The notes: generated from the letters alone by a model not told the origin. A DNA stretch of 64,000 bases from Candidatus Electronema sp. (GCA_026645415.1 JAPEVH010000051.1:1-64000); one strand, 5' to 3'; counted from the first letter of the stretch, positions 1-64,000 are shown. Numbers and translations are program-made.

Positions 1-166
1 CGTATTCCTCCCACCCATCCCTGGGTTTCTTTTTTACAGGGGTAAGCACTATCTTACCTCCCTTGACCTTCAGGTCTAATTGATCTTCAATATGACATTG
101 GTCTAAGATTTTACGAGGGAGCCGTATACCTTTTGAATTACCTATTTTGACTACATTGATGTTCAT
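1..166 (-). CDS. MazE/AbrB-type antitoxin (partial, runs off left edge)
   Basis: The reverse strand from 166 reads MNINVVKIGNSKGIRLPRKI, followed by a short beta-rich stretch and a lysine-rich tail. This is the SpoVT-AbrB/MazE swapped-hairpin DNA-binding fold, with the family hallmark K-I-G-N-S-x-G-I-R-(L/I)-P. Such proteins neutralise an mRNA-cleaving toxin (MazF/PemK or similar) and repress their own promoter. An AGGAG ribosome site lies at 173-177. The 55 visible codons are open to the window edge, so the C-terminus and any toxin lie outside. The partner toxin is inference only. Confidence 0.8.
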   Translation of the reverse strand, partial: MNINVVKIGNSKGIRLPRKILDQCHIEDQLDLKVKGGKIVLTPVKKKPRDGWEEY

Positions 167-180
167 ATCGATCTCCTTTT

Positions 181-224
181 TGTAATTACAAATGTAATTA
201 TACGCTAAGGCCGGAGAAAGTCAA
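181..224 (-). promoter_or_regulatory. Promoter and overlapping tandem operator of the antitoxin gene
   Basis: Reading the reverse strand, TTGACT (224-219) and TATAAT (202-197) are 16 bp apart, a strong sigma-70 promoter. Two 10-bp near-palindromes, TGTAATTACA (181-190) and TGTAATTATA (193-202), sit 12 bp apart over the -10 and start region. That is the arrangement expected for an autoregulating AbrB/MazE antitoxin. The role as operator is inferred. Confidence 0.65.
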
Positions 225-466
225 TCAGGATCAGAATGTTTCGTCTTTAGCGGCTGACATTCTGTTGTTTTCATTTTCATCCTCCATCCATTCTTATGGA
301 GTGCAAAGCACAGGAAATTCATAATCAAGGAAGTCACGTTGATTTCGCTGCGTAATAGGTAGAAAGTTAGGGTAGCTTAACATATATCTCTTATGCGACT
401 TGTTCCTTTTAACGGGGTACGTCCCCTATTTATTTCTTTGATGCTCATAAATTCTTTTCTTTATAT

Positions 467-540
467 GCTTAACGACCAAGCTCACCAGCGGCAATGGAGC
501 GCAGCGGAATTGCCGTCTGGTGCAGCGCCTTGTTATATGC
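467..540 (-). repeat. attC: attC recombination site (integron cassette end)
   Basis: On the reverse strand the site starts GCATATAAC (540-532, R'' box) and ends GTTAAGC (473-467, R' box, a perfect match to GTTRRRY). Between them are the arms CACCAGaCGGCAAT and ATTGCCGCTGGTG, which pair fully except for one unpaired A, around a 13-nt loop. Flanking GCT/AGC pairs extend the stem. Length (about 74 bp), box sequences, imperfect hairpin and the extrahelical base all fit an attC site. Recombination would occur between 473 and 472. A short open frame across it on the + strand is not a gene. Confidence 0.85.
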
Positions 541-574
541 CTAACTCCACATACTATCTAGAGTTCATTTCTTC

Positions 575-1105
575 TTATGCTTCATTCTTATAAGTAACCA
601 AAGAACCACCAGGAGAGCTTCCATTCACCGAGAATTGATTAATTGCAGTCAAAAGAATGTCTTTTTTGAAAGGAACATGGATAGCGTCCGCTGTACCATT
701 GTTAATTCTACTTGCCAAGGCATCTGGCCACCTGCTAGAAAGCTTATTCGGCAGGTTGACTTTTTCATATCCTGGATACACACAAATCAATGGTATTTCG
801 TATAAATCTACGGCCTTCTCAACTTCATATGACAACATGCTGCCTGACTTTCTCGTATCATCACTTAATATCACAATGCAGTTCTTTGATGCCGCTAGAC
901 GCTCTCTGATTCTGGACTCCAATGTACTACGAAGGCTTGTGTCTCTGACTGCGGCCGTTTTATCATGACTATTAACAAACTTAAAATCTATATTTTTGCC
1001 TGCGCTCCATGCCTGCATTGTTGCATAATATTTAAAATCAGACTCTGTAGGATTTACCTTCCCTAGCCCATCAAATGCGATATATGTTCCAGTTTTATTC
1101 GCCAC
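575..1105 (-). CDS. thsB: ThsB-like TIR-fold protein (MTH538/DUF1863 family), Thoeris
   Basis: 176 aa. It matches the MTH538 TIR-like family: a YIAFDG opening strand, a KYYATMQAW helix, an INF-type strand followed by SHDKTAAVRD, LRERL-like helix (RIRERLAASK), the CIVILSDDTR strand and SYEVEKAVD (92-100), where a conserved glutamate is expected in the NAD-processing site. In Thoeris, ThsB senses phage and converts NAD+ into a small signalling molecule that activates ThsA. The start is GTG at 1105 behind a GGGGG ribosome site. It lies 42 bp downstream of the TM-macro gene, in the same direction, and is the gene closest to attC. That it is catalytically active is inferred from family motifs only. 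Confidence 0.8.
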   Translation of the reverse strand: MANKTGTYIAFDGLGKVNPTESDFKYYATMQAWSAGKNIDFKFVNSHDKTAAVRDTSLRSTLESRIRERLAASKNCIVILSDDTRKSGSMLSYEVEKAVDLYEIPLICVYPGYEKVNLPNKLSSRWPDALASRINNGTADAIHVPFKKDILLTAINQFSVNGSSPGGSLVTYKNEA

Positions 1106-1147
1106 ACCATCCCCCTTATCATAAAATGTTAAGTTTTTAATTAGGGC

Positions 1148-1987
1148 TCAAAGCCCATTTTCTACTACTTTAATATCCAGTAGGTTTATCGAGCAAATTT
1201 TATCTTCATGAATAATAACGCTTAATTTTGCCGGATGCTTAAATCTCATTTCACTTATTCTAAACGTCCAAAGCATAATCTTAAGCAATTCTTCATCACT
1301 TATGTTTTTATGTTCTTTGATGCGAGTGATTCCTGACCCGAATATAGGAACTGAAACACTTTTCTGTGAATAGACTCGATTCACGCTATCCCAAAAATTT
1401 ATCAAGAATTCCAGATACTCAGGCATAGTAAGAACAGCTTTATTCTGTTTATCAAACTTCGAGAAAGCCACCAGCAAAAAATCATCCACAACACAAACTG
1501 TTCCTAATTTATATTTTTTTGATTTCCCTGATCTCTCAACCTCGCCATCTATTAGCTCACCGCCTTCAAATTGGTAATCGTTAATAATTTGGTTCAATTC
1601 CTCAATTGCTCTATTCGAATATTTCTCGATATATATTCCATTCAATGAATTCCTGGAAATAATTTTATCGTCAACTTGGGTATCGAAATACTCATTGAAA
1701 GCTATCACTTTGAATCCAGACTGCTTAAATAGGTCGCCTGTTACTATCGACACTTTGCTCCCATCAATACGAAGATTTAGATTCTTCAGGTTGTTGTAAC
1801 GCCACCATAGAAAGAAGTACAAGCCCACAAAGAAAAACACAACTGACACCCCGGCATATGTTTTATATTTGTCAGGAATGTCGATAAAGATGAAAGCTAT
1901 TGTGAAAAAAGCAGATATGATTGATACCTTTTTCAGGAACTCTTGCCATACAACTCTATCTGTGACTTTAACCTTCAAGTTATGCAT
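1148..1987 (-). CDS. thsA: ThsA-like effector: two TM helices plus macro-type domain (type II Thoeris)
   Basis: 279 aa. Two hydrophobic helices (about 22-38 and 45-62) are followed by a macro-like domain (about 75-279) with motifs of the DUF6430/ThsA macro family: VSIVTGDLF, VIAFNEYFDT, IISRNSLNG, LLVAFSKFD, PIFGSGITR. In type II Thoeris a membrane-anchored macro-domain protein is the effector that binds the ADP-ribose-type signal made by ThsB and disrupts the membrane, in contrast to the SIR2 ThsA of type I. ATG at 1987 follows AGGAAAAGG. The adjacent thsB and gene order support the call. The nature of the bound ligand and membrane killing are family knowledge, not seen here. Confidence 0.78.
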   Translation of the reverse strand: MHNLKVKVTDRVVWQEFLKKVSIISAFFTIAFIFIDIPDKYKTYAGVSVVFFFVGLYFFLWWRYNNLKNLNLRIDGSKVSIVTGDLFKQSGFKVIAFNEYFDTQVDDKIISRNSLNGIYIEKYSNRAIEELNQIINDYQFEGGELIDGEVERSGKSKKYKLGTVCVVDDFLLVAFSKFDKQNKAVLTMPEYLEFLINFWDSVNRVYSQKSVSVPIFGSGITRIKEHKNISDEELLKIMLWTFRISEMRFKHPAKLSVIIHEDKICSINLLDIKVVENGL

Positions 1988-2033
1988 CCTTTTCCTATGT
2001 CAATAATTTGTGGCCGACTTCTCAGCATATAAC

Positions 2034-2292
2034 AGTATTAATAAGCGGAAACTTTCCATGATATTGACCGTAATATATTCCACAAAAAGCCACTTATCTA
2101 CCTACACTTTTCCTCTTATTAAGATATACAACAGCTAACAAGGAAAACCGAGTTATAATTCCGCCAGAATAAGACTTAACCACACTGAATGAAAAAGTAA
2201 ATAGAAACCCATAACGAAAGCAAAGCATCAAATCCCCGGCAACAATCAAGCAAAAAATCATTGCCGGAGATAGTTCTCCTGATATTCCGTCC
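2034..2292. other. Gene-free spacer with one hairpin
   Basis: No supported gene. An inverted repeat CCGGCAA (2236-2242) / TTGCCGG (2261-2267), extendable to 10 bp with one mismatch, lies just downstream of the unknown gene that ends at 2293 and may help end its transcript. It lacks a good T-run. No attC-like structure is visible next to the cassette crossover at 2033. Confidence 0.35.
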
Positions 2293-2748
2293 CTATCCTT
2301 CACTTCCCCCACCACCACTCTTCTCCTTCTTCCTTCCCGGCTTAAACACCTTCATAAAATCGAGAAGAAACTTGCCTTCCTCGGCAATCTCAGGATAAGC
2401 CTCAGCAAAGTCGCGGATACGACGGGTGGTGTCATAAAGTCCCTCCATACATCTGTCCGTTGCCCGCAGGCGTTGGTGATAGACTGACTGATGCAATTTT
2501 TCCAGCGCACGATCAGCCGGTTCAAGGCGTTTGACCTCGGTCAGTCCTTCCGTAAGGTCGGCAAGCACAGAGGCATCCAGATTCAGGATCTCCCCGTGTT
2601 CCTGGATAAAGCGGGCAGCATCATCGGCTACGGCTTGATAGCCGGGCAGGGCCTTGTGCATCCCCTGGGCCTCGCTGCCGTCCATCGGCGGTATGATCTC
2701 TACGTTCAGTACTGCGGCAAGTTGTTCGATCAACGTTTGTTCGGGCAT
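2293..2748 (-). CDS. Hypothetical protein, 151 aa
   Basis: Not recognised. The product is mostly helical and acidic with no membrane segment, beginning MPEQTLIEQLAAVLNVEIIP and ending in a basic then glycine-rich tail (GRKKEKSGGGGSEG). The ATG at 2748 follows a GGAGG ribosome site (GCAAGGAGGAGGCC). GC and codon use resemble the core genes more than the AT-rich Thoeris genes beside it. The glycine-serine tail suggests a flexible C-terminus. No function is proposed. Confidence 0.65.
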   Translation of the reverse strand: MPEQTLIEQLAAVLNVEIIPPMDGSEAQGMHKALPGYQAVADDAARFIQEHGEILNLDASVLADLTEGLTEVKRLEPADRALEKLHQSVYHQRLRATDRCMEGLYDTTRRIRDFAEAYPEIAEEGKFLLDFMKVFKPGRKKEKSGGGGSEG

Positions 2749-3370
2749 GGCCTCCTCCTTGCGGAAATTTTAAAGAATAATTGCAAATTATTGCGACATC
2801 ATTAATCTGTCAAGAACAAAAAACGTGTTCTCTCGGTTCATTTGCAGGCAGAAAGAAAACAGGAGAAAGTCTATTCATTCTCTGAAAAGATAGAAAAAAT
2901 AGACCTGGAGAATAAAAAAATAGACCTTTTTGTCATTTCAATAGACCTGAAGATATATTTCCTCTTCTTTTACAAAGAAAAAATACACTTTCAGTGCCTC
3001 GCTGCCCAATCTCTCACCCCGTTCTCTCCACTCACATAATGAGAGGCAGCCTTTTTCACAACCCGCTGCTCTTCCCAAAAAAGAAAAATGAAAAGAGCAT
3101 TCCGGGGAATGCCTCACCTCCCTTTCTTCCATCTGATTTACCCTCCGCGTGGGCGCACCGGCCAAGAAAAAAACAGAACGACTCTTCCGTTTTTTCTTAT
3201 TTTTTACGAACTCTCTTGAAGTATTCTGTAAACTTCGATAAGTTATCTTTTACATTAAAAGTCAGGCCGGAAGTAGTAGCCACGAATAATAAGCGCATAA
3301 AGGTGAAGACTCTGGTATCGTGCTGAAGGTGTAACATTATTGCAACAATTCGCTAAAAGAGGATAGCTTG
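2749..3370. other. Gene-free AT-rich region with 21-bp periodic repeats
   Basis: About 620 bp without a supportable gene. It contains three copies of AATAGACCT spaced exactly 21 bp apart (2898, 2919, 2940), a GCTGCC/GGCAGC stem around 3000-3050, and a perfect 7-bp dyad GCATTCC-GG-GGAATGC (3097-3112). The right end presumably holds the promoter of the cytochrome gene at 3371; no clear -35/-10 pair was chosen. Confidence 0.5.
2898..2948 (+). repeat. Three 9-bp direct repeats at 21-bp spacing
   Basis: AATAGACCT occurs at 2898-2906, 2919-2927 and 2940-2948. The spacing is two helical turns, so a protein binding one face of the DNA could occupy all three. It could be an iteron-like or operator array, or chance in low-complexity A-rich DNA. 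Confidence 0.5.
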
Positions 3371-4105
3371 ATGAAATCAAAATATATTAGTGTTGGACTG
3401 GTTCTCTGCCTCGGCATGTTTATTTCTGCTACCGGACAGGCTAAAGAAGCAGGACAGAATGCTCCACCTCCTCTGCCGGACATAAATGCTGAGGCTTCTC
3501 TGCCGCTACCCCCGGAATTACAGGAATTGAAGGGCGCAGATGCGCCACCTTTGCCAGAACTGAAAGCAGAGAACCCGGAATTCCCGCTGTCTCTCTCTGA
3601 GCCTGTACAGGCTGATGATGAACAGGCTCCTCCTCTGTTGCCAGAACTGAAGCCAGAGGAACAAGGAGGATCGGCACCAGAGCTGCAACTAGAGGCATCA
3701 TCAAAACTAGAGCCGCCTACGCTGCCAGAGGAAGCACCGCAAATACCAAAACAAGCTGCACCAGAAAAGCCTGCGCAAGAGCAGGTACCTGTTATAACCG
3801 ACCCAGCAGCTATGCCCACTCATGACATTTCTCTATTCAGTCATAAGTTTCATATTGAGGGAGGTGGGTTTACCTGTATAGATTGTCATAACAGCATCTT
3901 TCAGCAGACAGCCGGCACAGCCAAAGCAAAGGGTGATTTCAATATGGCCTCTTTTGGGCAGGGCAAATACTGTGGCACTTGTCATGACGGTTCAACAGCC
4001 TTTTCTGTTACGGAGCAGGGCAGTTGTGTGAGGTGTCATGGTAGCGATATGAAATTAGGTTTCAAACCCCTTACTGGTCAAAAGCAAAAAGGTGGAAAAC
4101 ACTAA
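3371..4105 (+). CDS. Secreted proline-rich c7-type triheme cytochrome
   Basis: 244 aa. Signal peptide 1-24 (cleavage near GQA-KEA), then a long Pro/Glu-rich linker (about 30-150) with three degenerate repeats of the type APPLPELKAE, then a C-terminal domain with three CxxCH haem sites (CIDCH 169-173, CGTCH 201-205, CVRCH 219-223) and additional His for axial ligands (HDISLFSHKFH). This is the c(7)-type triheme domain found in periplasmic electron carriers of Desulfobacterota and related bacteria. The ATG at 3371 has AGAGGA upstream; the in-frame TTG three bases earlier is less likely. The spacer may place the haem domain away from a membrane or cell-wall anchor; no anchor motif is seen. Followed directly by a strong terminator, so it is monocistronic. 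Confidence 0.88.
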   Translation: MKSKYISVGLVLCLGMFISATGQAKEAGQNAPPPLPDINAEASLPLPPELQELKGADAPPLPELKAENPEFPLSLSEPVQADDEQAPPLLPELKPEEQGGSAPELQLEASSKLEPPTLPEEAPQIPKQAAPEKPAQEQVPVITDPAAMPTHDISLFSHKFHIEGGGFTCIDCHNSIFQQTAGTAKAKGDFNMASFGQGKYCGTCHDGSTAFSVTEQGSCVRCHGSDMKLGFKPLTGQKQKGGKH

Positions 4106-4146
4106 TTTACAGAGAAGCTGTTAACATCTTGTGTAGTGCTTTTTTT

Positions 4147-4178
4147 GACCGGAGATCCTGATCTCCGGTCTTTTTTTT
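4147..4178 (+). terminator. Rho-independent terminator of the triheme cytochrome gene
   Basis: A perfect 10-bp stem GACCGGAGAT / ATCTCCGGTC with a CCTG loop is followed by eight T residues. It lies 42 bp after the cytochrome stop codon. Confidence 0.95.
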
Positions 4179-4267
4179 ATGTGCAGCCTAGCTCCTCTGT
4201 TTTTCTTTTTTGCGGTTCATGATAAAATAAGCTGAATAAAAAAGATAATTCTTTCAAGACAGCAGCA

Positions 4268-5479
4268 ATGATCGGAGAAATCATCGCTATTGGTGATGAA
4301 CTAACCTGTGGCCGGATCATCAATAGCACCAGTGCCTTGGCTGCACGTGAGCTATTTTTAGCTGGACATCAGGTTGTTGCCATGCATACTGTTGGTGACA
4401 GTGTCAAGCAAATCGGTGATGTATTGAAACAGGCAATCAGTGAGGCAGATTTTGTTATTGTGACTGGTGGCCTAGGCCCAACTACCGATGATCTAACCAA
4501 CGAGGCAGTTGCTGCCGCTCTGCACCGGCCAGCAACGCTGAATCAAGAACTTTTGGCGAGAATCCGCGCCCAGCCTTGGGGTGATGCCTGTCATAAGCAA
4601 TCCTTAGAAAAGCTGGCTTGGTTACCTGAAGGTGCTGAAGTGCTCAACACGAAAGCACAGATGTCTGGTCATGTTTTGGTGCATGATGCGGTACCAGTTT
4701 TTTTCTTGCCAGGTGTACCAAGCCAAGCGGCTCGGCTACTCACCGAGACTGTTCTACCAAGGCTAGCAGTTCGCAAGGTAACAGCAATGCGGCTCTATCG
4801 CACGGTTGGTCTTTCTGAGTGCGAGATCAACCGCCGCTTAGTTGAGCTGGAGCAGGATGGAAGCACCAGTATCGGTTACTATCCTGCTGGTGGAGAAGTA
4901 CATATCAGCTTGAGTATGACAGAGAATGGTGCTGATAGCGATTTCAACAGAGCAGACCAGTGCATCCGAACGGCACTAAGCGACTGGCTGTATGGCACAG
5001 ATCAGGAAAGTTTGGCTGAGGCAGTTGGCAAATTGCTCCGCGCCCAGAACCTTATGCTTGCTACAGCCGAATCCTGCACCGGCGGTTTGATTAGCTCTAA
5101 GATTACTGCGGTATCAGGTAGTTCAGAGTGGTTTACTGGCGGAGTTGTTGCTTATTCCAATCATCTCAAAGAAGTATTGCTTGCTGTAGATCAAGATTTG
5201 CTTCGCAGTCATGGCGCAGTCAGCGGGCCTGTTGCTGAGGCAATGGCCATGAACTTAGCAGAGCGTACTGGTGCAGATATTACGGTCGCCGTTACAGGCA
5301 TTGCTGGGCCGGGTGGTGGAAGTGAAGAAAAGCCAGTAGGTACGGTCTATATTGGCCTGTTTTTTAAGAATCAGGTCAGATCAATACACCACCATTTTTG
5401 TGGTAGCCGGAATGAAATTCAAGAGATGACAGCAACAATAGCCTTGGATCTCGTGCGGCGGGAGCTTCTCGAAAAATGA
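4268..5479 (+). CDS. cinA: CinA: MoaB-like N-terminal domain plus nicotinamide-nucleotide amidase
   Basis: 403 aa, usual length. The N-terminal molybdopterin-binding-like domain (1-170) opens GEIIAIGDELTCGRI and carries VTGGLGPTTDD. The C-terminal PncC amidase domain (about 250-403) has ATAESCTGGLIS, the GSSEWFTGGVVAYSN region and TGIAGPGGG. Full-length CinA hydrolyses ADP-ribose and deamidates nicotinamide mononucleotide in pyridine-nucleotide salvage. The first gene after the terminator, it is followed closely by the P460 cytochrome. Start ATG at 4268 gives the canonical first residues, although the upstream ribosome site is weak. Confidence 0.95.
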   Translation: MIGEIIAIGDELTCGRIINSTSALAARELFLAGHQVVAMHTVGDSVKQIGDVLKQAISEADFVIVTGGLGPTTDDLTNEAVAAALHRPATLNQELLARIRAQPWGDACHKQSLEKLAWLPEGAEVLNTKAQMSGHVLVHDAVPVFFLPGVPSQAARLLTETVLPRLAVRKVTAMRLYRTVGLSECEINRRLVELEQDGSTSIGYYPAGGEVHISLSMTENGADSDFNRADQCIRTALSDWLYGTDQESLAEAVGKLLRAQNLMLATAESCTGGLISSKITAVSGSSEWFTGGVVAYSNHLKEVLLAVDQDLLRSHGAVSGPVAEAMAMNLAERTGADITVAVTGIAGPGGGSEEKPVGTVYIGLFFKNQVRSIHHHFCGSRNEIQEMTATIALDLVRRELLEK

Positions 5480-5556
5480 TTTAGGTGGGAGCCAGTGAAC
5501 CCAAGTTTTGTAACAGACAGTTCTGTTTCATAACGTCAACTAAAGGAGAAATGCAG

Positions 5557-6054
5557 ATGAGGCTAAAAAAAATAATTACTACATCTTTTTTGCTCAGTGT
5601 GCTGCCAGCTCTTAGTATCGCTGCGCCCTCTCCTTCCAATGGAATAACCTATCAAGAAGGTTGGCAAAATTGGGCAACTATTGCTGTTTCGCATCGTACT
5701 GACAATAGCACAATTCGTGTGATATTAGGCAATAAGGTAGCAGTTGAGGCAGCCCGTGCAGGTAAAACAAATCCTTGGCCAGACGGTTCCATTTTGGGAA
5801 AAATTGTTTGGAAAGAAAAACAGTTAAAAAGCTGGCTGGCTGGTACTGCTCCTGGAGATTTTGGTCATGCAGAGTTTATGGTCAAAGACTCTACAAAATA
5901 TTCTAAAACCCATGGTTGGGGTTGGGCACGTTGGCTTGGCCTTGAACAAAAGCCTTTTAATGAAGGTGCTCAGTCGTGTATCTCCTGCCATACTCCAGTA
6001 AAGAATCATGATTGGGTCTTTACCGAACCAGCACAATTTCCAAAAGGGAAATAA
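5557..6054 (+). CDS. Cytochrome P460-family periplasmic protein
   Basis: 165 aa from ATG 5557. The signal peptide (1-22) is followed by a single domain with W-x-x-HRTDNSTIRVILGN, the PWPDGSILGKIVWK strand region, and one CISCH haem site near the C-terminus (141-145). This is the P460 / cytochrome c'-beta fold, in which a lysine can cross-link to haem and the distal site binds hydroxylamine or NO. The start at 5557 is preferred because AGGAG at 5544-5548 is 8 nt away, whereas ATG 5551 is only 2 nt away. Possible role in detoxifying nitrogen oxides; which lysine would be the cross-link is not evident here. Confidence 0.82.
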   Translation: MRLKKIITTSFLLSVLPALSIAAPSPSNGITYQEGWQNWATIAVSHRTDNSTIRVILGNKVAVEAARAGKTNPWPDGSILGKIVWKEKQLKSWLAGTAPGDFGHAEFMVKDSTKYSKTHGWGWARWLGLEQKPFNEGAQSCISCHTPVKNHDWVFTEPAQFPKGK

Positions 6055-6130
6055 TATTGACTAGATATCAAATCAACTCTTTTGTAAGAGGTAAAAATGT
6101 ACCTTGCCGCTTGGCAAAAAATAGTCGCTG

Positions 6131-7027
6131 ATGCAAACTATCCTTATTACGGGTGCATCCGGTTTGGTTGGCAGGGAGTTGACTCGCTCTTTGTCTGCTG
6201 CTGGATATCGAATTTTAGCCTTACACCGCAATAGCCAGACTGTTCCCTTTTGGGATTTCAAGCGTAAGCTCATCGAATTAGGTGAGTACCAAAAAATTGA
6301 CGCGGTTATTAATTTAGCTGGAGAGAATATTGCCGCTGGCCGCTGGACTTCCGCTCGTAAAAAACGCATTCGGCAAAGCCGGGTAGAGGGAACTTGCCTC
6401 TTAGCAGAATTTTTTGCTGCTGCCAAGTATAAACCAAAAGTATTGATTTCTGCTTCGGCAGTTGGTTTTTATGGCGACCGGGAAGAGGAAGAACTGACAG
6501 AAGCCAGCCCTGTAGGCACAGGGTTTCTTGCTAATGTAGCGCAAGAATGGGAAGCTGCAACTCAGCCAGCAACTGCGGCAGGCATCCGGGTGATTCATCT
6601 CCGCTTTGGCATGATTCTCAGTTCAAAAGGTGGAGCATTGGCAAAAATGCTGCTGCCTTTTACAATGGGCTTAGGTGGGTCTATTGGCTGCGGTAAACAG
6701 TGGATGAGTTGGATCAGTCTGCATGAGCTGCCAAACATCATCAGTCATATACTTCAACATGAAGACTTGCACGGGCCAATCAATACAGTTTCTCCATCTC
6801 CAGTCCGTAACAGTGAATTCACCCAGACTTTGGCTGCTGTACTTCACCGTCCAGCCTTGCTGCCTGTACCCCGTTTCCTGCTTAAAATTCTCTTCGGCGA
6901 AATGGCCAGTGAGCTGCTCTTTGCAAGCACGAAAGTAAAACCGCTCAGACTCTTGGAATCAGGATACATCTTTCAGGAGGCAGAGCTGAAGACGGCTCTG
7001 TGTCATCTTCTCCATAAACACTGCTAA
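6131..7027 (+). CDS. TIGR01777-family NAD(P)-dependent epimerase (YfcH-like)
   Basis: 298 aa, full length. The Rossmann motif TGASGLVGREL (7-17) opens an extended-SDR fold; INLAGENIAAGRWT and LISASAVGFYGD are hallmarks of the TIGR01777 branch. The C-terminal DUF1731-type region (RNSEFTQTLAAVLHRPA onward) is present. Members are sugar-nucleotide-epimerase-like proteins without an agreed substrate. It is followed by the primase-helicase gene after 20 bp, so the two may be co-transcribed. Confidence 0.9.
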   Translation: MQTILITGASGLVGRELTRSLSAAGYRILALHRNSQTVPFWDFKRKLIELGEYQKIDAVINLAGENIAAGRWTSARKKRIRQSRVEGTCLLAEFFAAAKYKPKVLISASAVGFYGDREEEELTEASPVGTGFLANVAQEWEAATQPATAAGIRVIHLRFGMILSSKGGALAKMLLPFTMGLGGSIGCGKQWMSWISLHELPNIISHILQHEDLHGPINTVSPSPVRNSEFTQTLAAVLHRPALLPVPRFLLKILFGEMASELLFASTKVKPLRLLESGYIFQEAELKTALCHLLHKHC

Positions 7028-7047
7028 ACTGGCCGCTCAGAACTGCT

Positions 7048-8826
7048 ATGCAACAGAATGATCCAGTTGTTGCTTTTTATCTCCAGCATCTACCCGATGC
7101 TCAACTCAAACAAAATTTTCTCACCGCAGAATGTCCCTTCTGCCATGAACAGGGAAAAAACGGCCCCAAGCAACTTCTCTTGGTTATAGTCGGCCCTGAA
7201 AGTCATTTTCATGGCTATTACCGCTGTTTACATCGCTGTAGTTCTGGAGGTTTTCCGCTCCATTTTGCCCGCCAAGCTCAACTCAGCCTCAGTCTTGTAC
7301 CCGGTTTTGATCCAGATCGCGACTATGCGGCAGCGAAGGTCAACTATCCAGTCAAAAACATTAACAATGAGATCATCGGATTCATGGAAAAAATGACCGC
7401 TGACTTACTCATTCGTTTTGCGGCTTTGGGTATTTCCAAGGCGGTACTTCAAGAAATGCGGATTGGTTTTAATGGTCGTTATTTAGTCTATCCCTATTAT
7501 CAAGAAGATGGTAACTGCTATGCGGCCCGCTGTGTGCATCCTGATAAACCCGATGACAGCTTCTGGTATGGTGATGAAGAATTTGCTGCGCCTCGCTTTC
7601 GCATTTTCAATTTCCAAGAGATTATGCGTTGTGAAAATGGCGGATTAGTTATTACTGAAGGCGAGGATAACCTCCTTGCCCTGCGGCAGCTTGGTTTACC
7701 CGGCATTGCCTTAGTTTCAGCAGCGGATTTAGCCCATTTGGAGGCTGAACAGCTTGCTTGGCTCAATACTATTTTTGTTTGTGTTAACCGTAATCCAGAA
7801 TCCGAGACCGCAGCCCGCGAATTTGCTGGACGCTTGGGATTTAAGGTCAGAATGGTTCGCTGGCCAGACTCAGCACCTAAGCACTACTGCCTGACCAAGA
7901 TGGCGGCAGCATACGGTAATGATTATCAAAAGGCAGCTTTCAGCTTGCTCCGTGAAGCCAAATCCTTTTCTCCTTTTAGCTCGCCAATCCGCGAATTTCT
8001 CCATTTTGAAGAACAGCTTCGTCTTGAAGGTGGTGAAGCGCACGCTGCCATGCGTTCTGGTTTTACGCAACTGGATAAGGCATTGGGCGGTATGCACGGC
8101 ATCAACATTATGGGCGGTTTGCCAAAGGCGGGTAAATCCTGCTTTTTTATTCAGGTTGCCAGCGATATGGCCAGCCGCAAAATTCCGGTCATCTACTATG
8201 ATTTTGAAAATGGCAGGCAAAAAATGTATCAGCGCACTCTCAGTCGTCTGAGCAGGCTTTCTGTTGAACAAATTAAAAGCAATGAGTTAAGCGAAGAGGA
8301 GAGCCGTAATCTCCAAGAAGGCAAGAATAAATTACAGCAGCTTCTGCCGTGGTTTCGAGTGGTCACTGATCGCCGTTTAACCCCAGAACTGATGCGCAGC
8401 CATCTCGATTTTCTTCGTCATGAAAGCAATTCAGAGCAGATCATGGTTGTAATCGACAGTTTGCATAAATTACCTTTTAAAAATCTTGCAGAGCGGCGCA
8501 CTGGCATTGATGCTTGGTTACGACAGCTTGAATCACTCCGGGATCAGTTCAACGCCTCTTTTTTGGTGATTTCCGAGCTAACGCGGCGTGAGGATGGCCA
8601 GTACGACCAGCAGCCACAGCTTGGTTCCTTTAAAGGTTCTGGTGATATTGAATACTCTGCTGATAATGCGATGGTGCTCTTGCCGCAGTGGGACCCATTT
8701 AGTAGTGCAGCTCCTGAGCAGCGGCGTAACGATCTTTGGCTGGTAGCTAGCCGCGAGCACAGTCCGGGCTTAGTTGCTTCCTATCAACTTGACTATCCCT
8801 ACTGGGGCTTTATTGAAAGAAGTTAG
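7048..8826 (+). CDS. Twinkle / T7 gp4-like primase-helicase with degenerate TOPRIM
   Basis: 592 aa. Order: zinc ribbon (C29, C32, C60, C64), TOPRIM-like domain (about 195-265) and a DnaB/RecA-type helicase domain with Walker A GGLPKAGKS (356-364), Walker B ending MVVIDSL (about 470) and a C-terminal arginine-rich motif region. The architecture is that of phage T7 gene 4 and mitochondrial Twinkle. The TOPRIM keeps the first acidic motif (ITEGED) but the normal DxD is replaced by asparagines (CVNRNPES), so template-directed priming is probably lost, as in animal Twinkle. No phage structural or replication genes are adjacent. It may be a domesticated replication or repair helicase; start ATG 7048. 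Confidence 0.8.
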   Translation: MQQNDPVVAFYLQHLPDAQLKQNFLTAECPFCHEQGKNGPKQLLLVIVGPESHFHGYYRCLHRCSSGGFPLHFARQAQLSLSLVPGFDPDRDYAAAKVNYPVKNINNEIIGFMEKMTADLLIRFAALGISKAVLQEMRIGFNGRYLVYPYYQEDGNCYAARCVHPDKPDDSFWYGDEEFAAPRFRIFNFQEIMRCENGGLVITEGEDNLLALRQLGLPGIALVSAADLAHLEAEQLAWLNTIFVCVNRNPESETAAREFAGRLGFKVRMVRWPDSAPKHYCLTKMAAAYGNDYQKAAFSLLREAKSFSPFSSPIREFLHFEEQLRLEGGEAHAAMRSGFTQLDKALGGMHGINIMGGLPKAGKSCFFIQVASDMASRKIPVIYYDFENGRQKMYQRTLSRLSRLSVEQIKSNELSEEESRNLQEGKNKLQQLLPWFRVVTDRRLTPELMRSHLDFLRHESNSEQIMVVIDSLHKLPFKNLAERRTGIDAWLRQLESLRDQFNASFLVISELTRREDGQYDQQPQLGSFKGSGDIEYSADNAMVLLPQWDPFSSAAPEQRRNDLWLVASREHSPGLVASYQLDYPYWGFIERS

Positions 8827-8844
8827 GTTGATGCAAGGAAAGCA

Positions 8845-8864
8845 GCAGAGTTTGGTGACTCTGC
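8845..8864. terminator. Hairpin between convergent genes
   Basis: GCAGAGT / ACTCTGC, a 7-bp stem with a 6-nt loop, lies between the convergent primase-helicase and nifN genes. There is no strong T-run on either side, so terminator function is uncertain. Confidence 0.35.
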
Positions 8865-8873
8865 CGTTCAGCA

Positions 8874-10235
8874 TTACATATACGAATAGCCGACAGAAGA
8901 ATCGTCTTGTTTCTTAGCAATCAAGGCGTTAGTGACTGTGTCAAAAAGCTGTTGCGCGCCACTATAGCTAAGATGGAGGATGCGCTGCCCACCAACCCGA
9001 TCATGAATTGGGAAGCCAACGCGAATGAGCGGAATCTTGAGCTTACGAGCAAGCGGATACCCCTTAGAATGGCCAACCAGTAAATCTGGCTCCAGCGATT
9101 CTGCCAGTTCAGCAATATCAAAGAAATCTGCTCCTTCATGCACATCCGGTTGTTCAGCAAGAATGTCCCCTGTCACCGCAGCAATAGCCGCTGCTAGTTT
9201 GCCAGAAGTACCACCAGAGGCGCAGAGCACAGGCACAATACCTATTTCAGCCAAAAAAGCTGTTAGGCCAACAACTAGATCTTCCTCACCATAAACAATT
9301 ACTTTTTTGCCAAACACGTATTTATGGCCATCAACATAGGAATCAACCAGCCGTCCTCGTTCTTTCTGATACTTTTCCGGTATTGGCTGCTTACTTAATT
9401 GGGAAAGCAGTGCAAAAAAGCGATCACTTTCCTCAATACCGATTGGTAGGCCAAGGCGATGATGATTGACCTTGAATTTTTTTTGTAAGATCAAGCCACC
9501 GCTTCGCGCGGTACTTAACGTGCGACCGAATTCGATTGTTGCTTGACTGCAACCCATTGCGCCAATTGCCGCTAACGGTGTGCCGCCAGGAGCAATCTTC
9601 TCATAGTCCAATAGAGCCGGGCCGTCCATAGTTTCGGAGAGATCTGGTAGCATGGTATAGTTTAATCCGAAATCTGCTACAATTTCATGAAGTAGGCGGT
9701 AATCTGCTGATGAAACGAAACCAGGCAAAATATTAACCGTCTCTGTGCATGGCCCACCTTTGGCTCGTTGTTCTATGACGGCTTCGACAGTGCCGTGAAA
9801 GCCTTCCATGTGAGTGCCAGAATAGCTTGGTGAAGAAACGTGAATGAATTCTGGCAGTCCTTCTGATCCCTCGGTATCTTTAGCGTATTCGTGAAGATAA
9901 CGAGCCACGTCATCGCCAATAGTTTCAGTCAGGCAGGTAGTAGCTATACCTATGAGAGCAGGGCGATATTTTGCAGCTACATTGGTGAGACCTAGCTTCA
10001 GATTAGGGCCGCCGCCGTAGATAGCATTTTTCTCAGAGAGCGAAGAGGAGGCTATATCAATCGGTTCATTATAATGGCTGATAATATAGCGACGCATATA
10101 GGTAGCACAGCCTTGTGAGCCATGGAGATAAGGCACTGCGCCTTCAATACCTTTGAAGGCTAAACATGCACCAAGTGGTCTACACAGCTTACACGCATTC
10201 GTTGTCGATATATAATTCGGATGAGACTTTTTCAT
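8874..10235 (-). CDS. nifN: Nitrogenase component 1 family, NifN-like FeMo-cofactor scaffold
   Basis: 453 aa. Features: NACKLCRPLGACLAF (C15, C18), HGSQGC (C43), TTCLTETIGDD (C101), the PDLSETMDGP loop, then KYQKERGRLVDSYVDGHKY and the C-terminal PLIRVGFPIHDRVGGQR. HGSQGC, the R-G-R-L-V-D-x-x-x-D-x-H motif and 450-aa size are typical of NifN, the partner of NifE in FeMo-co assembly. Because the three cysteine positions also resemble NifK, a NifK-like assignment cannot be fully excluded. A NifA-type enhancer and a sigma-54 promoter lie directly upstream, which supports nitrogen-fixation regulation. It stands alone here; the other nif genes must be elsewhere. AGGAG precedes ATG 10235. Confidence 0.82.
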   Translation of the reverse strand: MKKSHPNYISTTNACKLCRPLGACLAFKGIEGAVPYLHGSQGCATYMRRYIISHYNEPIDIASSSLSEKNAIYGGGPNLKLGLTNVAAKYRPALIGIATTCLTETIGDDVARYLHEYAKDTEGSEGLPEFIHVSSPSYSGTHMEGFHGTVEAVIEQRAKGGPCTETVNILPGFVSSADYRLLHEIVADFGLNYTMLPDLSETMDGPALLDYEKIAPGGTPLAAIGAMGCSQATIEFGRTLSTARSGGLILQKKFKVNHHRLGLPIGIEESDRFFALLSQLSKQPIPEKYQKERGRLVDSYVDGHKYVFGKKVIVYGEEDLVVGLTAFLAEIGIVPVLCASGGTSGKLAAAIAAVTGDILAEQPDVHEGADFFDIAELAESLEPDLLVGHSKGYPLARKLKIPLIRVGFPIHDRVGGQRILHLSYSGAQQLFDTVTNALIAKKQDDSSVGYSYM

Positions 10236-10273
10236 AAGTAGTACTCCTAGAAAAGAGGGTATACAAACTATAT

Positions 10274-10289
10274 AGCAACAATTATGCCA
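10274..10289 (-). promoter_or_regulatory. Sigma-54 (-24/-12) promoter of nifN
   Basis: Reverse strand TGGCAT-N5-TTGCT (10289-10274) matches the sigma-54 consensus TGGCAY-N5-TTGCW. The expected transcript start is near 10262, about 27 nt before the ATG at 10235. Confidence 0.85.
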
Positions 10290-10376
10290 GCTAAGAAGCT
10301 AGATAGTTTTTTTGTGCAATGTATCCTAGTTAAAAGTAAAGTCAGGATATATCAACAAAGGAGACAAATGAGATTC

Positions 10377-10392
10377 TGTCAACTTGCTGACA
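10377..10392 (-). promoter_or_regulatory. NifA upstream activating sequence
   Basis: TGT-N10-ACA, exact, at 10377-10392. It lies about 95 bp upstream of the -24 element, the usual distance for NifA acting by looping. Confidence 0.75.
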
Positions 10393-10401
10393 AAAAAGAA
10401 G

Positions 10402-10642
10402 CTAATTCCACATGGCAAGACCAGGATGATTACATTCCAATTTTTCAAACAAGTCTGGATGAGTTTTCTTCCAGTTTTTAAAGCCTCGACCGGTGTGATA
10501 TGATCGAGGTTTCTCTGAGGAATATTGGAGTTATAAATATGAAGATACCGGGTCAAAATTTCTTCAATATGCCGGATTGATTTAAATTTGGTCTGCTGAA
10601 CAACCTCTTTAAACTGTTGAAGCGTTCAGCCATGTCGTTTGT
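10402..10642 (-). pseudogene. C-terminal remnant of an IS481-like DDE transposase, two frameshifts
   Basis: Reading the reverse strand, three pieces in different frames give a typical transposase tail: TNDMAERFN, then FKEVVQQTKFKSIRHIEEIL...YLHIYN..IPQRNLDHITPVEAL, then WKKTHPDLFEKLECNHPGLA and a stop at 10404-10402. The second shift is in an A-run (KNWKKTHP expected) and looks like one lost A. The remnant begins inside the last codons of folP, so the folP stop codon lies within transposase-derived DNA. No terminal repeats or 5' half of the element are visible. It ends 10 bp from the NifA site of nifN. Confidence 0.78.
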
Positions 10643-11441
10643 CTGCGGTATCCAGCAAAGACGCTAACTGTACTGCCGTTGCTGTTTTTGCTACATCATG
10701 GACTCGAAGAATATCAGCCCCCTGCTTGGCGCAAAGAGCAGAAACCACTGCGGTGGGGTAATCGCGTTCCTCAACAGAAAGATGAAAGAGTTTGCTGAAA
10801 AAAGACTTGCGTGAATGACCTATCAGCACTGGCAAGCCGAGCTGCTTGAATACGCTTATATTGCGCAACATAGTCAAATTATGTTCTAATGTTTTACCAA
10901 AACCGATGCCAGGATCAATGGTTATCTGTTCCTTGCTGATGCCTTGGGCCTGCATCCAAGCAATTCGTTCTTGAAAAAAAATACAAATTTCAGCAAGCAC
11001 ATCTTCATAATGTGGATTGATCTGCATGTCACTCGGAGTACCCTGCATGTGCATGATAATCACTGGGCAAGCATAGTCCAGCGCGACTTGGATCATTGCT
11101 GAGTCATGACGTAGCGCAGAAATATCATTAATTATCGTAGCTCCAGCAGCTAAGGCAGCACGAGCCACTGATGCTTTTGTGGTATCTATGGATATCGGCA
11201 GAGAAGGAGAAAGAGAGCGCACTGCTTGAATTGCTGGAATGACTCGCCGTAGCTCATCAGCCTCTGTAACTGGCTCGGCAAAAGGCTTGGTTGATTCACC
11301 GCCAATATCGATGATGTCTGCGCCTTCGGCAAGTAGCCGCTCTATCTGTAGACGCATATTTTGTTCGTCAAAAAAACTGCCACCGTCAGAAAAGGAATCT
11401 GGAGTAACATTCAGGATTCCCATAATTTTGGGTTGCTGCAT
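10626..11441 (-). CDS. folP: Dihydropteroate synthase
   Basis: 271 aa, normal length. PKIMGILNVTPDSFSDGG near the start is the FolP signature; IDIGGEST, SIDTTK, NDISA, DPGIGFGKT and GHSRKSF are all present. It joins 4-aminobenzoate to the pterin pyrophosphate in folate synthesis. It follows ftsH, a common order in many bacteria. The final five codons overlap the start of a transposase remnant in another frame, so the native C-terminus may have been replaced by a few residues. A hairpin with a T-rich tail lies just before its start. Confidence 0.95.
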   Translation of the reverse strand: MQQPKIMGILNVTPDSFSDGGSFFDEQNMRLQIERLLAEGADIIDIGGESTKPFAEPVTEADELRRVIPAIQAVRSLSPSLPISIDTTKASVARAALAAGATIINDISALRHDSAMIQVALDYACPVIIMHMQGTPSDMQINPHYEDVLAEICIFFQERIAWMQAQGISKEQITIDPGIGFGKTLEHNLTMLRNISVFKQLGLPVLIGHSRKSFFSKLFHLSVEERDYPTAVVSALCAKQGADILRVHDVAKTATAVQLASLLDTADKRHG

Positions 11442-11455
11442 TTCTCTCTATCTTC

Positions 11456-11493
11456 AAAAAAAGAAAAGGCGCAGGATCGACATCCCACGCCTT
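11456..11493 (-). terminator. Terminator (or attenuator) between ftsH and folP
   Basis: On the reverse strand AAGGCGTGGGAT (11493-11482) pairs with ATCCTGCGCCTT (11477-11466) through 12 bp including two G-U wobbles, with a GUCG loop and a TTCTTTTTTT tail. It lies only 15-25 nt before the folP start, so it may be leaky or conditional. Confidence 0.75.
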
Positions 11494-11523
11494 CAATTAA
11501 ACTGAAATTACTGCCCGCAAATG

Positions 11524-13380
11524 TTACGCTACGTCTGTTTTTGCTAAGTCTGGCCCTTTTTCTGTACTTGGCTGGTCATTCGGTCGCAACTTAGCAATAA
11601 CCCGCTCGATATCTTCAAGAGAGATCGTTTCTTTTTCAAGCAGATCATCTGCTACTGCCTTTAGAATATCGATGTTTTTCTGTAACAGTTTTTCGGTAGC
11701 TGCGGCTGCATCAAGAATAATATTCTTGACGACCTCATCGATACGGCGGGCTGTTTCCTCGCTGTAGTCACGATGCTGGGCAATTTCTCGGCCTAAGAAA
11801 ATTTGCTCCTCTTTCTTGCCATAAGCAAGAGGCCCCAGCTCATCGCTCATGCCCCATTCACAGACCATCTTGCGGGCAAGATCGCTGGCACGCTCAATAT
11901 CATTACCTGCACCGGTGGTGATTTCACCGAACACGACCTTTTCTGCCACCCAACCACCGTAAAGAATTTGGATAGTATGGAGAAGAAACTGTTTAGAATG
12001 CGTGTACTTTTCATCAATAGGGAGCTGCATGGTCAAGCCCAAGGCACGGCCACGCGGGATGATCGATACCTTGTGGATAGGATCTGTGCCAGGCAAAAGC
12101 CGAGCTACTACTGCATGACCAGCCTCATGATAGGCCGTAATTTTCTTCTCATCCTCAGAGATAATCATTGAGCGCCGTTCCGCACCCATCATGACCTTGT
12201 CTTTAGCCTGCTCAAGCAGTTCCATGCTAACTTCCTCAGCAACTTGCCGGGCGGCAAGCAGGGCCGCTTCGTTGACTAGATTTTCTAAGTCTGCTCCAGA
12301 AAAACCGGGAGTACCCCGAGCAATGATCGCCATATCAACATCAGCAGCCAGCTTAGTCTTTTGGCCGTAGATCTCCAAGATCATTTGCCGACCTTTGATG
12401 TCAGGAATTGGTACTACTACCTGTCGGTCAAAGCGGCCCGGTCGGAGAAGGGCTGGATCTAAAACATCAGGCCGGTTCGTGGCGGCAATAATGATCACAC
12501 CATCATTGGCATTGAAGCCATCCATCTCAACTAAGAGTTGATTAAGGGTCTGCTCACGCTCATCATGACCACCACCCAAGCCAGCCCCGCGATGGCGGCC
12601 CACTGCATCAATCTCATCAATGAAAATGATGCAGGGTGCATTTTTCATGCCTTGAGTGAACAGGTCGCGTACCCGTGATGCCCCGACTCCGACAAACATC
12701 TCGACAAAATCCGAGCCAGAAATAGTGAAGAATGGTACCTTAGCTTCACCTGCAATGGCTTTTGCCAACAGTGTTTTTCCTGTACCAGGAGGGCCGGCAA
12801 GTAAGACTCCCTTGGGAATACGTCCACCCAACTTAGTAAACTTTTCTGGATCTTTGAGAAAATCGATAATCTCTTCTAGCTCGGCCTTGGCTTCATCAAT
12901 TCCGGCAACATCCTTAAAGGTGATCTTGACTTCTCCCTCCTCCTGCATTCTGGCTCTGTTTCTGCCAAAACCAAGTGCGCCGCCTTTGCCACCGCCCATC
13001 TGCATTTGGCGCATGAAAAAGACCCAGACACCAATCAACAGGAGCATCGGGAACCAAGAAATAAAAATTGATATCCAGAATGACTCTTTGTCTGGCTCCT
13101 TGACCGAGATATCTACGTTCGACTGCCGCAGCAAGGGAATCAGCTCTAGGTCGGGCGGGGTAATGGTCATGAAAGGTCTGCCGTCGCTTGTAGAGCCGAG
13201 GATTCGGTCATCTTTGATCGTGACTTTACGAATTGCCCCGCTCTCAACGTTGGCCAGAAACTGGCTGTAGGTCATCTGGGTGCTGGACTCCTGCACCTGA
13301 GGGCGAAACAGATTGACTAACAGCACTGCTGCCAAGCCGATCACCAGCCACATGCTCAGATTTTTGTAGAAGTTATTCAT
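11524..13380 (-). CDS. ftsH: ATP-dependent zinc metalloprotease FtsH
   Basis: 618 aa. Two N-terminal membrane helices (about 10-25 and 105-125) flank a periplasmic segment. The AAA+ module has Walker A GPPGTGKT, Walker [11 protein letters not shown], and the second region of homology [20 protein letters not shown]. The zinc site is HEAGHAV, with a distal acidic ligand region ([14 protein letters not shown]). It degrades membrane and short-lived cytosolic proteins, including LpxC in many Gram-negatives. AAAGGA precedes the ATG. The C-terminal tail is short and acidic. Confidence 0.97.
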
Positions 13381-13443
13381 TCCTTTTGAAAGGGATTTGG
13401 TGGTTTAAACGCTGTGCAAGCCGCAAGAAAGCTGGCTTTCCTC

Positions 13444-16400
13444 TTAGTCGGCAGCGGCGGAAAATTCCTGTACAGTCTTGACCCCGATTTCTTGTTCAGC
13501 TAAAGCCATGATTGCCTGCGTCATAGACACTGCACCGCTGATGGTCGTCGTGTAGGGAATATGGTAATCCAAAGCGGCTCGGCGAATGAAATAGGAATCT
13601 TCTGTGGTTCTGCTGCCAGATGAGGTGTTAATGATCCACTGTACTTGACCATCCTTAACTTTGTCAAGGATATGGGGACGACCTTGGGAAATCTTATTAA
13701 CTCTTTCGCAGGTTACGCCGTGTTCGGCGAGCTTATCCGCTGTACCTGGTGTAGCTAAGAGACAGAAACCCTGCGCTGCCAAACTTTTGGCCACAGGAAT
13801 CACTGTTTCCTTGTCTGAACGACGGACACTAATAAAGACGCAGCCACTCTTTGGTACCTTCTGGCCTGCCGCTTGCTGCGATTTGGCCAAGGCCAAGCCG
13901 AGATTGTCGTCAATCCCCATTACCTCACCAGTTGACTTCATTTCTGGGCCAAGCAGGGTATCCACGTTCTCAAAGCGATCAAAGGGAAATACTGCCTCCT
14001 TGACGGCCCAATGTTTTATAGAGACTTCTTTGGTAAAACCAAGCTGCTCTAAGCTCAGGCCCATCATTACTTTTGCTGCAAGCCGAGCCAAAGGTACACC
14101 TGTAGCCTTGGAGACAAAGGGCACGGTGCGTGAGGCACGAGGATTGACTTCTAGTACGTAGAGGGTCTCGTCTTTCACTGCATACTGAACATTCATTAAG
14201 CCAATCACGCCCAGCTCCGCAGCCATCGACTTGGTGGCTCGGCTGATTTCCGCCATCATTTCTGCGGATAGCGTATGTGGTGGCAAAACACAGGCGGAGT
14301 CGCCGGAATGAATGCCCGCCTCCTCGATATGCTCCATAATGCCACCGATTACGGTCAAGGTACCGTCGGAAAGCGCATCCACGTCCACTTCAATGGCATC
14401 TTTGAGAAAGCGGTCAAGCAAAACGGGATGCTCGCTTCCTGCAATCGAAGGGCGAGCCATAAAATCACGTAGCCCTTGCTCGTTATAGACTATCTGCATA
14501 TCCCGCCCACCAAGTACATAAGAAGGCCGCATGACCACAGGATAATCGATTCGTTGAACTTCCTTTAACGCCTCATCCAAGCTACGGACAGTACCGTTTT
14601 CTGGCTGTTTGAGATCTAGCTTTTGAAGCATTTCTTGGAAACGCTTCCGGTCTTCAGCTCGATCAATGGCATCAGGTGGTGTACCAACGATAGTCACACC
14701 AGCGCGGGCCAGCGGCACAGCCAAGTTGAGCGGAGTCTGGCCACCAAACTGAACAATTACGCCATCGGGCTTTTCTCGCTCAATAATGCTGAGTACATCC
14801 TCACGAGTCAGAGGCTCAAAATAGAGCCGGTCTGAAGTATCATAGTCAGTGGAGACGGTTTCCGGGTTGGAGTTAACCATAATCGACTCCACGCCGATTT
14901 CCTTCAACGCAAAGGCGGCATGAACGCAGCAGTAGTCAAATTCAATACCTTGGCCGATCCGATTGGGGCCGCCACCAAGAATCATAATCTTCTTGCGATC
15001 AGATGGCTCAGACTCATTTTCCTGATCATAGCAGGAATAGTAATAGGGCGTGTAGGATTCAAACTCAGCAGCGCAGGTGTCTACCAGCTTGTAAACTGGC
15101 TGCACTTCGAGCTTTTTGCGGAGCTGGCGAATGTCTTCCTCAGCCGTGCCAGTGAGTTGGGCAAGTTGCGCATCAGAAAAACCCTGCTGCTTCACTGCAA
15201 AAAGATAATCGTTATCTAAAAGCCCTGCCAGCCCTTTTTCTTTAATCTCTAAACCCATCTCAACGATTTGGCGCATATTGACCAAAAACCACGGATCAAT
15301 CTGGCTTAGTTCGTAAATCCGTTCAATGCTCATTCCTCGCCGCAGAGCCTCGAAAAGGTGCAAAATCCGCTTGGAATTTGGCTCGCTCAAGCCCCGATTC
15401 AAGTCATCCTGATGGAGATGCTGCATGTCTGTTTTGCTGTTGAAACCAAAGCCTGTCCAACCGATTTCTAAGGAGCGTAATCCCTTTTGGAATGCCTCTT
15501 TAAAGGTGCGACCTATGGCCATAGTCTCGCCGACTGACTTCATCGCCGTGGTGAGAAAATCGTCCGCCTCTGGGAACTTTTCAAAAGTCCAGCGAGGAAT
15601 TTTGACCACACAATAGTCCAAAGTCGGCTCAAAAGCAGCGCAGGTTTCTTTGGTAATATCGTTTTCCAGCTCGTCTAAAGTGTAGCCAACTGCCAATTTA
15701 GCCGCAATCCTAGCGATAGGAAAGCCGGTAGCCTTAGAGGCAAGGGCGGAGGAGCGGGAGACGCGGGGATTCATTTCAATCACCATCATCTCGCCATCTT
15801 TGGGATTGACCGCGAACTGAACATTAGAACCACCGGTCTCCACTCCTATTTCTCGGATAATGGCAATGGCGGCATCACGCATCTGCTGATACTCAGCATC
15901 GGTCAGAGTCTGCTGCGGAGCCACGGTGATCGAATCGCCGGTATGTACTCCCATTGCGTCCACGTTCTCTATTGAACAAATGATGACCACGTTGTCTTTC
16001 CGGTCGCGCATCACTTCCAGCTCGTACTCCTTCCAACCAAGCAGGCTGCGCTCTAGCATAACTTCATTGGTCATAGAAAGATCGAGTCCGGCAGCGCACA
16101 TTTCCTGCAACTCTTGCCGATTATAGGCCACCCCGCCGCCAGTACCGCCCAAAGTAAAGCTCGGTCGAACAATCACAGGAAAGCCGATCTCCTCGGCAGC
16201 GGCCATCGCCTCATCCAAAGTGTGGACAATAGTAGATTGCGGTACGTTAAGGCCGATCTTGCGCATTGCATCGCGGAACTCCTCGCGGCCCTCGGCCTTG
16301 CGGATGACCTTTGCGTCGGCGGCCAGCATTTCTACCCCATACTTTTCCAAGATGCCGGTTTCAGCTACTTTGATCGCGGTATTCAGGGCTGTCTGGCCGC

Positions 16401-16671
16401 CAAGGGTGGGCAGAAGCGCATCAGGTCGCTCCCGCTCAATCACCTTGATCAGATATTCTGGTGTGATTGGCTCGATGTAAGTGCGATCAGCCAAGCCGGG
16501 ATCCGTCATGATGGTGGCTGGATTGGAGTTAATCAGCACCACCTCGAATCCTTCTTCTTTCAAAGCTTTAACCGCCTGTGCGCCGGAGTAGTCAAATTCA
16601 CAGGCTTGGCTAATGATAATTGGCCCAGAGCCGATGATCAGTATCTTATGTATATCTGTGCGTTTAGGCAT
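13444..16671 (-). CDS. carB: Carbamoyl-phosphate synthase, large subunit
   Basis: 1075 aa, full length. It has two ATP-grasp halves (about 1-550 and 551-930), each with a biotin-carboxylase-like start ([22 protein letters not shown] and [21 protein letters not shown]), and a C-terminal MGS-like allosteric domain (about 935-1075) ending in YTTTISGA. It makes carbamoyl phosphate from ammonia released by CarA, bicarbonate and two ATP, for pyrimidines and arginine. It starts 23 bp after carA, so one operon. Confidence 0.97.
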
Positions 16672-16694
16672 AATCAGAATTTCGTGAAAAAATA

Positions 16695-17804
16695 TCAGCC
16701 CTGTTGGGCCATCAAGTCAATAAAGCGGTCAAAAAGATAGACAGCATCGTGTGGGCCTGGCGCATGTTCTGGGTGGTATTGGACAGAAAAAGCAGGCAGC
16801 TCTTTATGCCGCATTCCTTCTAAGCTACCGTCATTCAGATTGATGTGGGTCACTTCGACACTCTCAGGCAGGCTTTCTGGATCCACACAGAACCCATGAT
16901 TTTGTGAAGTAATTTCCACCTTACCAGTCTGCAAATCCTTGACTGGCTGGTTGCCACCCCGATGGCCAAATTTCAGTTTAAAAGTCTGGCCGCCATAAGC
17001 CAGCCCCAACATTTGGTGGCCGAGGCAGATACCAAAGATTGGTTTCTTGCCAAGCAAGGCACGAATGTTATCAACCACGCCTTCCACGCCCGCAGGGTCG
17101 CCTGGGCCATTGGAAAGGAACACACCGTCTGGATTAAGTGCCAGCACTTCGGCCGCAGAAGTTTTGGCAGGGACAACCAAGACACTACATCCTTTTCCTG
17201 TCAGGATACGCAGTTGATTGTATTTGATGCCAAAATCGTAAGCTACAACGTTAAATTTACCACCAGCCGGAAATGTAGTGCTCTCAAACGAACCGTTTGC
17301 ACCCCAGCCGTAGGGTTTGACTGTTGTCACCCGCGCTACCATATCACGGCCTACTAACCCATCCCACTGTCGTGCTTTTTCTACCAGCGAGGCCGGATCG
17401 GTGTCTTGGGTAGAGATGACCGCCTTCATCGCCCCACGTTTACGAAGAATCCTCGTTAACATCCGCGTATCTAAACCTTCGATACCGAGCACGCCAAATT
17501 TTTGGAGAAAGTCGAGCAAAGTGCTGCTGGCGCGAAAATTGCTTGGCATTGCTTGGTGTTCACGCATCAGGAAGGCACGCGGATGAACAGCAGCAGATTC
17601 CATATCCTCAGTGTTAATGCCGTAATTGCCAATCAAAGGATAGGTCATCGTGACCATCTGGCCGGTATAGGAGGGGTCTGTCAGAATTTCCTGATAACCG
17701 CTCATGCTGGTATTAAACACGATTTCTCCGGCAGCTTCTCCCGGTCCAGTAAAGGAACGGCCAGTCATGACAGTACCGTCTTCAAGCGCGATAAGTGCTT
17801 TCAT
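16695..17804 (-). CDS. carA: Carbamoyl-phosphate synthase, small (glutaminase) subunit
   Basis: 369 aa from ATG 17804, where the family's usual [11 protein letters not shown] start lies; an open frame extends further upstream but its sequence is not conserved-looking. The class I glutamine amidotransferase triad is visible: [10 protein letters not shown] (nucleophile Cys) and YHPEHAPGP (His, Glu). NGPGDP and the [10 protein letters not shown] region fit CarA. No good ribosome site is visible. It heads carAB, downstream of a toxin-antitoxin pair on the same strand. Confidence 0.96.
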
Positions 17805-17958
17805 ATAAAATAAATTGTTTTTTTCAGATGAAGGATGACAGCGTGAATGGCAAAAAAATCTCCACATGCGGCGGCAATCTCCGCTGTTAAATTTCCCATT
17901 TTAATAGCTGAATGTGTATCTATAGCTCTCCTTATTTTTCCATAGCTGCCAGCAATAT

Positions 17959-18243
17959 CTATGCAGATTCAGATGATCTTCCGTCAAGATACTTGTGAAT
18001 AATTCCTGAAATAAGTTCTTGATAAGATATTCCTTCCTCTAATGCCCTAATTTTTAAACGGTCGGCATCCCGTTTTGAAAGTTGGATATTCATCCGTTCT
18101 GTTTTGGAAAAAGTTGCCTTTGCTGCCATTTCTGCCTTTTTCTTTTCCTCCTCAAAATGGTCTACTTGTTTCCATTCACCTCGCTCAACCGACTCCATCA
18201 GTTCTTTCTCTTCTTGATCTAAATACTTGAAAGGATCTTTCAT
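17959..18243 (-). CDS. Ribbon-helix-helix antitoxin of a BrnT-like pair
   Basis: 94 aa. The charged N-terminal half (EEEKKKAEMAAKATFSK) is followed by a ribbon-helix-helix segment: MNIQLSKRDADRLKIRALEEGISYQELISGIIHKYL. This is the CopG/BrnA-like DNA-binding fold used by antitoxins that repress their own operon. The start ATG overlaps the stop of the upstream gene by 4 bp (18240-18243), so translation is coupled. The toxin-first order matches BrnT-BrnA and related pairs. Confidence 0.75.
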   Translation of the reverse strand: MKDPFKYLDQEEKELMESVERGEWKQVDHFEEEKKKAEMAAKATFSKTERMNIQLSKRDADRLKIRALEEGISYQELISGIIHKYLDGRSSESA

Positions 18244-18542
18244 AAAATCACCTCGTCGGAGGAATCGTGCAGATATTTTTTTGTATATTTCCTGCTTGGA
18301 TAAATGGTTTTAAGGAAAATTTCATCTACTGATTCAATAAAAGGAACAAGGTATGCGTAGTCATTGAGATTTATCACGTACATCTTTTGCCCTTTGTATT
18401 TTTCTTGATTCGAATGTTGGATAATATCCAGCAGCAGTCCGTTTTCAACACAGAAAACAACTGCTTCAAACGATACGCCTCTCTCCTGTTTCAATATTTC
18501 ATTTTTCGCATGATTCCAGTTGAATATTTTCGCAGTTTCCAT
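18240..18542 (-). CDS. BrnT-like toxin
   Basis: 100 aa. The pattern FNWNHAKNEILKQERGVSFEAVVF, then YKGQKMYVINLNDYAYLVPF and EIFLKTIYPSRKYTKKYL, fits the BrnT/RelE-like ribonuclease group, which usually pairs with a ribbon-helix-helix antitoxin. The ATG lies inside TAATG with the waaA stop codon, so it is translated directly after waaA. Exact subfamily and target are not determined. RNase activity is family inference. Confidence 0.7.
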   Translation of the reverse strand: METAKIFNWNHAKNEILKQERGVSFEAVVFCVENGLLLDIIQHSNQEKYKGQKMYVINLNDYAYLVPFIESVDEIFLKTIYPSRKYTKKYLHDSSDEVIL

Positions 18543-19840
18543 TATTTGACAAACACTTGCAGCTCATTTAGTATCATATCCGCCTGCCGTTGTGCCGACC
18601 CCTGCTGTGACCGAGCTAACCGCTCTGCTGCCTGACAGACTTGTTGCTGAAGTCTCTCATCTTGCAGTAATGCACTGAGACGCTCTGATAACTCATCTGC
18701 ATTGCGCACCTGAAAACCCGCGCCTTCCGCTAATACCAAATCTGCTGCATCTTGATAATCGCGCATAAAGGGGCCGAAAAGGACTGGTTTATACCAGCGT
18801 ATAGGCTCCATGATGTTGTGTCCGCCTTTGTTAACCAAGCTACCGCCGCAGAAATTAATATCGCCAATAGAATACAGATCACCCAGTTCGCCAAGGCTAT
18901 CTACGAGCACAATATTTTTATTTTGCCCCTTGGTGACGCAGTCAGAGAGTAAGGCGAAATCGAGTTCAGCTTGCGTCAATAAGTGTCTGATTTCATTTAA
19001 GCGGGCAATATGGCGAGGAGCAATAATCCAAAGTAGCTTGTCCGCTGTTTCTCTCTGTAAACGACGGTACACGGGCAGAAGCAGTTCTTCTTCACCACTG
19101 CGGGTAGAACCGCAAATAAATATTTTTTTTTCGCGAGGATTGAGTAGTTGCCAGTATTTCTCTCGTATGGCCTGCGCATTAGCAATAGGCAGATCGTATT
19201 TTAGATTCCCGCAAACCTTGATTCTTTTGGCATCCACACCTAACTTGCAATAGCGTTCTCCGTCTTCCTCCCGAATTACCCCAACCGCCGCAAAACTCCT
19301 GAGTAGATTGGTCATGAAACCGCAGATGCGTTGGTAACGGTGAAATGCCGCTTCAGAGAGCCGCCCGTTAAGCAACAACATCGGGATTCTTGCTCTTCCT
19401 GTTTCTTGCAGCATGGTTGGCCATAGCTCTGTTTCCAGACAAACATAAAGATCTGGCCGGATTATTCGCAGAGCAGCGGTCACCGCTTGGGGCGTATCCA
19501 AGGGAGCTAACTCACAGCGTACAGTCTCTGGTAAGCGTAAGCGGGCTGCATCTCTGCCCTGCTTAGTCATGGCTGTAAGAAAAAAACGGCAGCTCGGAAT
19601 TTTTTCTGTCAGAGCTGCAATCAGGGCACGAGCTGCTTGCATTTCGCCTACTGAAGCAGCATGAATCCAAAGCAATGGGCCTTGTTGAGCAACAATTCCT
19701 TGATAATTCCCCAGCCGGTGTTTAGTTTCCCAATGAGGAGCAATAACGTTAACGGCAGGCAAAAAAGCCGGAAGCAGAGTATGCGTAACCCTGCCAAGTA
19801 TGCGGTAAAATAGAGGAAGCATGTAAGAGAGTTCCGGCAC
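18542..19840 (-). CDS. waaA: 3-deoxy-D-manno-octulosonic acid (Kdo) transferase
   Basis: 432 aa. It has an N-terminal membrane-associated helix, WIHAASVGEMQAARALI, CLETELWPTMLQE, NGRLS, a GT-B C-terminal half with FICGSTRSGEEELLLPVYRRL and GGSLVNKGGHNIMEPI. It transfers Kdo to lipid A precursor at the inner membrane. The start is taken as GTG 19840; ATG 19822 (MLPLFYR) is an alternative. The stop overlaps the start of the toxin gene (TAATG). Confidence 0.93.
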   Translation of the reverse strand: MPELSYMLPLFYRILGRVTHTLLPAFLPAVNVIAPHWETKHRLGNYQGIVAQQGPLLWIHAASVGEMQAARALIAALTEKIPSCRFFLTAMTKQGRDAARLRLPETVRCELAPLDTPQAVTAALRIIRPDLYVCLETELWPTMLQETGRARIPMLLLNGRLSEAAFHRYQRICGFMTNLLRSFAAVGVIREEDGERYCKLGVDAKRIKVCGNLKYDLPIANAQAIREKYWQLLNPREKKIFICGSTRSGEEELLLPVYRRLQRETADKLLWIIAPRHIARLNEIRHLLTQAELDFALLSDCVTKGQNKNIVLVDSLGELGDLYSIGDINFCGGSLVNKGGHNIMEPIRWYKPVLFGPFMRDYQDAADLVLAEGAGFQVRNADELSERLSALLQDERLQQQVCQAAERLARSQQGSAQRQADMILNELQVFVK

Positions 19841-20043
19841 ATAATGTCCGGCAGTGTTTTCATCCTTGCGCAGAACAGACTATTTAAACCAGACAGCCCC
19901 ACCACGTCAAGAGCGAAGCGGTCTTGAGCGGGAAAAAGATCAGTTTTGCTTGACAAAGACTGTGCTTGCGGGTTAGTTGCTCTGTCAGTAGGACTGCTGC
20001 CAGCAAGGCAGCTTTTTCAATTAATCTGCTGACGGAGGATTTC

Positions 20044-21123
20044 ATGAACACCTTGCCGCGCCTGCTGCCCGCGCTGTTGCTGTCTGTGCTGCTTGTTTTT
20101 TCCTCGCTGCCCGCTGCCAGCCAGCCTGCGTCGGCTGCCAAAAACTCGGACACAAAGGAGCAAGCAATGAAAGACGGATTGTATGCCAAAATAAAAACAA
20201 GCAAAGGCGACATCCTGCTAGAGCTATATTACACCAAGACTCCATTAACTGTGATCAACTTTGTTGGTTTAGCAGAAGGAACTTTGGCCTATGGCGGCGC
20301 AAGCAAGCCAACAGGTACCCGTTTTTATGATGGTCTTAAGTTTCATCGAGTAATTAAAGATTTTATGATTCAAGGCGGTTGTCCTCTTGGTACTGGTACT
20401 GGTGGCCCAGGCTACAGTTTCCCAGATGAGATTGTTGCTGATCTCAAGTTTACTGGCCCTGGGGTATTGGCTATGGCCAATGCTGGGCCAGATAGCAACG
20501 GCTCGCAATTTTTCATCACTCACGTTGCTACCCCGCACCTGAACGGCAAGCACACTATTTTTGGCCATGTAGTGGAAGGTCAAGACGTGGTAAATGCCAT
20601 TGAGCAAAATGATCTCATCAATAGTATTGAGATTATTCGGCAAGGTGAGGCGGCGCAGCAATTTAAAACAGATCAAGCGGCTTTTGACAAGGCTAAAGAA
20701 GAACTTGAAGGCCACCAACAGACCGCTGCTAAAGACGAGCAGGAAAAGACAATCAAGCTGATCAAAAAACGATGGCCGAATGTCCATTTTAATCATGATG
20801 GCCTGTTCTGGGTGGTGAGCAAGGAGGGTAAAGGTGACACACCTTCGCCGGGTACCACTGTCAGTGTCCATTACACAGGCCGTCTGCTGGCAAACGACCG
20901 TAAGTTTGATAGTTCTTATGACCGAGGCGAGCCAATCAGTTTTCCGGTTGGCACCGGTCGAGTCATTCCCGGCTGGGACATGGCAATTAGCAGTATGAGC
21001 AAGGGCGAAAAACGCACCCTGATTATCCCGCCAGACTTGGCGTATGGGGCACAGGGCGCAGGTGGCGGTATTATTCCCCCTAATGCGTGGCTGGTCTTTG
21101 ATGTAGAGCTGGTGGATTTCTAA
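20044..21123 (+). CDS. Secreted cyclophilin-FKBP double peptidyl-prolyl isomerase
   Basis: 359 aa from ATG 20044, preceded by GGAGG (20034-20038). Signal peptide 1-30 (ends PASA). Domain 1 (about 40-200) is a cyclophilin: FHRVIKDFMIQGG, GPDSNGSQFFIT and HLNGKHTIFG. A charged coiled linker (about 205-250) follows. Domain 2 (about 265-359) is an FKBP: VHYTGRL, FDSSYDRGEPISFPVG, VIPGWD, LIIPPDLAYG. Both active-site sets look complete. The fusion resembles the cyclophilin-linker-FKBP class of dual immunophilins. Likely a periplasmic foldase. It is transcribed divergently from waaA. Confidence 0.9.
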   Translation: MNTLPRLLPALLLSVLLVFSSLPAASQPASAAKNSDTKEQAMKDGLYAKIKTSKGDILLELYYTKTPLTVINFVGLAEGTLAYGGASKPTGTRFYDGLKFHRVIKDFMIQGGCPLGTGTGGPGYSFPDEIVADLKFTGPGVLAMANAGPDSNGSQFFITHVATPHLNGKHTIFGHVVEGQDVVNAIEQNDLINSIEIIRQGEAAQQFKTDQAAFDKAKEELEGHQQTAAKDEQEKTIKLIKKRWPNVHFNHDGLFWVVSKEGKGDTPSPGTTVSVHYTGRLLANDRKFDSSYDRGEPISFPVGTGRVIPGWDMAISSMSKGEKRTLIIPPDLAYGAQGAGGGIIPPNAWLVFDVELVDF

Positions 21124-21159
21124 GTTTGGTAGTTTTTTTCTTTTGCCTGAGAATTATCC

Positions 21160-22056
21160 ATGATTGATGTGATTCCGCTGAAATACGGTGCAGCGTTTAA
21201 ACGGATTTTCGGTCAGCCGGAGGTATTCAACCGTTTTGCTCAGGACGTACTCGGCTTGGAGCTGAATATCGACAAGGTGCATACCGAATACGAATACCCG
21301 GAACCGATAGGCTTTGTCCGCAGCCGCTATGATCTTTTTGCCGAGGATGCGGAGCGGCGCATCATTGTGGAAATTCAGCATGTCAAGGAGGAGGACTTCT
21401 TTGACCGCTTTCTCTACTACCATCTAATCAGCATGGCCGAGCAGGTGCGCGGCTTTGCTGCCTACTGTTTTGAACGCACTGTTTTCACTATCGTTGTGCT
21501 CACCAGTGTGCCGCGTGACGGCAGCGTGAACTTCAGCTGTGCGGTGAGTGATTTCAGTCCGGTGGATGAGCGAGGGAACAGGGTTGCTGTATATCCGCAC
21601 CGTTTAGTCTTTCTGTCGCCACCGCAGGCCGGGCCGCACACGCCGCCTGCGGTGCGTCGCTGGCTTGATTTCATTGCCGATTCATTGGATGGTAAAATGG
21701 AGGAGAGCAGCGGCAGTGATGACATGTTCCGCAAGCTGATTGAGGAGATGCGGCGGCAGAAGGTTGACCCGGCTGTGCTGGCGGAGATCAAGGATGAGTC
21801 GGCGTGGGAGGAGGCCAAGGAACTCTTCAAGAAAGAAGGTCGGCAGAGCGGATTGGAAGAAGGCAGAGAGGCCGGGCTGAAAGAAGGGATTGAGGTTGGC
21901 ATGGAGAAAGGCATTGAGCAAGGCGCGTTGGCCCAGCAGCGCAGGACGGTGCTGCAAGCGCGGCAGATGGGCATGGATGCGGCGGCCATTGCTGCGCTGG
22001 TTGGGCTGGCTGAGGATGAGGTGAAGGAGATGTTGCTGACGAATCAAGCTGGTTGA
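21160..22056 (+). CDS. Rpn-family recombination-promoting nuclease (PD-(D/E)XK)
   Basis: 298 aa. The N-terminal PD-(D/E)XK nuclease core has RYDLFAED and RRIIVEIQ (D, then E-x-Q), followed by FDRFLYYHLISMAEQ. The C-terminal tail is rich in Glu-Gly repeats (EEGREAGLKEGIEVGMEKGIEQG), typical of Rpn proteins, which are often annotated as putative transposases but carry no transposase domain. Likely DNA endonuclease active in recombination or defence. Higher GC than the gene before it; no second copy in the window. Confidence 0.85.
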   Translation: MIDVIPLKYGAAFKRIFGQPEVFNRFAQDVLGLELNIDKVHTEYEYPEPIGFVRSRYDLFAEDAERRIIVEIQHVKEEDFFDRFLYYHLISMAEQVRGFAAYCFERTVFTIVVLTSVPRDGSVNFSCAVSDFSPVDERGNRVAVYPHRLVFLSPPQAGPHTPPAVRRWLDFIADSLDGKMEESSGSDDMFRKLIEEMRRQKVDPAVLAEIKDESAWEEAKELFKKEGRQSGLEEGREAGLKEGIEVGMEKGIEQGALAQQRRTVLQARQMGMDAAAIAALVGLAEDEVKEMLLTNQAG

Positions 22057-22130
22057 GCCGAGCTGCCTGCCCCGCGCGGCCTGAGCGTAGCCGAAGGCGG
22101 CGGTTTCGACTTCGCTCAACTGCTTGCTGA
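22056..22130. repeat. REP-like palindromic element
   Basis: GTTGAGC near 22053 and GCTCAAC near 22115 bracket a GC-rich block containing GCCTGAGCGTAGCCGAAGGC. This self-complementary motif is widespread as an interspersed extragenic repeat in many bacteria. It follows the Rpn gene directly. Function unknown. Confidence 0.5.
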
Positions 22131-22224
22131 TTTAATTTCTTGCCAAAAGCTGCGGAATGGTGTAAGGCTGCTGTTGCGTTATGCCGCTTTGTTTTCGGGG
22201 ATGATCAAAAATGAGGGGGATAGA

Positions 22225-22914
22225 ATGAACTGCTTGAAATTAAAATCGATCAGCTTTGCATGTTTGTTGGCGGCAGGGCTGCCGGTTTGCGCTGAAGCCA
22301 TGCAGTGGCCGGACACCGCCCAAGAACTTTGCTACGACAACACCAAAGAAATTCCCTGCCCGACCGATGAAAACTCTCCGTTTTATGGGCAGGATGCGCA
22401 ATACCAAGGCACGGCCCGTTCCTACACCAAACTGGGGCAGGGTGGCGTAGAGCTGCCTGATGATGCCACAGAATGGATTATGGTGCGGGACAATGTGACT
22501 GGGCTGATCTGGGAGATGAAGAATAATGATGATGGAAACCAAGATTACAGCAACCCGCACGATGTAGATAATTATTATCATTGGTGTTACAATGAAAAAG
22601 AATATTGCCTTACAGATGATTACAATGATCAGGAAGATTTTCTTGCCGCGTTAAATAATCAGTCTTTTGGAGGATACAACGACTGGCGCATCCCAACGCT
22701 AAATGAACTGTCAAGTTTGATATATGCTGGAAAATATCCAACTGTTGATTGGAGTTATTTTCTTCCAATCAACGAATATTATAATCCATATTTATCCTCT
22801 ACGGTTCAGTCCTATAATCAATATTATACATGGAGTGTGTTCCAAGATGGGTCATGTATAGTTGATTACTATTATTCTGAAAGATATATCCGTGCCGTTC
22901 GCGGCGGCAAATAA
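22225..22914 (+). CDS. Secreted DUF1566 (Lcl C-terminal-like) protein
   Basis: 229 aa from ATG 22225 (GAGGGG at 22213-22218). Signal peptide about 1-24. One DUF1566 module: VTGLIWEMKN, a 50-residue insertion rich in Asp and Tyr, GGYNDWRIPTLNELSSLI, and the terminal YIRAVRGGK. These domains have a C-type-lectin-like fold and act in adhesion or ligand binding. The insert and the last third are AT-rich and Tyr-rich compared with the next gene. Probably co-transcribed with the giant DUF1566 protein 46 bp downstream. Confidence 0.82.
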   Translation: MNCLKLKSISFACLLAAGLPVCAEAMQWPDTAQELCYDNTKEIPCPTDENSPFYGQDAQYQGTARSYTKLGQGGVELPDDATEWIMVRDNVTGLIWEMKNNDDGNQDYSNPHDVDNYYHWCYNEKEYCLTDDYNDQEDFLAALNNQSFGGYNDWRIPTLNELSSLIYAGKYPTVDWSYFLPINEYYNPYLSSTVQSYNQYYTWSVFQDGSCIVDYYYSERYIRAVRGGK

Positions 22915-22960
22915 TTTTCCTTTCCTCCTGCCTCGCTGACACTTTCCCACCGGTGATGCC

Positions 22961-25900
22961 ATGAAATCCGCCGCGTTCTGCCTGCTTGGTCTGCTGCTGT
23001 TTTTTGCAGCACCTGCCTTTGCCTCCTTCCATGACAACGGCAACGGCACCGTGACCGACAGCGAAACCGGCCTGACGTGGCAGAAAACAGCGGACACTGC
23101 CGCCAAAAGCTGGCAGGAAGCCCTTGCCGCCTGCGCCAGCCTGACACTCGCCGGTCAGAGCGACTGGCGGCTGCCGAACCGCAACGAGCTGCAATCCATC
23201 GTGGATTACCGCTACGCCGACCCCGCCATTGACAGCAACGTTTTCTCGAACACCAGCGGCATCTTCTGGACTTCCACCACATTAGTTGACAGCCCCAGCT
23301 ACGCCTACACAGTTGATTTCAACAGCGGCGCGGTCGGTGCCACCCGCAAAGACGACACGTCCGTGCAAGTGCGGGTGCGAGCTGTGCGTGGCGGAGTCAC
23401 GCCGGTGCCTCCGCCCAGTTTTTTCTACAACAACGGCAACGGCACAGTCACGGATTCCCGCACCGGCCTTGTCTGGCGGCAGGTTCCGCTCGACGTGGAC
23501 AGCAACGGCGCGGCTGATGCCCTGACGTGGCAGGAGGCTTTGGCCGCCGCGACCAAACTCAGCTTCGCGGGTCAGAGCGACTGGCGGCTGCCGAACCGCA
23601 ACGAGCTGCAATCCATCGTGGATTACCGCTACGCCGACCCCGCCATTGACAGCAACGTTTTTCCGAAAGTGACCGGCGGCAGTTTCTGGACTTCCACCAC
23701 CGTTGCTGACAGTCCAAGCTATGCCTACACCGTTGATTTCAACAGCGGCGCAGTCAGTTTTCTCGGCAAAACGGAAAAGCAGCCAAAAGTGTTGGTCGTG
23801 CGCGGGCAAGTCACACCCGTGCCGCCGCCCAGTTTTTTCTACAACAACGGCAACGGCACAGTCACGGATTCCCGCACCGGCCTTGTCTGGCGGCAGGTTC
23901 CGCTCGACGTGGACAGCAATGGCGCGGCTGATGCCCTGACGTGGCAGGAGGCTTTGGCCGCCGCGACCAAACTCAGCTTCGCCGGGCAAAGCGACTGGCG
24001 GCTGCCGAACCGCAACGAGCTGCAATCCATCGTAGATTACCGCTACGCCGACCCCGCCATTGACAGCAACGTTTTCCCAAAAGTGACCGGCGGCAGCTTC
24101 TGGACTTCCACCACCGTTGCCGACAGTCCCAGCTATGCCTACACGGTTGATTTCAACAGCGGCGCAGTCGGCAGCACCGGCAAAACGGAAAAACAGCCGC
24201 AAGTGCTGGCAGTGCGCGGCAGACAGAGCATTTCTTCCGGCGCGTTTAAGTTTGTCGGCATCCCGGACACCGTGACGGCCAACACGCCGTTCACGCTTGA
24301 ACTGATTGCGGAAGATTCCGCCTTCAACGGCACGGTAAAGCTGAACATTCAGGACGGCGGCGGTGTAAATCCGGTTTCCGTCACCCTGACAAATGGCCGC
24401 TGGCAAGGCAATGTCAGCATCACCCGCTCTGGCAAAACCCGCCTGATTGCCTCATATTCTCCGCTGAATGGAGGTTCTTTGTTCGGCAGCAGCAGCTGGT
24501 TTGAGGTTGTGGATGATCAAAACACAAATGCTGATCTGCAAGTTACCATTGTTGAAAGCAAAGCTGTGTACAGCGCAGGAGATACTTTAGGATACAACAT
24601 CTATGTCAACAATCTTGGCAAAGATGATGCACCTGATGTGACGATTGATCTTTCCTGCACAGAAGGATTTGATCTTAACGCAGCAAGCTGTTCTGGATAC
24701 AACTCCAGTATTTGTCAAGATGAAGGATTAAAGACTAAATTCACGGCCAGCATCCATGCTGGACAATATGTGGTAATCAAAGCCTATGGACAAGCGAGAG
24801 CAGGATATAATTCTATCAAGCTGACAGCGGAGGCGCATGATTCTGTAGTTCATGATCCGCTGGAGACAAACAACAGAGCGATATCTGTCTTGCAAACAGA
24901 CATTCCTGACCTTCCTGGCAGCAACAAAACAGAATTGCGAATATTACCGGGAAGTGCCAGCAATTCGACAACTGCTGATACTATTGTTCTCACGCATGGA
25001 CTGCAAGACTTGTCCTGCAATGCTGAAGAGCTTTGGACTGGCTCCAAGAGTGAACCGGCCCAAGCAGGTTATCTGATTCAGCAGGCAATAGAAAAAACAG
25101 GAAAACCTGTCAATATATATCAGTTTTTTTGGAAAGGCGCGTGCCAGCAGCATCTGGCAGGAATACCTCTTGATACATCGTATAAGTGGGCAAAACTGCA
25201 TATTAATGCAGCTGCAAAAGAGTTAGCTAATAAGTTGTTTAATAAACTCGGTCCAAATTACGATAAAAAAATTCATTTTATCAGCCATTCGCTTGGAACG
25301 GCAGTCACTGCCTATGCAGCAAAGGAATTCCTGACCAAGGCGACCAAAGTCAGCAAGGCGCAAGTCACTATCCTTGACCATCCGAACCATATCGGCAAGA
25401 TTGCAGGGTTTCTTTGGAATGATGCCGAATCGGAGGAGCAATGGGGCTTTGATGAAAACTTTTTTGCCAACACGCTGCCTTTCGACCGTGCTGGACTGAA
25501 TCTTTATGTTGACAACTATTATTCTGCGTTCTCTGCAATTAATAAGATCTTTTCTGCCGGAGTTGGTTCAAAAATAAAAGGGCCGAAAGTTTTCAATCAT
25601 GATGCACTGATAAGCCCATTTCAGGTTGGTCACACGCTTCTTCCTGATGAAGCGTTCGTTGATAACGATCATTCCGGTGTGCATCAATGGTACCGCTGGA
25701 CAATGAAGCCAAATGAAGAGGAAAATTTTGAAGGGGAGACAGTTTGCCCTGATAACCAATGGAACAATAAACCAAAATCTTTTGTTGGTATCCCTCTTAT
25801 TAATTTCACCTTAAATCCATGCCCGGAAAAACGTGGCGGCTGGCGGGAAAGCATCCTGTTGCATGACACAATAAATTTTCCTGCATTTAATGGCGGAGAA

Positions 25901-26752
25901 AAAGACAAAACCAACAATAGCACCGTCACGCCATCCAGCAATACGCAGCACGGATGCGGCCTTATAAATTCCAGCGGCAGTTTGCTCTCCGCACTCTGCA
26001 TTGAAGCTCCTGTCACCAGCGCATCGCCAGCCAGAGACAGTCAGCTTGCTTCCGCGACTGAAGCACCGCAAATCCCAAAGTCCTCCATCGAATTCACCGT
26101 CACTGTTCCAAAATTCCTCCGCTACATCAGCTTTGACTACAGCTTTCCTAAAATTGGCGACGGGGATTATGTCTATATCTTCTTGGACGGCGTGCCGGTC
26201 TGGAAGATGAGCGGCGACGGCCTGACCGCAGGCGAAACCGTCGCATCCGGCCTGATTCCTGTCCGCGCCGCAGCGGGCCAGAAGAAGCTGATCATCGCTC
26301 TCTACGGCGTGGGCGAGCAAAACGCCCAGTTCAGCCTGAACAATTTCAAATTCACCACCGTCGCTGACAGTGACGGCGACGGCGTGCCGGACGATGAGGA
26401 CACATTTCCCAACGACCCAAGTGAATGGCTGGACACGGACAAAGACGGCATCGGCAACAACGCTGATCTGGACGATGACAATGACGGGGTTGCGGACAGC
26501 AGCGACGCATTCCCCTTGGATGCTTCGGAATGGAAGGACACTGACGGCGACGGCATCGGCGACAATGCGGATGCTGATGATGACAATGACGGCATTGCTG
26601 ACAATACAGACAACTGCCTCCTTGTCGCCAACCCGAACCAAGAAGACGAGAACGGCTATCAGGACGGCGACGGCATTGGCGATGCCTGCGAGACCCTGCC
26701 CGGCACAGGTGAATTCCTGCCTGCGGTCCTGCGGCTGCTGCTCGGCAACTAA
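22961..26752 (+). CDS. Giant secreted protein: 3x DUF1566, CARDB-like, lipase-like, TSP3 Ca-binding repeats
   Basis: 1263 aa. A signal peptide (1-21) is followed by three DUF1566 modules (about 22-147, 148-285, 286-423). The second and third are nearly identical DNA copies. Then come an Ig/CARDB-like region (about 425-650), an alpha/beta-hydrolase-like region with LTHGLQDLS (oxyanion-type HG) and HFISHSLGTAV (Ser nucleophile elbow in place of GxSxG), and thrombospondin type-3 repeats near 1130-1240 (DSDGDGVPDDEDTFPNDPSEW and relatives). The C-terminus is short and hydrophobic (FLPAVLRLLLGN). This suggests a surface or exported lipase/esterase with adhesive N-terminal lectin-like domains and calcium-dependent rods. 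Catalytic Asp and His are not assigned. Confidence 0.8.
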   Translation: MKSAAFCLLGLLLFFAAPAFASFHDNGNGTVTDSETGLTWQKTADTAAKSWQEALAACASLTLAGQSDWRLPNRNELQSIVDYRYADPAIDSNVFSNTSGIFWTSTTLVDSPSYAYTVDFNSGAVGATRKDDTSVQVRVRAVRGGVTPVPPPSFFYNNGNGTVTDSRTGLVWRQVPLDVDSNGAADALTWQEALAAATKLSFAGQSDWRLPNRNELQSIVDYRYADPAIDSNVFPKVTGGSFWTSTTVADSPSYAYTVDFNSGAVSFLGKTEKQPKVLVVRGQVTPVPPPSFFYNNGNGTVTDSRTGLVWRQVPLDVDSNGAADALTWQEALAAATKLSFAGQSDWRLPNRNELQSIVDYRYADPAIDSNVFPKVTGGSFWTSTTVADSPSYAYTVDFNSGAVGSTGKTEKQPQVLAVRGRQSISSGAFKFVGIPDTVTANTPFTLELIAEDSAFNGTVKLNIQDGGGVNPVSVTLTNGRWQGNVSITRSGKTRLIASYSPLNGGSLFGSSSWFEVVDDQNTNADLQVTIVESKAVYSAGDTLGYNIYVNNLGKDDAPDVTIDLSCTEGFDLNAASCSGYNSSICQDEGLKTKFTASIHAGQYVVIKAYGQARAGYNSIKLTAEAHDSVVHDPLETNNRAISVLQTDIPDLPGSNKTELRILPGSASNSTTADTIVLTHGLQDLSCNAEELWTGSKSEPAQAGYLIQQAIEKTGKPVNIYQFFWKGACQQHLAGIPLDTSYKWAKLHINAAAKELANKLFNKLGPNYDKKIHFISHSLGTAVTAYAAKEFLTKATKVSKAQVTILDHPNHIGKIAGFLWNDAESEEQWGFDENFFANTLPFDRAGLNLYVDNYYSAFSAINKIFSAGVGSKIKGPKVFNHDALISPFQVGHTLLPDEAFVDNDHSGVHQWYRWTMKPNEEENFEGETVCPDNQWNNKPKSFVGIPLINFTLNPCPEKRGGWRESILLHDTINFPAFNGGEKDKTNNSTVTPSSNTQHGCGLINSSGSLLSALCIEAPVTSASPARDSQLASATEAPQIPKSSIEFTVTVPKFLRYISFDYSFPKIGDGDYVYIFLDGVPVWKMSGDGLTAGETVASGLIPVRAAAGQKKLIIALYGVGEQNAQFSLNNFKFTTVADSDGDGVPDDEDTFPNDPSEWLDTDKDGIGNNADLDDDNDGVADSSDAFPLDASEWKDTDGDGIGDNADADDDNDGIADNTDNCLLVANPNQEDENGYQDGDGIGDACETLPGTGEFLPAVLRLLLGN
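23407..24234 (+). repeat. Two near-identical 414-bp tandem copies (DUF1566 modules 2 and 3)
   Basis: AGTTTTTTCTACAACAACGG begins at 23417 and again at 23831, giving a period of 414 bp (138 codons). Copies differ mostly at silent sites and at the end of each module (for example AVSFLGKTE against AVGSTGKTE). Indicates recent duplication or gene conversion. It is also prone to slippage and assembly collapse. Confidence 0.9.
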
Positions 26753-26770
26753 TTAAAATTCAAAACGATT

Positions 26771-28348
26771 ATGATCACTCTGCTTGATTACGGCGCAGGC
26801 AACGTGCGCTCAGTAGTGAATGCCTTGGAATCTCTTGGCGAAACTGTGCGGCAGGTTGCCTCGCCTGCGGATATCGACCAAGCCGAACGGCTGGTCTTTC
26901 CTGGGGTGGGCAATTTCGGGGCTATGATGCGCAGCCTCAAGGAACAGGGGCTGGTGGAGCCGCTGCGCCGCTATTTGGATGCAGACCGCCCCTTTTTCGG
27001 TATCTGCATTGCCCTGCAAGCCCTGTTTGAAGGCAGCGAAGAGGCCCCGGAAGAGCCGGGCCTTGGCTTTCTGCCGGGCCGAGTTAAACGCTTCCAAACC
27101 GAGCTGGCAGTGCCGCATATCGGCTGGAACGGCATCCGGGCGGCCCAGCCCTCCCGTTTGTTCAATGGCCTGAGCGGACAGGAAAAATTCTACTTTGTCC
27201 ACTCCTACCATGTGGAGCCGGAGAGCCGCGCCGATGTTCTAACCTATACTGATTATGGCTGCGAGTTTGTCAGCTCGATTCAGCGCGGCAAGGTCATTGC
27301 CACCCAATTCCACCCGGAAAAAAGCGGCAAGGCGGGCCTGCGCCTGCTGGCAAATTTCCTCGATTCCAGCCGGGAAACTGTTACCCTGCGCTCCTGCCCG
27401 CAGCCGACCAAGTTGGCGGCCCGGATTATTGCCTGCCTTGATGTCCGCTCCAACGATCAGGGAGACTTGGTCGTGACCAAGGGCGACCAGTACGATGTCC
27501 GCGAGCAGGGCAATGTCCGCAATCTCGGCAAGCCGGTGCAGCTGGCGCAGGAGTATTACGAGCAAGGCGCGGACGAGATCACCTTTCTCAATATCACCGC
27601 ATTCCGGGCATTTCCACTTCAGGACATGCCGATGATGGAGGTCTTGCGCGAAACCTCGAAAAACGTCTTTGTCCCGCTGACTATTGGCGGCGGCATCCGC
27701 GATTTCACCGACTGCGAAGGCAAATTCCACTCAGCTTTGGCGGTTGCTTCGGAATATTTCCGTTCCGGCGCGGACAAGGTTTCCATCGGCTCCGATGCAG
27801 TGCTGATTGTTGAGGAAGTCTTGCAACGCGGCCAGAGCAACGGCCTCAGCTCAATTGAGCAGATTGCCCGTGTTTATGGCAGCCAAGCCGTGGTGATTTC
27901 TGTTGATCCGCGCCGGGTCTATGTGCAGTCGCCTGATACAGTACAGCATCCTGTTATCGAGACCAAATTTCCCGGCCCGCAAGGAGAGCTTTTTTGCTGG
28001 TATCAATGCACCATCAAGGGCGGTCGTGAAGGCCGCGATCTTGATGCCATCACCTTAGCCAAAGTTTGTGAACAGCTTGGCGCAGGTGAAATCCTGCTCA
28101 ACTGCATTGACCGGGACGGCACCAATGCTGGCTTTGATTTAGAGTTGATTCGGGCCGTAAAACAAGCGGTTACTATTCCAGTTATTGCCTCCAGCGGCGC
28201 GGGCAAGGCAGAGCACTTCGTGGAAGTTTTTCAGGAGACAGGCGCAGATGCAGCCTTAGCTGCTGGTATCTTCCACCGCAAGGAAGTGCCAATTACTGCG
28301 GTAAAAGATTTTTTGGAGGGCAAGGTCGAGGTACGGCAGGATAGCTGA
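26771..28348 (+). CDS. hisHF: HisH-HisF fusion: imidazole glycerol phosphate synthase (HIS7-type)
   Basis: 525 aa. The glutaminase half (1-205) has nucleophile C79 in GICIALQ and H181/E183 in QFHPEKS. The cyclase half (about 216-525) has D224 in ACLDV, VVISVDPRRV and CIDRDGTNAGFD. Both are fused in one chain, as in yeast and plant HIS7; most bacteria keep hisH and hisF separate. Eukaryote-type inserts are present in the cyclase half (SNDQGDLVVTKGDQYDVRE, then HPVIETKFPGPQGE). The oxyanion loop reads GICIALQ, not the usual GICLGMQ. Makes IGP and AICAR in histidine synthesis. No other his gene is nearby. Confidence 0.95.
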   Translation: MITLLDYGAGNVRSVVNALESLGETVRQVASPADIDQAERLVFPGVGNFGAMMRSLKEQGLVEPLRRYLDADRPFFGICIALQALFEGSEEAPEEPGLGFLPGRVKRFQTELAVPHIGWNGIRAAQPSRLFNGLSGQEKFYFVHSYHVEPESRADVLTYTDYGCEFVSSIQRGKVIATQFHPEKSGKAGLRLLANFLDSSRETVTLRSCPQPTKLAARIIACLDVRSNDQGDLVVTKGDQYDVREQGNVRNLGKPVQLAQEYYEQGADEITFLNITAFRAFPLQDMPMMEVLRETSKNVFVPLTIGGGIRDFTDCEGKFHSALAVASEYFRSGADKVSIGSDAVLIVEEVLQRGQSNGLSSIEQIARVYGSQAVVISVDPRRVYVQSPDTVQHPVIETKFPGPQGELFCWYQCTIKGGREGRDLDAITLAKVCEQLGAGEILLNCIDRDGTNAGFDLELIRAVKQAVTIPVIASSGAGKAEHFVEVFQETGADAALAAGIFHRKEVPITAVKDFLEGKVEVRQDS

Positions 28349-28355
28349 AGTCGGT

Positions 28356-29591
28356 TCAGCCGAAGCGGAAGCGCTCTCTATCTGTGGATGGATCAAAAAC
28401 AGTGCATTGATTTTTGCCTGCATCTTTACTCCGGTAGAGGGCACGATCTGCCATTTTCATAACCTCTATAAGATCTTCACCATGAACTGGGAAACAGGCA
28501 ATACCACAACTCACCGTGATTTCTACCGCATGACCTTCATAAATCATCGGAGTAGTTGCAATTTTTCTACGTAACCGCTCTGCTACGTTAAAAGCATCCT
28601 GACAGTCAGTTTCTGGGAGAAAGGCAATAAATTCATCACCGCCAAAGCGGGCCAGCATGTCTTCTTCCCGCAACTCTGAACGCATTGTCTCCGAAATGGA
28701 GACGATGAGCATTGTGCCGGCATGATGGCCAAGGGCATCATTAACTGCTTTTAGACTGTCTGCGTCAATCATCAGTACCGAAAATTTGCCTGATCTGGTT
28801 AATGTGCGCTGATATTCTCGCTGCATGAAGATGAGGAGCATCTTCATGTTCCACAATCCAGTGAGCTGGTCGGTACGAGAAAGTTGGCGGATTTTTTCCT
28901 TGGTGATCTCATTTTCTAGGGCAAACTGAGAGACAGTCCATGCCAGCATCCAAAGCAGGATCAGCCGAATCAGCGGCACAACTAAATATTCCGTATCTAT
29001 CCGAAGAGCCTCTAGGCTGCCGGAAAAGGCTTTGCTGTCAGCAGCAGCCAGCAGGAGCCAGCAAAGTGTGACCGCAGCAGTCTGTTGATAGGCCGCCTTT
29101 GCGTCCAACACCACGCCGGTCAGCATGATCGCAACAAAGTAGAGAGGAAGAAAGGGGCTAGAAAGAAAGCCAGTCTGCCAAACCGCTACGGTGGTGAGTA
29201 CCAGTACGGCCCATGTGTCGAGTTCAAGCAGCCAGCGTGCGCCCTGAGCCTTAGGACGAATAAAATGAACCCCTGTGAAGATAAGTGCACAACAGGTGAG
29301 GGCAATGAATAGTACCAGTGGCTGTTGCACTGGAACACAAGGAAGCTGGGTACACAATGCAACAAGGAATAGCAGTCCCCATTGCAAAATGGATAAAATT
29401 CTTTGTTGAACAGCCCGTTCTTCCCTATCGATCTCATTGTGCTCATCAATAGGAATCTGTCCAACCCGTTGCCCACTCAACAAGGAGTAGATAGGGGAAC
29501 TTTTTTCATGGGCGGTCATGCCTTCTGTGGCAAAAAAATCTTTTTCAGACAAAGTCATGCTGTCCCTGCCGCCGGGCTTTTTCTCCCTCAT
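28356..29591 (-). CDS. Membrane diguanylate cyclase (GGDEF)
   Basis: 411 aa. An N-terminal cytosolic tail (1-65) is followed by a cluster of about six membrane helices (about 70-225) and a GGDEF domain (about 245-405) with DQLTGLWNMKML, RFGGDEFIAFLPE (active-site motif intact) and ISCGIACFP-type ending (EITVSCGIACFP). It makes cyclic di-GMP from GTP. No RxxD inhibitory site just before GGDEF is obvious. The start is uncertain between 29591 and the Met at 29558. Convergent with hisHF. The PilZ protein at 38710 is a possible cyclic-di-GMP reader. Confidence 0.92.
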   Translation of the reverse strand: MREKKPGGRDSMTLSEKDFFATEGMTAHEKSSPIYSLLSGQRVGQIPIDEHNEIDREERAVQQRILSILQWGLLFLVALCTQLPCVPVQQPLVLFIALTCCALIFTGVHFIRPKAQGARWLLELDTWAVLVLTTVAVWQTGFLSSPFLPLYFVAIMLTGVVLDAKAAYQQTAAVTLCWLLLAAADSKAFSGSLEALRIDTEYLVVPLIRLILLWMLAWTVSQFALENEITKEKIRQLSRTDQLTGLWNMKMLLIFMQREYQRTLTRSGKFSVLMIDADSLKAVNDALGHHAGTMLIVSISETMRSELREEDMLARFGGDEFIAFLPETDCQDAFNVAERLRRKIATTPMIYEGHAVEITVSCGIACFPVHGEDLIEVMKMADRALYRSKDAGKNQCTVFDPSTDRERFRFG

Positions 29592-29795
29592 GCCTTAGTC
29601 CGTCCACATCCCGTTGCCTGAGATTGCCGATTGAACGGCCTGCAAAGTAGGATCTCCCAAGCCACATTGCGACCGCCTAAATTTTAAGGTTGGAAAGTCC
29701 TAAAATATCATGTCTGTTTGCTAAAAACAAGCTGAATTATCAGTCCTGATAAGCTCCTCTGCCTCAGAACCTGTTTACGATCTTTCATAATTTAA

Positions 29796-31556
29796 ATGAA
29801 CAAGCTATTCTGTAAACTTTATGCTTCATACCTGATTGCTGCCGGCTTAACTTTAAGTATTAGCCTTATTGCAGCACCGTTTTTCCTGAAAAAAGTAGTC
29901 TATGAGCAGGCACAAGAGCAACTTGCAGCTCAGGCGCGGCTTGTTCGTGATAATTTGGCAGAAGCCCAAGATTTCAAGGAAGCAGCCCTTCGCAAAATCT
30001 GTCTTACATTGAGCACCGCTCTTGGCAGTCGGATTACTATTATTACGGCTACTGGGCAAGTGTTAGCTGATTCTGAGAAGAAAGCTACAGAGATGGAAAA
30101 CCATGCCGACCGACCAGAAATTGAGGAGGCACTAACAGGGCAAACTGGTATTTCTGTCCGTCTCAGTCACACCCTCACCAAAGAACTTCTTTATGCAGCG
30201 TTGCCTATATATAGAGATGGCAAAATTTGGGGTGCTGCCAGAGTTTCGCTCCCAATAATAGTTCTTGAAAAACGACAAACTATCCTTCGTAACAACTTAC
30301 TGCTCGCCGCCCTCCCTGCCCTACTCTTTGCAGCTATTGTTAGCTTGCTGCTTGCATCTCGTATTAATCAATCATTGCAAGAAATTGCACAAGGAGTGCT
30401 CTGCTTTACCCAAGGTAAGCTCAATCATCGAATTCACATCTCAGGTCCGCCGGAAATCACCAGTTTAGCAGAATCTTGCAACAGGATGGCTTTTCAGCTT
30501 GATGAGCAAACTCTTGTTCTCAAAAAACAACTTAGCCTACTGGAATCCACCTTTCGCAGCATGACTGAGGCTGTCGTTGTTACAGATCAGGACGGTCGCT
30601 TACTTCATTGTAATCGGGCGGCTGGCCACTTGTTTGGTTTTGAGCCAATTGTTGCTGGACAGCGTGAGATTCAGGAGGTTATTCGTCATGCTGACGTACA
30701 GCAGTTTTTAGAGAAAACGTTGCAGAGCAGTGGGCCGATAGAAGAAATTATTACCGTCAGCACAGGTCGAGAAAAGATTTGTAGTGCTCACGGCTGTCTC
30801 TTGCGCAGCGGTACTGGGCAGAGCACTGGCGCGCTTTTGGTTTTTCATGACATCACTCGTCTTAAACGGTTGGAAACCATGCGCCGAGATTTTGCCGCTA
30901 ATGTTTCCCATGAATTGAAAACACCAATTACGGCAATGAGTGGCTTTGTCGAGACCTTGCGTGATGGTGCCTTGCATGGGCCAGAAGCAGAACGCTTCTT
31001 AGAAATCATTGCTCGTAATGTCAAGAGACTGCAAGCGATTATCGAAGATTTGCTTGCCTTAGCCCGCTTAGAGCAGGACGAGCAGGAGAAACGGATTGCG
31101 TTATCTCGTCAAGCAATCAGACCTGTTTTGGAAAATGCAGCAGCAATCTGTGCTAAGGCGGCTACAGAAAAAAATATTCACTTGGATTTAGTCTGCCCAC
31201 CTGACAGGCTCAAGGTGGAGATCAACTCTGCCTTACTCGAACAGGCTCTAATAAATCTCTTGGACAATGCCGTCAAGTATAGCCAACCAGAAAGCAGAAT
31301 TATTCTCCGCGCGACACAAGATAAAAACGATCTGCTGATTACAGTGCAGGATTTTGGCTGCGGTATCAGCCAAGAACATCATGCTCGTCTTTTTGAACGC
31401 TTTTATCGAGTGGACAAAGCCCGGAGTTGCAAGCTGGGAGGTACTGGACTAGGGCTGGCTATTACCAAGCACATCGTCCAAGCCCATCACGGTACGATCA
31501 GCGTTGACAGTACATTGGGTCGAGGAAGTGTCTTTTCTATTCGACTGCCGGGATAA
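29796..31556 (+). CDS. PhoR-type sensor histidine kinase
   Basis: 586 aa. TM1 (about 12-32), periplasmic sensor, TM2 (about 165-187), HAMP, PAS (about 245-345), HisKA with RRDFAANVSHELKTPIT, and HATPase_c with LLDNAVKYS, DFGCGIS and GGTGLGLAI. All phosphotransfer motifs are intact. It resembles PhoR/ResE kinases. No adjacent response regulator is present; the gene is an orphan here. No clear ribosome site precedes ATG 29796. Confidence 0.92.
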   Translation: MNKLFCKLYASYLIAAGLTLSISLIAAPFFLKKVVYEQAQEQLAAQARLVRDNLAEAQDFKEAALRKICLTLSTALGSRITIITATGQVLADSEKKATEMENHADRPEIEEALTGQTGISVRLSHTLTKELLYAALPIYRDGKIWGAARVSLPIIVLEKRQTILRNNLLLAALPALLFAAIVSLLLASRINQSLQEIAQGVLCFTQGKLNHRIHISGPPEITSLAESCNRMAFQLDEQTLVLKKQLSLLESTFRSMTEAVVVTDQDGRLLHCNRAAGHLFGFEPIVAGQREIQEVIRHADVQQFLEKTLQSSGPIEEIITVSTGREKICSAHGCLLRSGTGQSTGALLVFHDITRLKRLETMRRDFAANVSHELKTPITAMSGFVETLRDGALHGPEAERFLEIIARNVKRLQAIIEDLLALARLEQDEQEKRIALSRQAIRPVLENAAAICAKAATEKNIHLDLVCPPDRLKVEINSALLEQALINLLDNAVKYSQPESRIILRATQDKNDLLITVQDFGCGISQEHHARLFERFYRVDKARSCKLGGTGLGLAITKHIVQAHHGTISVDSTLGRGSVFSIRLPG

Positions 31557-31562
31557 ATGCGA

Positions 31563-31964
31563 CTAAAAAACCGACTCGTGCAGCACCAGTGAAGAGAGCG
31601 AGATCATACCGATCAACGCACCGTTTTCTTCGACCGGCACTTGACTCAATCCGGTGTTATGCAGTAATCGAGCCACATAGCGAATATCCATATCCGGCGG
31701 CACGGTAACAACTGGTTTCGTCATGAGTTCAAAGACATTAACATCTGTAGCCGCTCGTCCGGGAAGAATGACTCCTTGAATTAAGTCTCGGATAGAAATA
31801 ATGGCCCAGACATCATCTGGGCCTCGCTTCTCAACTAAAAGATGGGAAACATGCGCAGCCCGCATTTTATCAGCAGCTTCTTTGGCTGTTGCCATACCAT
31901 CTATGGTCACTAATCTGGGCCGCATTACATCTCGTGCGCGAATAATTGTTTTCTGTGCTTCCAT
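31563..31964 (-). CDS. CBS-domain pair protein
   Basis: 133 aa: two CBS motifs (ARDVMRPRLVTIDGMATAKE and ELMTKPVVTVPPDMDIRYVA). Such small Bateman modules bind adenine nucleotides and regulate partners. It lies 37 bp downstream of the P-II gene on the same strand, in a cluster with two DUF1538 membrane proteins, which suggests it senses energy state for that transporter-like pair. Partner is inferred. Confidence 0.9.
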   Translation of the reverse strand: MEAQKTIIRARDVMRPRLVTIDGMATAKEAADKMRAAHVSHLLVEKRGPDDVWAIISIRDLIQGVILPGRAATDVNVFELMTKPVVTVPPDMDIRYVARLLHNTGLSQVPVEENGALIGMISLSSLVLHESVF

Positions 31965-32001
31965 ACTGTAATCCTCTGTCCTCTTTGGCTAAACTGTTAC
32001 C

Positions 32002-32349
32002 CTAAAAGTATTGATCCTGAATTTTGTTTTTAATCAGTTCAAGTTGGCTATCGAGACCGACCACCTGCTCTACTGGCAAAACAAAGGCAATGCCTGTTCC
32101 TGGTTTACCAAACTCACCGGCAGCAACAATGGCATCGAGAATACCTTGGACAAGATGCTCCTCGATCAGCATCATAATAATATCGCTCTGTGGTTCCAAG
32201 GTCAGCCCGAAAAAGCTCTTGGCTTCATGAATGCCTGTCCCTCTGCCGGAAAGAATGGTTGCACCAGTAGCTCCGGCTCCTTTTGCCGCATCCACCACTT
32301 TGTCTGTATGATCAGGCTTTACTGAGGCAATGACGGTTTTAAAGCGCAT
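32002..32349 (-). CDS. P-II-type nitrogen regulator-like protein
   Basis: 115 aa from ATG 32349 (AAGGAG upstream); longer open frame is not needed. P-II fold: [39 protein letters not shown]. The T-loop lacks the uridylylated tyrosine of GlnB. C-terminal IAFVLPVEQVVGL fits the P-II family associated with membrane proteins of the DUF1538 type. Likely binds ATP/ADP or another nucleotide and gates the DUF1538 proteins encoded just upstream. It overlaps the end of the upstream gene by 11 bp. Confidence 0.88.
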   Translation of the reverse strand: MRFKTVIASVKPDHTDKVVDAAKGAGATGATILSGRGTGIHEAKSFFGLTLEPQSDIIMMLIEEHLVQGILDAIVAAGEFGKPGTGIAFVLPVEQVVGLDSQLELIKNKIQDQYF

Positions 32350-33145
32350 TACTACGTTTCTCCTTATGACGTTCTTTTCTTTTTTTCCAGAGCAGCAACC
32401 AATGGCTGAACAGAGCATAGCCGAGCACAGTAATGATCGGGAACAAACAGGCAAAGGCGATCATACCAAAACCGTCTAAGGCTGGATTACGACCCGGCAC
32501 CGCTCCAGCCAGACCAAGACCGAGAGCAGCAACTAAGGGCACCGTTACAGTAGAGGTGGAAACACCACCAGAGTCATAGGCCAAAGGAACGATGTTTTTA
32601 GGTGCAAATATGGTTAGCAATACAACGAGCAGATAGCCTGCAAGAATATAGAGATATAGCGGTGTGCCAGTAACTATCCGAAAAGCACCAAGGCTAATAC
32701 CACAGGCCACCCCTGTTGCGACCGTGATTCGCAGGCCCAATTGACTGATAGTACCACTTGAAACCTCATGCGCTTTGTGTGCGACGGCTATCAAGGATGG
32801 TTCAGCAATGGCTGTGGCAAAACCTGTTAAAGCGGCAAAAAGATAGATCCAGTAATAATCAGCCCAATGAACTTTTGCAGGTGCAGTTGCTGTGCCGTAG
32901 AGAAAGCGCGGATCAGAGAGCTGCACAGCCATCATCTTACCGATGGGGAATAAGGCTTTTTCCAATCCAAGCAGAAACAGAGTTAATCCTAGTACCACAT
33001 AGACACCGCCAATAATCAATCGCCGCAAATGGGGCACAGGTTGTCGCAGGACAAAAAGCTGAAAGCCAACAATCAACAACAGAATTGGGGCAACATCGCG
33101 CAAGGTTGCGAAAAGAACATGACCAAAGTCAGCGACAAAACTCAT
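32339..33145 (-). CDS. DUF1538 integral membrane protein (second of pair)
   Basis: 268 aa, about seven membrane helices. It contains [25 protein letters not shown] and [21 protein letters not shown], the DUF1538 hallmarks. Start overlaps the stop of the preceding DUF1538 gene by 4 bp. The two form a tandem likely encoding a heterodimer or one functional transporter. Substrate is unknown; co-location with P-II suggests control by nucleotide or nitrogen status. Confidence 0.88.
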
Positions 33146-33879
33146 TTGCCACCAAACAGCACGATACCATAGCCCATGACAAAGACCATTGGTAACAGCG
33201 AGGCAAAAGCAATAAGGCCAAAACCATCTACCATTGGATTCCGACCTCGGATAATAGAGGCCAGTCCCACACCAAGGGCAGCAACTAAAGGTACTGTGAT
33301 CGTTGAGGTGGTGACTCCACCAGAATCATAGGCAATACCGATGATTTCTTGTGGTGCAACAAGGGTCATAAGCATAACCAAGGCATAGCCACCAATAATC
33401 AGGTAATGTACTGGCCAACCCCGAAGGATACGCAGCACGCCAATCAAAATAGCCGTGCCAACAGAGCAGGCAACGACCAAGCGTAGACCAAGTGCGTATT
33501 GCTGCATTGCTGGCTTTCCTTCGGCTAAGAGGCCAGCTTGACTTGCAGTTTCCGCAGCTTTATCAGCAACAGCAATCAAAGCTGGTTCTGCGACGGTAGT
33601 GCAAAAACCTAACATAAACGAGAAGACTAAAAGCCAAAACAGGCTGCCTTTGCGGGCCAAAGCCTCAGCCATTGCCTCGCCAATGGGAAAAAGGCCCATT
33701 TCTAAGCCTTGAACAAACAGAGCTAGGCCGAAGATCACTAATACAGTTCCAAAAACTACTCCAGCTAAGTCAGGCAATGGCTGTTGGATGACTACAAGCT
33801 GAAAAAAACTAATCACCAAAATAATTGGCAAAAGATCAGCAAAGGCATTCCAGAGCTTTTTAACAATAAGATGAAGCAT
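33142..33879 (-). CDS. DUF1538 integral membrane protein (first of pair)
   Basis: 245 aa from ATG 33879 (MLHLIVKK), which fits family length; an upstream ATG at 33924 has AGGA in front and would add 15 residues. Contains [24 protein letters not shown] and [21 protein letters not shown], nearly parallel to the next gene. First gene of a four-gene cluster (DUF1538, DUF1538, P-II, CBS). Confidence 0.88.
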
Positions 33880-34124
33880 GGTAAATTCTGAGCAATATCT
33901 CAAGAGCAGAGTCAAGAGATACAATCCTGTTTCTTATAGGAAACCAAATAGCATAACAACTATACAAAACGATATAATAATTCAAGCGTATTTTCAATCT
34001 GAAAGTACGGTGGCAGCAATCTGTGCGACCACTTTTTCATGGTCGTCTGCAAGAACTGATGATTTGCGCGGCACAGTGGCAACCATTTTCCCGCCCTAAA
34101 AAGGTTACTCGATGCGATTTCTGC

Positions 34125-34159
34125 ATGATAGGTATCACGGCAGAATCATGATACCTATC
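34125..34159. promoter_or_regulatory. Tandem palindromic operators TGATA-N2-TATCA
   Basis: TGATAGGTATCA (34125-34136) and TGATACCTATCA (34148-34159) are each perfect 5-bp half-site dyads, in tandem with a 23-bp centre-to-centre distance, and complementary to one another. Best explained as two binding sites for a dimeric regulator. Its identity is unknown. Confidence 0.65.
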
Positions 34160-34446
34160 ACGACATGAAAAGGAGGTACGTATCTTTTTTTGCGGGAAGA
34201 GGAACAGAGGTTTTACGGAAGTCCTACCAAGGAAATGGCGTGCCTTTTTTGCTTGACAGTAGGAAAACAGCAGAATAAGTTATTTTCTTTATTTTGGTCG
34301 GAAATTTACCTGCCTGCACTGCTAACGCATAGTCTTTTCTTGTAAAAAAGGCTGCACAACAAGGATAAATTCAAATGCCGGTGCTTGCCAATCCATGCTT
34401 CCAACCTAACTATACGAGAAAGAAGTAAATTTAGTACATTCTAGTT

Positions 34447-34488
34447 GCTCCCTGTTTCTCTGCCTTGCATAGAACAGGGAGCTTTTTT
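34447..34488 (+). terminator. Terminator/attenuator 32 nt before the homospermidine synthase start
   Basis: GCTCCCTGTT (34447-34456) pairs perfectly over 10 bp with AACAGGGAGC (34473-34482), followed by six T residues. Position inside the presumed leader suggests attenuation, or the end of a short RNA. Confidence 0.85.
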
Positions 34489-34520
34489 ATTGATAAACCT
34501 CAACGCAAAGGAGACAGAAC

Positions 34521-35969
34521 ATGGAATTTAAGGAGAAAATTTTAATTATAGGGTACGGCTCTGTCTCGAAATGCACCTTACCTGTGTTATTTAAGCATCT
34601 TAAAGTTTCGTATAGTCAAATCACGATCATTGATTTTATTGAAACAGATCAGTCCTTAAAGCATTGGACTGACAAAGGGATTAAGTTCTTTCGAGAGGAA
34701 ATCACGCCTCGGAACATGAGTAATCTACTTTCCCAGCATGTTTCTCATGGTGGCATGATTATAGATCTCTCTTGGAATATCGACACATTGGAGATGTTGC
34801 AATGGTGCCATGACCACGAGGTGTTGTATATCAATACTTCGCTGGAAGAATGGGATCCTTATTCTGACATTCGTAAACGAACGCCCTATGAAAAATCTTT
34901 GTATTGCCGCCACATGGCACTTCGCGCGAAAATAGCTAAATGGGGTCATCAATCCGTAACCGCAGTCATTGATCACGGTGCGAATCCTGGCCTGATTTCT
35001 CATTTCGTTAAAAAAGGGCTTGAAGATATTGCCCTAAAAACCCTGAAAGACAAGGAAGTTCCAGACAAAGAAAAGAAGCAGGTCGAGAAGCTGCTGACAG
35101 AAAAGGATTTTGCTCGACTGTCTATGCAGCTAGGCATTAAGGTTATTCATTGCAGCGAGCGGGACACGCAAATCACCTCCAGACCTAAAGAGATTGATGA
35201 GTTTGTTGGTACGTGGAGCATTGAAGGGCTGCGGGAGGAGGCTATTTCACCCGCAGAAATGGGCTGGGGAACTCACGAGGATGAGCCGTCCATTTTAGCC
35301 TTTCGTCCTGAAATCGGACCGGGTAATCAGATTTTTTTCTCACAAATGGGCATGAATACGTGGGTGCGCTCGTGGATACCACATCAGGAAATTGTTGGCA
35401 TGGTAATCCGGCATGGAGAGTCTTTTACCCTTTCTGATCATTTGTCGGTGTGGAAAAATAAACAGTGCATCTATCGCCCTACAGTGCATTATGCCTATAT
35501 GCCCTGTCACGAAACTATCTCTTCCCTGCATGAGCTACGCTGCCGTAACTACAAGCTCCAGCCTAAGCTGCGGATTATGCGAGATGAAATTATCAGTGGA
35601 GAGGATATTCTTGGCGCACTGCTTATGGGGAGTCGATATACTTCTTGGTGGACAGGAAGCGTTCTTAGTATTGAAGAATCGCGGCGGATTGTCCCGCATC
35701 AGAATGCCACAACCCTGCAAGTGGCTATTGGTGTAGTAAGTGCAATACTGTGGATGTTAGAACATCCTAAAAAAGGTGTCTGTGTGCCTGATGATTTACC
35801 CCATGATTACATTCTTCGCATTGCCAAGCCATATTTAGGACGGCTGCTCTCTCTTCCTTCAGACTGGACTCCTTTGACTAACTATGAGGTTATGTTCAGA
35901 GAGAATCCCCAACAATATCTAAACAAGAAAAACAAATGGAGCTTTGAGAATTTTCTCTTCAGAAACTGA
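34521..35969 (+). CDS. hss: Homospermidine synthase
   Basis: 482 aa. N-terminal Rossmann motif KILIIGYGSVSKCTLPVL; INTSLEEWDPY, VIDHGANPGLISHFVKKGL and the AEMGWGTHE region are hallmarks of bacterial homospermidine synthase in the saccharopine dehydrogenase superfamily. It makes sym-homospermidine from putrescine (or spermidine) with NAD. Ribosome site AAGGAG at 34507-34512. A terminator in the leader and tandem palindromes upstream suggest tight control. Stands alone; no other polyamine gene adjoins it. Confidence 0.93.
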   Translation: MEFKEKILIIGYGSVSKCTLPVLFKHLKVSYSQITIIDFIETDQSLKHWTDKGIKFFREEITPRNMSNLLSQHVSHGGMIIDLSWNIDTLEMLQWCHDHEVLYINTSLEEWDPYSDIRKRTPYEKSLYCRHMALRAKIAKWGHQSVTAVIDHGANPGLISHFVKKGLEDIALKTLKDKEVPDKEKKQVEKLLTEKDFARLSMQLGIKVIHCSERDTQITSRPKEIDEFVGTWSIEGLREEAISPAEMGWGTHEDEPSILAFRPEIGPGNQIFFSQMGMNTWVRSWIPHQEIVGMVIRHGESFTLSDHLSVWKNKQCIYRPTVHYAYMPCHETISSLHELRCRNYKLQPKLRIMRDEIISGEDILGALLMGSRYTSWWTGSVLSIEESRRIVPHQNATTLQVAIGVVSAILWMLEHPKKGVCVPDDLPHDYILRIAKPYLGRLLSLPSDWTPLTNYEVMFRENPQQYLNKKNKWSFENFLFRN

Positions 35970-35985
35970 AGGAAACGGCTAGAGT

Positions 35986-37377
35986 TTATGCCCTTGGCTG
36001 GGCTAAGTAGGCTGAAATATCTTCTGGTCTCAGGCAACTGTCCTCCAAGGCCAAGGTCTTCAAAGCCTCTAATGGGCCGGGCAGGAGGCAGGATTCAGAC
36101 TCTTGAAGGATGATTCTGCCTCCTTTTTCTTTCACTGCCTCCATACCGTTTTTCAAATCTACATCCACACCACTGAGGAGGATTAACGACATCAGAGAAC
36201 CAAAGACTTCAGAGGCAGAACGAAGGAGACTCTCTGCATCCAACGGGAGCTGGTTGAGTTGATCATCTTGACCTAAAACAACTGGTGCATTCCCTTGAAA
36301 AACAATCTGCCGCCGACCATAACAGTTACCAATTCGGCACTGCCCGCCAAGCAGTTCTTCATTCAAATTGAGCGTCGTTACAACATAGGGTGTAAAGCTA
36401 TTAAAATAAGAAGTAAGATGTTTGGCCATCCCAGGATACATATTCTGTAGTACCAGCACAGTCGTTGTCTCATCAGGTTCCAAGGTTGGAATAATTTTCT
36501 GTAACTCCAACATGCCTCCTAGCCCGCTAAGAATCAAGATAAGTTTTTTGGCTGCTTGGGTCGGAGTAATTTTGTGCTCTACTGGCTTGAGATTTTTGGC
36601 GCGACTGAGATTCTCAAAGCAAAATTCTCGTACATTCATCAGAATGTACTGGAGGCGGCGACCAATAAGCCGCCACGAATCAGGATTGATTGGTTTTGCT
36701 ACGACATCCACTGCTCCGTAGCGCATGAAATCAATCATCCTAAAAGAATGTTCATCATTAAAGTTACTCAGCAAGACTACCGGCGCAGGTGAGCGAATCA
36801 TGATATGCTTTAACGCCACGTCACCACTCATGACCGGCATAGTCATGTCTAAGGTAACAAGATCAGGTGTTTGCATTTCGAGAAACTTCAAAGCCTCTTT
36901 ACCATTAGTAGCAGTTCCGATCACCTTGGCATTAATCTGATCTTCAAAAAGCGTAACAAATGCTTTGGTAAAAAAGCGTGAATCATCAACGACGAGCACT
37001 GTTGGTAAGATAACTTGCTCATCTTCTTTTACTGGAGCGACCTTTTTTTGCTGTTCATCAAGACGACGAGCTGCCTCTAAGAGAAGAAAATTCCAAGAAG
37101 AATCTATAGTTCGATCGTTTGTTTTGTCAAAGAGCATACTGAAGGTGCCGGAAGGCCAGCTCATAATACGAAAAAATGCCTCTTCGCCAACCAGTTCACC
37201 AAACTCAGCGTGAACAATCTCGTTATTAGAAAAAAAGAGCACTCCCAAGTTATCATCGCTACTCAGCACACTCAGCTTGCGGTCATCTCCAGCCAAGCAG
37301 GCAAACTGGACAAGATCTACCAAACTCAGGCCTTCTATCTCTCCAACAAAGCCGTTTGTGGCAGATGTGTTGTTCAT
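35986..37377 (-). CDS. DUF4388/PATAN-REC-CheB-like protein with dead esterase domain
   Basis: 463 aa. DUF4388 (PATAN, about 8-110), receiver domain (about 125-245, VLVVDDSRF, LDMTMPVMSG, AKP) and a CheB methylesterase-like domain (about 265-460). The esterase triad is lost: the catalytic Ser position in GaSTGG reads LSGLGG (Gly), and QHM reads QNM (His to Asn); the GMGxDG loop reads GVDVDLKNG. Acts probably as a phosphorylation-controlled output or sink, not as a demethylase. Last gene of the chemosensory run, oriented with it. Confidence 0.82.
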   Translation of the reverse strand: MNNTSATNGFVGEIEGLSLVDLVQFACLAGDDRKLSVLSSDDNLGVLFFSNNEIVHAEFGELVGEEAFFRIMSWPSGTFSMLFDKTNDRTIDSSWNFLLLEAARRLDEQQKKVAPVKEDEQVILPTVLVVDDSRFFTKAFVTLFEDQINAKVIGTATNGKEALKFLEMQTPDLVTLDMTMPVMSGDVALKHIMIRSPAPVVLLSNFNDEHSFRMIDFMRYGAVDVVAKPINPDSWRLIGRRLQYILMNVREFCFENLSRAKNLKPVEHKITPTQAAKKLILILSGLGGMLELQKIIPTLEPDETTTVLVLQNMYPGMAKHLTSYFNSFTPYVVTTLNLNEELLGGQCRIGNCYGRRQIVFQGNAPVVLGQDDQLNQLPLDAESLLRSASEVFGSLMSLILLSGVDVDLKNGMEAVKEKGGRIILQESESCLLPGPLEALKTLALEDSCLRPEDISAYLAQPRA

Positions 37378-37389
37378 ATTGGTTTACTG

Positions 37390-38154
37390 CTACAGGGCGT
37401 TAAACGTGACATGGGCGGCGATAAACACCAGCATGAGGACAAAAAATTCTTTAAAGCGCGTTTCTGGCACGTGCTGAAGCAGCCGCGAGCCAAGTTGGGC
37501 ACCTATCAGAACGCCAATGATCCCTGGAAAAGCTACTGGCCAAGGAATGCTCCGCCCAAGAAGTAAATGTGCAAGTAATGCCGCCGTAGAAAGGATGAGC
37601 ATCAAGACGATACAGGTTGCCACGGATCTGATCATGGATAGGCCACAGCGCATATTAAAAAAAGGAACTAACCAGTCCCCTACCCCAATACCAAGAAAAC
37701 CTGTCAGCACACTGCCCATAGCAGCCATAGGCCGACCTTGGCGGGCAGCCTGTACATCAGCTTGATCTGAACCTTGGACAAAAAAATCATCCCCGCGCAA
37801 AAAAGCATAGGCGATAAAAAAGATGGTTAAGCCAAGGAATAGTTTGATCCATACTGGACGAAGGATCACGGAAAGGAGTACTCCTACCCCAACACTTGGC
37901 AGGCCCACCAAAGCCATCATGATGACTAATGGCCAGCTCACCAAACCAGCTTTGCTATTGCTTACTGATGCACTGAGCTGCCCGAAAATTTGAATAACAA
38001 TGGTGCAAATAACCGCCTCGTCAGCCCGAAGATGCGTAAAAGAAAGTAAAACGGGCATCCATAAAACCCCACCGCCTAAGCCAAAAAACATCGCTACTGT
38101 AGCGATACTTATGCCGACTGGCAGCATCAACCAGTTTGCTTCCGCAATCAGCAC
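37390..38154 (-). CDS. TSUP (TauE/SafE) family membrane exporter
   Basis: 254 aa, about eight membrane helices. It begins with FGLGGGVLWMPVLL, a TSUP repeat motif, and has the second half GFLGIGVGDWLVPFF. TSUP proteins move sulfite, sulfoacetate, taurine-derived anions or other small anions. Presence beside an ABC importer of the nitrate/sulfonate type suggests an anion theme. Start overlaps the stop of the HAMP gene by 7 bp. Confidence 0.88.
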   Translation of the reverse strand: MLIAEANWLMLPVGISIATVAMFFGLGGGVLWMPVLLSFTHLRADEAVICTIVIQIFGQLSASVSNSKAGLVSWPLVIMMALVGLPSVGVGVLLSVILRPVWIKLFLGLTIFFIAYAFLRGDDFFVQGSDQADVQAARQGRPMAAMGSVLTGFLGIGVGDWLVPFFNMRCGLSMIRSVATCIVLMLILSTAALLAHLLLGRSIPWPVAFPGIIGVLIGAQLGSRLLQHVPETRFKEFFVLMLVFIAAHVTFNAL

Positions 38155-38696
38155 TTATAAAAACTCCTGCCAAATTCGGTCAACGTCTCGTCTAGCTCAT
38201 CGAGCAACTCTACAGCCTCATCAACTCTTGTTGCTTCAGCACCTTCGGTCAAGGTCAAGCGGAGCTGTTCGGCCATATTTTTGGCCAGCAAGATCAGTTC
38301 TTGCTCATTGGCGTTGAGATCGTTGATATGTCGAGCTAATTCTCCTAATTCATCTTTACTCTCTTCAGACAGGGCAACGGAAAAGTCACCTGCACTCATT
38401 GCCCTAGTTCGCTCAATAATTTGCTCTAAAGGGAAGAGGATTCGCTTAATGAACAGGGTCAATACCAAGCCGATAGCCAACAGCAAGGTACTTAACATTA
38501 CCCTGACTTTGAGTAAAATATGACCGACTAAGTCCCTAGGTATGGTGCCACTCAGTTGTTCTTGAAGCCGCCCTAAGATTTCACTACCTCGAAGAAAGAA
38601 CTCTATTTCTACGGCCATTGTCAAAAAGACAATGCCGATAAAAACAATATAAAAACCCATTTGGCGCTGAAGGCCACTTTTAGGAATACCGAGCAT
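38148..38696 (-). CDS. HAMP-domain membrane protein without output domain
   Basis: 182 aa. TM1 (about 12-30), a short periplasmic loop, TM2 (about 65-84), HAMP (about 85-135: PLEQIIERTRAMSAGDFSVAL, DELGELARHIN) and a coiled-coil tail. No kinase, cyclase or MCP signalling domain follows. A second protein of the same plan lies at 47496-48161 in this run. They may act as adaptors next to the MCP/CheA array. Confidence 0.78.
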   Translation of the reverse strand: MLGIPKSGLQRQMGFYIVFIGIVFLTMAVEIEFFLRGSEILGRLQEQLSGTIPRDLVGHILLKVRVMLSTLLLAIGLVLTLFIKRILFPLEQIIERTRAMSAGDFSVALSEESKDELGELARHINDLNANEQELILLAKNMAEQLRLTLTEGAEATRVDEAVELLDELDETLTEFGRSFYKC

Positions 38697-38709
38697 CTCT
38701 ATCTGCTCA

Positions 38710-39123
38710 TCAATCTTCTTGGTTACTGAATAACTTTTCTAAATATTTTTTAAAGGCTTTCAAATCATCTTCGTAAATGTCTTTAAAACGAACGCCTATC
38801 TCGTAATTTTTTTCATCCTCTAGCTGCTGAACCCAGATGACCTCAGCGATAGCCGTTAAGGGTTTAGAGACAGAGCCAGTGTCGATAATAGCAACAATAT
38901 TATTAAGATACTGCTGCCATCCCCGTAGATCAATAACAAGCTGGAGAATCGAGCCTGGCTCGTACAACTCGTCAGTAATAAAGCAAAGTCCCTGTTCTGC
39001 CAAATTTTTAGTAACAGCTGGTTGAGCTTGTAGATTGATCATAGGATACTGGAGTTTAGTAACCAGTAGGGATGCTTGTCGATCAACTCTAGGACTTTCG
39101 CGTCTATTTTTCACAGCTACCAT
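38710..39123 (-). CDS. PilZ-domain protein (cyclic-di-GMP receptor candidate)
   Basis: 137 aa. KNRRESPRVDRQASLLV provides the RxxxR element, and the beta-barrel follows; the second motif (D/N-x-S-x-x-G) is atypical and reads KNLAEQGLCF. It also has an IGVRFKDI strand. Binding of cyclic di-GMP is therefore likely but not certain. Sits between an ABC substrate-binding protein and a HAMP protein in the chemosensory run. Confidence 0.82.
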   Translation of the reverse strand: MVAVKNRRESPRVDRQASLLVTKLQYPMINLQAQPAVTKNLAEQGLCFITDELYEPGSILQLVIDLRGWQQYLNNIVAIIDTGSVSKPLTAIAEVIWVQQLEDEKNYEIGVRFKDIYEDDLKAFKKYLEKLFSNQED

Positions 39124-39142
39124 AGCCTAATATGTTGTTTTT

Positions 39143-40216
39143 TTATGGCAATATATCATCAATTTGGTCAATATCCGTTTTCTTTACCGATTCGGCAAAA
39201 CGGGCATCGACCAACCCTTTAACACTGTTACTTTTAACCAGACCATGCTTAACCATCAGATCGGCAATTTGCTGCATTTCCGCTTCTTTTGGAACAAATT
39301 GATCAAAAATCACTTTCCTAGCATGAAGAGCATATTTGACTAAACCCACAGGCTGCGACCAATATTCTGCTGCAATTTTAGCTGCTTGGTCTAAATGTTT
39401 TTCTGCCCAAAGACCAGAACGAGCTGCACCTTGAACGAGCTTGCGTACTACCTCTGGATCCTTATCTATCGTGCTCTGCTTGACAAGGACTAAGTTACAG
39501 ATAAAAGAGGGCCAGACATCCTCGACATGAAATACTAAATCAGAGATGTTGTTTTGTAAGGTTTTTGAAGCAAATGGTTCACCAACATAATAAGCTGCCA
39601 GATCTGACTTACTCGCTAAAGCTGAGGCCATATCTGGTGGATTCATCTCTACAATGTTGATCTGGCCATTCAGCCCATATTTGTCCATCAGCTCTAGCAA
39701 ACTGAGATTATGACCAGAAAAGCGCATGGGTACTGCCACTGTTTTCCCAACTAATCCACGCAGATTACGAATATGCAAACTTTTCCTTGCCACCAAGGAG
39801 CTTTCATGCCGGTTACCAATATAAACGACCTTCACATCCTCGCCTTGCTGCCGCAACACTATGGATAACGGGGCAATAATAAAAGCAGCTTGGATTTCAT
39901 CGTTACGTAACGCCTCTGCCATTTCAGCAAAGGCACTGAACTTTAGGGCCTTAAAGTAAATATCACCTTTGTTTTTGCTGACATGGTCTAAAAGTGGAGC
40001 AGCCATGTTTGTAATAACAGGCATGTAGCCCATTGCGACAATTTTTCGGTTCCCGTGATCAAAATTCAACCAAAAATGGAGGGCGGAAATCAGTACCAGC
40101 CAAGCAACTGTGCCAACAATAAGTCGCCAACCTTGAGACAGTTTTCGCCAAGAAGTCAGCACCGATCTATAAAAGGAATCGATTCTCTTCAGCCAGAATT
40201 TTTGCTTAAACAGCAT
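39143..40216 (-). CDS. Membrane-anchored ABC substrate-binding protein (NrtA/SsuA-like)
   Basis: 357 aa. An N-terminal uncleaved membrane helix (about 32-50) is followed by a type II periplasmic-binding fold: VAMGYMPVITNMAAP, AFIIAPLSIVLRQQGEDVKVV, GKTVAVPMRFSGH and AAYYVGEPFAS. The family binds nitrate, sulfonates, taurine, bicarbonate or thiamine precursors; the ligand cannot be read from this. It overlaps the ATPase gene by 11 bp. Confidence 0.87.
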   Translation of the reverse strand: MLFKQKFWLKRIDSFYRSVLTSWRKLSQGWRLIVGTVAWLVLISALHFWLNFDHGNRKIVAMGYMPVITNMAAPLLDHVSKNKGDIYFKALKFSAFAEMAEALRNDEIQAAFIIAPLSIVLRQQGEDVKVVYIGNRHESSLVARKSLHIRNLRGLVGKTVAVPMRFSGHNLSLLELMDKYGLNGQINIVEMNPPDMASALASKSDLAAYYVGEPFASKTLQNNISDLVFHVEDVWPSFICNLVLVKQSTIDKDPEVVRKLVQGAARSGLWAEKHLDQAAKIAAEYWSQPVGLVKYALHARKVIFDQFVPKEAEMQQIADLMVKHGLVKSNSVKGLVDARFAESVKKTDIDQIDDILP

Positions 40217-41000
40217 AATTCACTCCCAGCATAAAGAATAGCTCATCTCTAAGTTTGGCTAATTCATGATTTTTCTTGAAAAAATTGCGAGGGTGAGGAA
40301 AGTCGAGCCTACGGTTCATTTTGATCTGCGAGGGTCTCCGGCTAAAAACAATGATCCGGTCGCCCATGACCAAGGCATCATCAATATCATGCGTGACAAT
40401 CAGAACGGTCTTGCCAAGGAACTGGTGCATGTTAACCACTTCCTCACGCAGCTTCATGTGGGTGAGAAAATCTAGGCCACTGAACGGCTCATCCATGATT
40501 AAGATGTCAGGATTAACAACAAGGGCGCGGGCAAGTTCAGCCCGCCGGAGCATACCACCGGAGAGCTGATGCGGATAGTGATCCTCAAATCCCTCCAGTT
40601 CCACCATTTCGATATATTCCTGAATTTTTTCGCACTGCTCATCTTTATTTTCCATGTGACGCAGGCCCAGTTCTACATTCTGCCAAACTGTCATCCACGG
40701 CAGCAAGCCGCTATGCTGAAAAACAAAGATATTGTCTGAGCTAGGCCCGGTGATTTCCTTGTCATCAATCATTACCGAACCAGAACTTTGCCGATCAAAA
40801 CCAGCGACAATACGCATGAGTGTCGATTTACCACAGCCAGATGGACCGAGGAAACAGACCATCTCGCCTTCCTCGATCTCAATATTGATATCCTCAAGTA
40901 CCGGCACCACTTGTCCGAAAGAACTTACTTCCTCCTCGCGTTTGATTTTACGCCGGTTGATAAACTCCTTATTTAGACCAACTATTTGAATATGTCCCAT
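40206..41000 (-). CDS. ABC transporter ATP-binding protein (NrtD/SsuB/TauB-like)
   Basis: 264 aa from ATG 41000; the frame continues upstream without conserved sequence. Walker A GPSGCGKST, Q-loop FVFQHSGLLPW, signature LSGGMLRRAELARAL, Walker B ILIMDEPFSGLD and H-loop VTHDIDDAL. Has an extra N-terminal insert (INRRKIKREEEVSSFG) compared with SsuB. Powers import by the neighbouring permease and binding protein. Confidence 0.92.
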   Translation of the reverse strand: MGHIQIVGLNKEFINRRKIKREEEVSSFGQVVPVLEDINIEIEEGEMVCFLGPSGCGKSTLMRIVAGFDRQSSGSVMIDDKEITGPSSDNIFVFQHSGLLPWMTVWQNVELGLRHMENKDEQCEKIQEYIEMVELEGFEDHYPHQLSGGMLRRAELARALVVNPDILIMDEPFSGLDFLTHMKLREEVVNMHQFLGKTVLIVTHDIDDALVMGDRIIVFSRRPSQIKMNRRLDFPHPRNFFKKNHELAKLRDELFFMLGVNYAV

Positions 41001-41010
41001 TATTGTTCCG

Positions 41011-41778
41011 TTATATCTGCCGGATGCCCCAAGAGGCGGAATCAATCCTGCCCAGTCGCCGCATGATAGAATCGAGCAGAAGACCAATCAGACCAATGAC
41101 AATCATGCCATCCAAAACATAATCCATTCGCAGGCCGTTCCGAGCATCAAGAATCAGATATCCCAGACCTGACTGGACAGCAATCATCTCTGCTGCGACA
41201 ACGACGATCCAAGAAATTGTTACTGTTAAACGGAGAGCGGTAATGATATCAGGAATAATTGCTGGAATAACGACTTTTTTAATCACCTCAGTCCGACTAA
41301 AGTCAAAGTTGGCCGCAACATAGAAATAGGTTGGATTAATCGACTGCACCGCTACTGTAGTAGAGACCACAATTGGAAAAAAGCTGGACAGAAAAATTAG
41401 AAAAATAGCTGGTTGATCGCCAATGCCAAACCAGAGCATGGCCAAAGGAATCCACGCTAATGGTGAAATAGGCCGGAGAAAATGAATAACCGGATTAAAG
41501 AGCAACGCAAAAGTCTCACTTCGGCCAAGAATAATGCCAAAAGGAATACCTAAAGCAGCAGCTAAGTAAAATCCAGCCGTGACCCGAAACAGACTAGCTA
41601 CAGTGTGTTTAAAGATAGCACCATTACGGATCAGCTCAATCATGCTAAAAAAAACTTGGCTAGGGCCAGGCAAGGAATTGGTATTCAAACCGGCAAAGCG
41701 GACTGTCAGCTCCCAAGCAATGACGAGTACGGTAAAGGAAAGAAAGGGAGCTAATTTCTCAGCAAGAGAATTATTCAT
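41011..41778 (-). CDS. ABC transporter permease (NrtB/SsuC/TauC-like)
   Basis: 255 aa, about six membrane helices. The EAA-like loop reads AANFDFSRTEVIKKVVIPAIIPDIITALR, and the C-terminal WIVVVAAEMIA region matches this family. First of three transporter genes (permease, ATPase, binding protein) downstream of the chemosensory genes, 48 bp after the ParA gene. Confidence 0.92.
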   Translation of the reverse strand: MNNSLAEKLAPFLSFTVLVIAWELTVRFAGLNTNSLPGPSQVFFSMIELIRNGAIFKHTVASLFRVTAGFYLAAALGIPFGIILGRSETFALLFNPVIHFLRPISPLAWIPLAMLWFGIGDQPAIFLIFLSSFFPIVVSTTVAVQSINPTYFYVAANFDFSRTEVIKKVVIPAIIPDIITALRLTVTISWIVVVAAEMIAVQSGLGYLILDARNGLRMDYVLDGMIVIGLIGLLLDSIMRRLGRIDSASWGIRQI

Positions 41779-41826
41779 GGGTAGGTCTAGTCAGAGAGAA
41801 AACAGAGATGATGTGTATCTTTTTGT

Positions 41827-42738
41827 TCATCCAGCAATTTCCTCGGCAAGCTGCTTGTACTGCTGGGCAGCTCGGCTATTTTCTGCGTAATAGCTAAGTG
41901 GTGCGTTAACGATGTGAGATTCCTGTATTTGATCATCTGCATCAATTACTGTTTTGAAGAGATTATCACCACAGGTCTGACGGAGTTTGTCTTGAATGAC
42001 CTTTTCAGAAGTGCTTCGGTCATTACGCATGGTAATCAGCACCTTACATTCTACCTCTCTATTGACCTTTTTCTTCAACACTTTAATAATGTCATGAACT
42101 TGACTAACGCCGTGCATTGATAAATATTCACAGGTGCTTGGAATAATAACCAAGTTAGCAGCCACTAAAGCATTGAGCGTGAAAAATTCAATAGAAGGTG
42201 GCGTATCAATCAAAATATGATCATAGTTATCTTGAATGCTTTTTAGGTGCTCTTTAAGTAGGTATTCAAAGTTGTGCTGACTAAGATATTGTTTTTTCAG
42301 CAAGGCCATTCTACTTCCTGAAGGGAGCAAAGAGAGATTAGGATACTTCGTCTTTAGTACTACCTCGCTAATATTTTTCCCGCCAGTTAGTACATCATAA
42401 AAAGATTTGACTCCCCGAAACCCCAGAAGAATAGTCAAGTTAGCCTGCACATCAAAATCAATGAGTAAGACCTTCTTGCCCATTTTTGCAAAAGCGGCAC
42501 CAAGATTGAGGCAAGTGGTTGTCTTGGCCACGCCTCCTTTTTGATTACTGATGGCAATGATCCGGCTGTAGTCAGGCTGTAGCTCATCTTGAAGTAAAAT
42601 AGATTCTTCAGCCAATGCAGGCCGTTGCACCATAAAACGGAAACCGCATTTATGACAGCGCACCTTCAGCTCCGGCTTATCCAGCATGCTGTCAGCGAGC
42701 TTGTATCTGGTTTTACACTGTTCACATGTGATGATCAT
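41827..42738 (-). CDS. ParA/MinD-type ATPase with N-terminal zinc ribbon
   Basis: 303 aa. The N-terminal MJ0042-type zinc ribbon (CEQC and CHKC, residues 5-35) is followed by a ParA ATPase (about 58-300) with deviant Walker A SNQKGGVAKTTTCLNLG, LLIDFDVQANLT and HILIDTPPS. ParA proteins in che operons (ParC type) position chemosensory clusters in the cell. Location between cheB-like and transporter genes, all on one strand, fits that role. No parB is next to it. The zinc ribbon is unusual for ParC and could bind another array protein. Confidence 0.87.
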   Translation of the reverse strand: MIITCEQCKTRYKLADSMLDKPELKVRCHKCGFRFMVQRPALAEESILLQDELQPDYSRIIAISNQKGGVAKTTTCLNLGAAFAKMGKKVLLIDFDVQANLTILLGFRGVKSFYDVLTGGKNISEVVLKTKYPNLSLLPSGSRMALLKKQYLSQHNFEYLLKEHLKSIQDNYDHILIDTPPSIEFFTLNALVAANLVIIPSTCEYLSMHGVSQVHDIIKVLKKKVNREVECKVLITMRNDRSTSEKVIQDKLRQTCGDNLFKTVIDADDQIQESHIVNAPLSYYAENSRAAQQYKQLAEEIAG

Positions 42739-42776
42739 GATTTCTTCCTGCTATCTGACCGGCATTCCCGGAACGT

Positions 42777-43832
42777 TTATTTTTTCACAACTGAGCTGAT
42801 GGCTTCAGCGAGTTTGTCTTCTTCAGCAACAATATCAACCAATTTTCTTTGAATAGCCATTGCTGCGAGATTGGGATAGATGCAGCTTTCCACACTTTGG
42901 ACAATGGTTGTACCTCCTTTTGCCTGAATAGCGGCAAAACCTTCGGAACCGTCATCTCCATAACCGGTCAACAGTATGCCAACCGTTTTTTCTGCAAAAA
43001 TCTCTGCTGCTGAAAGAAACAAGGTGTCTAAAGGTTTATCTGTTGGAGTACCTGTTTTAAAGCAGGGATCGCCGTAATCGTTGAATTCAATAGTCAGAGA
43101 GAGCAGGTTGGATTGAATATAGCACACCCCGCGTTGCAGGATTTTGCCATGTTCGGCTACGGCAATTTTCCAACTGGTGAATTCATTGAAGCGTTCAACA
43201 AACGAATGGATAATTTTGGGTGAGATCTCTAGCATGATGACTGCTGCTGCTGAAAGATCCGCTTCCAGCCTAGTCATCAAACGAATGAAGGAATTTGGTC
43301 CAGTAAGAGATGTACCAATGACCAGCAAAGAGCTAAAACTAGCGTTTTCTTTATCTGAAGAGCTTTGCCGATGCTTTTTGACCCGTACTCGCCGGATGTT
43401 CTGAAAATTAACCGCAGTTGCCAGTTTAATCCGGCCGACAATCTGTTGTTTGGCAACGTGAATATCGCTGGAAATGGCCCCTGAAGGTTTGGCAACAAAA
43501 TCAACCACTCCCAACCTTAGAGCTTCAAAAGTGATGGAACCATCACTAAAAAGAGAACTGAGTACGACAATCGGCACTGGTGACTCGATCATGATATGCC
43601 GAATCGCCTGAAGTCCATCCATAACTGGCATATCGATATCCAGTGTAATAACATCAGGGTGGAGTTCCTTGATCTTTCTCAGTCCTTCCGCGCCATTACG
43701 CGCGACACCAATGACTTCAATCTCAGGATCAGATTCTAGCAGATCGCTGATCGCCTTAGTCATGAAGGTGGCATCATCCACCACAAGAACTTTATATTTT
43801 CTATCCATGCCGCTCTTGTTTTCAGCCTCCAT
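42777..43832 (-). CDS. CheB-like response regulator, catalytic His lost
   Basis: 351 aa from ATG 43832, which has GGAGG 5 nt upstream; a longer frame reaches 43898. Receiver (about 12-130; VLVVDDATFM, LDIDMPVMDG, AKPSG) plus methylesterase-like domain. The Ser motif is roughly kept (IGTSLTGP), and the Asp loop is kept (LTGYGDDGSEG), but QHM is replaced by MLEIS, so the catalytic His is absent. Usual CheB length. Directly follows cheA. Confidence 0.85.
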   Translation of the reverse strand: MEAENKSGMDRKYKVLVVDDATFMTKAISDLLESDPEIEVIGVARNGAEGLRKIKELHPDVITLDIDMPVMDGLQAIRHIMIESPVPIVVLSSLFSDGSITFEALRLGVVDFVAKPSGAISSDIHVAKQQIVGRIKLATAVNFQNIRRVRVKKHRQSSSDKENASFSSLLVIGTSLTGPNSFIRLMTRLEADLSAAAVIMLEISPKIIHSFVERFNEFTSWKIAVAEHGKILQRGVCYIQSNLLSLTIEFNDYGDPCFKTGTPTDKPLDTLFLSAAEIFAEKTVGILLTGYGDDGSEGFAAIQAKGGTTIVQSVESCIYPNLAAMAIQRKLVDIVAEEDKLAEAISSVVKK

Positions 43833-43907
43833 GCCGCCTCCAAAGTCTGAAGCGTTGTACTGCGATAGAACAGGTGAAGATCTTGTCTTCACCAACAAGC
43901 TGCTTGC

Positions 43908-46900
43908 CTAGTGAATGGTCTGTGGTTGGGTCTGTTCCGCATTAACAATCCTTTTTCGTCGTTTGCGTTGATAGCTCTTAGCCCGCTCTTCCTGCCTATC
44001 GGCTTGATCATCAGCAGCTAATTTTACAAGCTCAGGAATATCAAGAATAAGCGAGATGCCGCCATCACCAAGAATAGTTGCACCACCAAAGCCGCTCTCT
44101 GTTCGTAAATAGTCGGCAAGTGGCTTAATAACTACCTCTTCTTGGCCAAGAAGCTCATCAACAACCAAACCCACCTCTTGTGTACCAGTACTGACTATAA
44201 CCACGAACATCTTGTCTTCACCTTCTTGGGGACGATCAATATTATAGATCTTGGCCAAGCGGAAGATAGGCATGGTTATATCTCGGATATGAATAACATC
44301 CACGCCTTCAATAACAGAAATTTCATGGCGGAAGATACGCAGGGTTTCTTCGACCGTAGTTAGCGGGATAGTGAATTTTTCCCGACCCACTCTGACCATC
44401 AGAGCTTGAATAATCGCCATGGTCAATGGAATTTTGATCCGCATCTTGGTGCCTTGGCCAGGCTTAGAACTGATCTCAATCATACCATTGAGACGTTCGA
44501 TATTCTTTTTGACCACATCCATGCCTACGCCGCGACCTGATGTCTCCGTAGTCTTTTCTGCCGTGCTAAAGCCAGGCTCCATGATGATTCGAAGAACCTC
44601 TAAATCAGACATCCGTTCCATCTCATCACTGGTGAACAACCCCTTTTCTACGGCCTTCATACGAATCCGCTGCGGATCAATTCCCTTGCCATCATCGCTA
44701 ATTTCAAGAACAATGTGATCGCTTTCGTGGTATGCTTCAAGGATGAGCGTGCCTTGAGCTGGTTTACCAACCCGCTTTCGCTCCTCAGTTGTTTCAATAC
44801 CGTGATCGACCGCATTGCGGATAATATGAATCAACGGATCTGACATAGATTCGATAACCATTTTATCCAACTCAGTTTCCTCACCTTGAGTGATCAGGCG
44901 AACATCTTTATCTGTACGATGGGTTAGATCACGTATTAAACGAGGATAGCGTTTAAAGAGCTGCTCTATAGGCAGCATCCTGATTTTCATCACGCCTTCC
45001 TGAAGTTCGTTCGATACACGACCAAGATGTATACCTGCTTCGCTGAGACGGAAGGCAAATTCGTGCAGCGGTTTTAGTTCACTTTTAGTGAGACGAGAAT
45101 CCTCTAAAAGTTGCTGCTGAAGACTACGCATCTCGTTGACTAGCTGCGCAAAATAGGCACGGCTAACGACTAGCTCTCCAACCTGATTCATTAAGTAATC
45201 AATCTTGTCAGCATCAACCCTAATGCTGCTGCGCGCGGTTGGCTTTCTGCTAACACCTGCGGTCTGCTTGTCTTCCGCTTCTTCTGAATCTTCTTCTTTG
45301 TCTAAGGTCTCCTGAACTGGCAGTTCAAGTTTCTTCAGGACAGCCTCTGGTACTACTTCTGCCTTTTTAGGTTTTGGCTCTGTTATAGGAGTTGAGGCGG
45401 CAGATTCTGTTTGCTGTTCTTCCTTGTCTGCGGCTTTAGGTGCTTGCTGTTCTTTTGTTTTAGCTTGTTTCTTATCAGCCAGTCCCAAAGGCGTTGCAAG
45501 AGGTTTAGCCTTTTTCTCTTCTTCCTTATGATGAGGTAAAAGAGGTACAGAGAGCAACGCGGCTGCCCCGCTCATGACTTCTTCTTCCTCATCAGCGACA
45601 GATGCAAGCGGAATCGGGGAAGGAAGCGTCAGTTTTTGCTCTTCTGACTTGTCCATGATCTGTTCGATTACGCTATCTACATGATCATCAGGCGACGCTG
45701 TCCCAGTTTGGGACATATTCTGCTCTAGGGCACTGCTAAGACGTGAGAACAATTCGTGATCATCGGCCTTTTCTTCTTTTGCTTCATCAGCGAGAGAAGA
45801 AGTTGGCTCCGCAGTCAGTTCAGACTGTTCCTCTGCTGCGGCTGTTTCGCTTGTTTTCTCTTCTGTCTCTGGCAGAGAGAGAAGAGTGGTGGCCAGAGGT
45901 TCATCAAGTTTCTTTGTATCAAGTTTTTCTGTTTCTGCTACCTGAGCCTCTTCCGGTTCCTGATGAGTGATGACTTGCGGATATACTTTGAGAATCTCTT
46001 GGGTGAAACGTTGTAGTGTTTTTGAGGCATCAGCAGCACCTTCCCCTAGATCCAGTCGAGCTATGTCTTCCTGCAAAGCCAGTCGCCAAGCACCACAGAA
46101 GGCGGACAGGCTTTGATACTCCATATAATTAGCAGAGGAAGCCAGTCGAGCTATTGCATCTTGGCATCCTTGCAATATTTCTTTCTTATCAGTGGCTGTA
46201 GCTAATTGATTAACCTGGCCCTCGATGAAATGAATGTCTGTTTGAAGTTTTTTCAAAAAGATAGAGGCAAGCTCCTGATCATGCTCTTCCCCATCCATTT
46301 CTACCTCTAAGTGAGGTAGCTTTCTTTCTTGAGAAGACCTAAAAGCAGGAGGAGAAGGCAGCGGCGCAACAAGTTCCTCCTCTACGGTTGAGGCTGGCGA
46401 TAGATCAACCTCTTCTCCTTCCTCATCTTCTGAGAAGATGCTTTGCAATGCTGCATCAAGATCAGTAGCAAGAGGTTCTACAGGTGCAGCAGGTTCTTCG
46501 TCCTCATCCTCGTCATCTGGCTGATCAAAGAAATGATCAAAATCTGACTCTGAGACAGTTTCTTCTTGTAAAAGAGTACCAGCCTCTGGCCGAGCATCAT
46601 CTTCCTTGTCGGAATAGCCTTCCATCGCTTGCGGGAAGGAACGGATGATTTCATCAATGTAATCTTGCATAAAAGCAAGATTAGGCATTTTACCTGAGGA
46701 AAGCTGCTCTATGGCCTTGCTGATCTCGCTCTGCCAATCTGAATAATGTTTCGCAAGTTTCTCATAGCCCATGTAATTGGCGGAGGACTTCAGGCTTTTG
46801 ATCGAATCACTACAACGATATAAAACATCCTGTTTATCTACAGACAGAGACAGCTCAACAGTCTGCGCATAGAGGAAGGGAATATTTTCCTTCAGTTGCT

Positions 46901-47414
46901 GGAGGAAAATATTGTACAGTTCCTCATCATGCTCCTCATTCATGCTTTCTTCTGCCAGTAAACCGGGCTTTACTTCTTCCATCTCTGGCTGGGCATCTTC
47001 ATCATGTTCTTCCGTCTCTTCAGGAGCATCGCCTTCGACAATTTGACGGATACGAATCAGTAAATCCTCAACCTCAGATTCTTCACTCTGATTACGTTCT
47101 AGCTCTTCAACAAGTTTAGTAATACGGTCTTTGCCTTCAATAAGTAAATCTGTGACAACTGGGGTTAAGGATTGCTCACCCTTGCGAATTAAATCAAGTA
47201 GATTCTCTAGCTTATGAGACAGTTCGGCGATCCGATCAATGCCAACAAACTGAGCGGCTCCTTTAATGGTATGGGCAGAACGAAAGATTTCATCCATAAT
47301 CTCTCGACTTTCTTGCCCTTTCTGTTGTTCAAGGCGAAGCAGACTGCCCTCCATCTCCTCCAGATGTTCCTGTGCCTCGATAATAAAATCTGGCAGCATT
47401 GACGTGTCTATCAT
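43908..47414 (-). CDS. cheA: CheA histidine kinase with one active and two decoy HPt domains
   Basis: 1168 aa from ATG 47414 (MIDTSMLPDFIIEAQ). Typical CheA is 600-750 aa. P1 HPt with phospho-acceptor H48 (RSAHTIKGAAQFVG). Two further HPt-like helical bundles (about 163-265 and 375-485) share the SSANYM core but have Lys206 and Ala422 in place of His. A long acidic/Pro-rich stretch follows (about 500-760). Then come P3 dimerisation (SSIRVDADKIDYLMNQVGELVV), ATPase with IIRNAVDHG and SGRGVGMDVV, and a P5 CheW-like domain. Autophosphorylates and feeds the CheY and CheB-like receivers. The decoys may tune receiver docking. Confidence 0.93.
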   Translation of the reverse strand: MIDTSMLPDFIIEAQEHLEEMEGSLLRLEQQKGQESREIMDEIFRSAHTIKGAAQFVGIDRIAELSHKLENLLDLIRKGEQSLTPVVTDLLIEGKDRITKLVEELERNQSEESEVEDLLIRIRQIVEGDAPEETEEHDEDAQPEMEEVKPGLLAEESMNEEHDEELYNIFLQQLKENIPFLYAQTVELSLSVDKQDVLYRCSDSIKSLKSSANYMGYEKLAKHYSDWQSEISKAIEQLSSGKMPNLAFMQDYIDEIIRSFPQAMEGYSDKEDDARPEAGTLLQEETVSESDFDHFFDQPDDEDEDEEPAAPVEPLATDLDAALQSIFSEDEEGEEVDLSPASTVEEELVAPLPSPPAFRSSQERKLPHLEVEMDGEEHDQELASIFLKKLQTDIHFIEGQVNQLATATDKKEILQGCQDAIARLASSANYMEYQSLSAFCGAWRLALQEDIARLDLGEGAADASKTLQRFTQEILKVYPQVITHQEPEEAQVAETEKLDTKKLDEPLATTLLSLPETEEKTSETAAAEEQSELTAEPTSSLADEAKEEKADDHELFSRLSSALEQNMSQTGTASPDDHVDSVIEQIMDKSEEQKLTLPSPIPLASVADEEEEVMSGAAALLSVPLLPHHKEEEKKAKPLATPLGLADKKQAKTKEQQAPKAADKEEQQTESAASTPITEPKPKKAEVVPEAVLKKLELPVQETLDKEEDSEEAEDKQTAGVSRKPTARSSIRVDADKIDYLMNQVGELVVSRAYFAQLVNEMRSLQQQLLEDSRLTKSELKPLHEFAFRLSEAGIHLGRVSNELQEGVMKIRMLPIEQLFKRYPRLIRDLTHRTDKDVRLITQGEETELDKMVIESMSDPLIHIIRNAVDHGIETTEERKRVGKPAQGTLILEAYHESDHIVLEISDDGKGIDPQRIRMKAVEKGLFTSDEMERMSDLEVLRIIMEPGFSTAEKTTETSGRGVGMDVVKKNIERLNGMIEISSKPGQGTKMRIKIPLTMAIIQALMVRVGREKFTIPLTTVEETLRIFRHEISVIEGVDVIHIRDITMPIFRLAKIYNIDRPQEGEDKMFVVIVSTGTQEVGLVVDELLGQEEVVIKPLADYLRTESGFGGATILGDGGISLILDIPELVKLAADDQADRQEERAKSYQRKRRKRIVNAEQTQPQTIH

Positions 47415-47495
47415 CTTGATCACCCTATCACAGTTTGACAATCCGAGTTGTTGCGGCCTCTCCGGCACGACAGCACCGGACGCTCCTCTTTTTGT

Positions 47496-48161
47496 TCAGT
47501 TCTGCTCATCGTTACCGCAGTCAGATTCAGCCAGCATCCGTTCATGCTCCAGCCGAATTTCGAAATAACTAAAAGATAAGACGATGGCTTTCAAATCTTC
47601 ATTGTTTTGCCGCATTTTTTCTAAATCGTCTCGGATAATAGATAATGAATCTGGCATATCCAATCGCTTTGTAGCCTGTTCCAGCAATTGGCGGCTCTGC
47701 TGGGTATGATTCCAAACAAAAAGCAGTACCTCCTGCATATTGACTGTCAGATCATTGATACTTTCCCCTAAACGGCCAATTTCGTCTTTTCGAGCAATCC
47801 GAGCAAGACTATCTAAATGCCCGTCTGTCATCCGACGAGTGGCCCTATGGATGCTAGATAATGGTTTAATCACATAATGTTGGAAAAAGAAAAAAACAAG
47901 AATCTGAATAGCAAGCAGAAAAGTAAGCAGCACCAACGTGGAACCACGTTCATACAGGACTCCGACCACTGCAAGTAGCGTCAGCACAAAGGTCATGGCA
48001 AAGAAAAACAAGGCCCTGCTTTTTAGGGTTAGGCCCTCTGCTGCCTGTAACAAGGTGGACATAGGCGACAAATCCGTGATGAGGTATTCTTCCTTCAGAT
48101 GCGCGGAGCCGCCGAGCCTGACAAGCTGTCCATAGTCCATAGGCGGCAGCCGCTCTTCCAT
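47496..48161 (-). CDS. HAMP-domain membrane protein without output domain
   Basis: 221 aa. Two adjacent membrane helices (about 48-66 and 72-92), HAMP (about 93-145: VIKPLSSIHRATRRMTDGHLDSLARI, DEIGRLGESINDL), and a C-terminal coiled coil. There is no classic periplasmic sensor between the helices. Located between cheY and cheA, overlapping neither. Same plan as the product at 38148-38696. Confidence 0.78.
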   Translation of the reverse strand: MEERLPPMDYGQLVRLGGSAHLKEEYLITDLSPMSTLLQAAEGLTLKSRALFFFAMTFVLTLLAVVGVLYERGSTLVLLTFLLAIQILVFFFFQHYVIKPLSSIHRATRRMTDGHLDSLARIARKDEIGRLGESINDLTVNMQEVLLFVWNHTQQSRQLLEQATKRLDMPDSLSIIRDDLEKMRQNNEDLKAIVLSFSYFEIRLEHERMLAESDCGNDEQN

Positions 48162-48167
48162 CTAGCC

Positions 48168-48533
48168 TTACTGCTTTTTTTCTTCCTCCTCAATCATCTC
48201 TAGGATTTCTTTGGCCTTGTGCTTACTGGCAAACCCAAGTGCTCCTAGTTTTTCAACCTCGGTACGATAGACATCCTCATCTAAATTGGAGAGAAAGATG
48301 ATGTGGGCATCTTTATCGTAGCGGAGAATTTCCTTAGCAGCAACTAGGCCATCCATGTCCCGCATGGTGATATCCATTGTCACGATATCTGGCTTCAACT
48401 CTTTGTAGAGCTGAATAGCCTCGATGCCGTTTTTTGCCTGTCCTACCACAATATGTCCTGGTGGCTGAAGCAGCTTTACTATCATCTTACGCATCATCGA
48501 GGAGTCATCGACAACCAGAACCCGTTTGCTCAT
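48168..48533 (-). CDS. CheY-like single-domain response regulator
   Basis: 121 aa, a lone receiver. Key residues: acidic pair in VLVVDDSSMM (D8, D9), phospho-acceptor in IVTMDITMRDMDG (about D52), and the conserved Lys in ASKHKAKE (about K102). Threonine or serine switch residue is in FLSNLDED. Downstream of cheW by 6 bp. Output could be motility machinery or the other receivers of the run. Confidence 0.93.
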   Translation of the reverse strand: MSKRVLVVDDSSMMRKMIVKLLQPPGHIVVGQAKNGIEAIQLYKELKPDIVTMDITMRDMDGLVAAKEILRYDKDAHIIFLSNLDEDVYRTEVEKLGALGFASKHKAKEILEMIEEEEKKQ

Positions 48534-48539
48534 CTTGAT

Positions 48540-49052
48540 CTATTCTCCACTGATTGAACTGAGCTGCCGTAATTCATCTGTCATTAAAATACGGTTAAAA
48601 TCAAGCAAGATAAGAAGATTGCTACCAATATCACAAACTCCTTTAATGTAGCGGTTAGCCAGACCAGCCATAACTACCTCTGGGGGTGGCTCAATAGTGC
48701 TTTCTACAATTTTCAAGACCTTAGTGACAGAGTCAACGATAAAGCCCGTGACCCGACCTTCAATATCAAGAATCAGAATCCAAGAGTCCTTGGGCACGGT
48801 TTCTTTTCGATAAAGGCCTAATCGCTTACGTAGCTCAATTACCGGAATAATGTTGCCGCGCAAGTTAATAACTCCTTCAATGAAGTCTGGAGAGTTGGGC
48901 ACTGAGGTGATCGGAGCCGAACGAATAATCTCCTGCACCATAAGTATATCCACTCCAAACTGTTCTTTGCCTATAGTGAAGCCAACCAGCTGCATGAGCT
49001 GCTCTTTTTCTTCCCGGTCAGCTATCCTGTCGGCTGAGAATCCTTCAGGCAT
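48540..49052 (-). CDS. cheW: CheW coupling protein
   Basis: 170 aa. VGFTIGKEQFGVDILMVQEIIR, ITSVPNSPDFIEGVINLRGNIIPVIELRKRLGL, and GVCDIGSNLLILLDF are the standard CheW signatures. It links the MCP to CheA. Lies 114 bp downstream of the MCP gene in one transcription direction. Confidence 0.95.
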   Translation of the reverse strand: MPEGFSADRIADREEKEQLMQLVGFTIGKEQFGVDILMVQEIIRSAPITSVPNSPDFIEGVINLRGNIIPVIELRKRLGLYRKETVPKDSWILILDIEGRVTGFIVDSVTKVLKIVESTIEPPPEVVMAGLANRYIKGVCDIGSNLLILLDFNRILMTDELRQLSSISGE

Positions 49053-49166
49053 GAAATAGTCTCCTTATTGCGCGGCACTCCGCAAGGTTTAACGGTTTAT
49101 CAAGTGAGAAATACATCACTCCGCGCCTGCCGAAGCAGACGCGGAGATACAACAGGCAAGCAAGGA

Positions 49167-52100
49167 TTACAGCTTGAACTGCTCAACCTGATCTCGCAGC
49201 CTTGCGGAAGCGTCTGTCAGATCATTGGTAATCGACACAACCACACCAGCTCCTTCCACGGTCTTCTGTGCACCTTCAAAGGACTGCTGGGCAATCCTAG
49301 TCGCGTTGGTAGAACGCTCCCGCTGGGCAGCAACCATCTCGGTCAGATTTTCTGTACGGCGCACAATCTCGCGCATCTCACCATCAATGGTTGACGAACC
49401 TGCGGTCGCTTCAGCAACCAGGGCACTAATGATCTGAGACTGCTGCACCATAGCTGAGAGCGCGCTCTCAGCAGCTTGACGACGGTCACCCTGCTCACCA
49501 GCCATTTTTGCGATCTGCTCGGCCAGTTTGTTCAGTTCCTGAACCAAGTTCTGAACACTTTGAATGTCTCGCTCCACAACCTGGGCAACAGTCGAAATCT
49601 CTTCAATCGACTTCATGTTGTTACGACCACTGGAGTCGATAAGAGCAAGCGCGCCTTGGAGCTGCTCAGAGTAACGAGTACCCTCCTCAACTTTGGCTGT
49701 AGAGTCTTTAATGAGCTGGGTAATTTCTTTAGCAGCTTCAGAGGAACGCTGGGCCAACTTACCAACCTCGTCCGCAACAACCGCGAAACCTTTACCATGC
49801 GCACCAGCACGGGCGGCCTCGATTGCGGCGTTCAGAGCCAGCAAGTTTGTTTGTTCCGCAATCTCGGTAATAACGCCGATGATTTCCGAAATCTGGCCGG
49901 AGGAGTCAGCAATAGCTCGCATACCAGCAACCGTGTTTTCAACCGCGACACGACCTTGATTGGCAGCTTTCAGTGATTCTTGACCTTGCTGTGTAGCGTT
50001 TTCAACCGCCTTACCCATGTTCCGTACAGCAGATGTGATCTCGTTCATGGAGGCCGTTACCTGCATAACCATCTTACCCTGTTCACCAGAGGTCGACACA
50101 ACCATCGCACCTGTTTGACCCATTGCGGCCACACGGTTGGTAGCAGTTTCAGCCTCTTCAGACTGTTTAATAACCGCGCTACTTACGGTGTTCATTGACT
50201 GGAGCAGCTCGGCAATGGTGCGCTGCGATCTCTGGGCTGATTCCTGCTGGGCGCGAGCACCCTCAGCAACCTGCTGGGCAGTAGAACCCATTGTTTGAAT
50301 CAGCTCACGAGTTTTTTCTGATTGCTTCACCTCGATCTCAGCACGATCACGGTTAGCAGAAGCGCGGCCTGCCACGTCTTGCGCGTTTCGCGCAACCCTC
50401 TGGGAAACCTGCTCAACCTCACGGAAGGATTGGTTCAACTCAACAAGCATCGCGTTAAACTCAGATGCCATCTGTCCAACCTCGTCACCCGATTTTACCG
50501 GCACGTTCAGAGTCAGATCCCGCTCCGCAGCAACCTGCCGAACAACTTCAGCGATGGAAACAATAGGTGCGGCAAACCATCCACCGATGAACCACGCCAC
50601 AAGGCCGATGATGCTAAGGAAGATAATACCCGCGATGATGGCTCGGTTTCTTGCGGAGGTTACTGCTTCAAGAGCCTCTTTGGAGTCGATTTTTGAAATT
50701 AGAATCCAGTCAAAGTCAACAGTACCTGCATGCTCTTTTTTCAGATCCAGCGGGGTAGCAGCACCAAGAATGAGGTCACCAACATAGTCAGGTGCTTCAC
50801 GGAATTGACCTTGTCCTGTCTTTGCTGTCTCGTCGATCAGTTCTGTTTTCAGAGCCTGCTCTTGAAAGAGCTTCAGACCTTTCCGAGAGTCAGAACGCGG
50901 TACCTTGTCTTCATAACCAACCATGAAGGTCTCACCGGTCTCACCCAGACCTGTCTTCTCATCCATGTAGGATTGAAGAACGGTGTTGGTAATACGTATC
51001 GCAATGAGAGCAACAACCCTATCTTGCTCCATAATCGGGGTACTAATAAAGGCAAGAGGCTTACTGGCCGGAGGATAATAGGCATAGTCAGCCATTATTG
51101 TCCGTTTGCTGTCCCTAACATTTTGGAGCAGCTTACTCAAGTTGGTGTCTTTGAACTGTGAATCCTTAAATAGATTACTATGGAGTTCTTTATCCTTTTT
51201 GACGCTATAGAAGCAGTAGCCTTCTGGGTCAACCAAATAAATGTCAAAGTAGTCATAGGATTTCTGGAATTTGGTTAACAGATCCTCGGTTTCACCTGCG
51301 GCTTTTGGTACCAGAATTTCTGTCAAGGCACCAGTGGTGACCAGACCCCAGTTAACGCCCGGCACGTTTAAAGGGCGGAAGGTCGTAACCTCAAACAAAC
51401 CGGTCGGACCAATCTGGAAAAAGTTACCTGACTTACCAGAGAGTGCCTGTTTGGAGTTCTCACCAGGCTTGGGATCGCCAATCTTACCTTCTTTAACAAC
51501 ACGGTCAGAGGCCAACCTTGGATTGTCTGGGCTACCAGAAACCATATAGGACTCAAAGGTACTTTGCAGACCTTCGCGCTCTTGGACGATATCATTGATC
51601 TCTTTTGAGGAGAGCTGGTTAACAACAATACCGATTACTTCACCATCAGCCACAACCGGGGTGCCGATGAAGAGTGCTTCCGCGTTACCAGAAGGCCCAT
51701 AAGGAGCATAATCCTCCAAGGCTGTTTCTTTCATTGCTCTAGGAAAAAGGCGACCAATAGCAGAATCTTTCAGGCTGCCGGTGACCACGTTCTGGCCTAA
51801 GTCTGACTCAGGCGTTACGGCATAGATAACATCGCCCTCTGCTGTAACCAACATGGCATCATAGTAGCCATACGCCTTTACGTAGGTGGCGAACATCTGC
51901 CCGTATTTTTCCTTGTGGCCGTTCCACATACTGCCACCGATTTTGCCGCCCTCTTCCTTAAAAGATAAGGTGAAGTCTTGCATAGCAGCGACTGTACCAA
52001 GGTTGGCGGCCAAGGCGGTGATGTCAGCGAAACGCTTGTGCATATACCGCTCAATCGCCTGTTTCTTGGTACCCGCAACACCTCTCAGTTTGTCCAGAGC

Positions 52101-52364
52101 GTCTGTGTGCAGACCAGCCATAATGTCTGACAGAATGTTCATGTCGCCGAAACGCTCACCGAGGTACCGCTGAATCTCTTTCTTTTTCAGCTCACGAACA
52201 GACTCAAGCTGATGCTGGGCGCGGTCAGTCAGCGCGGTAGAAGTTGACCAGTAGTCCATGAGCGCGTTAGCAAGGTAGGGTAACGTACCTACCAAGAGCA
52301 GCAGAGCCATGAGCTTCCACCGGAGGCCCCAACCCTGCTTATAGGTAACTTCATGCTTTTTCAT
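49167..52364 (-). CDS. Large methyl-accepting chemotaxis protein
   Basis: 1065 aa, about twice usual size. TM1 (about 16-34), a very large periplasmic sensor (about 35-600) with two Cache-like repeats ([22 protein letters not shown] and [23 protein letters not shown]), TM2 (about 605-625), HAMP, and a signalling domain with hairpin tip [23 protein letters not shown]. No C-terminal CheR-docking pentapeptide (ends VEQFKL). ATG 52364 overlaps the stop of a 37-codon leader (ATGA). It is the only MCP of the run and therefore defines its input. Confidence 0.94.
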
Positions 52365-52474
52365 CCCAGCATTTCCTCCTGTCTCTGTTCCATAAACGCA
52401 GACCGGCAGACCGGCCCACCCTCTGTCTGCTGCCTGCGCCTGCCGCAGGAAATTCCTTTTAGCCGCACGTTCAT
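52361..52474 (-). CDS. Candidate 37-aa leader ORF coupled to the MCP gene
   Basis: Starts ATG 52474 behind GGAGG (GCTGGAGGAAAAAC) and ends with TGA overlapping the MCP ATG (ATGA at 52364-52361). The peptide starts [18 protein letters not shown] and contains the AGGAGG ribosome site of the MCP in its coding sequence. Features favour translational coupling, but the peptide is short and unlike known proteins, so it may be only a spacer. Confidence 0.45.
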
Positions 52475-52625
52475 GTTTTTCCTCCAGCCTCCTGTTGAAA
52501 AAATTACGATGCTTCTCTATTTATATTGAGATATTCCATTTTCCGCAAGCATCACGTAAGCGGACAGGCATTTTCCTCACTGAGAAAGTGAGGACTGTCC
52601 CCTGCTATTGGATGAAACTTTACAA
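52475..52625. other. Short spacer between the CheB-like gene and the MCP leader
   Basis: No gene or clear promoter seen. It separates the stop of the REC-PATAN-CheB gene (52626) from the leader ORF. Confidence 0.5.
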
Positions 52626-54404
52626 TTAAGTGGCTAAAATACTGTTGATAGTGTCTGGTATTTCGCCATCAGGTAGTACCGCTGCCTCCCGACAGTGTGC
52701 TGACACAGACCAAGGCATATCGCGGTACAAACAGCCAGCAGGATCTTGAACAATACCTGCTCCTCCCACCCGCAGAATTTCAGCCATACCTTCCGTGCCA
52801 TCTTCTCCAACACCAGAGAGAATAACCGCCACTGCATCTTCCTTCATCACCTCTGCAACAGAAAAGAAGAGCATATTAATCGACCCACGCTGGGTCGCAA
52901 AGGGCGCAGGTGAGAGATTAAGAAGCAAGCCTTGTTCCTGTTCATGCACGGTGAGATATTCTTCACCAGAGGCAAAATAACAAACGCCAGCTTCTAAGCG
53001 AACATTGTTTGTTGCCCGCTTGATCTGCAATGGCGAAAAACGATCCATATATTCAACAAACGGATCCAAATGCTTAGATGGTGCATAAAACATAACCAAA
53101 TAGGCAGCAGGCAGGCCAGCAGAAAGATGGGGCAGGAGTTTTAGCAACGCACCATAACCACCTTCTGCTACCCCGATAGCAACAATTTTATCGCAACGGT
53201 TACCAGATGAAATATGGGCTTGCTTATTTTTATTTACCGCCCGGACATAACGTACAGCATCTAATTCTACTTCTGAGGCAAGATGTACTTTGCGAGCAAT
53301 TTCTTTTGTTTGTTCCGCAAGATCAATATCTGCATTTCGAGAGGGTTTGGCAACAAAATCCACAGCACCATACTTGAGTGCATCAAAGGTTACTGCTGCA
53401 CCATCTTGGGTCATAGAACTGAGCATTACCGTTGGTGTAGGCGACTGAATCATCAGATGCTTGATCGTCTTTAGCCCATCCATAACAGGCATTTCTACAT
53501 CCAAGGTAATGACATCCGGCTTTAACTGGGGAATGAGCTGGAGAGCTTCTTCTCCATTTTCAGCTTCACCCACTACTTGAACAAAGGGATCGTCCTTAAA
53601 AATGCTGGCAATCACTTTGCGCATCATCTTGGAGTCATCAACAATGAACAGGCTGATTTTTTGTTCTGACTGGCTCATGCCCTCCCCCCCTCCTGTTCCG
53701 TTTTTTCGAGCAGTCTCCCTTTTTAACCTCGAAGTAACCCGGATGGTCTCAAGATCATTCAGACCAATGCTTCGCATTGTGCCTGCCTCTCCGTTTTCCA
53801 GAATAAAACCAAGAGGGGGCCAGTCAAAGACTTCTAATGCAGCCTCAACGCCTTGCTTCTTATCAAAGATGGCATGGATGAGCCGACCATTCTGAAAATC
53901 CAATAGAGCGTGTCTTTTGGTACCAAAACGGACAGAAACACGAGCAGTTCTTTGCAGAATTTCAAAAAAAGAAACTATCTTACTGGCTGCAATGCCTGGC
54001 TGATAGTCATTTTCATCCAGCCGCTGGAGACTTTCTAAAATGGCACAACCAATGATTTCTAAATTATCAGGTTTGACAAGACAACGAAATATGGAATCTC
54101 GGCAAGGACAGTTTTCTAAGGCTTTAAGTGAAGCAGGATGGCCCTCATCAATCATGACAATACATTGAATGTGTCGATAAGAGGTAGAGATAAGGGAAAG
54201 CACTTCAAGGCCATCTAGGCTAGTAGCATGGAGATTAACCACCAAAACAGCTATTTTCTCTTTCCTTAACAGAAAGAGTTCTTCACCACGGCTAGTTGCT
54301 GCCAGCACTTTATACTGACCATATGCGTCTAGCACCTCTATCAGGTCATCAACAAAGAGCAGATCGTCATCAACAATAAGAATTTGCGATATATCAGAAG
54401 GCAT
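52626..54404 (-). CDS. REC-PATAN / CheB-like fusion, probably two genes joined across a G7 tract
   Basis: 592 aa as read. First part (1-235): receiver-like (ILIVDDDLLFVDD; acceptor Asp position unclear) and DUF4388/PATAN-like (about 145-215). Second part from ATG 53678: full CheB-like protein of 350 aa with receiver (LFIVDDSKMM, LDVEMPVMDG, AKPSR) and esterase domain lacking Ser (GVAEGG for GaSTGG) and His (VMFYAP for VQHMP), with GVGEDG kept. ATG 53678 has an excellent ribosome site (CAGGAGGGGGGGAGGGC). With six G instead of seven, the first part would stop at TGA overlapping this ATG (ATGA). A sequencing error or a true G-tract change may therefore have fused two coupled genes. Confidence 0.78.
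   Translation of the reverse strand: MPSDISQILIVDDDLLFVDDLIEVLDAYGQYKVLAATSRGEELFLLRKEKIAVLVVNLHATSLDGLEVLSLISTSYRHIQCIVMIDEGHPASLKALENCPCRDSIFRCLVKPDNLEIIGCAILESLQRLDENDYQPGIAASKIVSFFEILQRTARVSVRFGTKRHALLDFQNGRLIHAIFDKKQGVEAALEVFDWPPLGFILENGEAGTMRSIGLNDLETIRVTSRLKRETARKNGTGGGEGMSQSEQKISLFIVDDSKMMRKVIASIFKDDPFVQVVGEAENGEEALQLIPQLKPDVITLDVEMPVMDGLKTIKHLMIQSPTPTVMLSSMTQDGAAVTFDALKYGAVDFVAKPSRNADIDLAEQTKEIARKVHLASEVELDAVRYVRAVNKNKQAHISSGNRCDKIVAIGVAEGGYGALLKLLPHLSAGLPAAYLVMFYAPSKHLDPFVEYMDRFSPLQIKRATNNVRLEAGVCYFASGEEYLTVHEQEQGLLLNLSPAPFATQRGSINMLFFSVAEVMKEDAVAVILSGVGEDGTEGMAEILRVGGAGIVQDPAGCLYRDMPWSVSAHCREAAVLPDGEIPDTINSILAT
53684..53690 (-). repeat. G7 homopolymer at a gene junction
   Basis: Seven G on the coding (reverse) strand. 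One G fewer gives an ATGA stop/start overlap at 53679-53676; seven joins the two reading frames. Candidate slippage site or sequencing error. Confidence 0.75.
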
Positions 54405-54659
54405 AAAAGACAGCTAGTCTAAACTTCAGGGAAAAATTGCAGAAACATGCTGCTCCGCCGCCCTGCACGCAACGAATGGATGCTCGGAAAACGCATAAAA
54501 AATGTTGCTCCGCTTAATAGCATAGCACATCTGAACCCGAAATCAATTTTTTTTCTTAGCTATCCAGAAATGCGGCAGGTTTTCATCCCGTAGGCTTAAA
54601 CGGACCGTCCTGTATTGCGTTGATTTTTTCAGGTGAGAAATCAATAAACTGAATGCACC

Positions 54660-55457
54660 TTATCTGTTGAGCAGTCGAGTTTCTGTTTCTGAGTAATGCA
54701 CCTTCTCTAAAAACAGACCGCAGGCCGGAGCAGTCGGCCCAGCTAACTTCCGATCTTTGCCTGCTAGAATAGTCGCAAATTGCTCGCTGCTCAGTCGGCC
54801 CGCGCCGACCAAAAGCAGGGTTCCAGCTAGGTTACGCACCATGCAGCGGAGAAAACCGTCGCCGGTAAAGCGGAAGGAGAAATGCTCAGACCGGGCAGCA
54901 TCAGCCACGCATTCGGTGAGAAAGAGGCTGCGTACTGCGCCCCGGCCCTCGGTCTTGCTGCGGTCGCGGGTGCCTACTGCTTCAAAGCTGGAAAAATCAT
55001 GCGTACCAAGTAAAAGATCTAAACAGCACTGGACGCGCTCCGGCAAGAAGGTGCAAGGTGCGTGCGTACGGTACAGGCGTTCGGCAGGATTCTGCACCGA
55101 ACCAGTGAAGAAGTCGTAGCGGTAGGTCTTGCCGATTGCAGAAAAGCGGGCGTGAAAATCCGCTGTTGTCTCTGCTGCCTCCAGAATGCGCACCGCCTTG
55201 GGTAACATGGAATTCAATGCCCGCTGAAAGGCCGCCACAGGCATGGTTGCATTCGTGTGGAAGTTGGCGCTCATTGCCTCAGCATGAACCCCGGCATCCG
55301 TGCGGCCCGCGCCGCTGACCTGCACTGGCTCTTGGGTGATAACCGCCAGTTTCTCCTCAAGAACACCCTGAATGCTCGGCCCATTATTCTGACGCTGCCA
55401 GCCGCAGAAACCAGTGCCATCGTAGGCGATGCGCAGGCAGATGTTCCGTCGGCTCAT
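54660..55457 (-). CDS. truA: tRNA pseudouridine(38-40) synthase
   Basis: 265 aa. Start MSRRNICLRIAYDGTGFCGWQRQ; catalytic Asp in GAGRTDAGVHA; RYDF and the FRFTGDGFLRCMVRNLAGTLL region are TruA signatures. It modifies anticodon-arm uridines. It is preceded by the HU-like gene at 55490 on the same strand (32 bp). Confidence 0.96.
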   Translation of the reverse strand: MSRRNICLRIAYDGTGFCGWQRQNNGPSIQGVLEEKLAVITQEPVQVSGAGRTDAGVHAEAMSANFHTNATMPVAAFQRALNSMLPKAVRILEAAETTADFHARFSAIGKTYRYDFFTGSVQNPAERLYRTHAPCTFLPERVQCCLDLLLGTHDFSSFEAVGTRDRSKTEGRGAVRSLFLTECVADAARSEHFSFRFTGDGFLRCMVRNLAGTLLLVGAGRLSSEQFATILAGKDRKLAGPTAPACGLFLEKVHYSETETRLLNR

Positions 55458-55489
55458 GGGAATAAGGCGGCTCCGCTGATGGTGCTTCC

Positions 55490-56563
55490 CTACATCCCCA
55501 TATCCAGCACATCCACCATCCTGCCGTGATAACCGCTGCGGATCAGCGTAACCAAGTCGGCATAATTCTCTACCTTGACGCTCAGGCTGCTGACTGCTGA
55601 ACCGCTGAAGCCGGGCAGCACATAATCGCCATTGGCGGCGACCGTGACCGCATCGCCAGCCGCGCCGTGCTCCTGCATGGCCAGCAGACTGAACGTGAGC
55701 TGGCCGCTGCGGGCATCAAGCACGGCTTGAATGCGGATTTGCTCGGATGCGGTCATCTCAGCGGCAGTGGCCTTCACATAGGGGGCCGCAGCATTGCTGG
55801 TCAAGATGCCGACATCCTGCGGGTTGTTCGCGCCAAAGCCGCTCAAAACCAAAGGCGAGCGCAGCCGCCGCCCGTAAGTGCCGGTGCGCAGGGTGCCGTG
55901 TTCGGTGTACTGCGTGCTGACAGAGACGGCAAACTCGTTGTTCCACGGGTGGGCTTGGGCCGGCAGGTGCGGCACGAGCAGGATTTCCGTGTCGCTGATG
56001 CTGGCGAACTGGGTCTGGACAGTCGCGCCGCCGTCCGTGCCTTCGATGACGCAGCCGCAGTCCGGCTTGCTCTTGTCAAAGGCAAGATTGCTGCCGCTCA
56101 AACGGAGCACGCCCGCGCTGTTGAGGACATCGTTCAGTTCCAGCACCGTGTCTTTGGCGGAGAGGATGACCGGAGCCTTCTCCTCCGGCGGCAGGCGTTC
56201 GAGGTGGGCATTCTGCCGCACGGCCTTGACAAAGGGCTGCGAGGCCGAGGCCGTGACATCCAGCAGCTCGTCCATCGGCGGCAGCGGGTCGTCCGGCGAG
56301 TCCAGGCGGGCGTGCAGCGAGGGCCGGAACGTGAAAGCGTTCTCCAGCGTGATCTGCATCCCCTCGATGAGCATCTCGCCAATCTCCTCCATGCCGCCTT
56401 GCAGAATTGCCTTGATCATGTCCGCAGACCAAGTGGGATTCTTCAAGGCAAGCCGGGCCGCCACCGCGTCGTAGCCGCCAATGCCCTGATGGACGAAACG
56501 GAGCTTGTAGGATGCGGGCGTGGTCAGCGGGTTAGGCTCAAGCCGGTACTGGATCGTTGCCAT
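55490..56563 (-). CDS. HU-like DNA-binding plus DUF4469 Ig-fold protein
   Basis: 357 aa from ATG 56563 with GGGAGGA upstream. MATIQYRLEPNPLTTPASYKL and DMIKAILQGGMEEIGEMLIEG fit the IHF/HU-like N-terminal domain of the DUF4469 family; the C-terminal half contains Ig-like modules (VPHLPAQAHPWNNEF; PLVLSGFGANNP). Family members are common in Bacteroidetes and some Desulfobacterota and are of unknown biological role. High GC relative to its surroundings. DNA binding is only family inference. Confidence 0.75.
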   Translation of the reverse strand: MATIQYRLEPNPLTTPASYKLRFVHQGIGGYDAVAARLALKNPTWSADMIKAILQGGMEEIGEMLIEGMQITLENAFTFRPSLHARLDSPDDPLPPMDELLDVTASASQPFVKAVRQNAHLERLPPEEKAPVILSAKDTVLELNDVLNSAGVLRLSGSNLAFDKSKPDCGCVIEGTDGGATVQTQFASISDTEILLVPHLPAQAHPWNNEFAVSVSTQYTEHGTLRTGTYGRRLRSPLVLSGFGANNPQDVGILTSNAAAPYVKATAAEMTASEQIRIQAVLDARSGQLTFSLLAMQEHGAAGDAVTVAANGDYVLPGFSGSAVSSLSVKVENYADLVTLIRSGYHGRMVDVLDMGM

Positions 56564-57008
56564 AATGTCCTCCCAATTGGTTTTAACTGCTGATGACAGC
56601 GGATAAAAAGACCTGTTCCGCAGCATACGGAGCGCGGCCCGGCCTGTCAAGAGGAAAGACGGCGGGGAGGAACGTATATAAGTCCGAAAGAGTAACGTAT
56701 ATAGCTGTAGCAACACAAAATGATTATATATTGGCAGTTAAGCACTTGTTAATACGAATATTTTTTGTATCAATTTATAGCTACTTTAGCTATATAAGTC
56801 CGAAAGAGTAACGTAGGTAAGTCCGGCAGAATAAGTCCGGCGGACTTACCTATATAAGTCTTTGGGACTAACGTAGGTAAGTCCGAGGGACTTGTGTGTG
56901 TTGGTGGGAAGGGGGATGAAAGGTTAGGGCAAGGGGATAGATTGCGCTTGGGTGAACGATCGAGCTACTTGCTCAGTCTACCTGCTTATTCATATGAGTA
57001 TTTGGTTA
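56564..57008. other. Gene-free region with hairpin repeats
   Basis: Contains the promoter area of the HU-like gene, the 23-bp repeat array, and about 100 bp of unremarkable DNA downstream of the HEPN gene. No gene is supported. Confidence 0.6.
56679..56901. repeat. Array of 23-bp hairpin repeats (TAAGTCC family)
   Basis: Units begin TAAGTC at 56679, 56795, 56818 (14-bp truncated), 56832, 56855 and 56878. Full units are 23 bp, e.g. TAAGTCCGAAAGAGTAACG followed by TAGG, and several contain their own dyad AAGTCC-N3-GGACTT (perfect in the unit at 56832: AAGTCCGGCGGACTT). The first unit is separated by about 93 bp of AT-rich DNA. No cas genes, spacers or protein code, so not a CRISPR. Confidence 0.75.
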
Positions 57009-57773
57009 TCATTGTACAACTTGCCAATCATTTGCAAGTATTTCAGATACGGTAAATATATAGGGAACACAGAGTTCTTCTTTCATAAATACAATACGTT
57101 TTAGATTGAATTTCTCTGAGATAAGCTGCGTTGCAATTTGTGGAATGAGTAGAAAAACAGCTTCAGCTTTTTGGATAAACTGAATATCTACTTCAGGTCT
57201 GAAATTGGCATCATGTACTACTTTATGCCGAATCGAAAATGTTTTTATTATATAGTCATGCCAATTATCGAAAAGGCTATTCACAACAAGTCCATGTGAT
57301 ACTTTACCATTAATACCACAAGGTCCAATATTCGTTGAACAAATATGTTTTAAAAAGTTTGTGCCCCATATTTCATTATAGGCATCTTCGAGATCATTGA
57401 TATCTTGAAAATTAAAGCTTTTACTCAATAGCTCTGGCAAGGTAACAATATCGTTGTTCAATGTCCGTATTGCTGGATCCATTTTTTTCAATAATCTCTC
57501 TGTAAGTCTATTATCTTGCGTGTGTACATAGATAAAGACATCACGAAAGAATGTTTCCCAACAACTAACGAGAAATACATAATATTGACGATATGCTATT
57601 GTAATCAAATCCTTATTATTGCCACCGCTTGCAATGAAAGCGTGCATTAAACGGCAGTTTTCATAGAAATTGACCAGATAAGATAAAAAGAAGTCATCAA
57701 TAGACTTCCTACTATCCCGAAGAGCAATTAATTCATCAATTAGTTTGCCTGTTTTCTTTCTTATCCTTCTCAT
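57009..57773 (-). CDS. HEPN-domain protein (RX4H motif), possible RNase of a toxin/defence system
   Basis: 254 aa from ATG 57773. The open frame upstream overlaps the Uma2 gene and is not coding-like. The product is helical with a HEPN signature near the C-terminal half: FSIRHKVVHDANF (R-x4-H), and resembles the MAE_28990/RiboL-PSP HEPN group (YRQYYVFLVSCWETFFRDVF). HEPN domains are RNases in many toxin-antitoxin and abortive-infection systems. No obvious antitoxin or nucleotidyltransferase partner adjoins it. AT-rich against its GC-rich neighbours, so probably acquired. Confidence 0.65.
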   Translation of the reverse strand: MRRIRKKTGKLIDELIALRDSRKSIDDFFLSYLVNFYENCRLMHAFIASGGNNKDLITIAYRQYYVFLVSCWETFFRDVFIYVHTQDNRLTERLLKKMDPAIRTLNNDIVTLPELLSKSFNFQDINDLEDAYNEIWGTNFLKHICSTNIGPCGINGKVSHGLVVNSLFDNWHDYIIKTFSIRHKVVHDANFRPEVDIQFIQKAEAVFLLIPQIATQLISEKFNLKRIVFMKEELCVPYIFTVSEILANDWQVVQ

Positions 57774-57969
57774 ATCTCGCTTGCTTTGAACATATAACAA
57801 AAAGTGCTTTCTTATTTGAACTGACGCTGTCAGCCAATTTAAGACTGCACACCTGCCCTTGTCAACAGGAGAATTCCAGTCGCGTAAAGTATGGTTCTCG
57901 CACCAACATCTGCGGATGACTGGAATAGGTGCTCGGAAAAAGTCAGGTAGGAACCAGAGCGCACACAGC

Positions 57970-58569
57970 TCACGGGAAAATATCAGCCAGATCAACAGAA
58001 AGACCTGCCAGCAGCACGGACTGCACCACGCCTTCGCCTTCAGCTTCCTGCCGCAGCTGAAATTTGCTGCCGCTGCTGACGAAAACCTCCACGCTCTTCC
58101 GTTCAGGATCAACAATCCAATACTCCTGCACACCGGCCTGCTCATAGGCCCGGAACTTCGTCCGCAGATCATGGTAGGCTGAGGACGGCGACAGGACTTC
58201 TGCAACAAGATCAGGCGGGCCTTCAATCATCCGCTCGCCGATCAAGGCGGCTTTCTCCTTGCTGATAAAGAGGATGTCGGGTTGGAAGATGTTGCGTTCA
58301 TTGATCTGAACATCAATTGGCGAGACGAACACCTGACCAAGGCTGGCTGCTTCAACAAACTGAAGCAGCTTCATAGAAAGATGGATGACAATGTATTGGT
58401 GCAACGGAACTGGCGCTGGACTCATGACAAGTTCTCCGGCGATAAGTTGACAGGCTGTGCCTTCAGGCAGAGCGAGAAAACGTTCCAGCGCGGACTGACG
58501 CTGCTCTGGCCGACGGACGGAAGGCTGTTTCGCTGCACGAAGCGTTCTGCTGCCAGTTTCTGTCTGCAT
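57970..58569 (-). CDS. Uma2-family (DUF820) restriction-endonuclease-like protein
   Basis: 199 aa from ATG 58569, with AAAGGAGGAGC directly upstream. PD-(D/E)XK core: IFQPDILFIS (Asp), GPPDLVAEVLSPSSAYHDLRTKFRAYEQAGVQEYWIVDP (Glu and the K region). Uma2 proteins are abundant in multicellular bacteria and are of unclear function. Lies 196 bp upstream of the HEPN gene on the same strand; functional link is not shown. Confidence 0.88.
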   Translation of the reverse strand: MQTETGSRTLRAAKQPSVRRPEQRQSALERFLALPEGTACQLIAGELVMSPAPVPLHQYIVIHLSMKLLQFVEAASLGQVFVSPIDVQINERNIFQPDILFISKEKAALIGERMIEGPPDLVAEVLSPSSAYHDLRTKFRAYEQAGVQEYWIVDPERKSVEVFVSSGSKFQLRQEAEGEGVVQSVLLAGLSVDLADIFP

Positions 58570-58720
58570 TGCTCCTCCTTTTGCTGATAAGTTTGCGCAC
58601 ATTCACAGCCTTGCTGCTGATCAGCCAGCATAGGGAGTGCGGCTGGATTTGTCAAGAACAGAGGCGGCGGCTCCATTCTTCTGTCGTCGTAGGCAAGGCA
58701 CCGGCGGATATTCCTCTGGC

Positions 58721-59761
58721 TCACGGGAAAAAGGCAGCTCCGCTGATGGCGCAGTCTTCGGCAAAGCCATTCATCAGGTTCATGTTCTGCACTGCTTGAC
58801 CGGATGCGCCCTTGGCGATGTTGTCAATCGCCGACATAACAATCACCCGGCCAGTTCTGCTATCTACCTTCACGCCGATGTCACAGCAGTTGCTGCCGCG
58901 CACATGTTGGGTAGCCGGGAAAATTCCGGCTGGGCAGACGCGGACAAAGGTCTCGTCTTTGTAGGTGCTTTCGTATAAAGCCTGAATGTCCTGCTCGCTG
59001 ATCGTACTGCTCAACGTGGCGTACATAGTGCTGAGGATGCCGCGTGAAATCGGCAGCAGGTGCGGCGTGAAGGAGATCGTCACCTTGTTTCCAGCCAATA
59101 CGGACAGCTCCTGTTCAATCTCCGGGATGTGGCGATGTGTGCCGCCAACCTTGTAAGCCCGGAAGCCGTCGGCGACCTCACAGAACATGGTATCGACGTT
59201 GGCCGAGCGTCCTGCGCCAGAGGTGCCGGATTTGGAGTCAATGATCAGCGTGGTTGGGTCAATCAGCTTTTCCCGCAGCAGCGGGGCAAGGCCAAGAATG
59301 ATTGAGGTCGGGTAGCAACCGGGATTGGCGACCAGACGAGCCGTTTTTACCTGCTCGCGGTACAACTCTGGCAGGCCATAAGCTGCCTCAGTGATCAGGT
59401 CCGGGCACGTGTGTGGCTGATACCACTGCTCATACACAGCAGCATCACGGATACGAAAGTCTGCGCTCAGATCAACCACCTTCTTGCCAGCGGCCAAGAG
59501 CGTTGGCACCAAAGCCATTGCCGTCTTGTGCGGCACGGCGGCAAAAAAGAAATCGGCCCGATCAACAAGCTGGGCCGGGGCCAAGTCCTCGCAGAGCAAA
59601 TCCACTCGCTTGCGCAGATTAGGAAAAACAGCGGAAAGCGGCTTGCCTGCATATTGCCGTGAGGTAGCCACGGTCAGCTGGACTTCAGGATGGACGCAGA
59701 GGATGCGGGCTAGTTCCACGCCGGTGTAGCCGGAAGCCCCAATAATGCCAACGTTCAGCAT
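58721..59761 (-). CDS. argC: N-acetyl-gamma-glutamyl-phosphate reductase
   Basis: 346 aa, full length. Rossmann start [18 protein letters not shown]; nucleophile Cys in [16 protein letters not shown] and [11 protein letters not shown]. Third step of arginine synthesis. Divergent from ilvB. No other arg gene is adjacent except for carAB at 13.4-17.8 kb. Confidence 0.97.
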
Positions 59762-59919
59762 GATTTTTTTAGCATATTTTGAAAAAGGACAGACCGCCTT
59801 GTGCAGCCCTGATACAAAATAAAATACCGGATGCTGCCGGGAAAGGCAATTAGGAAGGGGCGCAAATATGAAAACTCCTTGCTTAGACTCTATTTTCCTG
59901 TTTACTGGCTTGTTTCACC

Positions 59920-59948
59920 TTGACAGTGTTTTTCAGGGCTTATATAGT
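59920..59948 (+). promoter_or_regulatory. Sigma-70 promoter of ilvB-ilvN
   Basis: TTGACA (59920-59925), 17 bp, TATAGT (59943-59948). Start expected near 59955, leaving a leader of about 74 nt before ATG 60029. No terminator or leader peptide rich in branched-chain residues is evident. Confidence 0.8.
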
Positions 59949-60028
59949 CTTATTTACCTTTCAATAATGAAGCATAAGACTCTGCGCACAGGCACAGGGC
60001 ATTGAATAACCACGTTAAGGGAAATCTG

Positions 60029-61732
60029 ATGAGCAAAATCACAGGCGCGCAGGCCATTATCAAATGTCTGCAGGAGGAAGGGGTTGACACCATTTTCGGC
60101 TTTCCAGGCGGCGTGATCCTTGATCTGTATGACGAGCTGATGGATTCCTCAATTAGGAATCTGTTAGTCCGCCACGAACAGGGGGCTGTCCATGCCGCAG
60201 ACGGCTATGCACGAGCAAGCGGGAAAGTCGGAGTGGCACTGCTTACCTCTGGCCCAGGTGCAACGAATGGCGTGACTGGTATTGCTACTGCCTATATGGA
60301 TTCGATTCCAATCGTCGTGCTCACAGGCCAAGTACCTAGAGCCTTGATTGGTAACGATGCCTTTCAGGAAGTAGACATTGTTGGCATTACCAGACCATGC
60401 ACCAAACATAACTATTTGGTTAATGATCCAAATGAGCTGGTGCCGATTCTGCGGGAAGCGTTTTATCTTGCCGCCTCTGGAAGACCTGGCCCGGTGTTGG
60501 TAGATCTGCCTAAAGATGTGATGGCCGCCAAAATAGAATTCCCGGCCAAGAAAGAAATCAAGATGCAGACCTATCAGCCGACGGTAGAGCCACATCCAGG
60601 ACAAGTGGCCAAGGCATGTAAATCTATCCTAAAGGCTAAACGACCTGTGCTCTATGTTGGTGGTGGAGTTATTCTTTCTAATGCTAATAAAGAGCTGACT
60701 GAACTAGCAGAAAAAGCACAGATCCCGGTCACTATGACCCTCATGGGTTTGGGTGCTTTTCCTGGTACCAACCCCCTCTCAATGGGGATGCTGGGGATGC
60801 ACGGCTCCTATGCGGCCAATATGATGGTGGCAAAAAGTGACCTGTTGATTGCCGTTGGCGCACGTTTTGATGATCGAATCACAGGTCGTCTTGATACCTT
60901 TGCTCCAGATGCAGAGATTATTCATATTGATATCGATCCGGCCTCGATTTCTAAAAATGTCAAAGTAGATATTCCGATTGTTGCAGACTGCAAGAACGCC
61001 CTCACGTCAATGAATGCTTGGTTTAATACAAGTTCAGAACTTGATCAGGCAGCCTTTGCCGAGAAGCACAAAAAATGGCTTGATCAGGTTTATGAATGGA
61101 ATAAAAAACACCCCATGTCCTATACTGATGAGGGTGAGATCATTAAACCGCAATACGTAGTGGAAACGATCAATCGGCTTACTGGTGGTGATGCAATTAT
61201 TACTACTGAGGTTGGTCAAAATCAGATGTGGACTGCTCAGTTCTATAAGTTTAATCAGCCGCGCCAGTTCCTCACCTCCGGCGGTCTCGGCACGATGGGC
61301 TATGGCCTGCCTGCGGCCATTGGAGCAAAGATTGCTTTCCCGGATGCAACCGTCATTGATATTGCTGGTGATGGCTCGATCCAGATGAATATTCAAGAAT
61401 TAGCTACAGCAAAACAGTACGGCGCAGCAGTCAAGATCGCAATTTTGAACAACAACTATCTAGGCATGGTCCGGCAATGGCAGGAGTTATTCTACAACAA
61501 ACGCTATTCTGGTACGCCAATGGAAGTTACGCCTGACTTTGTTGAACTGGCTAAGGCTTATGGTGCAGTTGGGCTACGGGCTAAAACCAAGAGCGAAGTG
61601 GAAGCCGTAATTAAAGAAGCACTTGCTATCAAAGATCAGGTCGTGATCATGGATTTTGTCATCAAGCGTGAAGAGTGTGTTTTCCCGATGATTCCAGCTG
61701 GAAGATCAACCACCGAGATGCTGCTGGCATAA
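60029..61732 (+). CDS. ilvB: Acetolactate synthase, large subunit
   Basis: 567 aa from ATG 60029 (AAGGG upstream); the frame from a TTG at 60002 is less likely. MSKITGAQAIIKCLQEEG, FGFPGG, VRHEQGAVHAADGYARASG (catalytic Glu), GPGATN, and the ThDP motif GDGSIQMNIQELATA. Needs FAD and ThDP. Makes acetolactate or acetohydroxybutyrate in branched-chain amino-acid synthesis. Confidence 0.97.
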   Translation: MSKITGAQAIIKCLQEEGVDTIFGFPGGVILDLYDELMDSSIRNLLVRHEQGAVHAADGYARASGKVGVALLTSGPGATNGVTGIATAYMDSIPIVVLTGQVPRALIGNDAFQEVDIVGITRPCTKHNYLVNDPNELVPILREAFYLAASGRPGPVLVDLPKDVMAAKIEFPAKKEIKMQTYQPTVEPHPGQVAKACKSILKAKRPVLYVGGGVILSNANKELTELAEKAQIPVTMTLMGLGAFPGTNPLSMGMLGMHGSYAANMMVAKSDLLIAVGARFDDRITGRLDTFAPDAEIIHIDIDPASISKNVKVDIPIVADCKNALTSMNAWFNTSSELDQAAFAEKHKKWLDQVYEWNKKHPMSYTDEGEIIKPQYVVETINRLTGGDAIITTEVGQNQMWTAQFYKFNQPRQFLTSGGLGTMGYGLPAAIGAKIAFPDATVIDIAGDGSIQMNIQELATAKQYGAAVKIAILNNNYLGMVRQWQELFYNKRYSGTPMEVTPDFVELAKAYGAVGLRAKTKSEVEAVIKEALAIKDQVVIMDFVIKREECVFPMIPAGRSTTEMLLA

Positions 61733-61766
61733 TTTTTTTCTAGGAACTCTTGCAAGGATTAAAGCA

Positions 61767-62249
61767 ATGAAACATACTCTTTCTGTTCTCCTCCGCAACA
61801 AGCCCGGTGCGCTGTCACGGGTGACCGGCCTCTTTAGCGGTCGCGGTTTTAATATCGAGAGCCTTTGCGTGGCTGAAACCCTTGACCCTCAAGTTTCTAG
61901 CCTAACCTTGGTGACCCGGGGCAATGACTCGATCATCGAACAGATTATGAAGCAACTTCATAAACTGATTGATGTTATCAAAGTGACAGACATCAGCGAA
62001 GGAGAATATGTAGAACGCGAGATGGTACTGATCCGGGTTAAAGCTGAGGCAAGTACAAGAGCCGAAGTGTTACGGGTAATTGATATTTTCCGAGGTAAGG
62101 TTGTGGATGTCAGTCCCAATTCTTATGCCGTAGAAGTCACTGGCTCTGAATCTAAAATCAAGGCAGTGGTTGATATCCTTCGGCCTATTGGTATTAAAGA
62201 AGTTGTCCGTACTGGCACCATTGCCATGGCCCGCGCTTCGAAAAAGTAG
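61767..62249 (+). CDS. ilvN: Acetolactate synthase, regulatory small subunit
   Basis: 160 aa. N-terminal ACT domain MKHTLSVLLRNKPGALSRVTGLFSGRGFNIESL, and the C-terminal half with EYVEREMVLIRVKAE. It confers valine feedback on IlvB. Lies 34 bp after ilvB and ends before a strong terminator. Symbol could also be given as ilvH. Confidence 0.95.
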   Translation: MKHTLSVLLRNKPGALSRVTGLFSGRGFNIESLCVAETLDPQVSSLTLVTRGNDSIIEQIMKQLHKLIDVIKVTDISEGEYVEREMVLIRVKAEASTRAEVLRVIDIFRGKVVDVSPNSYAVEVTGSESKIKAVVDILRPIGIKEVVRTGTIAMARASKK

Positions 62250-62278
62250 CTATTAGCGCAAATTATGTTTCTTTTACG

Positions 62279-62309
62279 AGAGGTATGACAGTTGTCATAC
62301 CTCTTTTTT
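62279..62309 (+). terminator. Terminator after ilvBN
   Basis: AGAGGTATGACA / TGTCATACCTCT, a perfect 12-bp stem with a GT loop, then a T-run. psd starts 18 nt downstream, so psd needs its own promoter or readthrough. Confidence 0.9.
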
Positions 62310-62326
62310 CTTCATAAACATCTTGA

Positions 62327-62971
62327 ATGAAAACATCTACATTTTCTGTTGCCAAAGAAGGCTTACCCTTTATTCTTCTCTGCGCCTTTATTTCTCTCAT
62401 TTGCAGTATTCTCCAGTATAAATACGCCAGCTTAGGAGCACTGTTTGCCACTGTTTTTAGTACCTATTTTTTTCGCGATCCTGAGCGTATCTTACCAGAA
62501 ACAACAAACGCTGTGATTTCACCTGCAGATGGTAAAATTATCCGAGTCGAAGAAATCTTTGATGACCGTTTTCTTCAGAAGGACGTTCTCAAAATTTCTA
62601 TTTTCATGAATGTCTTTAATGTCCATGTTAATCGGATTCCTTTTGCAGGTATAGTACAGCGCATTATATTTCAACCGGGACGCTTTTATGCTGCGGATAA
62701 AGATAAGGCCACTCTCCACAACGAGTATTGTGCAGCAATTATTAGAACCGCTTTTGGGCAGGAGTACGCAGTTGTCCAGATTGCCGGTCTCATTGCTCGC
62801 CGCATTATTTGTTGGGCAGAGCCGGGTGATCAAATCAAGACAGGGGAACGTTTCGGGTTGATCCGTTTCGGTTCGCGAGTTGATCTCTATCTACCAAAAG
62901 AAACTAGTGTGGCAGTGAAGGTTGGAGAAAAGGTCAGGGCAGGAGAGACTGTGCTGGCGAGGTTGGCGTAG
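62327..62971 (+). CDS. psd: Phosphatidylserine decarboxylase (short type)
   Basis: 214 aa. N-terminal membrane helices (about 15-45), YFFRDPERILPETTNAVISPADG, and the autocleavage region RFGSRVDLYLP, where the G-S bond is cut to form the pyruvoyl cofactor. Short prokaryotic/archaeal-type Psd. Makes phosphatidylethanolamine. The gene order ilvBN-psd is common in Desulfobacterota, though here pssA does not follow. Confidence 0.94.
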   Translation: MKTSTFSVAKEGLPFILLCAFISLICSILQYKYASLGALFATVFSTYFFRDPERILPETTNAVISPADGKIIRVEEIFDDRFLQKDVLKISIFMNVFNVHVNRIPFAGIVQRIIFQPGRFYAADKDKATLHNEYCAAIIRTAFGQEYAVVQIAGLIARRIICWAEPGDQIKTGERFGLIRFGSRVDLYLPKETSVAVKVGEKVRAGETVLARLA

Positions 62972-64000
62972 GCTTCAATTGATTAGCCTTGGCCAACGCT
63001 GCTTTCATGGCCGTAGTTTTGCCTTGGCGTCGGTAGATTTCTGCTAGGAGTTGCCAAGGCTTCTCCAAATAATCTTGTTCTTTGGTCAAATTGTGTAGAA
63101 TTTCTACAGCAAAGATATCCTGCTGTTCCTTGATTAAAAATTCAGCGAGTTGGAGGTCTTCGACATAAGAAAAAGACAGCTCAGAGCGCAACAGCCTATA
63201 GAAATCAGGAAACGCAGCTTGATTTCCTGACTGCTGAAATAGCGACAATAGCTCCTGTAAATAGTTTTTTGTAGGTTCTACTAAGGTAGAACCTGTTAAC
63301 AATGCCTTGTATGCAGCGGCAAGATTTTTGCTGTGCAGATAGTAATCAGCAAGCTGAAAATACTCTCTATAGCTATTATCCCGCTGTTCAAGAGTCAAAG
63401 CTAGCCGTTGCTGCTCCGCCGCTGCTCCCCAATTATTCTCTTTGGCCAGCATATTTGCTAAAATTATTCGTGCCCGGCGGACATCGTTGTCTGCCAAGCC
63501 GGTCCATGTATTGCTCTGTGCTAGCCCTTGCCGCAATCCCCGCTTGAAATGTTCTTCCGCAGCCTCTGTCCACCAAGTCTTTCTGTAGATTCGATAATAA
63601 GAACTAGGATAGATGCGCCCCAAAGTTTCCACAGCCGCCAGCATTTCCTTTTGATGGCCAAACTGCCAGAGCTTGTCTGCTAGCAGTTCAACGTATTGGA
63701 CTGAATTTGGAGCCAGATTTGCGGCCAGACGATATGCAGCAAGGATTTTCTCAGGATTACTCTCGTTCTGAGCCTCAAGGGCATAGGCGAGACTGACAGC
63801 AATCTCCGGCTCCAGCATATTCAATTGTTCCGCTTTGCGGAGCTGTTCCACAGCAATGGAATAATACGCCTTTTGAATCAGGTCGTTAGTCTGCCAAGCC
63901 AGCGTAAGATATGCCATACCCAAGCTGTAATGAATCGAACTGTCCCAAGGCAGCCAGCTGGCTGCTTCCTGCAAAAGTTTGATAGCAGAATTATACGCCT
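62934..64000 (-). CDS. TPR-repeat protein (partial, runs off right edge)
   Basis: At least 355 codons, open to the window edge on the reverse strand (reading AYNSAIKLLQEAASWLPW past the apparent TTG start). Helical repeats of TPR type (YSLGMAYLTLAWQ, ALEAQNESNPEKILAAYRLA, YREYFQLADYYLHSKNLAAAYKALL, PWQLLAEIYRRQGKTTAMKAAL). Could be the C-terminal part of an O-antigen ligase-like or assembly protein; nothing in the visible part proves this. Convergent with psd, overlapping its 3' end by 38 bp. Confidence 0.75.
   Translation of the reverse strand, partial: AYNSAIKLLQEAASWLPWDSSIHYSLGMAYLTLAWQTNDLIQKAYYSIAVEQLRKAEQLNMLEPEIAVSLAYALEAQNESNPEKILAAYRLAANLAPNSVQYVELLADKLWQFGHQKEMLAAVETLGRIYPSSYYRIYRKTWWTEAAEEHFKRGLRQGLAQSNTWTGLADNDVRRARIILANMLAKENNWGAAAEQQRLALTLEQRDNSYREYFQLADYYLHSKNLAAAYKALLTGSTLVEPTKNYLQELLSLFQQSGNQAAFPDFYRLLRSELSFSYVEDLQLAEFLIKEQQDIFAVEILHNLTKEQDYLEKPWQLLAEIYRRQGKTTAMKAALAKANQLKPTPTSPAQSLLP

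Follow-up and report, generated by a model that had tools for sequence, protein, structure and literature searches.

A variant chemosensory operon of cable bacteria with predicted CheB-derived pseudoenzymes where methylation-based adaptation would be expected

CheB is the enzyme that resets chemoreceptors, a protein-glutamate methylesterase/deamidase, and receptor methylation by CheR and CheB is held to be the memory of chemosensory pathways. The taxis system of Helicobacter pylori is free of CheR and CheB altogether and uses CheV proteins, and regulators that act as phosphate sinks are known from other systems with several CheY proteins. In cyanobacteria, the PATAN CheY-like regulators PixG, PixE and LsiR belong to pathways for chemosensing or phototaxis that are connected with type IV pili; for PixE, the proposed target in Synechocystis is the pilus motor PilB1 (PMC7690835). 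HPt copies that lack the histidine, with no established function, have been described for ChpA and for a CheA3 (PMC10782961). Cable bacteria show gliding motility and a response to oxygen (PMC12449579); in the open-access papers found, the behaviour itself has been observed and no genes are named by which these bacteria find oxygen or sulfide.

Here, we describe a compact run of 15 genes on the minus strand, at positions 35986-54404 of the window (the whole 64,000-nucleotide stretch of DNA that was analysed), from a cable bacterium of the Candidatus Electronema genus. The genome to which the window belongs comprises 2.7 Mb in 89 contigs and is 93% complete. The genes are listed below in their order, from CheB3 to CheB1.

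52626..54404, minus strand: CheB3, with a degenerate receiver, a divergent DUF4388/PATAN-like domain, an intact receiver and a pseudo-CheB domain (Pfam, profile match, model)
49167..52364, minus strand: MCP, with a double Cache sensor and HAMP (Pfam, alignment, pattern count)
48540..49052, minus strand: CheW (Pfam)
48168..48533, minus strand: CheY-type single receiver (Pfam)
47496..48161, minus strand: HAMP1, a membrane HAMP protein without output domain (Pfam; kept in orthologous loci)
43908..47468, minus strand: CheA, with one intact HPt and two pseudo-HPt domains and no C-terminal receiver (Pfam, repeats read directly)
42777..43832, minus strand: CheB2, with an intact receiver and a pseudo-CheB domain (Pfam, alignments)
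41827..42738, minus strand: ParA/MinD-family ATPase with an N-terminal MJ0042 zinc ribbon (NCBIfam)
41011..41778, minus strand: ABC permease of the sulfonate/nitrate/taurine type (NCBIfam)
40206..40997, minus strand: ABC ATPase of the sulfonate/nitrate/taurine type (NCBIfam; start codon assumed at 40997)
39143..40216, minus strand: SsuA-family substrate-binding protein (NCBIfam)
38710..39123, minus strand: PilZ-domain protein (Pfam)
38148..38696, minus strand: HAMP2, a membrane HAMP protein (Pfam)
37390..38154, minus strand: TauE/SafE-like membrane protein, a putative family assignment (named from the sequence; position conserved)
35986..37377, minus strand: CheB1, with DUF4388 (PATAN-type), an intact receiver and a pseudo-CheB domain (Pfam, model)

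Gaps of ~260 bases follow CheB3 and of ~115 bases follow the MCP, while all other neighbours are separated by fewer than ~80 bases or overlap. An MCP, CheW, CheA with HPt and kinase domains, and CheY are all present according to Pfam, which identifies the locus as a chemosensory system. The ParA/MinD-family ATPase has a probable function in positioning the array. The SsuA-family binding protein carries a hydrophobic stretch at its N-terminus, as read from the sequence.

Of the three HPt repeats in CheA, one is intact (AHTIKG) and the other two are pseudo-HPt copies, in which the histidine is replaced by lysine and by alanine, respectively; these repeats are conserved in most cable bacteria. 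Such extra copies without a phosphorylatable histidine are also found in the Tfp/ACF classes with multi-HPt CheA (ChpA; PMC10782961), and as in these classes the setting is non-flagellar in most carriers. Unlike theirs, this CheA ends with its CheW domain and has no C-terminal receiver, the feature that together with multiple HPt domains marks the Tfp class, and the operon has no CheR and other accessory genes. The flagellar motor that marks the F classes is missing as well: a search for FliG (FliG_C) in the window genome found none, which rules out a flagellar output in this organism. Of 38 carriers, 29 lack FliG, among them every cable bacterium tested, and 9 have it, so that the pathway has no fixed link to flagella. 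The window genome encodes seven pilus/secretion-type ATPases.

An earlier note on this stretch had reported three CheB-type proteins with incomplete catalytic sites; it placed all three genes correctly, and its residue calls are borne out by alignment to Salmonella CheB (1A2O), whose triad is S164, H190 and D286. Pfam detects a receiver and a CheB_methylest domain in each protein, with esterase-domain scores of 69, 128 and 130 bits. The triad positions read G-N-D in CheB1, S-E-D in CheB2 and A-Y-D in CheB3, so that none of the three retains Ser-His-Asp. The codons concerned are as follows.

36523..36525, minus strand: CheB1 G285, in the place of Ser164 (alignment to 1A2O)
36442..36444, minus strand: CheB1 N312, in the place of His190 (alignment to 1A2O)
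36157..36159, minus strand: CheB1 D407, in the place of Asp286 (alignment to 1A2O)
43308..43310, minus strand: CheB2 S175, in the place of Ser164, kept (alignment)
43227..43229, minus strand: CheB2 E202, in the place of His190 (alignment)
42951..42953, minus strand: CheB2 D294, in the place of Asp286, kept (alignment)
53166..53168, minus strand: CheB3 A413, in the place of the catalytic Ser164 (alignment to 1A2O and structural register)
53085..53087, minus strand: CheB3 Y440, in the place of the catalytic His190 (alignment)
52800..52802, minus strand: CheB3 D535, in the place of the catalytic Asp286, kept (alignment and structural register)

The histidine described as missing from CheB2 is indeed absent, but the change is a replacement by glutamate (E202); for this protein, the receiver and CheB assignment and the active-site register come from sequence alignment alone. 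The predicted folds of the other two, modelled on shallow alignments (11 and 15 sequences), resemble whole CheB (1a2o): CheB1 aligns over 328 residues at 2.9 A with Z 33.4, and CheB3 over 338 residues at 4.1 A with Z 37.0. The CheB3 esterase domain matches 1chd almost without gaps (Z 29.0, 191 residues), with S164 falling on A413 and D286 on D535. The structure-guided alignment that the earlier note had proposed thus does not restore the triad in the CheB1 and CheB3 models; since these folds hold the register without the Ser or the His, rescue of the triad by a structure-based alignment is ruled out for these two proteins. As an internal control, a CheB-CheR fusion encoded by the same genome reads S-H-D. 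The loss of methylesterase/deamidase catalysis from all three proteins is thereby well supported by alignments and models, and they are, as far as can be judged from these, CheB by fold that fail the defining enzyme test of CheB.

The main receivers of CheB1, CheB2 and CheB3 all retain their phosphorylatable residues. CheB3 has an additional first receiver that is degenerate, as both the window protein and the consensus have Asn in place of the acceptor Asp. In CheB1, DUF4388 scores 55 bits against a Pfam cut-off of 25, giving a PATAN domain joined to a receiver, although in the CheB1 model this part has low confidence (residues 1-121 under 50). The DUF4388 match of CheB3 is weak in the window (0.0034, below the cut-off); a profile match between CheB3 and CheB1 spans the region, and the CheB3 orthologue of locus L170 matches DUF4388 at 8.5e-16.

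Like known CheB proteins (1A2O, 6YMZ), the three proteins combine a receiver with a CheB fold, in the same domain order and in a register almost without gaps. Unlike these, they have neither a Ser-His-Asp triad nor a CheR partner, they occur as two to three paralogues per operon, and two of the three in the window carry DUF4388. The junction of DUF4388 with a receiver is shared with PixG, PixE and LsiR (PMC7690835), but here the PATAN-receiver unit is fused to a pseudo-CheB domain.

The same order of 15 genes occurs in three further genomes of the Electronema genus and in seven of the Electrothrix genus. In a fourth further Electronema-genus genome the operon lies partly on a short contig, and in five further genomes of the same family and order it is altered or incomplete. 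Every cable-bacterial orthologue keeps the triad replacements of the window, the only variation being the additional loss of the Asp in one CheB1. Using the CheB2 family, we scanned ~85,000 species genomes; as the best 80 matches were taken, the resulting counts are lower bounds, namely at least 79 loci, of which at least 69 have a CheB2-type esterase domain. Among the matches listed are loci in Desulfobacterota (Desulfonema, Desulfobulbus rhabdoformis and many Desulfobacterales) and in Gammaproteobacteria (Candidatus Contendobacter, Competibacter, Venteria ishoeyi, Chromatiaceae and Methylococcaceae). Related operons are therefore widespread beyond cable bacteria, in bacteria of sediment and sludge. 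CheB2 is always close to CheA and mostly adjoins ParA.

Among the loci listed, a nominal triad occurs in only 4 of ~161 readable domains, all of them CheB3, while canonical CheBs read S-H-D in 9/9 cases; the canonical CheBs of order-level relatives with readable motifs also read S-H-D. None of the readable CheB1 relatives in these loci has the nucleophilic Ser. CheB3 is mostly A-Y-D in the loci listed, with A-H-D and S-Y-D also found and nominal S-H-D in L149, L158, L161 and L165. The replacements, being the same in all cable-bacterial orthologues and with few exceptions in the at least 69 loci, exceed what chance would give. In a fast tree, in which the CheB1 members sit on long branches, the three paralogues form a single clade (support 99) separate from canonical CheB.

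A lost triad and an absent CheR match, at first sight, the relaxed selection that would be expected if CheB1-3 were relics decaying in one lineage after the loss of CheR. Yet full-length syntenic orthologues exist in Desulfobacterota and Gammaproteobacteria, and dN/dS is low: in cable-bacterial pairs with usable synonymous divergence it is ~0.04-0.19 for the esterase domains, and in the same pairs ~0.00-0.05 for the phosphorylatable receivers. Almost every sequence from the loci listed retains DD, D and K in its receiver. From the low dN/dS together with the conserved receivers, it follows that the CheB-derived proteins are maintained without a catalytic site; dN/dS and conservation rule out pseudogene decay, and the relic explanation as a whole is largely refuted and retains a negligible probability.

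A further possibility is that the degenerate pocket has acquired a new ligand or chemistry, the S/T/N-E/D-D set of CheB2 binding a cation or metabolite or catalysing another reaction. Among the loci listed, 70 CheB2 sequences could be read at the His position; 69 carry Glu or Asp there, counting the doubtful long branch L187, and the last has Ser. The position of Ser164 is Ser in the window and Thr or Asn in many relatives, and the surrounding loops are retained (GT[STN]LxGPN, [ED]I and TGxGxDG). However, the role of the conserved acids may be a structural one or lie in protein binding, and the set is absent from CheB1 and CheB3. We know of no activity or ligand for this acidic pocket and regard such a new function as improbable.

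That CheR is missing, as the earlier note had it, is true of the operon but not of the genome, which encodes one CheR domain on another contig. This CheR is part of the CheB-CheR fusion mentioned above (976 codons, contig 63) and lies beside hybrid histidine kinases. A cheR elsewhere with demonstrated methylation of this MCP had been named as evidence against the note's reading; the first half of this is borne out, though in that particular setting, while this MCP is not known to be methylated. An overlooked CheR near the operon is ruled out by its absence from the window and from related loci with CheA. L170, a short contig without CheA, has a CheR that adjoins CheB2 and CheB3. The absence of cheC and cheD is upheld, neither being found in the whole 93% complete genome, and a search of the same genome for CheX also found none, ruling out CheD, CheC or CheX as substitutes in this genome. 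Likewise, the MCP has no CheR-docking pentapeptide, its C-terminus being ...VEQFKL with no NWETF-type motif.

The methylation consensus, counted with a crude pattern, has 0 matches in the window MCP and none in 11 of 12 cable-bacterial MCPs, as compared with control counts of 4 in E. coli Tar and 2 in Tap. In operons with CheA in view among the loci listed, CheR is present in 0/60 system loci versus 5/6 canonical ones (Fisher p 6.7e-7), and the same crude pattern finds 0-2 matches per system MCP (29/44 having none; shuffled expectation ~0.3) versus 3-6 in canonical loci (p 4.6e-6); because the loci are related, both p-values overstate independence and are indicative only.

These counts bear on whether the receptor is methylated in trans, by the CheB-CheR fusion or by another CheR. 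The fusion has an intact CheB triad, and all 16 close carriers (16/16), like most carriers overall, have a CheR somewhere. Against this stand the near absence of the consensus from cable-bacterial MCPs and the location of the CheRs of close carriers, which, where examined, are fused, clustered with hybrid kinases or encoded in che operons of their own. Moreover, 4 of 22 wider carrier assemblies, whose completeness is not given, contain no CheR at all (two Contendobacter of 4.3 and 4.7 Mb, a Methylococcaceae bin and a Chromatiaceae bin). Methylation in trans thus has little likelihood. The earlier proposal that the pathway adapts by another route is well supported by this comparison, in view of the 60 operons out of 60 without CheR and the conserved degenerate triads, and further from the MCPs nearly devoid of the consensus, the purifying selection and the CheR-free assemblies.

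We propose a methylation-independent chemosensory pathway in which pseudo-esterase, CheB-derived regulators have been kept as receiver-controlled binding modules, and give this reading a probability of roughly two in three. The Cache-HAMP MCP, CheW and CheA would form a signalling array. As the HPt, kinase and receiver residues are intact, CheA is expected to autophosphorylate on its single intact HPt and to pass phosphate to CheY and to the three CheB receivers. The pseudo-CheB domains, with catalysis lost, would serve as modules that bind partners under receiver control. CheB1 and CheB3, with their PATAN-type domains, most likely relay the signal to the machinery of type IV pili or of gliding. 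CheB2 most likely works within the array, where it would set the gain either as a regulator that depends on phosphorylation or as a phosphate sink. Adaptation, if any, would arise from competition for phosphoryl groups among the CheY and CheB receivers, and not from CheR/CheB methylation; perhaps the ABC transporter with its binding protein and the HAMP proteins contribute to it. Speaking against this reading are the CheRs elsewhere in the genomes, the four nominal S-H-D CheB3 proteins and the CheR of L170.

The role of phosphate sinks or output regulators suggested in the earlier note is plausible. Could the CheB-like proteins be sinks and nothing else, draining CheA-P to shape the CheY signal, with esterase domains as inert scaffolds? 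All three have an intact main receiver and a broken triad, and the search of the window genome revealed no CheC- or CheX-type phosphatase. But purifying selection acts on the esterase domains and their pocket loops are kept, beyond the needs of an inert tail, and two of the three proteins have extra PATAN-type modules. A sink-only role is accordingly rather unlikely, although it keeps an appreciable share of the probability, and the intact receivers together with DUF4388 in two of the three lead us to favour output and array regulators. More tentatively, and at somewhat less than even odds, the system may represent a new and widespread class, in which a duplicated CheB fold supplies wholly non-enzymatic effector or binding modules controlled by phosphorylation, CheB2 with an acidic pocket that is new and conserved, for a pathway whose adaptation or signal shaping is free of receptor methylation and which steers non-flagellar motility in cable bacteria and their relatives.

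Chemosensing without receptor methylation would be shared with Helicobacter pylori, with the difference that CheB-derived regulators remain here and are multiplied. In the open-access literature, with most subscription journals outside its reach, searches on chemotaxis in cable bacteria, on pathways lacking CheR and on inactive CheB found no published description of the operon. Taken together, the operon is, on the sequence evidence, a variant chemosensory system with CheB-derived pseudoenzymes where adaptation by methylation would be expected. The comparative support for this lies in the predicted loss of the triad, the retained fold and receivers, the purifying selection, and the absence of an operon CheR and of a methylation consensus.

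Unlike textbook chemotaxis, the pathway probably does without a memory based on methylation. It would be a conserved pathway under purifying selection that lacks all three of methyltransferase, esterase site and receptor sites while the CheB fold has been multiplied, and the operon makes both methylation-free adaptation and signalling by pseudoenzymes testable. It could serve the oxygen response of gliding cable bacteria, and is thus a candidate for the pathway by which these bacteria locate oxygen and sulfide.

The genome that holds the operon carries further chemosensory genes on two other contigs:

L009 (contig 48), 7377-16001: second cluster of chemosensory genes, which encode an MCP, a CheA-receiver and a binding protein of the branched-chain type
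L008 (contig 63), 7915-10842: CheB-CheR-PAS-type fusion of 976 codons, adjoining hybrid histidine kinases

Homologue matching in the L009 cluster gave neither CheR nor CheB, and the methylation consensus is absent from its MCP, as it is from the operon's MCP. The CheB part of the L008 fusion was observed to have an intact triad.

A CheR gene lies beside pseudo-CheB genes in a related locus on a Candidatus Zymogenus contig:

L170, 2748-6997: CheB2, CheB3, a receiver and CheR, side by side

Here, the triads read S-D-D in CheB2 and A-Y-D in CheB3, and this gene set is a possible intermediate of the pseudo-CheB chemosensory system. In four other related loci (L149, L158, L161 and L165), CheB3 has a nominal Ser-His-Asp with a changed flanking motif (ASEGG, LH or IH replacing QHMP). 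The CheA-CheB2-ParA part occurs twice, in opposite orientations, within one locus of Desulfococcaceae bacterium HSG9 (L136).

Three further features belong to the operon itself:

43908-47468, minus strand: CheA, with two HPt-like repeats devoid of the phosphorylatable His
41827-42738, minus strand: ATPase of the ParA/MinD family that bears an MJ0042 zinc ribbon at its N-terminus, adjoining CheB2
37390-41778, minus strand: ABC transporter (sulfonate/nitrate type), binding protein and TauE-like exporter, within the operon

In the CheA repeats, His is replaced by Lys (SIKSLKSSANYMG) and by Ala (IARLASSANYME), and most cable-bacterial orthologues keep both His-less repeats. The ParA/MinD-family ATPase is a candidate for the protein that positions the array along the filament.

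The binding protein has a hydrophobic stretch at its N-terminus. The transporter, binding protein and exporter genes lie inside the chemosensory operon and are conserved together with it, which suggests that a sulfur or nitrogen anion is sensed or transported.
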